Source: Liolophura sinensis (taxonomy: Eukaryota > Mollusca > Polyplacophora > Chitonida > Chitonidae). From it: a DNA stretch of 64,000 nucleotides. A model generated the notes under the pieces. It was not told the DNA's origin. It worked only from the letters and a program-made list of their open reading frames with translations, and made no database searches. The stretch covers positions 13,397,501 to 13,461,500 of the forward strand of contig NC_088303.1 in the NCBI RefSeq assembly GCF_032854445.1. The letters run 5' to 3'. Positions 1 through 64,000 of the stretch are shown here, piece after piece. The position numbers and the translations under genes are program-made. Each line of letters opens with the position of its first letter. The first letter of the stretch is position 1.

Positions 1-270
1 TGCATTGCTGTATTTCCTTGTTCCGGCTGTATTGCTGTATTGCCACCTTCAGGATGCAAACCCTCTTTCAGGTTGTATAGCCTCGTTCAGGCTGTATTGC
101 TGTATTGCCTCATTCAGACTGCATTGTTTCATTGCCTCCTTCAGGATGCAAACCCTCTTTCAGGTTGTATAGCCTCGTTCAGGCTGTATTGCTGTATTGC
201 CTCATTCAGACTGCATTGTTTCATAGCCTCGTTCAGCTGCAGATTGTATTGCCTCATTCATACATATAGT
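1..270. repeat. Degenerate tandem array (TTCAG-containing units)
   Basis: Repeats of the pattern GCCTC(A/G)TTCAGgCTGTATTGC with longer units that recur at about 20-140 and 130-270. The array is cut by the left window edge. Confidence 0.75.
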
Positions 271-1660
271 ACCACCTTATTTAAGCAGCCAGGTGTTCAT
301 AAGGAGGGTTTGGAAGGCTGCATATTTTATGAACATGTAGCACTTATAAGTAGCATCAGCACAGTAATCCCAGTAATAATGAATGTTGGGATGGTGCTGT
401 CGTTTAATTAAGTTGTTTCAAATTCATGCATTTTTTTTATATCGCGATTGAAAGCAAAGTAATGTAAATATAATGGCGTGGAAGATTGGAGAAAGTAAAA
501 AATGAAATACAGGGGGCATGCAAAGCAGGAGACGATACGAAGAACAAGAATGGAAACATTCTTAGGTTTGGTTGAGGAAGGTAAAATCCCTGAATATGGA
601 TAGTTCGAGCAGGCAGCTTACACAACAGGTTTTGCAGTGTAGTTAAAATGACTTCTTTGTCTAAGGGAGACCGTCTATCGCCTGCTTGGTGGATGAATTA
701 AGTAGGCCTTTTATATGAATCTGCTGAAAGTCTTACGATTTTAGGTAAGTTTGTGGAGCAAATAATTGAACTGTTCACAGCCGGCTTAAAGATTGTAAAT
801 TTTAATGGTGTTTCTCGAGAAAAGCTCTCTTAATCTGCTCATATACTTCATTATCAGTGAATGCATTTAGACTTACTCAGTGTTCAGTTATTATTATTAT
901 TATTATTATTATTACAGGTACTTACGATCTTAACGTATTGTTCATCATTTTTGATAGAATATATAAGTTAAAGTTTCTGAAAATCGAATATTTTAGTTTG
1001 TCTGTTTCTGTTTTTTATTTTCATTTTTTTATTTCTAACTGACGAAACATTTAGTCTAAGCATTTCGTCGCTGTACTTCTGTAGAATTCCTTCCATGTTC
1101 CAGCCACGAAGAAGCCCTATCGTGCATTGTAAGACTGAAATAAAGACTTGAGCAACATTTGATCTGAATGACCTAAATACCAGATGTCATGGGCAGAGGA
1201 AAGGGCTTTTTACATGTCTGAATAGACTTGTTGGAGACGCCATACATATATCCGATAACCTTACTATTTGTCTGTAATGGGTGCAAAAAATCTTTAACAG
1301 AACATGTTTGGTTGGAATCTTTATTTTATGATGAAACTTTTATCGTTGAACTGATCGACCTCATGCTAGGGGCCCAACAGTCTACGCATAGTTTCATAAC
1401 ATGATTGAAATGAAATCTCAATGCGCACAGTGTACAAGTGAAAACCGTTAACAACAGATTGTATTTTGTTACAGGTGAATACTTGTTGTGGCTGCATATT
1501 GTAAGCTACTATAAAACATGCATAGGTTCACCACAGCGTAACGTACCAAAACATATCAACTTTCGTCTATAAATATTCAAAAGGGTTGGACTGGGGACTG
1601 TTATTTTTTGTCAGTGTTTTATGTAGATTGCTCACGTCGTACTTTTTCCGTCTGTTCCAG
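271..1660. other. Probable formin intron
   Basis: AT-rich, with stop codons in all frames. The only structure seen is an (ATT)n microsatellite at about 885-914. No exon could be supported. Confidence 0.5.
885..914. repeat. (ATT)n microsatellite
   Basis: About ten perfect ATT units. Confidence 0.9.
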
Positions 1661-1810
1661 GATGAGAAGAAAAGAGCCACGAAGAAAAGTCAGGGTTCTT
1701 CTTCACTATCAAGCCAGGCCTCGCTCAAGTCAATCTCAGCGCCCATGGAAATCCAGCAGAAGTCCCATATTTATGGGGTGTCCACCCCAGGTGGCAGGAG
1801 GACTCTGCAG
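1661..1810 (+). CDS. Formin exon: N-terminal basic, Ser-rich segment
   Basis: This 50-codon exon has acceptor TGTTCCAG and donor CAG|GTAAAA. It begins DEKKRATKKSQG, continues with a serine-rich stretch and ends STPGGRRTLQ. It enters and leaves in phase 0. The frame is open well upstream, but the acceptor marks the exon edge. It is probably disordered and carries no recognised domain. Confidence 0.6.
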
Positions 1811-4800
1811 GTAAAATGCCACACATATCTTAACCAGTTCGCGGTATTGTATACTGACGTAACCAGCGCAAGTCACCTTAAAGATGGCCGCCAGTATATC
1901 ATATCGCTTGTGCCATCACTGAGCATAACCCCCCCACAAACAATGTGTAAAAAGACGACCTTTCTCTGTATATATATTTAATTTATTCGTTTATTTTATT
2001 GCTGTTTTTCATCGTACTCAAGAATATATCGCTTAAATCAAGGTAAAGTCCGGTGAAAACGACGGCTCTAGATAGAAATTTGCGTATATATTTTCTATGA
2101 AAGTTGTTTAATATTAGAGTCTAAAGTTGAATGATTGGAATCGTACTGATATTGATGTGGGATAGTTAATATATTAACTGCATTAATTGTGATAATACGC
2201 AATTAGTGATTTTCATTTGTCCGTCGTAGTAGTTTTGCTCTTTATACTGTATACCTTTAATTATATAGTAAGTGTGTCTGACTGATTACTTATCAACGAA
2301 GACGTGAAAAACCATTATGAAGTGGGCTAAATTGTTACTTTATTGTACTGTTACTTACCCGTTGACTTTTTTTTTGTCATCAGATTGATTTCGTCTCAAA
2401 GACTTTCAATTTCATCAGCGGTGGTCAGATTCAACAGTCTTTCAAGTTTCTGGATCTGAGAAGTTACGATGTGGATGTAAGTACGTTATGCAAGCTCAGA
2501 TGGTAACGCTGAGAAGTTACGATGTGGATGTAAGTACGTTATGCAAGCTCAGATGGTAACGCTGAGAAGTTACGATGCGGTACAAATACGTGGACTCAGG
2601 ATGTAACTTGAAAGTTTGGGTCTCTGTCAAAGGATTACATGGCGAATTATGCATATAGCTTGTCGGCCATGTAAGAGTAACATTAACAATAGCAGATATA
2701 GCTGCATGTTTCCAATATTACCCCCAAAAGCAGGTTGTGCAAACCCTGAACAGTTATTCACTGGGGACACTTATTAATGTGTGTATGCGAATCTACATGT
2801 GGACACCTATTAACCTTACGCTCAGGTGTGCGGATGCGAATCTGCATGTTGACACCTATTTATCTACACAAAGGTGTGCTGATGCGAATCTACATGTGGA
2901 CACTTATTAACCTACACCCACGTGTGCGTATGCGAATCTACATGTTGACATCTATTTACCTACACACGGGTGTGCTGACGCGAATCTGCATGTGGACACC
3001 TATTAACCGACACTCACGTGTGCAGGTGCGAATCTGCTTGTGGACACCTATTAACCTACACACACATGTGCAGATGTGAATTGTGACATCTGTTAACCTC
3101 CGCAGACGTGCGATAATACGAATCTCTGGACATCTGTTAGCCTCTTCACTCGTGTGCGGAAACGAATCTGTGGACACCTATTAACCTCAGCACACGTGTG
3201 CGGATAGCCCTAGGTGAATAGACGCCCTTCTAAGTTAAGAAGTTCCAGGTGTATGTTATCAATGAACAATTTGTTATTGGCTTACAACTACCAGTTTCCA
3301 TTAAAGATGCTACCCTTTTATAAATTTGCTTTTATACCTTCACGTGCATATGTACTGGTTGACCTGAACTGTGTGGTGTGTTTCTAGGAAGCGATTGCTA
3401 ACGAGCTGGTACTTCGGTTTGAGGACCGCTGCTTTGAGATCAATACGGACAGCACCGAGGAGAAGTACGGTCTGGAAAGACTTTTGTCCACAGTGTTAGA
3501 GTTAAATGATCTTGAGAGGATAGGGGGTGAGTAATCTTTCAGGATCAATACATGTCTTCTCGATTATCCCCCTTTGAAAGACGCACAAATTGTTTAGATG
3601 TATCACAACAAACATATACAATTAATATTTTTTGAACGTGTAAGCATTCGACATTCCTTTTAGAGGTCGCCCACTCCATGTTGTTTGTAACACCCACAAA
3701 GTTCAGACTCTTCCGATGTCGATGCAAAGCTTCAGAAGAGGTTCCATTATTTTTAGCAACTTAAGTTACATAAAGGGTGTTCATAATTGTAAACATTCTC
3801 ATGTTCTGATGTTCTGTTCTAGTGAATCTCAATCCCGCGGGGACAGTTGTCTCCCCTGAACAAATGCTCATCAAAAGGGGAAAGCTGATGAAACGCGGCA
3901 ATACAGCTATTCCTGTCTGGGCGGAGTGAGTAAACATAATAAACAAATAGTGTATATATCGTATGTCTAGACAAAAGAAATATTACAGTCTGAGTATAAT
4001 TGTATTAGTCAAATCTGGCAGTAATATATGAGTGAAACTTGGCATTAAAGCCTGAGTAAAATGAGGTTTTAATGTATGAATTAAATTAAGTATTAAGGTA
4101 TTTGGAAATATTGTAGGAGTGCGCTTTGGCATTACTGTATCACTAATAGTGAGTATTACTTTAAATAAATGTGAGTATTTTATATATAGGTCAAATTTAT
4201 TATTATCATGTCTGAATATATAAACGTAGGTAGGCTTATTGCTGTATGAATAAAAGCGCATGTTAGCGTTGCTACCTGGGTTAATTTGCTTTTGGAGTTT
4301 GAAGGAAATGAGTTGTTGTTTTTTAAGTAAATGTCTGTTCATGGTGCGTGATTTATGAGTATTACTCTCTGTAGACTGTTATCACAGCATCAGCATGCTG
4401 GTACCACACCCGGCACGTCTCCAGGTTAGTAGACCATCACGAAAGATCCGTTATCGCCTCACGGATCATCTGTGTTTGAACTACATACAGATGGGTTAAA
4501 TGGCAGTCGTGCGTTTTGAAGTTGCCGGTACCACATGCGTAAAAATCCCAAAATATGAAATGATTTAGTTTTTATTCTCACTTTCAGACGAATGGTTAAA
4601 ATTCAGACGGGGGAGTTCTGTTTTTACAGAGCTGGAGATGCCGTATGTATACTTAATACCCTTTTTAATATGCGTTCACATGACCAAAAATCAGGAGTTC
4701 AAATATTCCAGTCGTATAAACCAGATCGGGGTTAATGTGATATAGGAAAAAAGAATAAGAAATAGTTGAATAAAAACAAAAGTAGATGAAACCAAATCAA

Positions 4801-7800
4801 CATGTGTTTAATCATTATTTTTGCAAAAGAGAACAATATTTCAACCTGTTAAAACCATACTTAAAACTTAAGAACTGTTATTTCAATAACCCCCATCATG
4901 ATTTCGTTTGATTACCTCCCCCCATCCACCTTCCCCCATTGATATTCTGTAGTGAAAATCGAGTGAAATGGAAGAGCTTTCTAATCTTTGCACCTACGTC
5001 TTTAGTTCTGGCTTTGAGAAACTATAAAAATTCACAGCAAAATCCACTGGGAAATGGATTCTGGACACTAGAGTATATATGATTAATGCAACTCATAAAC
5101 CAAAAGTCTTGCTCTTGTATTTCCGCAGTAACTTATGTAGTAAATTGCACATAAGGTGTTGTACCGTATATGGAGCTACATGGTATCGTTTTATTGCATT
5201 TTCTCCCTGAAATGATCCAATGTTTAGTACGGCTCTTGTAAGTGAGTAAGGATAAATATTCATCAACAGAGGTGAGAAAAAGAAACAAAAAGATGGTATC
5301 ATACCATGCCCTGAGGATGTAAGGATATAACCACTGAAGCATGGTAATCAGTAGATGTGGAAGAAGACAGCGAGTAAAGTCACACTACTCATAGCCATCA
5401 GCATTCCAGTATCTAATTGAGCAACTCTATATCGTGTGTACCTCTTATGAGACGTTCAATAACCGTGAAAGTTTTTGTTCAGGTGGACTAGAAATAACCC
5501 TTCTGAATAAACCAGTTTGTGTTAAACGTTCTTTTATCCTTTTTCCAACCCATTGACCTAAACAATTTTGCGCGACCAATTCTACTGATAGGTAATCATA
5601 TTATGAGTATTAATGTTAGACATAAAGAAAAATTCTGATAATTTTAAGAGAACGTCTGTTGTTTGAATGATGATAGAATGTATTCCGTTATCATAACATA
5701 ACAATATGTCATATTCAACATACATGTATATATCTTGTTAGTCTGATACAATCTTTAGGTTGAATTAATAGAATAGACGTGCTATATTTAACAGAATAAT
5801 CTGCTGGATCAACGTAATACATTCTAACATCACTCAAACAGCAGACTTTCTCTTCAATTTAAAAGATTATATTTTGAGAATACCAGTGATAGTTTTAATT
5901 TACATGTATTCTGTGATAGGCAAAGGTCACTAGTATATATTTGAATACACTCTGTATATAAGACCACTCGCTAGAGCAGTTGCAAATGGGTCTTCTCATC
6001 GAAATTTCTCTAATGTAACAAGGATCCATGAGAATTTAATCCAAATGAGAAAACGGAATTCCATTGTTACACGCAGTTCTATAAACCCTGTACTCGCCAC
6101 AACAGGGTGTTACACGCAGTTCTATAAACCCTGAACTAACCACAACAGGGTGCTACACGCAGTTCTATAAACCCTGTACTAGTCACACCAGGATGTTACG
6201 AACAGTTCTCAGTCCAGTAACTCTGCGAAGGGATTCGAGATTCGTAATGTGGTCTCAAATTTTTCAAGGCCGAGATTTGACACTTTGTGTACTTTCCAAG
6301 TGTATTGCCGACAGGTTGCCATAAACGTTGTGAGATTGTGGGAAGGTAATGCTAAATTCAAGGCCAGAGGAAACGATGGACTGGTTATACAAATGAGAGC
6401 CCCTGACACAAGGATATTCTGGTAAGAGTTAACGACACAAACCAAATGCTTAGTTAACTTTCAAGGCCCATATACACGTTATAATAGGATATATGAACCA
6501 TGTTTATTCCAAATAGCGACATATGTCGATTTCATCCGCTTACACTCAAATAATATTCTGTAATATTCAACAATATATCCTGTAAATATAAGAATATTTG
6601 TGTTGAATTAATAGAATATGTGTGTTATATTTAACAAAATAATCTAGCATTCTAGCATCACTCAGACAACAGTCTTTATGTTAAATTTAACAGATTATTT
6701 TTTAGAGTGTAGGTTTGTTTCTCCTTTATTTTTCGGTAGACACCGTTATAGAAAAATCTCTCTCTTAATTTCCTTCAACAAGCCTAAAAGCAAACATGTG
6801 GTCAATCCTTTCATCATTACATTATGATACAAGTATTACATACCTAGCTGGACGACATAAATATTCTAAGGAGAAATCTGTTTGATTTCAGTTTTCGCGT
6901 CTGCTCGGACGGCCATAAGGATAGCAGCGCCATTAAACAAGAGCGTAATGATTGGCTCAAGGTGAGAAGGGTCCTGATGACCTCATTGATTGGTAATGAA
7001 TATACTAGTAAATTTTCCCTCATAATGGCAACTTAGTTACAAAAATTGACCGTTCTTCTCCTGTAATACATGTGTACTACGTCACCAGTTTGTCCATTAA
7101 TCGTCATCACAAAGGCAGGAATGAACAACACACGAGACAGCTTTGGTCCGAATTACTTTAGTCAAGAATGGTTAACGCGAGTAAATGTTCAGGCAGTACA
7201 TTACAAAATATTTTAATCCTTTTAGTCTAAGATTCAAAGCAAAATATGGCTACACGTCCAGCTACGCTCGCCCACTTTGCTGCCAATTCCAAGTCTTTTT
7301 TTTCTTTTTGTTAACTCTAGGCGTTTAAGAAAGCGTGTATTACCAGGCGAAGTACTCTCAAGCTAACAAAGGATCAGATTCAGAAAGTAAGTAGTCTGTT
7401 TGTGCCACATTTTGGAAGAGCCTTGATGATAATCATATATCTCTGACAGACGAGCATTAAGGAGTCCACTTCAATATTTGCAATGGTCGTGGGTTTGCCC
7501 GGGGCTGTGCCCGGTTTCCTCCCACCATAATGCTGGCCGCCGACGTATAAGTGAAATATTCTTGAGTACGGTGTAAAACACCAATCAAAATAAATAAATA
7601 AATCATTATTTACAAGCGTGGTCTTCACGTAGTTATGAAACAAACTATATCAAGACTTAAATTAGATGAGAGATTGACTTTGACTCCTTTATACAGTACC
7701 AAACAGTTTCAAAAATGTTTATGCTTTTGACTTCCAGTTAAGTTTACGGAGCAACCAAGCGGCAGGTGAACAAACTCCTGCAAGGTAAGTAACTAAAATC

Positions 7801-10800
7801 AAAACGTCCTCGCAACAAGCACCATATATCTGAAGTGTCATACCTACCGAATTGTGAGGAAGTATATTAAAGAAAAACATTAGATTTACTCACATATCTT
7901 TACAACAGTTGAAAGTACAAGAAGTTTACTGCTTCTAGTTAAGATGTCAGGATGACAGTATCGTGAAAGGATGCTATGGCTGTTCAAGTGTAGCTTTCCG
8001 AACTCCCAAGCATGGACATTTGGTTTGGGATCAACTTAATTTTGTTCATTGACTTGTCTGTGAATTAATGGGGTGCCTCTTCCAACGCATTGGTGACTGC
8101 TGTCCAAGCTGGAGTTGCTGCCATATTCTTTGCAATACATCAGTAAACTAGGTTATTGGTTTTCCCACAATCGTTATCGCAAAAGCATAACGGAACAAAA
8201 TACTACGCACTACACAGCTTTAGCCAGAATTACTTCAGGTGGCAAATTTTCTCCACTGAGGCATTGTTAACATTTAGGTATTTTACGGGATTAATCAGTG
8301 AGGCCTGCTCGCTTGAGAAACATGCAAAATACTGAAGTTTTCTACGATTTATCTTTATGCAGAAAACGGGTGGTAATTGGAGAGGGTCAGTTCACGTCAC
8401 CAACCAGCCCTTCCGGTCAGGCCTCTTCGTCAGGAAGTATTGGCTACTCCACGGGCAGATCGACAGCCAGTTACACAGAAAGTCCTACGATAAGCCGGGA
8501 CAGTCTTGTGAACGCGAATGTGTACGAGACTCCTGAGTGCCCCCGTGATGAGGCGATTGGGACGTCCAGTGATGACGATAGCGGCGAGTTTGAAGACGAA
8601 GAGGTGTTTTATAACAGCATCCCTACGCCCTATGCCCATCAAGAAGCAGAGGTTCTCGGTCTGTTGGCCGATGCCATTTCAGTCGAAGACATTCCAGGAG
8701 ACATCCAAGGCACGGATGAACATATTTACGGCAACGAGATTAGTATCCAGCCTCCCACAGCTTGTCCCAACACTTTCAAAGATCCTCCATACGCCCGGAA
8801 AATCATCCAAGCAGACCCTACCATCCAGGCCCCTGCCCCAAAGAACGACTCTTTGGCAGCCCCTGGGTTTGTTATAAGTCATGGCGGCAAAGACATCTCT
8901 TGGCAACCCGATACCAATGTGGTCACAACGCTGCCTATCCCGGTGCCCCCTGTATCCCCGCCAATGCCCCCTCCTCCCGCCCCTCCGCCCATGCCTCTAA
9001 CCAGAGATTGCTCCAACAGAATAAAGCTAAAACACATTTTCTGGAAGGCTGTCCCCCCGAATCAGGTAATTAGATATTGTGGAAATGTCTTAATGAGTTG
9101 TTCATGAAAATAACAATTTTTCTACAATTTTTATTGAATCAAATTAGCATATTGTCGATACAGATTAATTTTTGGGGGGGCAACAGTAGTACCTAGAATT
9201 TGTCTTGATGCAACATGTTAGCATTTTATCTCAAATAATGTTCATGAAACTTTCATGAAGGTGACAAAGCCAGAATGTCTTAATGAAGTGTCAGACTGAT
9301 ATTGCATATTGGTGTTGACGACACAGTCATAGAAAACATGGATGAAATTTTTAACTGTGATTTTGTTTCATAAATGTATTGTCTCGCCCCATAAGTGATT
9401 AAAATTAATTAATTGTACAGATGTATACTTTGATGTCCGGCATAGGTTTCTGATGAAATGCAAATATATTTCTCTGTCCCATCTTCCAGGTAGAAAAATC
9501 CATCTGGCAACATTCACGCCCTGACGAACTGCGGAAGAAGTTGAACTTATCTGTCTTGGAAGATCAGTTTTCACTGGGACCGAACAGACAGCTATCTGGA
9601 ACCACAGGTATATAGAGGATGTGTCCTAAACGCACAGTCAACCTAAAGTCGGGGACGGGTTCCAAATGTTGATTTTAACTAACATTGTAAGTGACTTTGA
9701 AAGTTAATGTAACGTACGACAGTTTTGTGGTAGTCGGCCCCGATGGTCATGGTCATTGGTGGGGTGGTAGGGTCGTCAGTATTATCTGAACGCATATATT
9801 TACCAGCAGACATGCCATTTTATCTGATCTCTTTGAGCATGGGAGGGTGGAGAAGCTTAAGTCATTATCAGCTCACACTGATGGTCAGCATGCTTTAAAA
9901 AGATAATAACATACTCATGAATGTTAACTGTGAAGGCGAATTTACATATCAGGGAACAAACCAATTTTCACATTTTGTTCCTCCGAAATTTCTTTCATGT
10001 TACTGCAACATATTGACATTTGCCCTGTTTTTATTTAAGAGGAGGGGAAGGCGTCTTGTACGTTCTGTCTAATAGTTATACCTGTTCGTAAATTACTGAT
10101 GTAGAACGCTTTACCTTTTTGCATTGCACCTGAGACGTTTTGCTGTTGAATTCGAGAAGTGTTTTAAGGACGTGTACAGGCGTCAGTTTTGGCAGGTACA
10201 AAGCAAAGGGAAGTGGTTGCGTACATGGCATGGGTATTTCGTATAGTTTATTTTGAGCATTCATTACCTCGATTTTAGCTCCAACAACTAGCCAACAAAC
10301 CCTAGTCGGTGGTAAAAGGGCATATAACCTGGGCATATTCCTGAAGGGACTGAAGACGAGGGGACGGGCGTTGATTCAGAGTTTGTCTCAGGTGAATGAA
10401 GAGGACTCGGCTCTTAGCGTGGAGCAAGTGGCTACTATTAGGAGGTGAGTACTGCATACTGAACATCAGCTGACCTACACTGGAGGCAGACTGAGTGGAC
10501 ATCAAATATGAGTGTACTGTATGTATGTATGTATGCTTAAGGTTGTACGTCGTACTTAACAATTTCCAATCATATGATAACGACTAATCATTGGGTGTGT
10601 GTACATATACTAGTACTGTGTGTTCTTGTAGCAAGGCGAGTCCATGCCATCAAAGTGCTCCCCCCACCCTAAACCGAAGAATCATCATTGGGTGTGTCTA
10701 CATATATTAGTACTGTTGGCCTTCTAGTTATTAGGTATGAATTAGGTATGAAAAATGCATTGACGTTTATTCATTAAACGTCAATGATCTAGACTTAATC

Positions 10801-13800
10801 AAAATTATGAGTTGCCATCACATATACAAATCATAATAAAACAATGGCAAGGGGGCAGGCCTCGCAGATTCTTAGTCGACGAGCAAAATCCTGGTACATA
10901 AGTACACTATTAAGGACGACAACATAGAGAGTAAAACCAGAGCAGTGACGACAGTGTGACAGTGACAAATCGTGGCACGCATTATCAGCCAAATCCGGCC
11001 TCTTGTTAGTACAAATCAGTGAGGGTTTTACACCGACGGTTCATGTATATACTTAAAAATGAGTGTGTATTGGCTTATCTGTTCGACACTGCAGTCATCA
11101 GTGACGATTCTGTATCCCTTTACGCATGTCACTGTTAATCTGTCAAGATTGGCTTACCTGTCCGACACTGCAGTCATCAATGACGATTCTGTATCGCTTT
11201 ACGGATGTCCTTGTTAATCTGACAAGATTGGCTCACCTGTCCGACACTGCAGCCATGAATGACGATTCTGTATCCCTTTAAGGATGTCATTGTTAATCCG
11301 TCAAGTCACCATGAAAAAAAAAAGGGAAATTGAAACTAACTCCTCGCAAACATAGTCTGGTGGAATGCTATTAATTGTTGTTCATTCTACAGATTCCAGC
11401 CCACTGTGGAAGATTGTGAAATGTACAATAATTATTCTGGCAACAAATCCAAGCTGGGTGAGGTCGACCAGTTTATGATGGAACTGTGTAAAATCCCAGA
11501 ATTGGAGAACCGATTAGATCTGACGCAACTGCTTTGGGAGTTTCCACATCAGCTCCATTGTTTGGAACCAGTAAGTACTAAAGTTGTAAACTGCCATTTT
11601 CGTGGATGAAGAATCAGGGATTGCACAGTTCATGCACCGTGGTTAAATATAGTTTCCAGGTCATCGTCGTGTTAAAATGATTTCTAATGTTTTGCAAGAT
11701 ATTTTGCTCCCGTCTCCTCACAGAAGAGTTGTAACCTTGCCTAATATGAACTCTATTGTGGTAGCTATGCAGAAGAGCTGGAATAAAAAAAAGTGTGAAA
11801 ACTTCCAGAAAAAAAGAACATAACGCGAAAATGAGAGCTTGTCGGTGGGATTTTTCTTTGCGGTAAGTATTCGAATAAAATATACAACTACCCGTGACAG
11901 TTGTGGAAGCGTGCGTTGCTTTTTACCTCCCGCGTAAAATATGCTTTTTCGACGACTACGACACATTAGAAGCCTTTTGCATTGTAACTCCGGTGACTGT
12001 GCCACTAACATTAGAAAGCGTTTCGCATTATAACTCCCGTGACTGTGCCACTCAAATCAGAGTTACATGTTTGGAAATAGGTTAAATATTCTTTTCTCTT
12101 GTGTAATACACCATATTTTTTTCGTTACTGTTCTCTGTAATACCATTGCCCTATGGCAACAATAAAGAGAGAAGAAGTCGTGTTTAGTTTAGTTAATCCT
12201 GTAATGAGCAACTTTTCCAGCCTAACTGGTAAAATAGTACTCATTCGTTACAAGAGAGCAATAGTCAAGTTAGCTTGGAACCAAATCGCCATTGCGCGGG
12301 AAAACGTACCCCAATAGGCACAAATGTCAGTGTAATGAACATAAGTATATGTGTTTAGTTCACGCTGTCTCCACCTACATCGCTATGATGTACCTCAAAT
12401 GCTGCCGATGTCGCATTAACCATCATTCATTCATCCATAGCTTGTTACATGTAGAAACTTGGAAACCTATATTTAAGCCCATTCCATCGTCTCTTCTCAC
12501 AGACAGTCGAGCAGATGACGCGGACTTGTAACCAGTTGAACACCTCTCAGAAGTTTGCTCGAGTTCTGCAGTACATTCTGTGTCTGGGCAATTATTTGAA
12601 CAGTAGCTCACCCAGCGGACTTGAAGTTAAGGGGTTCCACCTTGCGGCGCTCAATTCAGTGAGTCACCGCCCTAGTCCAACGGCTTATACAGAATAATGG
12701 ACCATATGAAAAGAGTTAAATTAATTACCATTTTCTTGAAAATATATGTACTATATAAAAGGAGTTCAGATTCTGAACATCTTATAAATTTTATACGTTG
12801 AAACAAGTCAGAAGGAAACGTGATGGATACATTTCTGATGTAGTGTGTTACGGTATGTACGTTTACTTATTCCTGGCATGGTCCTTTTTTGAGTGCTCGG
12901 AGCCTGACATCCACGGTGTATTAATAAAACATTAAAGCTGAATTTAACAATAACTTCTCTTAATAAAGCGGTAATCACCTGAATGATTTTGTCACTGTCT
13001 CAGCTGGCGGACACCCGGGGTAAAGACAGGGACTACTCCTTACTACATTACTTGGTGGATCAGCTGGCAGCCGTGGAACCGGAACTGCTCAACTTCCAAA
13101 GAGAAATCCCAGACATTCACAAATGTTCAGAATCCTCCACCAAAGCGCTGGAAGTGGAAATCGAAGGTACATATAAAGTAATATTTCATTTTCGTATATA
13201 TAATTATGATCGATATACAGCGGCACTGTCGTAATATTAGGGGAGTTTCGAGTTGGAACTCAAAGGTAAAAACAGCCCAACTGTATCATGTGACTTGTGA
13301 AAAATGTTTGGCAACCTTTGTTGACATTAAATTAGATGTCATCTGTCTCGTCCTTTTTCCAGAGGCACAAATGACACCTCTTTTCATTAGGAACTTCTCA
13401 AGTTCACACAGGTTCAGATTCACAATTTTCTCTATCATTCCTCTATTCTAAATTACATTTATGACACCTTTCTCAGACACCCATGTTATAGAAAATATGA
13501 TCCAAAATAGTTGCCTGACGTGTTTGACTTTCCACATGACACAGTTGGGCCTTTTCTACCTTCATCGATAAAAGAGTTCGAACTTGAAATTCCCCTATTG
13601 AAATGCTGTTGGAATAGACATTAACAATAACCAAGCAAGCAAGCAATTATATAAGTTTATACAAATACGTATTACCATGTCTTCCATTGTATAAGGTTAA
13701 CTGATTAAAGTAACACTCGTGTTCTACACTTTCAGTGTTAAAAAACCAGCTGACTTTAATTCGAAAGACGATCAGGTCGTTAAGGGCGGGGCTTATACAT

Positions 13801-15596
13801 CCGGCATCTTATGAAGCTCATTTCCTGGATGAAGCCGAGGTGAGTTTTTTTATTTACCGTCAGTCTGCATATATCTCCCTTGCTGGTGAGTATGAATACA
13901 TACATGTACCGTTATAATCCCAGGTGAGTAACGGGATACTTACATGTACCGTTATAATCCCAGGTGAGTAACGGGATACTTACATGTACCATTATAATCC
14001 CAGGTGAGTAGTCTTTCATGCATCACACGAATATTTGAGAAATCTGCCAATCCCATTAAATACGCCAAGACAGCTGGGCAATATGAAAGAGATCACGGCG
14101 TTTGTGTCCAGTATAATATATAACCTTCTGTGAAAAAGTCATGCCAGTGAGCAGAAAGGAAACAAATGTAAACAACAATATTGTTTGTCTTTTTAGAAAT
14201 TTGCCAAACATCACGACAGGCTATTAGAGCAACTACAGGTGCTGCACAACCAGCTCCATCACTCTTATATATCAGTCCTGGTAAGTACTCTAGACTTTAT
14301 ATCTTTATACTATACACTCAGTGTTTGCTGGTAATACAACTATGGTTAAGAGACTTGAAAAAAAAAGACAACACCAGACCAAGTTTATATATGCATCGAT
14401 AAAATACCCTACATAAAGTCTTAAAAGCACACCTTTTTATTTTTGTGATGTTGAAAAACCGATACATTGCATTTGCAATGTAAGCTAAATAGCACACATT
14501 GAGCAAAAGCACTGCCAGGTTGTAACCAATCTGTCATCCGAACCTGTTTTGTCTTTCAGCCATGTGAGTATGGGGTGCGAGTGACGCAACATCGTGTTTT
14601 CAGTTGCTTTAACATGGCATATCCCATGGCCTCATTTATAGTTACCAAGGATTGTATTACATGATACTTTCAGGGTCATATGACCCCTGAAATTTGTCTC
14701 ACATCGAAAGCAGCCTCCATTTTTATGTACTCACATGATATTTCCATAGACGTTGAGTGCTTGAAATATACACAACAACGATCTCACAAGACGCCCACAC
14801 ACGAGTGAAACCTTGTGCCCGGCTCATTTGTTTCTGGATTCTTTGTTGCCCAAACTTAAAGAAGCTGAATCTTTCGATCAAGTGTTGCAGACTCAGGAAT
14901 TATCATTGTGGTTATCCACACACCAGTAAATTTCGAGGATTTTTTTGTTGTCCGAATCAGGAATCTCGTTTTCGACAACAAAGGTTGTCTGTGTGCACTG
15001 GGCTTAAAAAGTGTCAAATTTTCACGATGCTTGATTTTTCATTTGTCAGCACCGCTTTGGTCAACCCATGGAGACCTCGTCTAATCAGCTGTTTACTGCC
15101 ATTTGTGAGTTTATGGAGAAGTTTGAAGCCATAAATCAGGAGAGGAGTGCGAGGCAGCAGGCGGAATCCAATCCACCAATCAGCGTTCACAAAGCATCCG
15201 GAAAAGGTATGCCTATGTGTATTAGCCTCATTTGGTGGGCCCACAACGAGAACACTATAACTTAATATTAAAGGAATTAAACAGCTGCATATGTATAGGA
15301 CTTTAATTAAATATTATGTAATTATTATCACTTTATTCATAGTTGCTAGACCAGATTTACCTGCTTCAGCTATATATTTAGCTATATACAACTGATAAAC
15401 CAGAATTTGCCTCCTTGGTAACCACGTGGAACCTTAAAATTAACGGCGGTCTAGTCATCTTTACCCCACGATCTATACAAACTCTTGATCATACGTCAGC
15501 ATTTGATGGATGTTAATAAAAGCTTCACATTTTTTTTTCTTTCTCATTTCAGCCAAGGTACCCCTCCCACAAAAGAAATCCACAAACCCAAAATGA
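1661..15596 (+). CDS. Formin with PH-like, FH1 and FH2 domains (PHCF-type formin), 5' incomplete
   Basis: Formins nucleate and elongate unbranched actin filaments: FH1 binds profilin-actin and the FH2 dimer caps the barbed end processively. Nineteen exons join in one continuous frame (2646 coding nt, about 881 residues plus TGA at 15594-15596). Order: basic/serine-rich start, a conserved N-terminal segment, a PH-like module starting at LIKRGKLMKRG, a 234-codon exon ending in a PPMPPPPAPPPMP FH1 tract, then FH2 from KLKHIFWKAVPPNQ. FH2 hallmarks are the invariant GNYLN motif and the isoleucine in NLGIFLKGLK, part of the actin-contacting surface. The tail after FH2 is short, ends in a basic KKSTNPK, and no clear DAD was found. 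A PH module upstream of FH1-FH2 matches the metazoan PHCF class known from formin phylogeny; that class name is from memory and no alignment was run. Earlier exons and the start codon lie off the left edge. Confidence 0.85.
2384..2476 (+). CDS. Formin exon: N-terminal conserved segment, part 1
   Basis: This phase 0 exon of 31 codons starts IDFVSKTFNFISGGQ and ends LRSYDVD before GTAAGT. It may be part of a GTPase-binding/FH3-like regulatory region, but it is too short to assign. Its last 19 bases and the donor are tandemly duplicated downstream. Confidence 0.65.
2458..2580 (+). repeat. 53-bp tandem duplication covering a splice donor
   Basis: Units at 2458-2510 and 2511-2563 are identical, with a partial third at 2564-2580. 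Each full unit holds the last 19 bases of the formin exon ending at 2476 plus GTAAGTACG, so the intron carries a second perfect donor 53 bases downstream. Confidence 0.92.
2775..3205. repeat. Minisatellite of ~48-bp units
   Basis: About nine diverged units of the type TGCGAATCTACATGTGGACA followed by CCTATTAACC and a CACGTGTG-like segment. Because 48 is divisible by 3, both strands show long repetitive open frames that are not genes. Confidence 0.88.
3388..3526 (+). CDS. Formin exon: N-terminal conserved segment, part 2
   Basis: The exon enters in phase 0 and leaves in phase 1. It encodes EAIANELVLRFEDRCFEI and then an acidic helix ending LELNDLERIG. Acceptor TTTCTAG and donor GTGAGT are clear. 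Confidence 0.7.
3823..3925 (+). CDS. Formin exon: start of PH-like domain
   Basis: The exon encodes VNLNPAGTVV then MLIKRGKLMKRGNTAIPVWAE. The basic K-RG-L-KRG strand followed by a tryptophan is typical of PH strand beta-1 running into beta-2. It leaves in phase 2 at GCGGA|GTGAGT. Confidence 0.7.
4375..4424 (+). CDS. Formin exon: small PH-region exon
   Basis: This 50-nt candidate exon lies between GTAG and CCAG|GTTAGT. It keeps phase with its neighbours and reads LLSQHQHAGTTPGTSP. That is not a typical PH beta-2/beta-3 strand, so an exon may be missing or this may be a variant loop. Confidence 0.4.
4588..4642 (+). CDS. Formin exon: PH-region exon with two plausible frames
   Basis: Acceptor TTTCAG and donor GTATGT bound 55 nt. 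The phase-consistent frame reads EWLKFRRGSSVFTELEMP. A second open frame reads RMVKIQTGEFCFYRAGDA, which looks more PH-like but breaks phase with both neighbours as I have drawn them. Confidence 0.5.
5615..5885. mobile_element. Foldback MITE, copy 1
   Basis: Shares with 6541-6721 and 16582-16837 the internal core GTTGAATTAATAGAATA.. and the inverted arms (ATGATAGAATGTATTCCGTTAT on the left, TACATTCTAACATCACTCAA on the right). The tips are eroded. Confidence 0.65.
6064..6195. repeat. ~43-bp tandem repeat, three units
   Basis: Units read GTTACACGCAGTTCTATAAA then CCCTGTACT..CCACAACAGG. Confidence 0.9.
6541..6721. mobile_element. Foldback MITE, copy 2
   Basis: Ends are TACACTCAAATAAT and its near inverse ATTTTTTAGAGTGTA. 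The core is related to the other two copies. It is shorter than copy 3, with an internal deletion. Confidence 0.75.
6892..6961 (+). CDS. Formin exon: PH C-terminal strand and helix start
   Basis: The exon encodes FRVCSDGHKDSSAIKQERND then WLK. The pattern FRV.S followed by an acidic/basic helix with E..DWL matches the end of a PH domain, where the tryptophan of the final helix is nearly invariant. It leaves in phase 0 at AAG|GTGAGA. Confidence 0.8.
7321..7386 (+). CDS. Formin exon: end of PH helix
   Basis: This phase 0 exon of 22 codons, AFKKACITRRSTLKLTKDQ and on to IQK, continues the PH C-terminal helix (W..AFKKA) into a linker. The acceptor follows a long T tract. Confidence 0.8.
7481..7603 (+). 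mobile_element. SINE (family A), 5'-truncated
   Basis: Only the 3' body and tail remain: CCGGTTTCCTCCCACCATAA, then TATAAGTGAAATATTCTTGA and an AAATAAAT tail. Confidence 0.88.
7738..7784 (+). CDS. Formin exon: linker
   Basis: This 47-nt exon, LSLRSNQAAGEQTPA, runs from acceptor CTTCCAG to donor CAAG|GTAAGT and leaves in phase 2, matching the next exon. Confidence 0.65.
8363..9065 (+). CDS. Formin exon: acidic linker, FH1 and first residues of FH2
   Basis: This is the largest exon (703 nt). It has a Ser/Thr-rich stretch, an acidic run (SSDDDSGEFEDEEVFYNS), then a proline-rich tract with PVPPVSPPMPPPPAPPPMP, the profilin-binding FH1. It ends with KLKHIFWKAVPPNQ, the FH2 lasso entry with its conserved tryptophan. 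The true 5' edge is the ATGCAG acceptor; codons upstream of it are intron read-through. Confidence 0.92.
9490..9607 (+). CDS. Formin exon: FH2 lasso/linker
   Basis: The exon encodes VEKSIWQHSRPDELRKKLNL and an acidic stretch ending at PNRQLSGTT. It enters in phase 0 and leaves in phase 1. Confidence 0.9.
10279..10444 (+). CDS. Formin exon: FH2 knob
   Basis: The exon contains YNLGIFLKGLKTRGRALI. The isoleucine equivalent to the actin-binding Ile of yeast and mammalian formins is kept. Phases are 1 in, 2 out. Confidence 0.92.
10588..10722. repeat. ~97-bp tandem duplication
   Basis: CATTGGGTGTGTGTACATAT at 10590 recurs with few changes at about 10687, both followed by an AGTACTGT stretch. It lies within a formin intron. 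Confidence 0.6.
11068..11305. repeat. ~80-bp tandem repeat, three units
   Basis: Each unit has GACACTGCAGTCATCAATGA then CGATTCTGTATCCCTTTA and ends GTTAATCTGTCAAGATTGGC. Confidence 0.92.
11393..11570 (+). CDS. Formin exon: FH2 core
   Basis: The exon contains KSKLGEVDQFMMELCKIPEL, the usual FH2 'L...D.F...L..IP' helix, followed by an LDLTQLLWEF helix. It leaves in phase 0. Confidence 0.92.
12503..12658 (+). CDS. Formin exon: FH2 GNYLN motif
   Basis: The exon encodes TVEQMTRTCNQLNTSQKFAR then VLQYILCLGNYLNSSSPSG. GNYLN is the most conserved FH2 signature. The exon is phase 0 at both ends. Confidence 0.95.
13004..13166 (+). CDS. Formin exon: FH2 core
   Basis: The exon encodes LADTRGKDRDYSLLHYLVDQ and a helix ending in EVEIE. 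The 'L.DTR..D...SLLHYLV' stretch is standard FH2 sequence after GNYLN. Confidence 0.94.
13736..13839 (+). CDS. Formin exon: FH2 post/coiled region
   Basis: The exon encodes VLKNQLTLIRKTIRSLRAGL and ends FLDEAE|GTGAGT. Decoy donors lie a little downstream in a tandem repeat. Confidence 0.88.
13885..14012 (+). repeat. 40-bp tandem repeat carrying splice donors
   Basis: Units read ACATGTACCGTTATAATCCC followed by AGGTGAGTAACGGGATACTT. The intron begins at 13840, so three strong CAG|GTGAGTA donors sit about 80-165 bases past the real one. Confidence 0.9.
14197..14280 (+). CDS. Formin exon: FH2 C-terminal helix
   Basis: This 28-codon phase 0 exon, KFAKHHDRLLEQLQVLHNQL and on, is helical and lies between TTTTAG and CTG|GTAAGT. 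Confidence 0.85.
15050..15206 (+). CDS. Formin exon: end of FH2
   Basis: The exon encodes HRFGQPMETSSNQLFTAICE and FMEKFEAINQE, matching the last FH2 helix ('...F...F...F..A..E'). Polar residues follow. It leaves in phase 1. Confidence 0.88.
15553..15596 (+). CDS. Formin last exon
   Basis: Short basic C-terminus AKVPLPQKKSTNPK with stop TGA at 15594-15596. The acceptor follows a long T/C tract. Confidence 0.82.
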
Positions 15597-16142
15597 AATC
15601 AGGATAGAGGCCATGAGATACTCTATGATATACTGAAGACGGTAGATCATTCACTGTGCTAATTTAGGGTGACGTTGTTCAGCGATATTAGTATGCTATT
15701 GATGTGTATGGGTTGGTCATCATTCAGAGATAATCCAGAGGCTACGTTTGGTGATAAAAGGACTGCGACAGTATAATTACAGACAAACTAGATTTTCTTG
15801 TTCTTATTTACATATGCTTCATGTCAAGAGCGTATATGGTGCCAACGCTGTTCCAACCACTGTGATGAATGACACTCCCCAACAACTGAGGAGGAGTGGC
15901 CTTACAAGAACAAAGATGAAATCCGACGGATCAGGGGACGTAACTCCTGCGAATTTTGTACCGATAAAACGCATAACATACAAGTGTTCTCGCAACCAAA
16001 TATTGAAAAATTATCCAGAATGGCTATTATTTATTCACATACACGTATATACCACTGTATGTATATGTTATCTTGTAAGAAACATTAGATTAACTCCCGT
16101 ATACAATACAAGACAATAAACATCATATGTTACCATAATAAA
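15597..16142 (+). other. Formin 3' untranslated region with polyadenylation signals
   Basis: About 520 bases after the stop there are two AATAAA hexamers, at 16115-16120 and 16137-16142. They are the likely 3' end signals of the formin mRNA. The open frame at 15748-16119 inside it has no family resemblance. Confidence 0.5.
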
Positions 16143-16581
16143 TTCGTAATATTTATACCAGTGTAAATAATATGGTTTATCGGGACATGTACACGCCTAC
16201 AAATATGGTCAGCAGATTACATCTGCCATACCTCCTTTGTTGTATTACATCCTGAACTGAAGAATAAATGACGCCGTTTATGCCAAAAGGGCTGGTTCAG
16301 AATTCATAAATTTCTCATTTATATAAAAGTGAAATATGAGGATATATGCGATAAATTCAAAGTCAATCATATTCTAACGGATTCGATCGTGACATCCTAG
16401 CCTCCACAGCCACATTGAGGTATCGTTAGTCTTTTGCGTGCTTTCGTGACCATACTGGTGAAGTAGGTGTAATTTCGTGCATTGCAGCAGTACGAGGCAC
16501 TTGGTACTCTTATCTGTTTTGTCAAGGATTGTCAACAGGTACCTATATAGCTTTAGCCTGGGTGCTCCGGTTTACTCCACC
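16143..16581. other. Intergenic, no gene seen
   Basis: AT-rich DNA between the formin 3' end and the MITE. No coding or repeat structure is supported. Confidence 0.5.
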
Positions 16582-16837
16582 TACACTAAAAAATCAGTCT
16601 GCTGATTTTAACAGAAATTCGGTTGCCTGTCTGAGTGATGCTAGAATGTATTCTGTTATTATCACACAATACTCTGTCATATTCAACATGTCACCCTGTT
16701 AGTCTAAGGGAATCTTCATGTTGAATAGATATGTGTGTTATATTCAACAGAATCATCTGCTTCAGCGTCAATAAATTCCAGCATCACTCAGGCAACATAC
16801 TTTCTGTTAAAATTAACATTTTAATTTTCTGAGTGTA
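16582..16837. mobile_element. Foldback MITE, copy 3 (best preserved)
   Basis: Tips TACACTAAAAAATCAG and, on the other strand, TACACTCAGAAAATTAA. The arms are long: GATTTTAACAGAAA...GCCTGTCTGAGTGATGCTAG on the left matches the reverse complement on the right. Nearly the whole element can fold into a hairpin, and it has no ORF. Confidence 0.85.
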
Positions 16838-16899
16838 CTTGTATAAACCTGCATGACGCCATGTAAGTGAAAAATAAATAGAACAGTGCCATTCACCAA

Positions 16900-17230
16900 T
16901 ACACTCAGGTTTTGAGGAGTATGGAAGTGAGCGAAACTTGACTGCAGTTGTGTGAGGAGCATTGTTGAAATCTGTGGTTTGAGAAGTATAGAAGTGTGCC
17001 TTTGAATATTCTGGTTGTTAAACCCTGTTAAAGTGTGAATGCTTAGACAAGCGTGGACGAATATTGCCGTTATTTAAAAAAACCTGGATAGTCCTTTAAA
17101 ACCTGCAGTGTGGGGAGTATGGAAGCGCTGTCAAACATTCCAGTTGTGTAAACGTGGACAGCCATTAAAACCTTCATCGTGACGAGTATGGGAGTGTATC
17201 CGAATATTTCAGTTTTTGAAACCGAAAGAG
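16900..17230. repeat. Degenerate tandem repeats
   Basis: The motifs GGAGTATGGAAGTG and AAACCTG(T/C)..GTGGAC recur four or five times at roughly 60-90 base spacing. Boundaries are uncertain. Confidence 0.5.
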
Positions 17231-19381
17231 ATAAAAAAAAATCAATACAAAGTGGACGGTTGGCGACCCCTATAATTATGTGAAATACACGACAGGGTAC
17301 ATACAGTAAATTATCAGTTTTAAAGTTAAAAGCCCACGCTGGCTATGGGAAGTAATGACTCTGTCGGACCTTTCCGTACCTTTGGCCAACGAGGTAGCCT
17401 GTGCCAATGCGGCAGTTATCCTTGGTTCGGGCGGCTCTGTGGCAGGCAGCATTTTGTCAGGTACCCTAAGGATTGTGAAGGAGATATGTGCTTCCACTGG
17501 GTTCTACCCGGTTTCCTCCACCCATAAACCTGACCACAGTTATGGATTGCTACTTGAATACAACGTTGAACAGTTCTTTCACTCAGCTTTATAACAAACC
17601 TGTCATGTAATTGTGGATGGACGAAATCGGGGAAAACCACTGCCATTTGTCGTGACGGCAAACCTAACACAGGGCATACATACGATCGTCCGGATAGATT
17701 TGTGTCGCCACCTTCGGTTTGTAGCCCATCATTGCCGACACCAGTTGTAGCTTCCGGGTCAGGTTGAGCTATCGCTACAGGCCTGTGTTGTCCGAGATTG
17801 TTCTGACGTTAGGTTTGGCAAAAATTTTGTCCGGCGACCACAAATCAACGTCAGAGCTCGCTCAATTTAAAAAAACTTAAAGTAGTTTGATCAAGAGTCA
17901 AAAGCCAAGGTCGTAACAGAGAGATTTATCCCACCAAGCGACCAAAGTAAAAGTAGGGTGTCGGTTTCATTGTTTAAGTTATTAAATGGAAGATGATGCA
18001 GTTTAAATTTCATATAATAAAGCTCACGTGAACTCCTTACAGGGGAAAACAAAATCGTTCAAGAACAAAGCAGTGCAAGACAAATCGTCCAAGAAACTTA
18101 GTGAAATTGTCCACGATAGTCTAATCACTTTGGAATTTAGTATTTATTATGGAATTATTTATTCCAAGGCAAACGTTTAAGACAAACCTGTAAAGATTTA
18201 CCTATATGTGTGACGTCCATACCAATGTGGTGTTTGTATACCCGGTTTACTTAAAACTTACTTAAAACAAAGGGTCGGTCCAACAGTATTTTTGCTTTTG
18301 TGGGTAAGTTGGGCCTGTTATAAGCTTTTATCGAGTCAGATAAATTAAGACTGGTGGAAAAATCTGTCAATAATACGCTACGATCATCCGCACGTTGGCG
18401 GCAGACCTTCTTACGCAAGACCTGAGAGATGTGGCGGATATGAATTCAGCACGTTTTATTTCGTCGTACGTTGTGGGCATCGAGCTTTTCGCTAAAAAGT
18501 TCCAGCATACAAGTATTTCATCGGTCACGTGACGATTTACCAAATATCACGGTCGTCGCTGAATTGGTTTGATCTCTATGCTGCAAGTCTTTAATTATAT
18601 TGTATTCCTGCATTAACTGGGATTCTGCTGTTGGACAAAGCATTCCCCCGAGACCCGGTCCCTTTGCATTGTTTTAATGTTATTTCATGTTAAATGTAAC
18701 AACACAGCATTTTGGGTAATTATAGACCTCTGACGACTATTAAAATACAAGTAACATCGCTGAATTTTTTCTTAAGCCATTGTGTTGGAAGCTTGTTGTT
18801 ACTATTTAAGCATATACATGAACAGTTAGAATAGTGGTAAATCCCCAGGTAAACGGAGATAAGGTCATATCCCACTGTTTACGTGTGACCGTATTGCCAG
18901 TCATCGCTGCTCTGCTATTACTCTCCTTGCTGCATGTAAATCTTTTATTATTTTTACAAAACAGCTGCTAATAAATATACATCATACCAAAGTGGGCTCC
19001 ACTGTATCCACGATACGATATGTATCTTGGACTATACAACTGCCTTTCTTGGACATTTCGCCTTTGGAAGAGTTGGTCATGTTAAACTCCTGGGGCCCGT
19101 TCTGTAAAGCTGTCGCAACGCGGCTTAATGCACCTTTGTCATGGTCACGTATCTCTTTACTGTATGTTGTCATTGAAATTTCGCCAGGCGCATTTTGCGA
19201 CTTTGTAGAACAGGTCAGGGAGGATTTCTGATGGTCGAACTCTAAGGAGTCGAAACTTGTGAAGAAAAATTTGCCGCGTCGGTCTATCTTCATGGACAAA
19301 AAAATTCTTCGGGCGTAAACTAAGTCCAGTATACCCGTATATATCCAACATGTTTGTACTGTTGCGTTCGACATATAACGA
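17231..19381. other. Intergenic, no supported gene
   Basis: The short open frames at 17276-17670 overlap on both strands and resemble no family. The rest is AT-rich with no repeat or exon that I can support. Confidence 0.45.
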
Positions 19382-19646
19382 TTTTTTTTTTTTTTGATTG
19401 GTGTTTTACGCCGTACTCAAGAATATTTCACTTATACGACGGCGGCCAGCATTATGGGTGGGTGGAAACCGGGCAGAGCCCGGTGGAAACCCACGACCAT
19501 CCGCAGGTTGCTGGCCGGAGAGGAAGCAATGGCCGGAGAGGAAGCCAGCATGAGCTGGTCTTGAACTCACAGCGACGGCATTGGTGAGAGGCTTCTGGGT
19601 CACTACGCTGCGCTAGCGCGCTAACCGACTGAGCCACGGAGGCCCC
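19382..19646 (-). mobile_element. SINE (family A), full length, reverse orientation
   Basis: Reading the minus strand: tRNA-like head GGGGCCTCCGTGGCTCAGTC GGTTAGCGCGC (A-box like), B-box like GAGTTCAAGACCAGC, then the conserved body and a tail of A. GACATATAACGA before the tail and GACATATAATGACG after the head look like a target-site duplication. Confidence 0.92.
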
Positions 19647-19681
19647 GACATATAATGACGTTTCGCTATTCGCTTTCACAC

Positions 19682-19940
19682 TTTTATTTATTTATTTATT
19701 TGATTGGTGTTTTACGCCGTACTCAAGAATATTTCACTTACACGACGGCGGCCAGCATTATGGTGGGTGGAAACCGGGCACAGCCCGGGGGAAACCCACC
19801 ACCATCCGTAGGTTGCTGGCAGACCTTCCCACGTACGGCCGAAGAGGAAGCCAGCATGATCTGGACTTGAACTCGCAGCGACCGCATTTGTGAGAGACTC
19901 CTGGGTCATTACGCGGCGCTAGCGAGCTAACCAACTGATT
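19682..19940 (-). mobile_element. SINE (family A), reverse, head slightly truncated
   Basis: It has the same body as its neighbour 36 bases upstream. The direct repeat TTCACACTTTT flanks it, so this was an independent insertion rather than a segmental copy. Confidence 0.9.
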
Positions 19941-21989
19941 CACACTTTTGATGAAATCTATCTCTTTTAAATAACCGACCCTCGCCATTAAACCATTCGT
20001 GACCTCCATTAGCTTTGCAGTGCCAACACTGTTAGGAACTATAAGATCTGACAAATCCAGAAATCGACCAGACGAAGGTTGTTAACCCACATAAATAAGA
20101 ATGCGTATCTGGAACCCGTGGACTTTGTTCATCCTGTTCGTTATGGTGACTCTTGGACCTAGCGAGAGCCATTCTCTTCGTGCAACAAACTTACCCGGGG
20201 AGGGGTTCACGTGCTCGTGACGTTAAGTGGACTTCGGGATTCCGAACCCCGGCTTTCAGTTTCCTTATTACTGGACACTTGCAATCTATAAGAGATCGTC
20301 GTTTTTGACAAATGTATTTATTTCACTTATGTTATATACGAATGTCTGTTGTGTGACGCCTATACAGATTTAACGCAGTTGCATGTCACGCTTTTTTTTT
20401 CACTTGAAAATGTGACGGGGGTCACATAGACGACAGACGAGTCTGGAATCTCAAGTCTTAACAATACCGCAGACAAGTCTACAACCCCATTTACAGGCAA
20501 AGTTTTTTGTCCTTTCTCCACATTAATAGCGTCCCAACAGGTCTACATAAAGGATTGGAAAATTACATGTTCCCCAACTTGTGATCGCCTGGCTTGTTGA
20601 ACTGTACAAGCCTGCCAATCTTAAATATCCTGCACTTGCGTCTGGATGGTGTGGTCGCCAGACATGTCTAATTAACGGTTGGCCGCTGGTTTCCCGATTT
20701 TCGCACATACCGACGTATTTGTTGTCACATTGAGTAACTCCATTAATGGTCATTTATGTCGTATATGATCACGTAAAAATCGTCTCGACAACAGGAGTAG
20801 TCTGCCCTTGAATACTTCATATATCACTTGCTTGGCGCAGAAGTACTAAGTTTGGTGCAGAAATACTACGTTTGGTGCAGAAGCACTACATGTTTTGCAG
20901 ACCTGCCTATCCTTTGTGCAGTGAAGTACATTTTCTGGTGTATGAATTACATTTTATACACTTTTTATGAAACTTACCACACTTACACATACTTTCAACA
21001 TGTCATGGTATATAGTCATGAAAGAATCAAGACTTTCCGAACATTTTCCCTAATTATGGCGTAATTTCACATTTAAATCATCATATTTGTAATGGTTTAG
21101 CTTCAAGCCTACAAAAATTTGCCAAAATCATTCAGGCAGGCAGATCTGCTGGCTTTTGTAGTAGATAGTGTGCAAAAACAATGGACTGATAAATTACAGA
21201 CTGTCATAACATACAAAAAGTAGAATTCATTGAAGCCCATGTTTCATCAGTGATATTTAATATATCCAATGTTTTATCTGGGTAGTAAGGAAGACAGGTT
21301 CCAAACCACACCTCACAAGAAAAAAAAATATAAACTACAAACAGATAGCATAAAAAGTTTCAATTCATCATAAATTCAGAGTGAACTAAAAGCACTAAAA
21401 TAAGAGAATTGAAGATGACCAATAGCATTCAGCTAATTGACAAGCTTGTACAGGGCCTAATATTTACAGACATCATTTAATTTCAGTTTGTTTGCTCTTT
21501 TTTTTTTTTTTTGGCCTAACCCCACTCACCCCTCTATAACTGTGCAGTTCAGTGCCAAGTGAATATCTATGACAGCCTCCCCCCTCCCACCCCCACCCCC
21601 CCTTATGAAAGAGAGTATAATTTACTAAATAGGTTATGTGTCATCTGTATCAGGCTGATTTGTGGACTTTCTCAATGTAGGCTTCACATAGTAAGAAACA
21701 AAAACAGCTGCGACATCAGATGAATCTCAAGTGTAGCCTTTTGTACACTTCTCACATACAGGTCAAAGGCATCACGAGAAGCTTTCCATTCTTACAATAA
21801 AAGACATTTTAAACTTTGTTAATATGTGTGACAAAATCATGGTGAGAAAATGGACTGTTGAAGTATAGAGTCCCCCTGTGCCCCTGTTCTCATGCCCCAC
21901 ACCGGGGCCTTCATGTCACACAGACCACTCCTCTGCCCTCTCCTCTCTACTCGACGCAGCCTCCCACAGAATTTAAATTGCATTTCTCT
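19941..21989. other. Intergenic and probable UBE2V 3' UTR
   Basis: It contains a 21-bp triplet repeat (20835-20890, GTTTGGTGCAGAAGTACTAC-like), a T17 run near 21498 and a C-rich tract at 21571-21603. The part next to 21990 is likely UBE2V 3' UTR on the minus strand; I did not find a convincing AATAAA for it. Confidence 0.4.
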
Positions 21990-22130
21990 TCAAAAGGAGC
22001 TGGTATCAGGTGGCTGGGGTAGCTTTATATTTTCCTTCAGCGTCATTATTTTCCGGAGTTCTGTCAGAACAGTCTTAATTGAATATTTTCTCTGCCAGCT
22101 GTTTAACACAGGCACCTTTCCTCTATCCAC
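21990..22130 (-). CDS. UBE2V: UBE2V exon 4 with stop
   Basis: This phase 0 exon encodes [20 protein letters not shown] then VLTELRKIM and [14 protein letters not shown], stop at 21990-21992. The KLPQPP(E/D) end is diagnostic for UBE2V. Confidence 0.95.
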   Translation of the reverse strand: MDRGKVPVLNSWQRKYSIKTVLTELRKIMTLKENIKLPQPPDTSSF

Positions 22131-25100
22131 CTGTGGAGAAGCAAAAGTATTACAGCAATTTGGAAAATCTTTCTCTTACATGTAGGAAAACAAGTACGCA
22201 CTTTAATATATTAATCCTTTACCAATTTTTTTTGCTTTTAAAACTCCAAACCCTAAGATGTTTTCCAGACTTTGGACATACATGTACTAGACTATACACA
22301 TATCATTAATCAGCTCTCAATCATTCATCACAAGTTTTTACTCCCACAAACTGATAAAACACTCATGTCACATTTTAATTTGGTGTTCAGCAAAAGTGTT
22401 ACAATTTGACACAACAGAAACATTTTACCAGAATCTTGACATATATGTGTTCGTTTAAGTAACGCACTTACTCTACATGCAAATTTGCTCTCAACAACTG
22501 CATCCTGATGCAGGCAAGAAAGAATCTTTGGACTTTCAGAAAAAACATGGTGTAAGACAAAATGAAATGTGATTCAAGAGAAAACATTACACAGAGTTTC
22601 AGATGAGTAAATTCATTCATTTACTTATACAATGGCGACCAGCATTATCGTGGGAGAAAACCAGACAGAGCATATGTGAAACCCACAACTACCTGCATGT
22701 CACTGGCAGGCCTTCCCACAAGTGACCAGAGGCGAAGCTAGCAAGAGTTGGATTTGAACTCACAGCAATCACACTCGTGAGAGGCTTCTGGATCATTGTG
22801 CCGCTCTAGCACTCTAACTACTACAAAGGCTCCCTTGATAGACATCCAGAAGAAACTTTGTGCAGTGTTTATACTTACCAGTCCAGTTTCCTTATTGACA
22901 CAAGACAAATTGATTTTAGTTTTGAATCGTACTAAAGGAGGGTCATCTGGGTATCTTTCGCCACATTCCAAAGTAAGTTCATACACTCTGCCATCAAATA
23001 TTGTCTACAATCAAAGCAAAGTTATCATTACTTTATTTTCACACAACTTTAGTGTCTCTTTCTCTTTCCACTGATATTTCAGACTGTCAAGTGCAGCCCA
23101 ATTCAGCACGATCATGTCACTGACATAATGATATTTCTAACAAACTTGACAGTAACATATAAACCCACAATGAACACAATCTCAGACAACACATACGACA
23201 AATTAGTAATTTTCCACCAGTTTTCTATGGGTATGGTACATGCAGAAAGACTTTCATTCTGTCCCTGGCTTAAACGTCATTTATTTCTAATGGTGAAAAA
23301 AGGGTGTAGATCAGTGGTCATAAAAAAAAAATTAAAAAATCAAAATTATTCACAATATTTTTTTGGTTTTTCCTTATCATTTTTATCATGCTGCGACAAA
23401 CAATTTACACCATAACCTCTGACCAAAACCTCCTTAAGATGAGACAGTCCATCATAACCATAGCGTTGTATGTGTAGTACATGTACATGAGCGTGGGTAT
23501 ATCAACAGACATAGTAATACAATCTACAAATCTCTGTTTGGTATCAGCTCTACATTAAACCATGAACTATGCTCCACATAGAGGTAGTTACCATAGTAAC
23601 TAGATACCAGCCACACAAAATTTCCAGCACTACCGGTATATTATAACCTATGAAGTACAAGTCCATGTACATACTCCAGACAACATTAAGCCTAATCACC
23701 TACAGTCATGTAAGCCTGTTCATTGAGATACAATATTAAGTGCCATATTGATTTTTGCTCAGAACTGATTTATCATATCTATTAATGTTGGCTTCACAAG
23801 GCTGTTAGTTCTACCCTCTGACCTCCCTGTCTGCATTTGAACATCAGAGAGACACTTACCCGGCCTGGTCCTATAATCATGCCATTCCATGAGGTCAGGG
23901 TGATGTCATCGTCCTGAGCCAGCCCCCAGCTGATGTTTCCGTCTCCACCGCCCTTCTGACCATCCTCTAATTCCTCCAGCAGTTTGAAGTTACGAGGCAC
24001 AACTACAAAGGTAGAATCAATAGTGAGTGATACCCTTTGACTCACTCACACACCAGGTTCTAAGCTGACCTTGTGTCACTTACAGCTAGAACCAAGTACA
24101 GGTACATGTGTACCAGCTGCAGTTTCATCCAGGAATTTTATTTATTTCATTGTTCTTTTACACCATACACAAGAATATTTCACTTGTACATGTACATCTG
24201 CAGCCTACATTACGTTGAGAGGAAAACCACCAGCGCCCAAGGGAAATCCACAACCATTCCCACGAATGGTTTCATCAAGGAGTAGGTGGTTAAAGTTACA
24301 TTTGTGCTGCCCAATTTGGCGTAGAGTAAATCGGTTTGGTTTTGATTGTTGTTTAATTGTCAAGGATTTTTTCACTAAATAAGCTGGAAGTCAATTTTAT
24401 TGGTGAAGGCTTCCGGAGTGTCTAGGGAAAAAACACCTTTTGACAAGTTACTGACAAACTTCACCACAATGACGTACAGATATTCGCACCATGTTTGTGG
24501 AAGACAAGTCATGTTCAATCAAAGTCAAATCGCAAAAACTGTCGCACAAGTGTTGTCTACCAATTACACGAATTATCACCAAAGTCATACAATGCAGTGA
24601 GACCAGGGCATTCTGCACATTCTCTGTACAAAGCATGACTTGGACGTACACCATCCACAAGGAAATGAGACACACTGACTTGAAATCTAGCTAAATCTAT
24701 CACTATCCTGAAATCCGGAAAGATTCCTAGCAGATTCCAATAGCTTTTCTTTACGAGTCATGATAAGAATCGGATTCCCTGATTCCTGTCAGAAGTAAAT
24801 CCCTGCATTCAATATCCCTCTCATGTCACTGTGCTTTACAGGTACGTTGAAAACCTGAGCTCAATACTTGCCAAGTCTTTGCTGAGATACCACCCTTAAC
24901 ATTTACCGTAACACTGATTCCAAGAGAAGGCTAGAAGTTTACGATTACACACAAGCATGATTAGATTTATTTATTTATTTGATTGGTGTTTTACACCGTA
25001 CTCAACAATATTTCACTTATACGACGGCAGCCAGCATTATGGTGGGAGAAAACCGGGCACAGCCCGGGGGAAACCCATGACCATCCGCAGGTTGCTGAGA

Positions 25101-28100
25101 GACCTTCCCACGTACGGCCGGAGAGGAAGCCAGCATGAGCTGGACTTGAACTCACAGCGACCGCATTGGTGAGAGGCTCCTGGGTCATTACGCTGCGCTA
25201 GCGCACTAACGGACTGAGCCACGGAGGCCCCCAAGTATGATTAGAGGTATGATTAGAGGACAGAGGTCTGAGCTACGAGTAGGTAAGTTTTATTCAGCAC
25301 CTGTTAATGGGTAGAAGCAGGTGAAAAATTGCATACAGCAGGCCAAAATCGATATAACCTGCTAAAACTAAATAAAAAGAAAAAAACAGCCAGCCAACCT
25401 TCAATTTGTGTAAAATGTCTCATGTGTTGGTGTAACACATAACGATTTTCAGCAAAATGGCTCTAAGCGTAAAAAGCAATCATGAAAGATTTCAAAAAAA
25501 AACCCCAAAAAAACATGAAACAAACTCCGATATTGTTGACCAGCACATTATTGCCTTGACTGTATTACAGTATTTACTGAGAGACATACAACAAGGTATC
25601 AGTCACATGTCATCGTACAACAACATTAAGGATCACTATGAAGCTTCTGTCAAATTGAGAGGATATTCTAGGATATATACACAAAAGACTCCAAGGCTAT
25701 TGTACTCAAAATATGTAGCATAGGTGTCTGTCTGGAGTTCCAGAATTTCCAGACTGCCTGGACGGGGGGGCATTGCCAAATTAATGGTCTCGGAGAGTGA
25801 GAACATATCAGAATGGTGATCCTAATAAAAGACTGAATTCTTTTTAAAAACCTGGACAATCTGTAGCAATATAATTGAGTGAGTGAGTGAGTGAGTGAGT
25901 GAGTGAGTGAGTTAGTGAGTGCTTGGGGTTTAACGTCGTGCTCAACAATTTTTCAGTCATATGATGATGACCAGCAATATAACTGACCACAGGCAAGTGT
26001 AAAATTAACCTCTGGCAGACGAAAAATTAAAGCTAAGAAGATACATGTAGTCTGCCGGCAATGCGAGAGTTAGCCCAAAGCTAGCAAAGACTTCCACTGG
26101 GACAATTTCACTAAAAAAAAGGCCTTGGACCCTACCTTATTTTTGCTATCCACCAATTCCCTAAATGCCTGAAATGTAATATGTCAAAGCCAGCACTGGT
26201 AAACCATGTTTCAACAGTCATCCAGCCGTTTAACCTTTAGAATCGGACAACTCAATTCAACATCTGCCATGTTTGGAATTTTTTTTTTTCAACTTCTGGC
26301 AAGGTGATGGACTGCCAAAATTTTATCCTACCCAAAATTCTCTTTAAGAACTGCATGCCCTGTGTAAACAGAATGTTGGGTAGGATATAAAATTTTGCCA
26401 GGTTATATAGGCCAGCTAGATGGAAATGTCCACCACCTATCTGTTAACATTGTGTCTGACAAAAAAAAAGGGCAGGGTGGCAACGTCCACCATATATTTG
26501 TTAAAAGAATCTGGCAATTGTAGCCAATGGTATTGGGCGATGCAAGACACAATCTTCTAACATTTCAAGCCATGTGAAAGCGTAGCGGTGACAACCTCTG
26601 CCGCAGTGGCCATGTTCAACGAGCACTCAAAATATACATTTAGTAAATTCTAGGTTACGCTTAACATACTCAATTACGATAATAATAAAGCAAAGTGAAA
26701 GATCATACCACTGTTTGGAGAATTGACAAGTTTTTTCGTTGTATTTTATTTATTTATTTGATTGGTGTTTTACGCCGTTTTTCTTTGTAACTGTTGCAGT
26801 AAAAATGGACATGTGTTCTGGGAAAAATGAAAAATGTATACCCCAAGAAGACCTTTTGCAATGGAAAAGGGGCCTCAGAGACAATTATAAGTTGGTGTTT
26901 AATGATTAGAGGGATAAGGCTGTGTTGGCAATCTCAACTTCCACGCATCACATTGCAAAAAAATAAAAAATCATACAAGGCCAAAATCATTGCATTCGGA
27001 CAAGAAGGCACACGGCACCTCCTGACGCCAAACCTTCGACAGCACATCGATTCACAAGGTCACTGTAAGTGCACTGAGTATGGGGCAAGCCAGTTTGTAG
27101 AAATCAGAAAACCCTCGCAACAGTACGATGTAAAACACCAATCAAATAAATAAATAAATACGTTATCTTGAATCCTCAACCTTTTTGTGTAGAAAGTGTA
27201 TAGTTTGTCATATTTTGAGTTTGATTTTGTCGCAGTATATTTACAAAATATCCCTTCCTTAAAGTTTGGCAACCCCATGTACACAGGCAAATAATTTTGA
27301 TTAATAAATTTCATGTAATTTACAGTACATGTAAATGCAAGTTACTCTTTCAGATATGAAAACAGGCTGAGGATTCGTGATTTCAGTATAGATTACATTT
27401 GTCCAAGTAAATAAAGCTTTTTTGAGCTTTGGATTCTTTTAATTCTCGCAGTCTCTGAGCTTGAGAATCCTAATGGATTCTTGCAAGCAATTTCAAAATT
27501 CTAGGCCTGATTAAATATAATTCTACTCCCCGAGCGGATTTACTTCAAAAATGGGTTCGTGGGAATTAATATTCATGCATTTAATGAATTTAATGAACAC
27601 TGAAAAAAAAGGTGCCGCTAATCCTTATAATCTGGATCAGAGATTAAAAAAATGGGGGATGGATTATCACTATGTAAGATTGCTTACACACCTACCCAGA
27701 GCAGTATGCAAAAAGATGTCACTTGTTTTCACACCTTTCATGAATAATTTTCCATCAACAACCAGCATTTCAACCCTAGTCATTAATTCTTGATTAACGT
27801 AGTCAGGCAACATGATTAGTCTTGGATTGTTTTTGGTTTTAATCGTCCTCTGTAGCCGGTCACAAACCGCTAGCATTGCCCTAGCTGTCAAATGGCCTTT
27901 GTGTTACTGTACACAGTTCACAATTTGTTAGAAGTTCACTTATTGGTTCACAGGAGGTACAGACCCAATGGGATAGCATGTATCAAAGCAACATTCACTG
28001 GAAGCCATCCACATGGTTGTATCTACTTTCCTTTCACTTTACCAGCAGGCAAAAAATTGATCAAACTAATGACGAATGAACTTACGCTTTGTTTTACATC

Positions 28101-30805
28101 CACCAAACCCTATCACCAGAGTTTATATACATATATTTAAAGCCTAATTTTTCCTCCCTGCTGTTAAAATTTAGCTGCCTGCCAGGATTTCTTATCACAA
28201 CTCCTGCCAGCCCGGCAAAGATTTGGCTGTGTTTGGTGGGTATAAAACCCTTCCGTCTTATTCCCTGAATCCACGCTTTCCTGAGGGTCAAATTGTCTGG
28301 AAACTTGAAAGAACTAACATTAGGGTTCTTCGACAACCTATTTTTACAGCCGCATGCAGAACAGCAAACCATTTCGTGGAGAAATTTGATATGTTTGTTG
28401 TCACTTGTGTGGCTTATTAACGCTCAACTAAATGGCGAAGCTCTTACAGCTCGTAAAGGTTGGACTTGTATGACGTCATTCAGCAGAGACTACAGAGTGT
28501 TGGCAGAAAAAATTCAAAAACCTAGTCTCATTATCTAGTGATTTTAATGCCGTATTACTCAGATCCCTGTACTTTTTTCCAATATGTTTTTACGCTCAAT
28601 TTAACAATATATATAGAGATAGCTAATTATGAATAAGTAACCAATCTGGACACTTATCCTTTAATATTGTGTCAAAAAAGGGCCAGGCATGGCAGGCATG
28701 CAGGATGGCAATGTCCACCATCTATCTGTTAACACTGTGTCTGACAAAAAAGGGGCAGGGTGCAAAACCCTTTAAAGAGACCTGGCTGGCTAGCAATAAA
28801 TATCTAACCAAAATTGATCTACAAATTTTGGTACTGTATATTAGCAATTACCATGTTTTAGCCTGACTCAGTGAGAAGATGCATTGGGATGTTCTTGACT
28901 GGCAATGTTTTGGATATCCTCTAAGAACCTTATGAGGTATCAAATGTTAAACGTGACCAGTTAGTTGTTTGAGCCTAGTCCCAGTGTCAGCCTGTTACAT
29001 GTAAAACAATAATGTTGTGCTGATTTGTTAACTCTGAATCAGTAAGGGCTCTTTCGTAAATATTCTCAAATCCAAAATTAGCTGTTGTAAGGACAAGATT
29101 GCTGCAAATGGCAGACTGATGTCAATGGGACACTGGCCGAAGTCTGAAATGGGACATTCAGTGATGCTGGACATCTCACAGCAGCTCAAAGTCACAGTGG
29201 GTAGACCAAATATGTCACAGATGAAATATGTTTTACATTCTGCAACCAAAGATTTGTGACGTGCAAGTTCTATGTCACACTAGCGTCACCTGTTTTGACA
29301 GGAAAAGCTGCTGGTACCCCATTCAATGAAGAATCTCCTTTTCAAAATGAACATTTGAAATGTGGGTGAGTGACCAACAAAAGCATTAACCTAGTCTTTA
29401 CTAATCCTCTAATTTCTTGTAATTCTGGTGGAAAATGATGTAGTCTGAGATATAACACAATAATGCATTATGACTTACTAGAAAAAATGTACAAAATTAT
29501 TTCTGAAGTTTTGCTAAAGTTGGCACAGAACTGTACGCTTGCACTGATGAACTGCTTCGTTCACCTGTCCTCGAATAACAATATCACATGATCTAAAACT
29601 AACAATACGACTAACAAAGGCCCCTTCCAAAAAAGCTTGGTATTTTCCTATCTGCACTTAAAACCCCCTTACCACTTTCTACCTGACGTTTTCTCAATCA
29701 GCTGTCCCTAGCCAAGGGGATCAAACTTCTCTTGGCCCAAAATCGGCTTCTGCTCAAATCATCAATTTTAGGAAGAAAACCCCACAAAAATCTGAACTGA
29801 CACCCACATTTGCCCTCCCAATGCTATACAGAGTATTCTCCACGATGGAGACTTTTAGTCACACTGACATGGCTCATGGCTGTTCTTCACAGATGAAAAT
29901 AATCTGCTGTGCATGACAAACAAAAAATGCACAGCTTGGAGAATATTCCACTCTGCATCATACTCATGCGTGCTAAGGTTAGAGACGGCAAATGGCTGTT
30001 CGACATTTTTGCTAGGTTGAGGATTAGAAATCCTTGATATGATCGTTACTGTAGTTGATTGTGTTTCACTAAAAGTGCAATCCCCTCAGCTAGGGCCTAC
30101 AGATTGAGAAAATGTCAGGTAGAAAATGCTACGGGGGCATCAGGTGCGGATGGGAAAGTACCCAGAGTTTTGGAAAGGGCCCTCTGCGACACTGTGTCGT
30201 TAGCATACAATGTCTAATTCATTAGGCTAATATAAAATAGACATGTAACACGAAAAATGCGAAAGGCTGACTTTGGATAAAAACTACATTGCTCATTTGA
30301 AAGAAGTACTTGGTAACACACTGTGGTGCCAGTAACAAAAACCATTTAGGCTAAAGTCTAAACTGAACACGATGTGTATTTGCTATATAGACAAATAAAG
30401 GACAATGATAACTGCTAACCTGCCGAGTTCACAACAAGACAGAAGTCTGGTTTTTCTGTACTTTGTGCTTGGCAGTAGGCTTAATCCCTGTCGCTGACTA
30501 CCATTATCAACCATATATGTTTAATTGACTTGAGTCCTGAGAGCATGCCATGCCGCTTGTCTGTGCCCAAGACACGAGACTATCAACAAATATTTCACCA
30601 CTTTTGCTTGTCATCGATTTGCTATGTTGTTTCTGTCCTTCTGTTTTTAAGTGAGATAAGTTTCATGGGATTACGGAAATTTTTGGACACAGCTCAAAAC
30701 TGTGACCACAGTGTGTTATTTCTTGACTCGAAAATCAAGAAGGATCGGAGATAATAATAGCTTACCCGTGCTGCTTTGAGAACTGTTTGCAGCCGCCATA
30801 TTCAT
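21990..30805 (-). CDS. UBE2V: Ubiquitin-conjugating enzyme E2 variant (UEV, Mms2/UBE2V family)
   Basis: The gene is complete: four coding exons on the minus strand (30766-30805, 23860-24002, 22879-23004, 21990-22130) join in frame to 149 residues, close to the roughly 145 of animal UBE2V2. UEVs pair with Ubc13/UBE2N and hold the acceptor ubiquitin so that K63-linked chains form, in post-replication repair (PCNA) and immune/NF-kB signalling. The sequence shows [59 protein letters not shown] and ENIKLPQPP, all family hallmarks. The catalytic cysteine region of active E2s is replaced by [15 protein letters not shown], as expected for a variant. One UEV covers both vertebrate UBE2V1 and UBE2V2. 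The start [13 protein letters not shown] follows a GC-richer region facing the neighbouring + strand gene. Confidence 0.95.
22615..22832 (-). mobile_element. SINE (family A), reverse, old
   Basis: Diverged body (GCCAGCATTATCGTGGGAGA-like, ACCCACAACTACCTGCATG) and head (CACTCTAACTACTACAAAGG) in UBE2V intron 3, close to exon 3. Confidence 0.82.
22879..23004 (-). CDS. UBE2V: UBE2V exon 3
   Basis: This 42-codon phase 0 exon from [20 protein letters not shown] to NKETGL is the central E2 beta-sheet with the conserved YP.DPP.VRF.TKI motif. Confidence 0.95.
23005..23859. other. UBE2V intron 2
   Basis: AT-rich intron; no repeat or hidden exon seen. Confidence 0.6.
23860..24002 (-). CDS. UBE2V: UBE2V exon 2
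   Basis: The exon encodes [20 protein letters not shown] to MIIGPGR. Acceptor TTTGTAG and donor GTAAGTG are read on the minus strand. It holds the N-terminal helix that contacts Ubc13. Confidence 0.95.
24131..24290 (-). mobile_element. SINE (family A) fragment, reverse, degraded
   Basis: Tail ATTTTATTTATTTCATTG and CAAGAATATTTCACTTGTAC remain; the head is lost. Confidence 0.7.
24966..25232 (-). mobile_element. SINE (family A), full length, reverse
   Basis: Complete from the tRNA-like head (ACTGAGCCACGGAGGCCCCC on the + strand) to the ATTT tail. It is flanked by the direct repeat CAAGCATGATTAGA / CAAGTATGATTAGA, a target-site duplication. Confidence 0.94.
25876..25985 (-). mobile_element. 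SINE (family B) 3' fragment, reverse
   Basis: (GAGT)n run then GTGCTTGGGGTTTAACGTCG and CAATTTTTCAGTCATATGA, the reverse of the family B tail seen whole at 41112-41470. Confidence 0.85.
26425..26510. repeat. Dispersed repeat, copy 1
   Basis: TGTCCACCACCTATCTGTTA, TTGTGTCTGACAAAAAAAAA and GGGCAGGGTG recur at 28680-28765 with few changes. Confidence 0.75.
26742..26781 (-). mobile_element. SINE (family A) tail fragment
   Basis: TATTTATTTGATTGGTGTTT then TACGCCGT only. Confidence 0.75.
27121..27160 (+). mobile_element. SINE (family A) tail fragment
   Basis: CAGTACGATGTAAAACACCA followed by ATCAAATAAATAAATAAATA, oriented opposite to the fragment 340 bases upstream. Confidence 0.8.
28094..28545 (-). 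pseudogene. THAP zinc-finger domain fragment, copy 1
   Basis: On the minus strand, ATG at 28372 opens [20 protein letters not shown], then [20 protein letters not shown] and [10 protein letters not shown]. This is the first two thirds of a THAP DNA-binding domain: C..C pair, F.FP motif and invariant W. After HSQ the sequence leaves the family, so the C..H pair is missing and the domain cannot be complete. About 170 bases upstream of the ATG also match copy 2 at 54.79-55.13 kb, so this is part of a duplicated or mobile element. THAP domains occur in P-element-like transposases and host regulators. Confidence 0.7.
28660..28770. repeat. Dispersed repeat, copy 2
   Basis: It matches copy 1 (GTCCACCATCTATCTGTTAA, CTGACAAAAAAGGGGCAGGG) and contains a second, internal GTGTCAAAAAAGGGCCAGG version. 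Confidence 0.75.
30766..30805 (-). CDS. UBE2V: UBE2V exon 1
   Basis: ATG at 30803-30805 (read on the minus strand) encodes [13 protein letters not shown] and one base before donor GTAAGC. An alternative ATG two codons later would give MAAAN. Confidence 0.85.
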
Positions 30806-30994
30806 CCTGGTGTTGGTCGCTGAAATCACCCTAATTAACGCTCAAACGAGACATTTAAAAACTGTACATTTTGGTAATGTTGTAATTTGAGTGGTTTAAA
30901 AGTAGAAATGTGACAGACCTATCTAATTTTTTTTAAAAATAAATTGCGAATTAGAAATCGTTAACCAAAACACAGCGCCCCCACTGTATACAAC
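30806..30994. promoter_or_regulatory. Likely bidirectional promoter
   Basis: Only 189 bases separate the UBE2V ATG (minus strand) from the ATG proposed for the + strand HEAT-like gene. Both ATGs sit in a CATATTCATCC or ACAACATGGCGGC context with GCGGC motifs. No TATA box is evident. Confidence 0.55.
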
Positions 30995-31040
30995 ATGGCG
31001 GCTGTCAACAAGGCGCGATCATGCTGGCGGCCAAGCGTTG
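30995..31040 (+). CDS. HEAT-like gene, proposed exon 1
   Basis: ATG in the context CAACATGGCGG encodes MAAVNKARSCWRPSV, leaving in phase 1 at GTTG|GTACTG. The donor is weak. Phase fits exon 2; otherwise translation could start at ATG 32394 in the exon 2 frame. Confidence 0.45.
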
Positions 31041-34000
31041 GTACTGTCTGGGATTTTTTAGTTTCTAACTTTTGCAACTGTTCCTTTCAACGGATGTAAC
31101 CTCAAGGGATAGGCGTGTGTTTGCTATAAGATTGATTGAAACAGTTTTCATGGGCTTGAAATGACTTAAAACTGTCATTGACTAGAATGTAACAAGGGAG
31201 ATCATTCATGATAGTGTCTAAATAGTTTGTCGTGCCTGATCGTGGGATGACAGATGAGAAGTAACCAAAGAGTACCTTCGGTCTAAATGTTTCTTAATTC
31301 GTGTACCATTCAGGTCATAGCATTAATGTTTAAATGTACATCTGGTCCATCTAGATGGAATCAGTGTGCTATTTTAAAATGTGGACATTTATCGTGATTG
31401 AAAGAGAGGTTTGACGTAAGACCATGCTCACATACCGTCATACGCCATGAGGATACTCATATGTAAGCCACTAAAGTTCTCCTTGCGTTCATACACAGAG
31501 AAACTTTTTTTGCCGTTTCTGTTGCAATTCACAGACATATAGGCTGCAGCTGGCACTTTCGTTTGTTTAGTGAATTCTGCTGTTAAGATTTCATGCAGCT
31601 CTGTGGCATATGATCAAACGTATGGTCAAACATTATTTAGGGAATGTTTCTATTTGAAATTACTAATTAATGGATGCATGCTTGCTTTTTATGTCTTAAT
31701 ACGCAGTTTAAGTTGTGTCCGATTTACACGTGCCAGCATGCCTTACTTGTGCCAACACGCGATGAAAACATCGTCAGCTCCAGGGCCTCAAAAGTCCAAA
31801 ACAAGCTATTGTTGGCATTTACAATGCACATATGGCATGCAGATTGTTTTGTTGTCTATCTGGTCATTTATGAGCCATAGTTCTCAAAATATCATCCAAT
31901 GTTGTCCATTTCACTATAGCTTCTCATGTTCTCTTTCACCTCGTCATCTGTTTGACATTGCCTTGTGCTCTTGGGTGTAAAAGTGGCCATAAACTACATT
32001 ACTGTTTTCCTCAGGACTAGGTTTCAGCCTGAAAGTTCAGCAGCTGCACTGCAGTAAAGAAACATGAGTATTGTGTCATTTTGTTGCATGTATAGCTTGC
32101 AGTGTCATGCTGCGAACTGCTTAAGAATGTTTCTAAGTATTCATGAGTCCCTTGAGAATTTATCCTCAAACTGCTTGCCTAAACCTCCCCAAACCACAAA
32201 ATCACATGGGCCATGCTGTCTGCACTGAAATCCGTAAGGGTGCTGATTGGCTGACCTACCTTGCCATGAGACAAGCTGAAACAATCGATAGCAAGAACTA
32301 CCGCATAAGAAAGGTATCCACTTCGTACTGCGCATATATAATGTTCATCTTACTTCTGTTTGTAGGATGATGAAAACCATACATTTATGAATAATGCACA
32401 CTGCATTGAAAATGCCTGGGAATTTTATACATGCGTTGAGTACAGCTAAAACGAGTGAAAAAGAGCGGCTTATTCTTGAGGAGCTCAGACAAGAGTTGCT
32501 TCCCTTGGACACAGTTCCTCCAACAGAATCTGAAGAAGACGTGTTTGAGCAAGAGTTCCTGAAATACGCCAAAGCATCATTTGAAGACAGCAATCCATTC
32601 CCAACAAAGAGTCCAGCAACTTTGTTCACGGAAGAGGATGACCTGAATCGTTTCACATGTTATCTGTTTGAGAGACGCTACGGTTGGTCAGAAGTGGGGA
32701 AGGACGGCCCCCGCAGAGTGCGCCGCTTGTCATGTGGTAGTGTTCTTCCATCGGACAATGTTCACCACAAGGCCATTATCAATGATATTCTGGGGATTTC
32801 CTGAAATGGTAGTATTTGATTCATTCTCTTTTACATTGTTAAAGAACTGTCATACTTTTGGACAAGAGGCATGGTATGTGTTAACAAAACATACATTTAC
32901 TTGCTTTACCCATCTAAATATTTTTACAAAAATGAGGCAGACACCTAGTCCATCTAGTTGAATTCATTGTGCTGTTTTAATATCCTCACATTTAACACCT
33001 CTCAAAAACATGGCGTGGACATCAAACTCACATTTCCATCCCACTTATGGCAATCAAACTCACCTCCTCTGCTCATTTATATGTAATTTTACCTCCTCTG
33101 CTCATTTATATGTAATTTCCATCCCACTTATGGCAATCAAACTCACCTCCTCTGCTCATTTATATGTAATTTCCATCCTACTTATGGCAATCAAACTCAC
33201 CTCCTCTTCTCATTTATATGTAATTTCCATCTCACTCATGGCAGTCAAACTCACTTCCTCTGCTCATTTATATGTAATTTTACCTCCTCTGCTCATTTAT
33301 ATGTAATTTCCATCCCACTTATGGCAATCAAACTCACCCCCTCTGCTCATTTATATGTAATTTTATGGTGGAATCCCCAATACTATCCTCTTAATTTACT
33401 ATCATCACCTATGAAACTAATTGACTCACTGCGTGGTGGTCACATTGACTTCAGCGGTACCAAGTGTCTCCCCATCTACAGCCTTTTTGAAGTGTCACGT
33501 GACCTACTTCAGGGTTTGAAATGCAATTGAACTTTGACATTGAAATGCTTGAGAAAATTATTACGTTTTGATTGTCGTCTGCAAGAACAACTTCAACCTT
33601 CTTAACTCGGTCTAAAATGGCATAAAAAAATAACTTTTTTAGGTGTCCGTTTTTTTAAGGAATTTTTAGTGCTGGCAAGTTTGGGTGCTGTGAGCACGGA
33701 CCTTGTTGAGATTGGCTCCATCCAGTTGGAGTGTGCAGATGTGCAGTGATTTGTTTGAGAGTCGGCGATGTTACGATTAATGTCAGAATTTTAAAATAGT
33801 ACATTGAGTCCATCTAGATGTGCTAGCAGACACATGTTGTCAGGGCACATAACATGTAGTCTGTGTTTTCAGGTATCGTCACCAGCCTTTGAGTGTGGAA
33901 TTGCTGAAGGCATACATTTACACACTACGCCAGGGTAAGTAATTGATCATCTAAGGTAAGAGATCATATTGACTCTGACATACATACATATATATGCATG

Positions 34001-37000
34001 GTACCAGTTTATGTTTTTCAACAGTGTTTATGGCTGAGTGGTAAATTTGCACTGTGGCGCATTGTGAATCTCAGGCAGATATCTTCAGGGTAGGGTTGTA
34101 CTTCATTATTCATGTTTTAAAATGACCAGTTGCATACTGGGTATTTTTATACAGCTTACTAAAATGCCTGTGTACCAGACCAGTGGGAATCTACTGATTA
34201 CTGCTTGCCCGTTTGAATTCATGTTTTCCACTTAGATTGTATATGTGTCATTTTCTGAGAACTCCAGTCAGCCAGCCAGATTCACAACCCTTCTTTTTCC
34301 AGTTGATAAAGAGAAAAGAGCGCTTAACGGTCACAGAATTGAAGTCAGTGCAAGTCTTGTTGAAATGTTTAAAGTATATATGGAAAAACTTAAAGTAATG
34401 TTTAAAGTACACTTGAGCGATGTTATATACATGTATTTTTATCAGTAATGCTTATTTATAGATTTATAGTACAAATCCCTTGAGGTATGATACATTTGCT
34501 ATTTGACAACTACATGTAGATTTATGTATTGTGATGTGATGACGTCTCATATTATCCCAGCTTCTCAGGTTCCTGTTGTGCGCAACCAAAGCTTTGTTCA
34601 CATAATGGACTGGGTCAAAAGACAGGCCAAGGATGTCTCTGTCCACCAAGGGGTTTTTGATCTTGTTAAGGTACTTAGATGTTTTGTACATTTGTTTGTA
34701 CTGTTTCTCTGCTACACACATTTTGTGTGTTATGGTTTGGTTTAAAACTTGGAGATTAAATGTAATACCCATATGGAATGGTTGTCTTTCCAATTTGCGG
34801 CGAAAGACTCTTACTCTTTCATAATATGCTCTCCTGTCTTCATACATTTTGTGTTTGGACATATTATGCTGGATTATTTATTCCAGTGGTGTTCAGGAAT
34901 TATTATTCTCTGGAATTTTGCACCCATATAACAGTGATGAGGTTTGTTGGTTGAAAAAAACGCAAAAGGCTCCAGATCTCTAAGGCTTAGCAAAACCAGT
35001 GACAGCTGGATTTTAGTGTGTGACCTCATTAGTTAGGGTCTGAAGGCCTCTAATGTGTTCTCTTGTGTAGAGTATAATTGTGTCTGAAGGATGTTTGGTT
35101 TGCTATTCAGCAGAATTTGTCTGTTGTCTGCTGTACAGAATATAATTGTGTCTGGTTTGAAAAATATTTGGCCTGTCCTTCAGCAGAACTGTTTGTTGTG
35201 TGTTGTACAGAGTATAATTTTGTGTGGTCTATGAAATATTTGCTTTGTCTTAAGAGGAATTTGTCTTTCAGCAGAATTTGTTTGTTGTACAGAGTATAAT
35301 TGTGTCTGGTTAGAAAAGTATTTGGCCTGTCCTTCAGCAGAATTTGTCTCTTGTACAGAGTATAGTTTTGTCTGGTTTGAAAAATATTTGGCCTGTCCTT
35401 CAGCAGAATTTGTCTGTTGTCTGTTGTACAGAATATAATTGTGTCTGGTTTGGAAAATATTTGGCCTGTTCTTCAACAGAACTGTTTGTTGTTTGTTGTA
35501 CAGAGTATAATTTTGTGTGGTCTATGAAATATTTGCTTTGTTCTTAAGAGGAATTTGTCTTTTGTTTGTTGTGCAGAGTATAATTGTGTCTGGTCTGACG
35601 GATGTTTGGTCTGCCATACGCTCAGCCTGTGCCTCTCGACTCTCTCCAGTGTGTGCTGAACTTGATCCAGATGACCTGCAAGCTCTCTTTAAGGAGCTGA
35701 CCAAGGTAAGTTCCTTAAATATATTAAAAGCTATCAACATCATCAGAAAAAAAAATACAAAAAGCCTCAGCTGTGATATGCAGTAGATTGTTACCATCGT
35801 AGTTTAACATGTGCTGACGTGGGAGGTACAATCAGCAATCAGTTGGATTAGGACAATTTTGTGGAAACAGGCTATGTTGCCATTTTTGAAATTAACATAT
35901 CAAGCAGAATGTTAGAGATACATGCAGCTTTGTACATATAAGAAGGCAAAAGGCATACTATTAATAGGCAACGTTAGACCTTATCTTGTATGTGTTTTAC
36001 CTTCCATACATGTATCTTATGGGAAAACACAGCAGTACATGTTCATGTAGTACTAAGATCTTATGTTCGACACGCTTCAGTGTCTCGGTCTGTTTTTAAC
36101 CGCACACATTTAGCTGATTCACAGACATTTTCTACAGCACAGTAACCTATGCTAAAAATTCCCATTCTGAACCCAGGGTGTCATTGTGATGAACTTTGAT
36201 TATTATCTGCCATTCATGGCCATGGCTGTATCTCCCATTGCAAACACATGTTTTGTCTGTCGTTTTCTTATTTGCACTCTCAGTCTCTTAATGCTTGAAT
36301 GTTCAGAAAATAGATTGTGGGCACCCATTACAACAGACTGTGAGAAAACTGACCAATCACATGGATTTACTGTTGAACCAATCATTTGAATAGCTCTCCA
36401 TGTCAGAGTGTTAAATGTCTTGGATAGTACAGCCGAACAACAGACTGTGATAAAGTCGGGAATAGTACAGGCTAAAGTGAGCTAACCATATTGATACTAA
36501 TACTTTCTCCAGGATATCCCAGTGTTTGGGTTGAAAAATTCCCCAAAATGTCGAAATGGACAGAATGTTTAGTGTTGCTTGTTCCAGTACTGCGCAAATA
36601 AGATGTAAGAGCTTGTATGTTTTGGAGAAATCCTCGTATAATGGTTTAGCAACGTTTGTGCATCTGTCTCAGATTTGTCAGGATGATGGCAGTTCTTGGC
36701 AGTCTGTGGAAGGAGCTGTGATGGGTGAGTGGGAACGTAATGTGTACATGTCACAAATCTAAAAGACACTCAGAACACAAACCATTGCCACAACTGTTTG
36801 TGCAAATTTCCACAATAGGAACAAAGGGCCAGTACTCTGCATCTCTGTTTATCAGTAGTAAACAGTGGTTCAAAGCATTTCTGGATCTGAATTACACCGT
36901 GGTACAGTGGATTGATCATTAGCCCAAGTCTGTGAACAAAATTAATAAAGTTGTGCAGTAATAAACTGGAATTAAGGAAGAATTTAAAGGCCACATTTAA

Positions 37001-40000
37001 TTACATTTTTAGTAGAAAAAATTTTGGAATTTACCTTTCAAATGTATTATATTTATTGGCATGTTCTTAATTATTATGAAACTAATATAATTACTGCAGT
37101 GTCAAATCCTAGTTTAGGTACAAAACCCTCTTCCAATTCTGATTGTTTCTCTGATGTGTAACTGTTTTTAGGGTTGAATGCTGTGATCAAAGGGTTCCCC
37201 TGGAGGGAACTCAATGAGGATGGTGATCAAACACCTGGTCAACCTGGAAGGGCCCAGGTAGGTAAACTACCTCCCTCTGATGACCCCGCTGGAACACATT
37301 CAGGCTCACTGTTTGACTTTCTTATTTATGAGTCTTGTCGCAATAATTTAGCTCAATAGTGTTTATAATGTGACATAAGAGATTTTTCTTATCAATGAAC
37401 TCACAGACTCAGATCCAGCTCTTAGTGGTTTTAAGGTGGCTTCAAAGTCTGGAGCTTGATAGGAACTTACAGAGAAGAACATTGGTGTGAGGGGGAATTA
37501 TTGAGCATTTATTACTAACAAAATAAATATACCTTTTTTGTTTATTGTTGTGTAAATTATCTGAGCAACTTAGTTGATGTTAAGCTCGTTTTCTCAGGAA
37601 AAGAAGTGAGCGCTTTTTATAAATAACATTTCAACCATTTATGAAACATTGATGTTAGTATATCAGTATTATTTATGTCAAAGCAAAGCAGCTTTTCCCA
37701 AGCCTAGTGAGAGAATAAAAGTTACTAAAACATTCTGCACTTTTTTATTGTAAACCCATGGAAAAGAAGAGTAAGTCCAGGTGTAATTTGATCACACCTC
37801 AGTCCCACACACAGTTTACTTCATGTTTAATACTGAAATGTCTGTTGTCAGGTGTGTGATAAAGGAGTGGCTGAGTTGTTGAGATCTGTATCAGGCCAGG
37901 TGAAGGATGTGATCTATCCTTTATTGTCCCACCCCCAGCTGACAATTAGAGAACAAGCCACCAAGACGTTAGCATCTTATCTCTCCAGAAACCACTTCAA
38001 GGTACTGGCATTCCATTTTTATGTGCACCTGTATTGTAATAAACAGCATCTTTGCAACATTCGGTGAATATGGTGAAGTAGATTAAAGATATACAATTTG
38101 TAGTTGTTGTAATGTGGTAATTGAAGTTAGGGCTTGAAGGAAATCCATTTGTGGTATTAAAATATACTACCACGACTTGTAAATAAATCCACCCTAAGGC
38201 CCTGGAGCATCTCACCAGTGGGGTCGCTGCGAGTTCAATCCCAGCTCATGCTCGCTTCCTGTCGGGCCGTAGGTGTGAAGGTCTAGCAGCAACCTGCAGA
38301 TGGTTGTGTGTTTCCTCCGGGCTCTGTCCGGTTTCCTCGCACCATAATGCTGGCCGCATATAAGTGAAATATTCTTGAGTACGGCGTAAAACACAAATCA
38401 AATAAATAAATAAATAAATCAACCTTAAGGGAATCCTGTAAAGAACAGACAGTTACAGACAGGGTACAGTTTTAAGACTCAGTGAGTGAACAATCTCTTG
38501 AAGCTATTGTTTATTGTGGCATTTAGCCCAGTCATCTGGTCCGTTCTGTCATGAAACAGACTTGGAATTATGCCCAAACCAGCGGGGATGTTCAGACCTC
38601 GAATTACCACAACAGCGAAATCATCAGTGCACAAAATTTGATTTCCATCCATTCAGCTTGTCATGCGAGATAGCTTCAGCTAAAATTGCATATGACCTCT
38701 TTAAATTAGTAAAATGGTGGTCTACTGTTCAAATATTGTGACAGAAACCATGACGAATGCAAAACCTTGACTCTGCAGCGGAGCAAGTGTGCGGCTCACC
38801 TTGTTCAGCTGCAATTCCTAGTGCAGTGTTTGTGTTTATGAACAGTTTAAATGACTTCTCACGATCTACAGCATTTTTTAAGAAATAAATTACTTCAAAG
38901 TTTATCAGGCCAAGACTGTAGCAGTAACACTTTAGGAGCATTTAAATGCATGTGTTAGACAATTTTTGTGCCATTAAAGCAAACCATTCCAGCTAAATAT
39001 TTACCTCTCAAAGTCTGAAACCATTCATCCAAATGAGGAGATAGGTCTCCTATGGCTAGTGTCTTGGCCTTGACACTGTCAGACAGCCAACTGGACCCAG
39101 ATCAATGAGGTTGCGGATCAAATCCAGCTCTGACTGGTTCGGTTGCAGGTGTGTGTCAGAGATGTGTCAAGGAAAAAGGACAGTGGCTTTCTCCATCCAT
39201 AAAGCTCTGTTGTTTCGTATGTTAAAGATGGGCCTCCGAGGCCTAGTGCTTAGCATGCTAGCGCAGCACAATAAACCAAGAGCCACTCACTAGTGCAATT
39301 GTTTGTGAGTTCAAGCCCAGCTCATGCTGGCTTCCTTGGTCGTACCTGGGTAGGCCTGCGAACAACCTGCGGACAATCATGGGTTTCACCTGGGCCATGC
39401 CCAGTGACCTCCCAGGATAATGCTGGCTGCCGTCATGTAGATGTGAAATATTCTTGAATGCAGCCCCAATCGAGTAAATGATATAAAGTAAGAAATACAT
39501 CAACAAGGCATTTAACACCATTAAAAAAAATGGACAATAATTAAATTAAATGACTAATATTACTGTAATAGATGGTTTTAAACTTACGTATTCTTGTAGC
39601 CTCCCACTGAAGTTGAGGTAAGCAGGAATGTGGGTTTTAGAAAATCTGTATCTGTACAGGTACATGTAAATGAATGAAATTCCAAATATGGTACACAAGC
39701 CCTTTGTGAAGAAATAAATCCACATAATGATCCAACATATATGATACGATCATCTGTCTTGATTGGTTGTAGGAATCTCTAGTCTGCTTTGAACAAGTGA
39801 TTGAAAGGCTTTGTCAGGGAACAAGACCATTCCTGAAGAACACAAAACAAGTGGTAGGTAACCAATGGTTGGTAAGACGTTAAGTCAGTAAATGATTTAT
39901 TGGCATGAAATCTTCGAAATGTTATTTAAGGTAGGTGTTCTGGAATGTGTAACCAACAGATCATAATGGAGTGATTTTCCCTGTGCAATCTAAGCATGCT

Positions 40001-43000
40001 GAGAAGGACTGACCATTGTTCTCTAGTAATACGTGGGTGCTGTGTTACCAGTTAACCTTAGGGGGTCGTCTCAAAGGCAGGAATTAATAGTAGACTACAT
40101 AGCCTAGAGCTGTTACAAATACATGTGTATTGTTCCTAAAATACCTTGGCTTGTGGGGTTGCGTGTATACTAAACTTAAGCCTCAGTAAAAGTTATCAGT
40201 GAAAAGCTATCTTCAGTCAAATGTGATATGTAGTAGTCAAGTCCTTCAGACTGAAGTGCTGGGTGTTTACCAAGCTAGGCCACATGTCATTCTTGTTAGA
40301 TTTTTCTTTCTACGGAGTAAACTTTTTTGATAAGGTTACGGATTTCTTTTTTCTCAGTCTTCGGTTCACCTTGCTGCCTTGAATCCAGACTACAGATTCC
40401 TGGATGCCTATGCTGCGGAGGGGCTCCTCAGTGTCTGCGTGCTTCTAGTCAAGGTAACCCTTTACCTTCGGTCTGGTAATAGACAAATTATCATGTGAAT
40501 GTATTTCAGATTTGATACAATCACACAAGAAGTACATGTAGAGTTTATATTTCTTGGTTGATATATATTTGGCTTGTAAGTTGTAAATCAAAGAAAACAT
40601 GCATGTAGTGACAGTATAGAATTTACCACTTTCTTTTTCAGAGCTTAGGAAATATCTTTCCTTTGACATGTCAAAAAGTGGAAAGAGATTCTGCATGCAA
40701 GTTTTCTTTTAAGATTAATATTGGCAAATGAATGTTAAAGGATGAGCTTGTAGCCTGTCTTGTCCTAAAGCTCCTAAGCTATCTCACAAAGAGATGTTAG
40801 TTTTTGTCATAATTTTGCAACTCTGAAATCATGGTGAATTGTTCCCATAACATGACAAATGATTACTTTCGAAATGTACAAGCCTGATGACTGATTACAG
40901 AGAATACCTGTGGGTTACCTGTTGCCCCAGTGGCCTCGCTATCTTTCCACGTTCCTCTTGTACCTAATGCACCCAGCCTCCACTGTCAGACAAACCACCA
41001 GCTCAGTCTTCAAGTACCTGGGTAAGTCTGCACCCATGTGCCCTGTTTCTGGCATATGTATTGGGCAAGCTCATCACCTCTGAATAAATGATAATCTTCT
41101 GGGGCCATTCCGACCGGCCCGGATAGCACAGTTGGTAGAGCGTCCGCTTCGGGACCGGTAGATCCAGGATCAATCCTTGATCGAGTCACACCTAAGACTT
41201 TAAAAGAGGAAGTTGTAACTTCCTCGCTTGGCGTTCAGCATGAAGGAGTGCAACGACTGGTTGACCGGTATCAGTATAATGGCTCGGGCGGGGCGGCTTG
41301 CTTGCCTTCGGTAAGTCGTCTCAGTGAGGCAGCACTAAATAAAAGAGCGGTGGAAATCCGTCCTTCAACAAGGAGGCACATTACACGTACATGCACCCTA
41401 ATGATTCCTTCGTCGTCATATGACTGAAAAATTGTTGAGAACGACGTTAAACCCCAAGCACTCACTCACTCACTCTGGGGCCATTCCAACAAGCACACCT
41501 ACCCTTGTCTACCATTTTACCACCGCACTAGCTTTTCCAAATCTAATAGTATGTGAACAGAATCTTCAAATTATTTGGACTGCTCAGTTAGTATGTAGCC
41601 TTGGAAATCTTGAGTAGATTGGAAATGAAAAGTGCTGTATTTAACCTCAAATTTTATCCATGACATAGAGTGTCCGCTTTAGGGGCAGTAGATTCAGGGT
41701 CAATCCTGGGTCGAGTCACACCTAAGACCTTAAAAGAGGAAGTTGTAACTTCCTCGCTTGGCGTTCAGCATAAAGAGGATAGTGCAACGACTGGTTGACC
41801 TGTATCAGTATAATGGCTTGTGCGGGGCGGCTTACTTGCCTTCGGTAAGGCATCTCAGTGAAGCAGCACTAGATGAAAGAGCGGTGAAAATCCGTGCTGT
41901 AACAAGGAGGCACATTACATGCACTATAAAGATTCCTTCGTCGCCATATGACTGAAAAATTGTTAAGTATGACGTTAAACCCCAAGCACTCACTCACTCA
42001 TACATAACAAAGTTTCTTATTCCTTGATAATTGTGCTTTTGTTGTAGTATCAACTGGCAGCACAAATCCAGTGTTTGTGAAACTAGTATTGTCAGAGTTG
42101 ATCAAGGATTGGATGCCTAATGTCCAGAGACTGAGTCAATCAGATGAGGGAGGGCCAAAAACTCCAGGTGACAGCATGTCAGCTAACAGATCATCTGTGG
42201 TGCAAGTAAACACATCTGAACCTGGTATGATCATTATGTAGTTAAAATCTTGATGGTGAAGATAACACCAGTATGAAGTATGTGTCAGTCGAACCTGTCT
42301 TACGTGGCCAGTGAAGGGAGACGAAATTAGTGGCTGCTTTAAAAGGCTGGGTAAAAGTTGGTCTAATGCATAACTTATGTTTCTGAATATATTCTTTTGG
42401 TATTAATTTCAGATATGATCAATGTTTATGCCTACATAGATTCAGTAGCTCTATAACAAGAGTATACTAATATTATATCTAAAAAAGATATAAGCAGTGT
42501 GGGTTATAAGCCTAAAGACCGAATGGTGTTCAAACAGAGTGTAAATAAACAAGCCCTCACAGCCTAAGTATTAAACAGTGCAGGTGTGAGTGAAGCACTT
42601 TTGCCCCCAATATTTTCATGGCATAGAAAGTCTTGTGCCAGTAGAGCAAACATGGATAATGGATATTCCAATGAAGTTTTGAACTTTGAATCCCGATTGC
42701 CATTACCTGGGAAGCAACAACAGCATAATGATCAGGGAAGCTGCCATTACTGCCATTGATCAGTAAACCACAAACTTCACTGGTCAGGACAAGGTGGCAG
42801 GTTACAACATTGCAAATTTTAAAAAAAGCCGTATAAAAGCTGCCGAAGTTTGTGGCTGCCATTTTGAAATTTCGAATGTCCAACCTTCATTACTTTTCTT
42901 AGCCACATAGGGCAGGTTGATATTGAACTTTGTTACAATATGTAGTGGATGTTGGCTGCATTGGACAGGTGTCCGCATATTACACGTCGTTTAACACGGA

Positions 43001-46000
43001 AAATCGTTCTTTTGCGGCGAAGAGTGGCCACTTAGGACAGTTAGACTTTAAATAGAGGTGCCCGCAAGTACAACTTTGTAGTTCGATTTCTTTTTTGAGA
43101 ACTTTTTCATCCTTGCTAGTAAATGCATTTAAAATTTTGGATTCTAGGATGGCCTTTGCTGATCATATTGTGACCAGCGACATCACAGGGTTTTGCTCCT
43201 TAACACACCTAGCTGGACAGCTAGATTTCATCATTCCAGATGTGTATACGCATAGTGAAGCAAAAAATGCAGATGTGACGTCATTGATACCGTCAATGAA
43301 AATTGGGTTTCAACAGACCGCCATAAAAAGTGTTTTGAAAGCATTTTCTCAGTTGGAAAAATTCACAGCGGTTGGGCAAATATCTTAATAAAATGTAAAA
43401 CACAGTTTTGGGGGGAACTTACTTTTGATGCACTGTTTATTTCATTTTGGTGTTGTCTTTGCCTTTAACAAACTGGACATGCAGGTGCATGCAACTAGTG
43501 TAATTTACTGGCGGTGAATCTGTGAGTGGTGGCCGTGAGCCTGTTGAATGATAGTGAACTGGTTGTAATCCACCATAGGAACCGGAGTCAACAGCTTGAA
43601 AGAGTGCTAGTGTTGAGCTACACATTGTGGCGTGGCAGTGTATTGTATTTAGACTTTACCACCTTTACCTTATAACTGTTGTACAAGACAAAGTAAAGTT
43701 GTCTTGGGGTGTTGATGCACAGGTAAATGTTATACCAAGAGTTCTCAAGGGTGGTTATTTTGTTAACTATAAAACCTTCAGAATTATGAGAGGAAAGTCA
43801 AATTGGATGTAGATTGAAACAGTGAAGTATATTCATATACAGATATGTCATTAAACTTTCTTATGTTCTTTAACTAAATGCAAGGTTAAGAACAGTCCTG
43901 TTTATTCTGTTGCTCAAAACCATTTCAAACATTTGTACAGTGTGTCTTCAGGAAATGTGACTGAAATTATGACTACTAATCTGGTGTGCATGCAGGAATA
44001 AGCTCATCAGTAACTTACCAGAAGCCTGTGGTTTACATCGGTCACTCTGGTTTCCTCCAGTGCCATCAGTTCATGTAAGTGAAATATTAGTGTGACAGTA
44101 ACCAACATTAAAACAAGCCATGACATTACAACTGGTCATATTATTTCAGCTTCACTATCCTCAACCTGGGAATGGCGAGAAGGTCGACTGTTTGCTTATG
44201 AGCTGATTGTGAAGTTCTTGATCAAGAATCACTGGCTGTACACATTTGGCCCTGCAGGTCAGGCGCAGTCTGCTGACAAAACAACCAGCTGTGTGGCCCA
44301 GGGCAAAGATTCACCCTCACGGTTTGGGCAAACTACCTGTTGTTTTATTCTTATCTATAATAATTTGTGTTTAATACCATATATTGTGATATTTCATTAA
44401 TGTGACAGTGATAGGTTATATTTCTTGAGAAGACAGTGCAGACATTGCAGGATCCACTGCTCAATCAGCACCTGTTACATGTGCCTGTCAAACCTACTGA
44501 CATAAAGACCTGGATCAAGCCATACAAAGCCTTTAAAATGGTAGTTGTTGTTGCCTTTGCTTGACACTCAGCACTCAGAGGTTAGAGCAAGGAAACAGGT
44601 TGACCCATTCTCAGTATAATGTCACTGGGTGGTGTGTCATGTCTGATGTCTTCAACATGATACTTCAGTTTGGCAGCATGGACTCACCATGCCTTCCACA
44701 AGAAGACGCAATATATGTTCACACACCTAATGACTACTCATTGTCATATGTCTGGAAAATTGATAAGTGTGACAAGACCCCAGCATACATACACACATGC
44801 TGACATAGAGATGCAGCCAAGCTGGGTGGAACACGTTTTAAACAGAATTTGTACCAGTTGAAACTAGAGGCAGTCTAGTTAAGAGAAAACAAATATTAAG
44901 TAAAACAATCCTGTCTGTGGAGAAATATGTGTGCATAAATGTACCAAAATTTGATACTAAAGTAGATTACTGATGGTAAATGGTTACAGTGTCAAACACT
45001 TCTCCTGGCATTGAAATCCTGGTAGAAATGAACTTGATCTCATAGAAAACCAGTGATCTCCATATACCTGCCAAACCTCCTGATGTAAATACACAGACAC
45101 AATATTTAGAGCACAGAATGTGGGCTACTGATTTTAGGATTAGTCTAGGGTAGTCTAATCTGGCGATAGCAATTGCTCAGTAAACCAATCCTCAGTATGG
45201 CAAAGTATGTCATTGTACTAGAGTTTGTACAAAATGTAGGTGTAATGAAATAAATAAATGATGAGTATTGAGTGTGATGACAAACAGTTCTCTTGGCCAT
45301 GAAAAAAACCTTTTCATCATTGTGACATCTCTAAACATCTCAGTAGATTAAAATCGTTTATGCAAGTCAAAATTTATACCTAGTTCTTTCTAGTAACTTT
45401 GACTACAATTGCAACTTTGTACAATAAATCAAAGCCAACACCTTTGCTAAAAAAATCACCGAACATTTTTTCAGTAGCTGCAATGACAACTGACAGTTGC
45501 TACATGTTTTCTTTCCCCAAAGGAACCAGATGACTCGCAGAATCTCAGAAGCAACTGTTTTGTCACAAGTTTGTGAACAAGATCAAAACTCCAACGACAA
45601 AACCCCAGACAAGGTGTGCTGAGATGAAAAGGGCTCGTCTGGGCTGTTCCCCCTGAACCTTTGACAAACAGATAAATGGAGGGGTCTCTAAATATTAGTT
45701 TTATTACAAACATATAAATGTAAAAGGGTTGGATTTCCTTTCCTCATTTGTCATTTGTTTGATAAGAACATCCTCTTTGACACCAGTGAATTTTGTTGAA
45801 TTCATGATATGGTAAAAATTGAAGTAGTGATACTGTAACTTTGAAATTGTGATACTGTAATTAATTGAAGTCGTAATACATTGAAATTATGCGATATGAT
45901 AAAACATTAAAGCTAAAATACATGGAAGTGGTATGATATAGTAATATATCAAAGTGAGAAGCCTCCGTGGCCTAGTGGTTAGCATGCTAGACTCAGGAGT

Positions 46001-49000
46001 CTCTCACCATGTTCAAGGCCACTTGTCATAAATGAGAAGGTCTGCCAGCAACCTGCAGATGGTCATGGGTTTCCCCACCTGGCCCTGCTCGATTTTCTCT
46101 CACTATAATGCTAGCCTCTGTTATAAAAATGAAATATTCTTGAGTACGGCATTAAAAAAAGTAGTCAAATAAATAAATATATCAAGGTGGCAATACACTG
46201 TTCATTTAAATTACCTGTAAGTGATATGGGGAATACATTGAAGTGGTAATACTTTGAAGTCATGTGGTATGGTTGTACATCAAAAGCATATGATATGGTT
46301 ATAGCTTGGTAATATATCAAAGTGGCAATACATTTAATACATCACAGTGGTAATACCGTGAAACCATGTTACTGTATATTGGTAATACATTGAAATCATT
46401 TGATCTGGTGGCACATGTACGTTAAGAGGATAAATGACCCTGGGGATATGTTTATTTTCAGAATTGTGGATCATGTAGTCAGGATAGCAAGTCTAGGTGA
46501 GTTGAAATAGTAGCCTTTCTCTTCTTTGGTAAGTTTTGTTGAAAGTTTTTCTTTAGGTGCAGTGTAAGACAATGTGGTCACACAAGTCATGTCTGTAGTG
46601 TAGTACAAGAGCATAAACACTTCAAATCAATTAAAAAGTGACATGCATGTATTTGACGTCACAGTAAATATCCATTTCATTTTCTTCAGGTACATTTAAA
46701 TTTTCCGCTTAAGATCTTAACAAATATTCAGTTTCTTCAAATAAAAATAACATTACCCTTGCCAGGTGCCTTACAATTCTCCTGGCAAGATTCTGTTAAA
46801 ATTTGAAATGCAGACGGCGTGCCTTCCAACAGGATGAAATATGTCGCATGTGGGAGAATATACAAGTACATGCTTAACTTGCCAAAGGCCTGTGGTTTAA
46901 TTTGATTTCTTCCACCCATGATGTGCTGGCTGCCATCAGAGGAGTGACAAATTCTTAAGTAAAAAAAAAAAAAGTGATATCCTAGTGCTATCTCACGGCA
47001 TGATTTCTACCCTTCTTGTGTAGATAAGTCTATTCTGTGTTCAGACATAAATTGATCATCGTCCTTAATGTGGGCATGGATTAGCTTGGCTTTGATTAAC
47101 TTTGGCTTAATACTGAAAGTGTTCATCTTTGCTTACGATGTTTTGTTGTCATCATTGGTACTAGGTCATACAGATTAAAAAGGTAATCAATGCTGGTAAT
47201 TGTGCTGTTGTATTGTGGAGTAATGGGAGATCATTTATTTTGTTGCCCAAACATTTGCAGGCTTGTAATGCTTTTGTTGCCTCTCAGTGTGATGATGTGA
47301 TTCTTGCATGCAAGTTTGGATTTTGTCCAACACTGCTATTTTGTCCACCACACAGGGCCTTGTATAGTCTATATTTTGAGCTTATATCATGTTATTCAGC
47401 GAGACGCAAGTCACTGGCACCATATCTGATTCACTCTGTGCATGCAGCTTTGATTTGGCCAATTCCATACTTTTGTTATGTATAGGTTACTTCCTTTGGT
47501 GGATGGTTTCATAGCAATTACCCAATGCTGTTAGCACTTGGAAGTATCAGTGTGATGGCATTTTGTCAGGCACAATGATTAACTGTGACTAATCCACCTG
47601 TGTAATTTCTTGTAAGGGTATTACTTTTGAATCGTTGCAGTTTGCTTCTGTGCATTGAGAAACTGATAAAGTGAACGGCAATACTTTCCACAGCTCATAT
47701 GCTTTAATGCTGAAATGAAAGGTAGATGTATTACGAAAATAAGGAATTCCATGGTTGATCAAATTCCATCACACCAAATGCTTACAGCATTGGATAATTG
47801 CCCTGTTACCTTCTGTCAAAATACCTGTGCATTACGAAAATATGGAATTGTTGACGTGACATTATATCGTAATCATCAAGCTGGGATATGATTTTTTTGT
47901 GGGTGTTGTTAAACTTTCTTTTTCTGATCAGTGCATCATTGTCCTTTAAAGCTGGAAATTTCAGTTCTGGACACACTCACATCATGGTTTTAATTTCTGT
48001 CTCACACTTTCGTATGTCCTGTCATTTTTCACTATTTGACTATTATTTCAAATCCTTCATTATTTCTCACATAAGCATACAATTTTAGAAAGAATTTTTG
48101 AAGACAAGAAGGAATTTGTAGAGACAGCTTTAGCCTTTTCATATGGATATCTAAAGTATGTGTGTAGACTCTATGTTTTGGATAAGTACAATCTGACACT
48201 TTGGGAAAAGGTGACAGAGCATGGTGTTCTGCTTCTTGAGAAACCATATTTCTGGTAAACTCTTCATGGCCACATCGAAATAAATGATTTTTGAGCTGGA
48301 GTGGTGATTAATATGTTGACATTAAATTATACCAATAAACTAAGTAAATTTATACCAGCTGGCAAGAAGAAAATGGTCAACCATGTATCGGTACAGTTTA
48401 TCGCCGTCATGTAGTTAGATTTAAGTTCTTCTTTCAAGATGTAAGTAATCTGATTCTCTCCACATAATCCCGGGTTCAAATCTCTCCACTGTCATACTTA
48501 AATTTTATCACAAGATAGGAATGTCGTTAAGGAAATTTTTATTGAAGTAATGATGGGTTAGTTGGAGCAGACAGGTGAAGATCCCTGCCTTTCAATTGCA
48601 TTGATGCAGGTTGATCCAGTCAACTCCCAGTCTTGGACTGACAGGGTCATTAAGGTGCCTGCACACAAAGTTCATTGAAGCATTTTTCTTACACCAATAT
48701 GGAATACATGTACATAAGATGCATGCTCTACTGGTGAAAGTCCTGTCACATGTGGGAAAGATAGTTCAATGAAAAGCCAGTAAATTAGCTCCACTCGCTA
48801 TGGTTGTTATGATTGAATTACTCTTGAATGACCTGAGATTCAAACCCCATCCTATAAATAAATAAATATTGACGTTACAAGCATATGTGTTACGGTCTTT
48901 CAGGGTTATGACCACAGACTCATTGTTAGCCAATGGGAAGAACCTTGGCGGGACCAGTCACGGGCGACCCTATTCCCCACGGAGCAGATATCATGACCCC

Positions 49001-52000
49001 CATTCACTGTGCAGGACCCCCGTGGGTATGGCTTCAGTGTTCAGTCAGTTACAGAAACTAGAACAGTCTTTACCCCAGGTAACATGTCTAACACCTTATC
49101 TTTTGGGGGTGTTTTTTTTTTTTCTTGTTTTTTTCTGTTCATAGAGACTGTCAGTTACGTATACAACCACACACAACTGTATCTAAAAAAATGGGTTTAC
49201 ATGCAGTACTTGCGGGGCCTCTGTAATGTAGTAGTTTGTCTTGCTTTTTGAGCCTTGGCTTTCACTTATCATCAATGCGAACATCAACAGTTACTAGAAA
49301 AATAAAACTCGGTTATGTGTAAATTGACCCTTCTCTCGTAAAAATGTATTCTGAACATTTGTGGAGAGTGAAATTATGTTGTGTGTGGGGAAAGCCACAG
49401 CCCACTGTTAGTTGGTTTATTTCTATGGAAAAAAGACCTTGACACACTTGAGAGAAAATTTTCTGTCCATAAGCCTTCTGGAAGATATTTACCTAATCAT
49501 GCCATGATGATACACGTATGTCATCAGTGGGTGTAGCTACATGTACACATCTCTGCGTGGTGACCGTCTCCATACCTGACCAGCAACATCGGAAAGTGAG
49601 TGTGCATGCACAGTGTCACAGCTCAGCACACTTTGAGCAAGTGAGTGAGTGCTTGGGGTTTAACCAGCACACTTTAAGACTGAAAAACATCCGCTTGCCT
49701 CAATCAAGTAAAAACAGACAGTAAGGAGTATTAGTTTCATATTAGCTTAGTTAGCTGTAATGCTGACACAGGCATGTAGTAAACCATGCAGTGTCTTTGT
49801 AAAGGGCTTCTTTGTAAACGCTTCTATTATGTATTTCAGTATTGATAAAGCTAATTTTCCTCTAAATAACACTTCTTGAGGGTGAAGTTTGAAAATACAA
49901 TGTATATTCTTCAATGCAGTAGGCCATTACCACCATTACAGTGGTAGCACTTTTCTTCATGTCAGGATATTGCTGATTATTACCATGGGCACAATCCCAT
50001 ATGTTTGAAAGCAATGCATTTTATCTTGTTCTTATCATATGTGCTGGTGGGTCAGTGCCCCAGGGGCCTCTCACCAATGCAGTCACCATGGGTTCTCAAG
50101 TCCAGCTCATGCTGGCTTCTCCTCTGCCCTATGTGGAACGCTCTGGCAGCAATGTGTCTTCTCCCAGGCCCTACCCGATGTCCTTCCACTATAGTGCAGG
50201 CCGCAGTGGTATAAGTGAAATATTCTTGAGTACGCCCTAAAAACACCAATCAAATAAATAAATAAATTCTGTGTGCGTGTGATCATAGAACAGTAAATTG
50301 TTTCTGCGTAACAGTAGCCCAGTAGGCCATATAATATTATCCCTTTTATATATCTGGTAGGCTGATTCAGTACTGAGAATAGACAGAAATGTATGTACAA
50401 TTTGTTGTTTGATTTAACAGGTAGATGGAAGTTATCAGTATCCCTCAAAGGCAATGGAAAGGCAACAAAGTATTCTGAGAGGAAGTCTTCAAAACAAGTG
50501 AGAAAAGATTGAAATATATGGCCTAGCATCATCCCCAAGCAAGGAGACAAATTTTTTGCATAACTGGAGGTGATGTCAGCAAACTGGAAGTAGTACATGT
50601 GAAAAAAAAAATTGCCATTTTTACATTTTTCTAAATTGAAAAACATCTACAGCTAAAACGGCCCAATAGAAATGAGTGAAACGTAGGTATGTGGTAGACA
50701 CTGAGATGAACTTTGACAAGTAAAAGGTTGTAGCCTGAGTCACCTGATCTGGTAGCCATTTTGTGTTGCAGGGAAAGCATTTGACAGTCATTTACTCCGG
50801 AACCCAATGTCTGATTGACTTAAAATGTAGCACACATGACAAGAGTTTCCTGAAGGCTATTTGAACAGAAGAAGGATGCAATATGTATGCAAATTAGGTT
50901 TTAAACTAATACATATGAAGTGATGTGATGTGAAAACTAAAAATTTGAAGATTCTTAACATAATTCCAAAATAAGTTGGTTATATATCAGTGCATAGACA
51001 CCATCAATTAACCTACTTTTGCAGCCACATTTGCAGCCGACAGAAAGCATTTACGTGTCATTTTCTTGAGAAGGGGTTTTATGTGATTGAGCTGAAATTT
51101 AGAATGCAGATAGAGCATAATGGGGCAAATGAAGCGTGCAAAAAGCAGTTATTTATCTTGAAAACTTTGGAAATGCGCTGATTACCAAACTTTTGTCACG
51201 TGATCAATATTTTTTTAATTTAAATATTTTCATTATTCTTCCTGATCATGTGCTGATCACATTGTCCTTTCTGTGCTTCATGGTTTTGTTGAAAATTATG
51301 AGAGAAGTCCGAGAAAGTTCAGTTCCCCAGATGTTTGGAGGTCCTTTAACAGAAAACCACCATAGCGGTAAAGCTGAAAATATATACATACGTGCCAAAA
51401 TTCATTGAGTTGTCTAAAGAAATGCTTGAGAAATTATCCAAAGGCCGATTGACTATATGTGGCACTTTTAGAGCCACATGTTATGTAATGCATTTTCAGT
51501 TCACTTATGTGAAGGATCAATACAGATATTGCAAGCATTGCTGACGTAATTTGACGTACTGATTACGAACCCGATCTTATTTTTATCTTGCAAAGTATCT
51601 TTCTCGTAAATTGCGATTAAATTCAAAAAACGCAATTTCCCCCCATATTGCAGGTCACATGACAGAAAACTGTTACAGCTGTAAAGCTGAAAATGGCTGG
51701 GTATGAAGGGCTATATGTGTATTTGTATGTACTCTAGAATCGTTGAGCTGTGTTAAAGAAAGAGAGGACATGCATGCCTTCAAATATTGTCCAAAGGTCG
51801 ATTTACTACATTTGGCACATCTACATATACATGCTATACAGTGTATTGGTACTTACAATGAACTAATGGCTGTGAAGAATTTAAGCTTAATAATTAAATT
51901 AGTTATATATATATGCATGGACACCATTCATGTAAATGAAAGTGACACCGCATAGGCCAGCAGTACCGACTTGAACCCCATCTTCGCTGCTTTAGCAGCT

Positions 52001-55000
52001 ATATTTTATTTTATTTCTTTTGGCCTGAGGTAATTCCAGGGTATCAACACTCAAGTTTACCTCAGTTCATGTATTACTGTACCTGCTATTTATAGAGATA
52101 AGAATAATTACATTTTGATGCAATCATCTGAAATATATCCGTTGGATATACATTTACATGCACAATAATTTCCTAAACCTACTATCAGTTTAATCCTTCA
52201 GAATTCTTATTTTTCTGTGTGAAATAATCGAGATACAAGGCCTGCTGCTTGTACAATAGTGTACCTGTTTTGTTGTATGTTACTTCAGCGATTCTTGTGC
52301 CCAGTCTGCAACTTGGCTAAATGAGGTAGAACTTAATCCAATGACCAGTCTTCTGACCACCATGTTCTATCAGATTACTGAGTGTGTAGTGGATGGCCAG
52401 TGGGAGCTCCGTAGGATGGGCATACAGGTAAGTCTTAGAACTGAACTCATGATGAAGTATTGAATGTAAACCCAACACATACATGTACGTTAAACCCCAA
52501 GCATACATACGTACATGCATGTACAGGTGAGCCTTAGGACTGAACTCTTCAAACTCATAAATGTAGACCCATAACACATACAGATGAGTCATAGGACTGA
52601 ACTCATCAAACTCATAAATGTAGACCCATAACACATACAGATGAGTCATAGGACTGAACTCATCAAACTCATAAATGTAGACCCATAACACATACAGGTG
52701 TGTCATAGGGACTGAACTCATCAAACTTATCAATTTACACCCATAACACATACAGGTGAGTCATAGGACTGAACTCATAAATGTAGACCCATAGCACATA
52801 CAGGTGAGCCTTAGGACTGAACTCATCAAACTCAAAAATGTAGACCCATAACACATACAGATGAATCATAGGACTGAACTCATCAAACTCATAAATGTAG
52901 ACCCATAACACACACAGGTGAGTCATAGGACTGAACTCATAAATGTAGACCCATAGCACATACAGATGAGTCTTAGGACTGAACTCATCAAACTCATAAA
53001 TGTAGACCCATTAACACATACAGGTGAGTCATAGGACTGAACTCATCAAACTTATAAATTTAGACCCATAACACATACAGATGAGTCATAGGACTGAACT
53101 CATCAAACTCATAAATGTAGACCCATAACACATACAGGTGAGTCATAGGACTGAACTCATCAAACTCATAAATGTAGGCTCATAACACATACAGATGAGT
53201 CATAGGAACTGAACTCATCAAACTCATAAATGTAGACTCATAACACATACAGATGAGTCATAGGACTGAACTCATCAAACTCATAAATGTAGACCCATAA
53301 TACATACAGGTGAGTCATAGGACTGAACTCATCAAACTCATAAATGTAGACCCATAACACATACAGATGAGTCATAGGACTGAACTCATCAAACTCATAA
53401 ATGTAGACTCATAACACATACAGATGAGTCATAGGACTTAACTCATCAAACTCATAAATGTAGACCCATAACACATACAGGTGAGTCATAGGACTGAACT
53501 CATCAAACTTATAAATTTACACCCATAACACATACAGATGAGTCATAGGACTGAACTCATCAAACTTATAAATTTACACCCATAACACATACAGGTGAGT
53601 CATAGGACTGAACTCATAAATGTAGACCCATAACACATACAGGTGAGCCTTAGGACTGAACTCATGAACTCATAAATGTAGACCCATTACACATACAGGT
53701 GAGTCATAGGACTGAACTCATCAAACTTATAAATGTAGACCCATAGCACATACAGGTGAGCCTTCGGACTGAACTCATCAAACTCATAATGTAGACCCAT
53801 AACACACACAGATGAGTCATAGGACTGAACTGATAAATGTAGACCCATAACACATACAGGTGAGGCATAGGACTGAACTCAAACTCATAAATGTAGACCC
53901 ATAACACACATGGATGAGATCACCATGAACTTACACCTGTGAATGTAGGCCTATAACACATATACATGGTAGGTCAGTCTTTACTCTCAACTGTTTGTTT
54001 CTGGACCAATACTGACATAATAGATAATTAATTAAATATTCCTCAGTATGGCTTAAAAGGATTAGTGTTCAGATTTCTTATTTATTCATAATTAGCTACA
54101 CGTGTATATATTGCAGGGATAGATATTAGAAGTAAAACCAGCAGGAGAGTTGTCCTGTTGATCCTTTAAAATTACTTGACATTTTTGCAACTCACAGACA
54201 AATGAACTGTTGGCCGATATATTTTATTTATTTATTTGATCGGTGTTTTACGCCGTACTCACGACATTCATACGAAAGGGGATAAACCCACGACCATCCA
54301 CAGGTTACTGGCAGAAGTTGGCTGATATTTGATTAAATGCACTGTGTACTTAGTTTTGACATGTGTTTTAATAACTGACCAGGCAGTTATTTACGGTCAC
54401 TGTAATTTTCACACATGGTGCAATACATCGCTTCCAATCTTCCTTGAAATATCGTCGTGTAGCTGATGTTGTTATTGGATTGGCTTCACCACTTGGATCC
54501 ATTCATTGATTGCTTGATAAACCCAAATTTAATTACGCTGGTCGTTTTGAGCTGTCAGTATTTTTGGTTTCACTGCCAATGACTAGCATATTCCTACAGT
54601 CGCACCCTTGTCCCTGTGAAGTTCATGTCGTGATATGCGCCGTGTGTCTCTTTGCTCATTGAAAAGACACAGGAACGGGGTAATCTATATTTGTAACAAA
54701 ATCGTATACAAGAAGTATACTTAAAAGAGTACATTAATCTGAGTAAAATGGCACTTAAAATCACTACTTAATAAGGCTGGTTTTATGTATTTTTCCCGTC
54801 AACACCCTGGTAGTCTCTGCGGAATTACTTCATACAGGCCCAACCTTTATGAGCTGTGAGAGCTTAGCCATTTAGATCAGGGTTAAAAAAATCTACAAGA
54901 GTGACAACAGCCATATCAAATTTATCCACTAAATGGTTTGCTGTTCTGCATACGGTGGTAAGACAGGTTGTCGAAGGACACTGTAGTTAATTTTTTCGAG

Positions 55001-58000
55001 TTTCCAGACGAATTGGCCCTCAGAAAGGCATGGATTTACAGTACAAGACAGAAGGTTTTTGTTCCCACTAGACACAGCCATGTTCTTCTCTAGCCATTTT
55101 ACACCTGAAATCTATGAGAGGAATACAGTTGAATTTCCACAACGGCACATGTACATAGTAGTTATAAAATACTATTTACTGAACTGAAAACTGGTAAATA
55201 GTAAATGTTTGTACATTAACGCCAACGTCTACATTGTATATGTACATCTATTTATATTGTACATGACTGTATGCCCGTAGGCTTTTTGGAATGCCGACAA
55301 TAACATGTACCGGTAGTTATCATCGTATACAGGTATGAATTTAAAATCCCTTGGGGAATAGAATTATATTTATTGTGAAGTGGACAGAGGGAAAGAATAG
55401 TAAATAAATATTAAGATAAACACACAACATGTATAGTCTAATGTATATATATGCCAGTGCGGTTGGAAATGTCAACAAAGATCAAATTCAGCGTCTGAAA
55501 TATCGGAATCTGAAGTTTGGGAAAGAGATGCCAGTGTCATCAATCAGACATTTTCTTTGGTAACAGTCACAGTTTCCAGCATATATAAGAAGCTCAACTA
55601 TACCTCTAACCTCGTTGCTGAATTTTTTTGTACCATTCTCTGTATTAGGGTACGGGATTAACATATTTGTATTTATTATTTATCTTCTGTCAAAAGGGCA
55701 AACATTAATTTGGTACTGGTTTGGTATTTGTTTTTGTAAAATGTCATGTTTTATTTTGACAGACTTTACCTTGTTTGACGGAGATGATGCGCTGGTATGA
55801 CATGACAGTTGTAGTATGTCTACTATCTTCTCACCTGACAGCCTACCCCCACCCCGCTCACATTTACCTGTATCCTTACCCTCAGAGATTCCCTGCTCCA
55901 TGCCTCCACCCTGCAGCTTCTGTCCAGAAACCCGCCCCAAGCCTGGCAGGTAAGCAAGACATACTGTAGTTGAACCTTATTTATTTTACACCTCCACCTC
56001 ACCCGACCCCACTTATGAATAGTGCATTTAATTTGCTAGATTTCAGAAATTAGCTTAAAAAAAAGAATAGCAAAGACAGATGTAGCCAAGCTTATCTATC
56101 ACTCAGATGCACTATCATGGTTTTATGCAGACAGTTTGTGAATCCGCCCAACCTCACTGTTCAAGGGGCCTTCGTGACAATCAGCAACTGATTTTGGTTG
56201 TATGGCTGTTTTTGCAGCATAACATTCATGGCCTTCAAGGAATATGACTTACATATCTTTAGGTTACATGTAGGAAAGTTTATCAGCAATTTGTGTAAGA
56301 CCAGGGGATTACCCGGGGTAATCTGTTTTTCTCCCTTAAAAAACGGACTGTTGTTGAACAACAGTTGAGTAAAACAACGAAGACTCATGACTAAATTTTT
56401 TACAATTTTTTGTTTTACAGGATCAAGATCGATGTAAAGATGCAATAATAATGATCTGCTGCCATGTGCAGGAAAATCTTGAACGTTATCTCCCTTTGGT
56501 GGAAAAATTGTTAACTAGAGGGAGCTATGATAAGCTGTCTGTGATTGCCTGTTGTGCTCTTATGATGGCTGTGTCAAATTTCCATCTGGCAAAATATCAG
56601 GTAGGTATTATAGCTGGCCACCTTGAGCTTTTCAGCCTGCCTGTGTGTGTTTCATTGTGGTTCTGTGTCAGGGTCTAAGTTTGAGAGGCTTGTTTGTGAA
56701 TCATTGGATTCAAAAGGAGTTGTTTCCTCCACCATAATGCTGGCTGTCGTCGTATAAGTGAAATATTCTTGAGTACAGTATAAAACACCAACCAAATAAA
56801 TGAAATAAATCAAAAGGGGTCGACTCATTTTCAGATGAGTTGATTCCATCAGTATGGCAGGTCTATTGAGCTCGTGCTACAGGAGAAAATCTCTATGTTA
56901 CATAGGAAAGTTTGTCAGTTGCTTGCCAAAAGCTAGTGGTTTACTCCACAAGTGACACTGACCACTGTTGTCATGATTATGTAAGTAAAATACTCAATCA
57001 ACCAAAGCTTTTACTTAAAAACTTTCAGGAGCACAGTGATTGTATTATTTTTACATTTGTAGTTATTTCAAATTGGCTGTTGGCTGTTGGTCACCCAATA
57101 TGCCATTCTATTTCTGACTCACTCTTGCTGATCTCTCTGCCCTGTCTGATTACGCTTCTTGACTTGTTTTATGTTTTCAGAAAACCAGATCATCTCAGTG
57201 TGTACTGGATTATAGCAAGTGGCTGTTCTCTCTGACCCATCGTGTCTTCTTGTGTTTTCAGAAAACTAGAACCGCACAGTGTGCACTGGGACTATTGGAA
57301 GCGCCTATTCTGTCTGACTCACCCTGACAGCAGCTGTAGTGCTGAGCTCATCCTCCACCTCTCTCGGTGTACATTCCAGTCTCCGGAACAGGGATACCTC
57401 AGGTCAGTCCTGCATAAACTTCAACAGAAACCAAAACCACAAGAAACTTAAAAACCATAAACCTTATAGGTATAAGATTATTTCTTGTAAAAGTGTCACA
57501 ATGTTTTCAACATAAGCCTGTGTCCATCTCTTCAGAAATGCCCAGGATACACACACTTCAGATATTATTGTATGGATAATAGATATGAATAGAATCATCT
57601 GAAATTATGTGTGGACTACAGTAATATTAGTAATGGAAGCATTCTTGTGGTGTATTTCAGCTGCTGTTTGGTGCGACCAGAAGGGCCTTTACAGTGTGCC
57701 AAGCAGGTAAATGTGCCTTTGTTTACACAAAGGTGTACCTTCACATACGTACAATTTTATGTATAGAAACAAATCTTCATAAGTGGTACATGGAAACAGA
57801 CGTGTATGTAAAGATATATCTAGATATATAGATACTTCTGAGCCTTCCACCGAAATGCTGTGTTTGTGCGACACACATGGAAAAGTTTGTCAGTAACCTG
57901 CCAAAGGTCTGAGACGTCCCTGTATAAGTGAAAAATTCCTGAGTATAGCAGTTAACAACAATCAGATAATACATACTTATGCATAAGGACATGCCTTTAA

Positions 58001-61000
58001 ATATTTTAAAAAAGGGCCTTCATGTATAAGTACATGAACTCTATATATCTCTGCCATGATATCCATACCTATCTGTGCAATCAACAGGCATATTGTAGGT
58101 CTTGATCTTACTTAACTAAACATTTTGTACAGAAGGATATCCTCTGTAAATTTTCTAATGAAGTAAACAAATGTGACTGGGTGGAGTGTCACATTGACTG
58201 ACCCTGTATCAGAAGACACTGGCATGATCGAAGTGTAGTATGTCACTACATTCAAAGAAGTTTAAAGCTCATGTTATTTTTGAGTTATTTATTTTATGTT
58301 ATTTATTCAGTTCACTTTGACTGAGTGGATGCCATGTGTGTTTCTGTTGGGATTAGGTGGAGAAAGTGTTCATGATGGAATCTCAGAACAGTCTATTCCC
58401 GTTCATCAAAACCCAGGCCTGTCAAGATGCAGCCTTCCTGTTGCCCATTCTCGCTCACAGCACTGGTACCTTTTCTGGGGATTCTAGTCTCTCTAAAGTC
58501 CTTGTTGACTGGTAGGTTCATCAGCATGCATATGTCTTTTTGACATATAGACTGCTTTGTCAGTGGTACTACCCTGAGGCTTTGCCAGTTTTACTCCCAC
58601 CATAATGAAGGAAGCCATCGTATAAGTGAAATATTCATGAGTTAAATAAAAAGTTAAATAAATAAATAAATGGTTCTGTTTTTGTATACTCTGATGGCTC
58701 ACTACATCCAATGTGATCAGTTCAAATCCAGCTCTCCCAGTTTCAGCTGTGGCTTTAAGTCAAACGTTTTACAAGTTATTGTAAAACAAACTTCAGCAAA
58801 CAAACTTAATGGTATAAATTTTGACTTAAGTCTAAGATAGTTCTGTGATTACTTTGGTGCCCTCCCCCTATAAACCTGACCTACATGGCAAACAATTCTT
58901 GAAATTAGCATTAATAAACACTAATCAAATTAATAAACAAATAATAATTTGTGTTGTTTGTCATCCACCATGTGTCTTGTGTCTTCAGAACTGCATGGGC
59001 TAGCTTCACAAAATTTGTTCTACCAGTTGCACTAAGCTTGGGGTTTCATGAATCATTTTTGTGGATTTTTTGTGCCAGCCATTGACATATTATAGCAGCA
59101 CAAACATGACAAACTACTGTAAACGGGTCTATTGAGTTCTATTTTTCTCAGAAAGGTTTTTGGGTTTGTTTGCAACGTAAGATGACATCCTTGATGAAAA
59201 ATTTAAGTGTGTTTTACAACATTTGTTTGCCACCAAAAATTCACTTTTGTGGGGAAATTTAAGATCATTTATTATAATCAACATCCTGTCAGAGTAAAAA
59301 AAAATTCAAGAATTGTAATTGAAAAACTGAACCTTTGTCCTTTGTCCCTACTGTGAGCACAATTTACAGCATGCTACTGCTTTTATAGCCACTTACAGCG
59401 TATTTCAATATGGAAATACAGATCACAAGTAATTGATATTTGGTGTCTTTTTATAAAATCATTTTCACATTGATTGCCATTTTTTGTTTCCAGCTTAAGT
59501 CATCTATCCACTAAAACAGTTGATGTGGTCCTTAAAGAGGATTGTTCTTTTCGTGGTGATGGCATTCGTTACATCTATCTGACACTCAAGGAACTTTCCT
59601 GTCAGATTTCTTCAAAGGTATACAGTCTAATTTTTATGGGTGAAAATGTTGGTAATCCAGTTGGTGAAATTGTGTAATATCTCTGGGTTTAATGGATGAA
59701 GGGTTTTGTCAGTCTAATCCATGGTTCTAGCCATGTATCTATTCTCACAATATAAAAACAGTCAAATGAGGTGGAATCACACACATGGGATTTATCTATG
59801 GAAGTGTGGAAAACCGTCCAAAATTAATGGGTTTATAATTATATTATTATAATGTACTAACCTATGCCACTTTTTACCTTTTTGTGGTAGTTCAATAACT
59901 GAAACAATTTGGTTGTTATCCTTCTATATGTTGGATATGTTGTCATAATTCTAGACAGTTGTTGAAAGCGTACTAATATCTGTTTGCCTGTTCATTGGCT
60001 GAGGTGGTAATTTGATATCTGTGCGCCTGTTCATTGGCTGAGGTGGTAATTTGATATCCGTGTAGCTGTTCATTGGTCCATCTGGTCATATATCTTTTAC
60101 CATAGGAAATACATATGAAACTGACAAAGTATCATAATTTATTTATTGATATATGCTGTCTAGGGGAATTGTTGAAAGACTGTCCCAGTGCAATTTTTTA
60201 GTCTGTTCCCCCGTTGCAACATTTTTTGATGTCTTGCTCCTTGTTTAAATCCCCCATGGCCAAATGATGCAGTATCAGCATGTACGTGTAGGTATAATGT
60301 GTAAGGGTGAATATGAAGACTGTTATTGGGATTTTTTTACAGTTAACCTCATTCTGAAGTCTTCAGTTGGCTATAAAGTAAGGGTTATTTTATTTCCTAT
60401 ACATGCTTACATTTTTTTCAGTAGACTGAATTGCACATTTTTCAGACTCTCGACCTACAAGTTGTTCGTCATCTGTTGGAAATCTACCTGACTCTAAGCA
60501 GAGCTATTGTACTGAAAAAGCACTTGTCCTCTTTACTGACTGCTATATGTGCCCGAATTAACCAGGTAACAGTTTACTGTCTTATGTCTGAGTAAGACTG
60601 GAGTAGTAGTCAAACATCCGTCCTCACTCACTACATTTACATGAAAGACATCTGATTAAAGAGTGTCAATGTTATGTCCAGTTCGTACCTGAGGTGACAA
60701 AATCTAATGGATTTAGAGTATCACTTCATTCCCAAGATGAGCCAGGCGGAAATATTAAACTGATAAGAAGTATTCTTAATAAAGAAAAACACTATTTAAG
60801 TGAGGAGTCCTGAAAAACAAAATCTTTGGCAGCTGCCACAAATTTTTCCTGGTTTAACGTGATAATATTCCTCATGTGACGACGAATCAGGCACATGACG
60901 CCTTAAGGATATCATGTGCATTTGAAAGTATGACGTCATTGTGGCTATACATCAGCGATGGGTGACGTCAAGTGTTCCTGCACGATGTCACACCAGGCAA

Positions 61001-64000
61001 ATTTGGAAACAACAAAAAACTACATTTTCAGTGCTAATCTCCTAAACTTACAACTGCTGTTTTAATACCACACATTTTTTTTACAATTTAGAAAAGCTAT
61101 TCATACCATCTCAACCCTTTTCACTTAACAACTGGAGTATCTCTAAGAAACTGGTTCATAAAAAATGTCAAGAATTTGACAAAAACATACAGCTAAAGTG
61201 TAAATGATAAAGTCAGAATGCTGATTACTGCTGACCCAATATGTACATGTACTGAAGTCAGTCACTCAGAATTTTTGTGTGAAAGTAAACTTAGTTTGAT
61301 AAGATATATATATATATATAGTATATTAGTTTATAATTTACTGAAATATTTTTATTCAATCATTCACATGCAGTATACTGTGGTCATAAACAAAAAGGAA
61401 TTGTGTTTTATTTTTCAGACCAGCTCTTTTATGGTACAAGTGTCCCCACGGCCAGCTGATGACCTGGCTATTCTGTCAAATGACATCCCTCCCTCGTCCA
61501 ACTCAGATGTCGAGTCAGAAAACAGTGACTCAGAAGAAGTTTGTAAGGAGGGGTGTTCCAGCCAGTTTGCAAACTCAGTTTATTATTTTTTCACCTTACA
61601 GCATACTTCACACTACTCAAACTCACTAATCGTGTTCCTTCCATATATTTATTGCAAGGGTCCTCCATGGCCAAGGTGGTTAGCATGCCAGCACGGCACA
61701 ATGACCCAGGAGCCTCCTACCAATGCAGTAGCTGTGAGTTCAGGTACAGCTCATGCTGGCTACCTCTCCAGTTGTACGAGGGAAGGTCTGCCTGCGACCT
61801 GCAGATGGTTGTGTTGCTCTGCCCGGTTTGCTCCTACCATATGCTGGCAGTCGTTGTATAAGTGATATATTCTTGAGTGAGGCGTAAAACACCCATCAAA
61901 AAAATGAAAAAATATTTATTGCAATATAAAGAAAACTAAAGATAATTTTTGTCCATCATTTTGGAAGAACATTTTTGGAAAAGAGATTCATTATGGAGAT
62001 TGTATGGGTATTCCTGAATTTCGGTGCCTCATGGCCCTACATGTCTGACATACAAGTAAACATTTTCATGAAAGTGGAGCTCAAGTCTTAAAAATGATAC
62101 CATTCGTCCATAGACAATTCCTGCTTATATAACACAACAAAAAGACAGACACGTTATATGCCGCAGAAGTTACCTACAATCCGCCACTGTGCAGCTAAAA
62201 GTGTGGTTGCTAAAAGTCTTTATATTTACCAGTGTACTGAAAAGCAATACAGACTATCAGGCCTTCCCCATGTGGCTGTTATTTCTGTTAGTCGATTTGG
62301 TGCATTATGTTTTTTGATCATCGTTTTTGGCTGGGCAGTGGCTCTCCCATATTTATGCTCAACCCACCGTTTAACCATGGGCAGTGCGAGTAACAAATGT
62401 GGGCTTGTTATATGGATCCTCTCCCTGGGGAGCAGCCATTTACGTTCAAAAGGTTTGGTTTTTACCACTATAGAATAAAGCAGGCAACATGTGTGTCCAA
62501 TGTGGAGAAAGTGAATGAGGAAAATTTCAGCTAAGCTGTTATATACAGTCATCATTCTATCAAGGTTTTTCATCAGCATTTGTCAGGTTGCTGGCAAAAT
62601 ATACAGTTATTTTTTTACATGTTACATCATCTTGCCATAAGTCAGACTTTCGGGCTATATGATGTAAAGGTGAAATCTTTAGACTTCTTGATTACAATGC
62701 CAAGAATGCAACATGCATGTAAGAAGATTTGAAATCTTTTGATCCAGGTCAGCTGACAATATCGCAATTTTGCCTTGAACAATGGGGGTGGAAATTAAGC
62801 TTTAAATTGGCTAGATGTTATTTTCAGTGACAGTCTCAGAGGTTTGCTTGGGGGAAAGAAACTGGTGGGCCTAAATTACAATTATATTCAGTCTGTAGGC
62901 TATAGTGTATTCTTGATCTTGAAGATGACTGACTTCCATCTTCAGGGGTCCGCCCTTGCCAGGGGGTTAACACGCCAGCACGGCGCAATGACCCAAGAGC
63001 CTCTCACCCATGCTGACTTGCTTTCCTGCCGTTGGTGGGAAGGTCTGCCAGCAACCTGCAAATGGTCATGGGTTTCCCCAGGGCTCTACCCGGTTTCCCC
63101 CCACCATAATGCTGGCCAATGTCATATAAGTGAAATATTCTTGAGTACAGCATAAAACACCAATCAAATGAATGAATAAATAAATCTATCTTCAGCTAGA
63201 AACATTAGGACTCTTTCTGGTTTGCTTCAAGTAAAGGAATGTCGCAATTTCTGTCATAAGCCACAGTCTTGCCACTCTGTTTCATGATCACATCATGATA
63301 CCGATACGTTAGCAGTGACTTTTGAAGTAAAAAAAAAAATTGATCTATTCTGTAAAAAAACTCATAACACAAAATTTGTCAAAAACACAATTTTCTGATT
63401 GAATCTCTAGGAGGAGAGCAGAATTTGTTTTAAATTTCCATGCTGGTACATGTGATAGACATTTAGTCTTACCCATAATAGATATGAGCTGTTCCATTTC
63501 CTGTTTCTGTCATATTTTGCAAATAACCTTTCCATTTAGAGCCACTAGCTTCAAAGGAGTACCAAAACAAAACTTGTCTTGTTAGCATTATATCTCCGAA
63601 ACTACAAAGAAAAATTCAGTGAAACTTTGTACTTGGATTTGTTGGCTGGTTTCCTAGAGCATAATTCATTAGTCCTGTTCATGGCGAGTGCCAATGAGCT
63701 TTGCCCTACTCTCTCAGGTCAGCATTCACAACAGTTAGCCTTGTATCTTCAAAACTACTGAGGAAAATTGTGATAAAACTCCATGCATTGATTCACAGGT
63801 GGTTCTCTTATACCTGATCAGAAATAATTTCTGCATGTAAATTTCAGAATGTATTTAACTATATTTGCATTATGTCTTACAGGTGGCCCTCAACATATGT
63901 TCCCCGAGTGTTTCACCCTCAATGTCAGCAACAACAGTGGTAGTTTTGCCTCGGGACGCCTGAGTGCCCTGAGCACCCACAGCTCGGTGGTGTCTGAAGG
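30995..64000 (+). CDS. Large HEAT/ARM-like alpha-helical protein, unidentified, 3' incomplete
   Basis: Twenty-seven exons join in a continuous frame for about 1038 codons and run off the right edge; the one break is a single extra base in exon 21. The product is soluble, with no signal peptide or obvious membrane segment. It is rich in paired amphipathic helices such as VKDVIYPLLSHPQLTIREQA, YLSTFLLYLMHPASTVRQTT and VRHLLEIYLTLSRAIV, the pattern of HEAT/ARM solenoids. A polar, Ser/Pro-rich region near exons 16-17 and an acidic Ser stretch (SDVESENSDSEE) in exon 26 interrupt the solenoid. I do not recognise the family and give no function. It shares a probable bidirectional promoter with UBE2V. 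The first two exons are the least certain. Confidence 0.8.
32446..32686 (+). CDS. HEAT-like gene, proposed exon 2
   Basis: The exon encodes AKTSEKERLILEELRQELLP, an acidic stretch, then EDDLNRFTCYLFERRYGW. Acceptor GTACAG and donor TTG|GTCAGA are modest, but the phases (1 in, 2 out) match both sides and the join reads ERRYGW-YRHQPLSVE smoothly. The open frame continues to 32804 if this donor is not used. Confidence 0.55.
33030..33370. repeat. ~54-bp tandem repeat
   Basis: Six or so units of CTTATGGCAATCAAACTCAC with CTCCTCTGCTCATTTATATG, some shortened to the second half. Confidence 0.9.
33873..33934 (+). CDS. HEAT-like gene, exon 3
   Basis: The exon encodes YRHQPLSVELLKAYIYTLRQ; acceptor TTTTCAG, donor CAGG|GTAAGT. 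Confidence 0.75.
34303..34394 (+). CDS. HEAT-like gene, exon 4
   Basis: The exon encodes VDKEKRALNGHRIEVSASLV then EMFKVYMEKLK, a basic helix pair. Confidence 0.78.
34569..34670 (+). CDS. HEAT-like gene, exon 5
   Basis: This 34-codon phase 0 exon encodes VPVVRNQSFVHIMDWVKRQA and on to FDLVK. Confidence 0.78.
35065..35610 (+). repeat. Tandem array seeded on a splice acceptor
   Basis: Seven diverged copies of GTACAG|AGTATAATTGTGTCTGG precede the real exon 6 start, near 35071, 35136, 35211, 35292, 35358, 35430 and 35503 (units of about 65-75 bases). Each unit holds a pyrimidine/T-rich stretch, an acceptor and the first 20-30 bases of exon 6, some still coding SI(I/V)(V/L)SGL. Confidence 0.9.
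35577..35705 (+). CDS. HEAT-like gene, exon 6
   Basis: The exon encodes SIIVSGLTDVWSAIRSACAS and AELDPDDLQALFKELTK. Its acceptor and first ~30 bases are the seed of the array immediately upstream. Confidence 0.85.
36673..36724 (+). CDS. HEAT-like gene, exon 7
   Basis: The exon encodes ICQDDGSSWQSVEGAVM and leaves in phase 1 at ATGG|GTGAGT. Confidence 0.78.
37172..37257 (+). CDS. HEAT-like gene, exon 8
   Basis: The exon encodes GLNAVIKGFPWRELNEDGDQ and a Pro/Gly loop ending GRAQ. Confidence 0.78.
37852..38001 (+). CDS. HEAT-like gene, exon 9
   Basis: This 50-codon exon has a canonical HEAT-like helix-turn-helix: VKDVIYPLLSHPQLTIREQA then TKTLASYLSRN. Confidence 0.85.
38196..38419 (+). mobile_element. 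SINE (family A), head partly lost
   Basis: GAGCATCTCACCAGTGGGGT, a B-box-like GAGTTCAATCCC, body and AAATAAAT tail; lies in intron 9 of the HEAT-like gene. Confidence 0.9.
39231..39482 (+). mobile_element. SINE (family A), diverged, full length
   Basis: Head GGGCCTCCGAGGCCTAGTGC then TTAGCATGCTAGCGCAG, body, and TGTGAAATATTCTTGAATGC; the tail is degraded. Confidence 0.85.
39773..39853 (+). CDS. HEAT-like gene, exon 10
   Basis: The exon encodes ESLVCFEQVIERLCQGTRPF and LKNTKQV. Confidence 0.78.
40358..40453 (+). CDS. HEAT-like gene, exon 11
   Basis: The exon encodes SSVHLAALNPDYRFLDAYAA then EGLLSVCVLLVK. Confidence 0.82.
40901..41021 (+). CDS. HEAT-like gene, exon 12
   Basis: The exon encodes RIPVGYLLPQWPRYLSTFLL and YLMHPASTVRQTTSSVFKYL, a clear solenoid repeat. 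Confidence 0.85.
41112..41470 (+). mobile_element. SINE (family B), full length with target-site duplication
   Basis: tRNA-like head GGATAGCACAGTTGGTAGAG (A box) and GGATCAATCC (B box), a 3' body ending GACGTTAAACCCCAAGCACT, and a (CACT)n tail. CTGGGGCCATTCC flanks both sides (41099-41111, 41471-41483). Confidence 0.92.
41667..42000 (+). mobile_element. SINE (family B), 5' truncated
   Basis: Very similar to the copy 200 bases upstream from GAGTGTCCGCTTTAGGGGC to the CACT tail, but the A-box end is missing. It lies just upstream of exon 13. Confidence 0.9.
42048..42224 (+). CDS. HEAT-like gene, exon 13
   Basis: The exon encodes VSTGSTNPVFVKLVLSELIK followed by a polar loop ending VVQVNTSEP. 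Phase 1 at both ends. Confidence 0.8.
42225..44149. other. Intron 13 of HEAT-like gene
   Basis: No exon or clear repeat, apart from a faint SINE A body (43990-44075, CTCTGGTTTCCTCCAGTGCC). Open frames near 43095-43388 resemble nothing. Confidence 0.5.
44150..44257 (+). CDS. HEAT-like gene, exon 14
   Basis: The exon encodes SLSSTWEWREGRLFAYELIV and KFLIKNHWLYTFGPA; donor GCAG|GTCAGG. The frame stays open past it, but exon 15 phase fits this donor. Confidence 0.78.
44575..44780 (+). mobile_element. Possible ancient SINE (family B) relic
   Basis: Weak matches only: TCAGTATAATG, CACACCTAATGACTACTCAT and TCATATGTCTGGAAAATTGA in the family B order. Confidence 0.4.
45790..46410. repeat. Short degenerate tandem repeat split by a SINE
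   Basis: Repeats of about 20-35 bases built on GTAATACATTGAAATCATGT and GATATGGT lie on both sides of the SINE at 45959-46176. Confidence 0.7.
45959..46176 (+). mobile_element. SINE (family A) inserted in a repeat array
   Basis: Head GAAGCCTCCGTGGCCTAGTG GTTAGCATGC, body and AAATAAAT tail. ATATATCAAAGTG before and ATATATCAAGGTG after are probably the target-site duplication. Confidence 0.9.
46412..48088. other. Rest of intron 14 of HEAT-like gene
   Basis: AT-rich; a degraded SINE A tail near 46890-46975 ending in A13. No exon is needed for phase between 44257 and 48089. Confidence 0.5.
48089..48155 (+). CDS. HEAT-like gene, exon 15
   Basis: The exon encodes ERIFEDKKEFVETALAFSYG and YL before CTAAA|GTATGT. 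It was found because phase 1 in and phase 2 out are exactly what exons 14 and 16 need. Confidence 0.65.
48904..49078 (+). CDS. HEAT-like gene, exon 16
   Basis: A polar, Ser/Pro/Arg-rich linker (SHGRPYSPRSRYHDPHSLCR) then a helix FSQLQKLEQSLPQ. Probably a disordered loop with possible phosphorylation sites. Confidence 0.8.
50053..50267 (+). mobile_element. SINE (family A), head lost
   Basis: From GGGGCCTCTCACCAATGCAG through CTCATGCTGGCTTCTCCTCT to the AAATAAAT tail. Confidence 0.9.
50421..50497 (+). CDS. HEAT-like gene, exon 17
   Basis: The exon encodes VDGSYQYPSKAMERQQSILR and GSLQN; leaves in phase 2 at AACAA|GTGAGA. Confidence 0.7.
50498..52288. other. Intron 17 of HEAT-like gene
   Basis: Two related stretches, about 50640-50890 and 51330-51480, share GACAGAAAAC.., TTTGGCAC-type and AAAGCTGAAAAT phrases; probably an old dispersed repeat. 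No exon is supported. Confidence 0.4.
52289..52427 (+). CDS. HEAT-like gene, exon 18
   Basis: The exon encodes NEVELNPMTSLLTTMFYQIT then ECVVDGQWELRRMGIQ. Its last 8-10 bases (GCATACAG) and donor are the seed of the 57-bp array that follows. Confidence 0.85.
52418..53920 (+). repeat. 57-bp minisatellite seeded on a splice donor
   Basis: About 25 units of ACATACAGGTGAGTCATAGG, ACTGAACTCATCAAACTCAT, AAATGTAGACCCATAAC, some shortened by about 8-10 bases. The first, most diverged unit is the end of exon 18 and its donor (GCATACAG|GTAAGTCTTAGAACTGAACT), so the array grew from the exon-intron junction. A short SINE B-like scrap (CGTTAAACCCCAAGCATAC) lies between it and the next unit. Confidence 0.95.
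54221..54320 (-). mobile_element. SINE (family A) 3' fragment, reverse
   Basis: TTTATTTGATCGGTGTTTTA, CGCCGTACTCACGAC, then CCACGACCATCCACAGGTTA. Confidence 0.85.
54790..55130 (+). pseudogene. THAP zinc-finger domain fragment, copy 2
   Basis: ATG at 54933 opens MVCCSAYGGK, then a frame change, then FFEFPDELALRKAWIYSTRQ, VPTRHSH and SSHFTPEIYER. All THAP landmarks are present in order (C..C, F.FP, W, ..HF.PE), but spread over broken frames and with the second cysteine pair damaged. The 140 bases before the ATG match copy 1 upstream of 28372 (shared phrases CTTTATGAGCTGTGAGAGCT-like, TAGCCATTTAG, GTGACAACA). Confidence 0.72.
55842..55949 (+). CDS. HEAT-like gene, exon 19
   Basis: The exon encodes LTFTCILTLRDSLLHASTLQ and LLSRNPPQAWQ. 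Two other frames are open here, but only this one is phase 0 at both ends and continues sensibly into DQDRCKDAII. A stop just upstream forces the acceptor CTGACAG. Confidence 0.72.
56421..56600 (+). CDS. HEAT-like gene, exon 20
   Basis: This 60-codon phase 0 exon encodes DQDRCKDAIIMICCHVQENL then LPLVEKLLTRG and SVIACCALMMAVSNF. Confidence 0.88.
56715..56812 (+). mobile_element. SINE (family A) 3' fragment
   Basis: GTTTCCTCCACCATAATGCT, GTATAAGTGAAATATTCTTG, then an AAATAAAT-type tail. Confidence 0.88.
57100..57262 (+). repeat. 81-bp tandem duplication across a splice acceptor
   Basis: GTTTTCAG|AAAACCAGATCATCTCAGTG at 57173-57200 repeats at 57254-57281 as GTTTTCAG|AAAACTAGAACCGCACAGTG. Copy 1 codes KTRSSQCVLDYSKWLFSLTH in the incoming frame and stays open into copy 2. 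Confidence 0.88.
57262..57402 (+). CDS. HEAT-like gene, exon 21, with one-base frameshift
   Basis: The exon starts KTRTAQCAL in the incoming frame, then needs a shift at a GGG run (about 57289-57291) to continue as DYWKRLFCLTHPDSS and AELILHLSRCTFQSPEQGYL. The upstream duplicate has GG at this place and reads straight through. With the extra base the frame stops within about a dozen codons. It could be a sequencing error, an allele, or a real lesion. Confidence 0.7.
57661..57706 (+). CDS. HEAT-like gene, exon 22
   Basis: The exon encodes CCLVRPEGPLQCAKQ; phase 2 in, phase 0 out at CAG|GTAAAT. Confidence 0.75.
57865..57970 (+). mobile_element. Degraded SINE (family A) relic
   Basis: AACCTGCCAAAGGTCTGAGA and TATAAGTGAAAAATTCCTGA match the SINE body at low identity. 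Confidence 0.5.
58357..58511 (+). CDS. HEAT-like gene, exon 23
   Basis: The exon encodes VEKVFMMESQNSLFPFIKTQ and ACQDAAFLLPILAHS, ending in SLSKVLVD. Confidence 0.85.
58540..58672 (+). mobile_element. SINE (family A) 3' fragment
   Basis: TACTCCCACCATAATGAAGG, TATAAGTGAAATATTCATGA, AAATAAAT tail; it starts just after exon 23. Confidence 0.82.
58673..59493. other. Intron 23 of HEAT-like gene
   Basis: AT-rich; nothing else seen. Confidence 0.5.
59494..59617 (+). CDS. HEAT-like gene, exon 24
   Basis: The exon encodes LSHLSTKTVDVVLKEDCSFR and IRYIYLTLKELSCQISSK. Confidence 0.85.
59998..60085. repeat. ~52-bp tandem repeat in intron 24
   Basis: GCCTGTTCATTGGCTGAGGT and GGTAATTTGATATCTGTG occur twice, followed by a partial third unit. 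Confidence 0.85.
60446..60565 (+). CDS. HEAT-like gene, exon 25
   Basis: This 40-codon phase 0 exon, TLDLQVVRHLLEIYLTLSRA and on to AICARINQ, is strongly helical. Confidence 0.88.
60566..61418. other. Intron 25 of HEAT-like gene
   Basis: A (TA)n run at about 61304-61320; no exon. Confidence 0.6.
61419..61542 (+). CDS. HEAT-like gene, exon 26
   Basis: The exon encodes TSSFMVQVSPRPADDLAILS and an acidic Ser-rich SSNSDVESENSDSEEV, leaving in phase 1 at GTTT|GTAAGG. Confidence 0.8.
61658..61902 (+). mobile_element. SINE (family A), full length
   Basis: Head TCCTCCATGGCCAAGGTGGT TAGCATGCC, B-box-like GAGTTCAGGTAC, body, and GGCGTAAAACACCCATCAAA. Confidence 0.9.
61903..63882. other. Rest of intron 26 of HEAT-like gene
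   Basis: Apart from the SINE, no exon: phase 1 out of exon 26 matches exon 27 directly. Near 63560-63620 and 63720-63790 there are two similar phrases (CTTGT..TA..ATCT..AAACTAC). Confidence 0.5.
62944..63183 (+). mobile_element. SINE (family A), internal deletion
   Basis: Head GGGGTCCGCCCTTGCCAGGG GGTTAACACGCC, then a deletion over the B-box region, then the body and an AAATAAAT tail. Confidence 0.88.
63883..64000 (+). CDS. HEAT-like gene, exon 27 (cut by window edge)
   Basis: Phase fits exon 26. It encodes CGPQHMFPECFTLNVSNNSG and a Ser-rich SALSTHSSVVSEG to the last base. Confidence 0.78.

Follow-up and report, generated by a model that had tools for sequence, protein, structure and literature searches.

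Minisatellite-like repeats with a unit lying over an exon/intron boundary have been described in amphioxus under the name of mirages, in Adh3 and in the globin genes BflGb6 and BflGb9. The unit there is reported to be 10–160 bp long, and the same account also proposes these repeats as a route to intron gain (PMC3087553). For human variable internal tandem repeats, PMC2812944 gives 162 exon-intron-boundary alignments before manual inspection and 27 intron modifications after it. In a potato RdRp gene, a tandem duplication carrying splice signals crosses an intron-exon boundary and formed a new intron, according to two reports (PMC4974935, PMC3443670).

Here, we analyzed a stretch of 64,000 nt (positions 13,397,501–13,461,500 of a chiton (Mollusca) contig; hereafter the window) together with an independent sample of 29 other genes. 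The chiton arrays resemble the amphioxus mirages described in PMC3087553 in that the unit lies over the exon/intron boundary, donors and acceptors are both affected, and the copies are intronic. AG/GT signals are present in many, not all, of the copies, neighboring copies are homogenized, and the unit lengths (53–81 bp in the window and 31–140 bp among the clear sample cases) fall within the amphioxus range. The host differs, being a mollusc and not a cephalochordate. Mirages are further marked by removal of the array in normal splicing and by copy-number polymorphism, somatic as well; for amphioxus, a normal mRNA and length instability between haplotypes have been demonstrated, whereas the chiton arrays come from one haploid assembly. 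The chiton sample, in turn, gives the mirage phenomenon a background rate, since junctions had copies no more often than neighboring intron sequence did. The human boundary repeats are likewise minisatellites across exon-intron boundaries, but they belong to recent paralogues in segmental duplications, and their transcripts show repeats that are kept or spliced as well as novel introns (PMC2812944). The potato duplication also carries splice signals, although it led to a new intron, of which there was no sign in the chiton introns tested. In a search of the open-licence literature, duplicated junctions were not reported for any chiton, and the name "mirage" was used for amphioxus only; the phenomenon is now extended to molluscs. 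We consider the chiton arrays to be, probably, mirages, that is, ordinary tandem duplications that spill over an exon edge and are tolerated there, and are not aimed at splice sites. Neither targeting nor intron birth was supported.

Tandem arrays and exon edges in the window

Exons in the window were predicted with a simple score for splice sites and coding potential, which gave 33 candidates, of which 25 were kept by eye and 8 dropped. Gene 1 is a formin, with FH2 matches at three ORFs and across the joined exons at 13004–14280. Gene 2, at about 32–59 kb, has the appearance of a multi-exon coding gene; no Pfam family above the cut-off and no PDB relative were found for it. In the junction-copy test, a 40-mer from each junction (20 nt exon + 20 nt intron) was compared with 700 nt of flanking sequence in each direction, and a copy was counted at ≤11 edits of 40. 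Four of the 50 window junctions had such a nearby copy, namely two donors (2476/2477 at 0 edits; 52427/52428 at 10) and two acceptors (35576/35577 at 5 edits; 57261/57262 at 10). The arrays and their exons are collected in Table 1.

Table 1. Exons and tandem arrays considered in the window (slash, splice point).
Feature	Positions	Strand	Basis
Predicted formin exon (gene 1), 3' end duplicated	2384..2476	+	Splice-site + coding score; without a Pfam match of its own
Array 1: 53-bp unit, 2.3 copies, 100% matches; spans donor	2456..2577	+	TRF, junction-copy test
FH2 exon of formin; donor 13839/13840 without duplication	13736..13839	+	Exon score, junction-copy test, FH2 match
Array 2: 40-bp unit, 2.9 copies, entirely intronic	13896..14010	+	TRF, junction-copy test
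Array 3: about 72-bp unit, 6.8 copies; spans acceptor of exon 35577–35705	35106..35598	+	TRF, junction-copy test
Predicted gene 2 exon, 5' end duplicated	35577..35705	+	Exon score; without Pfam or PDB match
Predicted gene 2 exon, donor duplicated	52289..52427	+	Exon score
Array 4, degenerate first copies spanning donor 52427/52428	52418..52521	+	Junction-copy test, 10 edits of 40
Array 4 proper: 57-bp unit, 25 copies	52522..53908	+	TRF, junction-copy test
Array 5: two-copy degenerate duplication, offset 81 bp; spans acceptor 57261/57262	57167..57328	+	Limits by eye; 10 edits of 40
Predicted gene 2 exon, 5' end duplicated	57262..57402	+	Exon score

The first-pass annotation had placed five arrays at splice junctions. 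This held for the four that begin at 2456, 35106, 52418 and 57167, and failed for array 2, which is intronic only. A gap of 56 nt separates array 2 from the real formin donor upstream of it, and the array lies within the intron between the end of the FH2 exon at 13839 and the start of the next exon at 14197; the FH2 domain match runs on through 14197–14280 once the exons are joined there. Its unit contains a donor-like string, CCCAGGTGAGT (AG/GTGAGT), unlike the exon end GCCGAG/gtgagt, and the donor 13839/13840 had no copy in the junction-copy test of the 50 window junctions. The other intronic arrays named in the same annotation (2.8, 6.1, 11.1 and 33.0 kb) did, as it had stated, cover none of the 50 probed junctions.

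Each unit of array 1 takes in 21 nt from the exon end and 32 nt from the intron. The acceptor of array 3 has seven upstream copies (AG and exon start) that matched the search string, with the AG kept in each. At the donor-like position of array 4, CAGGTGAG was found in 13 units and CAGATGA in 11, and the donor GT has thus been lost in about half of the copies. Array 5 received no TRF call.

Array bases made up 6.4% of the window. Points placed inside window introns had a copy in 17/200 cases at 30–60 nt, 20/200 at 60–100 nt, 23/200 at 100–200 nt, and 32/400 when spread uniformly. The 4/50 observed for junctions is therefore the rate of the introns themselves, and the description of duplication as centred on splice junctions was not borne out, either here or in the gene sample below.

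Copy rate around junctions in an independent gene sample

The sample comprised 16 myosin and 13 kinesin genes selected by a myosin-head/kinesin-motor family search that was blind to repeats. The loci extracted were 25 for myosin (216.5 kb) and 13 for kinesin (76.8 kb), the kinesin genes being selected for a compact spread of their matches. Exons were homology-based, from spliced protein-to-genome alignment against leave-one-out profiles. The initial gene models included spurious terminal exons and exons of zero length. One whole myosin group (g15; L024) and all exons under the leave-one-out thresholds were removed before counting. An intron was trusted when both flanking exons exceeded the score cut-offs and the profile columns met to within four positions. 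This gave 149 myosin and 63 kinesin introns and, after exclusion of the two that flank a duplicated muscle-myosin exon, 210 introns with 420 junctions. Arrays occupied 18.9% of the bases in the myosin regions, 20.4% in the kinesin regions, and 23.6% of the 196,720 trusted intron bases. When the junction 40-mers of the myosin sample were shuffled, only 1/292 had a copy, which indicates that the duplications are not chance matches.

The copy rate (≤11 edits of 40, within 700 nt) climbed smoothly from the exon to far inside the intron, and across the 210 introns it did not peak at the junction (offset 0). On the exon side it was 7/386 at −45, 6/414 at −30 and 11/420 at −15, and the exon-interior rate shifted with the random draw (2/140, 3/142, 0/61 and 6/203). 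At the junction it was 15/420, or about 4% of the junctions in the sampled genes. Within the near intron, it rose through 18/420 (+15), 24/420 (+30), 27/418 (+45), 31/414 (+60) and 29/402 (+80), and deeper in the intron through 39/386 (+100), 42/358 (+130), 49/312 (+160) and 48/272 (+200). Uniform intron points had a copy in 99/840 cases. By gene-block bootstrap, the ratio of the junction rate to the rate at 45 and 60 nt was 0.51 (95% interval 0.34–0.72), and the ratio to uniform points was 0.30 (0.18–0.46). Array-rich introns are long and uniform points consequently inflate the background, so the control at 45–60 nt is the one to trust. Widening the reach to 1,500 nt gave 16/420 for junctions versus 29/418 for the intron control.

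Each family taken separately gave the same pattern. Myosin alone had copies at 7/146 donors and 5/146 acceptors, with 23/292 and 19/292 at the 30–60 nt points; kinesin alone had 3/126 at junctions and 18/366 at 30–60 nt. At least one copied junction was present in 12/29 genes, and nine donors and six acceptors were copied when the duplicated-exon pair was left out. The best copy lay on the intron side in 4/4 window junctions with a copy and, with the two matches of the duplicated-exon pair left out, in 15/15 sample matches, although this bias is partly built in, because gene models that follow homology take the intact exon edge.

Origin of the arrays

The reading that we favor starts from the genes of this chiton, which are rich in minisatellites. 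Some minisatellite births or expansions would happen to begin just inside an exon, so that the unit would take in the end of the exon, its splice site and part of the intron. Slippage or unequal exchange presumably made the arrays. A duplication entirely within a coding exon would be purged by selection, which may explain the low copy rate in exons; one in an intron or over a single junction could survive. The intact exon would then adjoin the outermost copy (the first at a donor, the last at an acceptor), the remaining copies would become intron, and splicing would probably use the exon-proximal site. Arrays that overlap junctions would accordingly persist because the exon edge stays intact. 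That junctions simply tolerate duplication, since splicing can skip the copies, had been the fallback in the first-pass annotation, and it is the best supported of the three readings given there.

Arrays were also counted in place of positions, which bears on the alternative that junctions are hotspots, with tandem duplication occurring preferentially at them through, for example, R-loops or AGGT microhomology. An array was scored as crossing when it covered at least 8 nt on each side of a junction, and under the null its start could fall at any position of the intron or as far as one period into the exon. Among the 104 arrays touching the 212 trusted introns, 12 crossed a junction, compared with 6.6 expected from edge density (P 0.039) or 8.1 from placement (P 0.09), a null that varies with the overhang allowed. 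The corresponding P values were 0.042 and 0.113 for periods of 20 and more, and 0.031 and 0.0925 for periods of 30 and more. In myosin alone, 9/76 arrays crossed versus 4.0–4.2 expected (P about 0.02). This is a weak excess, and a junction preference of up to roughly twofold is possible. The split of the crossings into nine donors and three acceptors also leans toward hotspots, as does a slight enrichment of AGGT in the array units, with 13 in 2,919 bases versus 364 in 103,819 bases of intron outside arrays. Against these points, the strong donor motif AGGT[AG]AG was found 0 times in the same unit bases versus 7 times in the non-array bases, and the copy rate lacked a peak at the junction. The first-pass annotation had named the lack of an excess of arrays within about 30 nt of exon edges as what would refute its idea; the sample contained 17 array edges there versus 16.4 expected (P 0.47), which, for the sample, refutes a process centred on junctions. 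Taken together, we regard hotspots as unlikely.

The same annotation had suggested that the arrays could be by-products or a present-day form of intron creation. This could proceed by duplication of AGGT-bearing exon sequence (the Rogers model) or by conversion of copies into new exons (the amphioxus globin model). The arrays are the starting material that both models need, and the potato case demonstrates that a duplication spanning a junction did make an intron (PMC4974935). Gain by tandem duplication of AGGT, however, should leave donor and acceptor flanks alike, and across 146 myosin introns they were no more similar than shuffled pairs: the mean match was 9.27 of 36 versus 9.20 shuffled, the best was 16 versus 19, and the closest edit distance was 14 versus 13. 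For six of ten mirage introns, none of the sampled paralogues shared the intron position, but the same held for 69/146 introns overall; conversely, 4/10 were at paralogue-shared positions, compared with 77/146 of all introns. The window arrays adjoin junctions that already exist, and a junction copy rate of about 4%, no more than that of nearby intron, also speaks against the arrays as traces of intron creation. Present-day intron gain is thus a very improbable account of these arrays.

Decoy splice sites within the arrays

Across 13 sample and four window cases, GT or AG was kept in 214/257 copies, and in several arrays the decoys scored equal to or above the real site. The pooled ungapped identity was 0.915 (386/422) for the dinucleotide versus 0.857 (3,979/4,642) for its flanks, in a measure that favors central bases and mixes related copies from pools that a few arrays dominate. 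Overall, these values do not suggest that decoys are being eliminated. Such good preservation could suggest that the arrays serve a purpose, as repeated splice sites for alternative splicing or for securing the recognition of an exon. The dominance of few arrays weighs against this, as do the two many-copy arrays (28 and 19 copies), in which the dinucleotide was kept less than the flanks, and the loss of GT in array 4. In addition, the nearest intact decoy preserved the frame in only 3/12 cases, which equals the chance expectation. We therefore give very little credence to a function of this kind. Introners (mobile introns dispersed over many loci) and an artefact of assembly are the least credible sources, with no point found in their favor: a genome search (609,464,459 bases, 632 contigs; very common words skipped) located all five window arrays at a single place each, and the copies within four of the TRF arrays at issue diverge (75–97% matches), whereas assembly stutter would give no differences.

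Under the preferred reading, in which the arrays are tolerated spill-over, the decoys acquire an interest of their own. We tentatively suggest, at somewhat less than even confidence, that natural arrays of competing splice sites are numerous in chiton genes and that the spliceosome reliably takes the site adjoining the intact exon. Such arrays would line up as many as dozens of nearly identical donors or acceptors, with local scores equal to or above that of the real site. In that case, splice choice would depend on exon definition or position and not on local site sequence, and each array would be a ready-made test with graded copy number. With intact decoys present, the choice among equal sites can be tested directly by ordinary RNA-seq. 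In one kinesin gene, 29/34 acceptor copies were intact, and in one myosin gene, all 12 of 12 donor copies were intact, 11 of them at the score of the real site.

Minisatellite load of the sampled gene regions

Among the sampled gene regions, tandem arrays with a period of 9 or more made up 18.9% of the myosin sequence and 20.4% of the kinesin sequence, and cover per individual myosin region ranged from 0.5 to 54%. By comparison, the genome paper (PMC11068029) assigns 0.08% to 'other (simple repeat, microsatellite, RNA)' in its repeat table, in which minisatellites seem to be under-reported.

Splice-site and exon copies

At locus L036, the acceptor region of a kinesin intron was present in 34 copies upstream of the real acceptor (oriented position 4994). 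The AG was intact in 29 of these, whose scores ranged up to the value of the real site or above it, and the array would be well suited to an experiment on splice choice.

At locus L019, a stretch from within a coding exon (VPELVMDQLRYT) was repeated downstream of it (about 4811-4986) with a 124-nt step; array units can therefore hold coding sequence away from a junction. Separately, one muscle-type myosin exon occurred in L009 as two similar tandem copies (about 5696-5800 and about 6792-6887). These are probably alternative (mutually exclusive) exons, and the pair was excluded from the junction counts.

Dispersed element in the window

The window also contained a dispersed element with a shared reading frame, present in four copies on both strands, which is probably a transposable element fragment.

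Coordinates of the dispersed element copies (window) and of the L019 source exon (L018/L019 joined coordinates)
Feature	Position	Strand	Remark
Dispersed element copy	7380-7649	-	similar reading frame
Dispersed element copy	19324-19587	+	similar reading frame
Dispersed element copy	19633-19893	+	similar reading frame
Dispersed element copy	24918-25172	+	similar reading frame
Source exon of L019 copies	14413-14563		copies lie after exon
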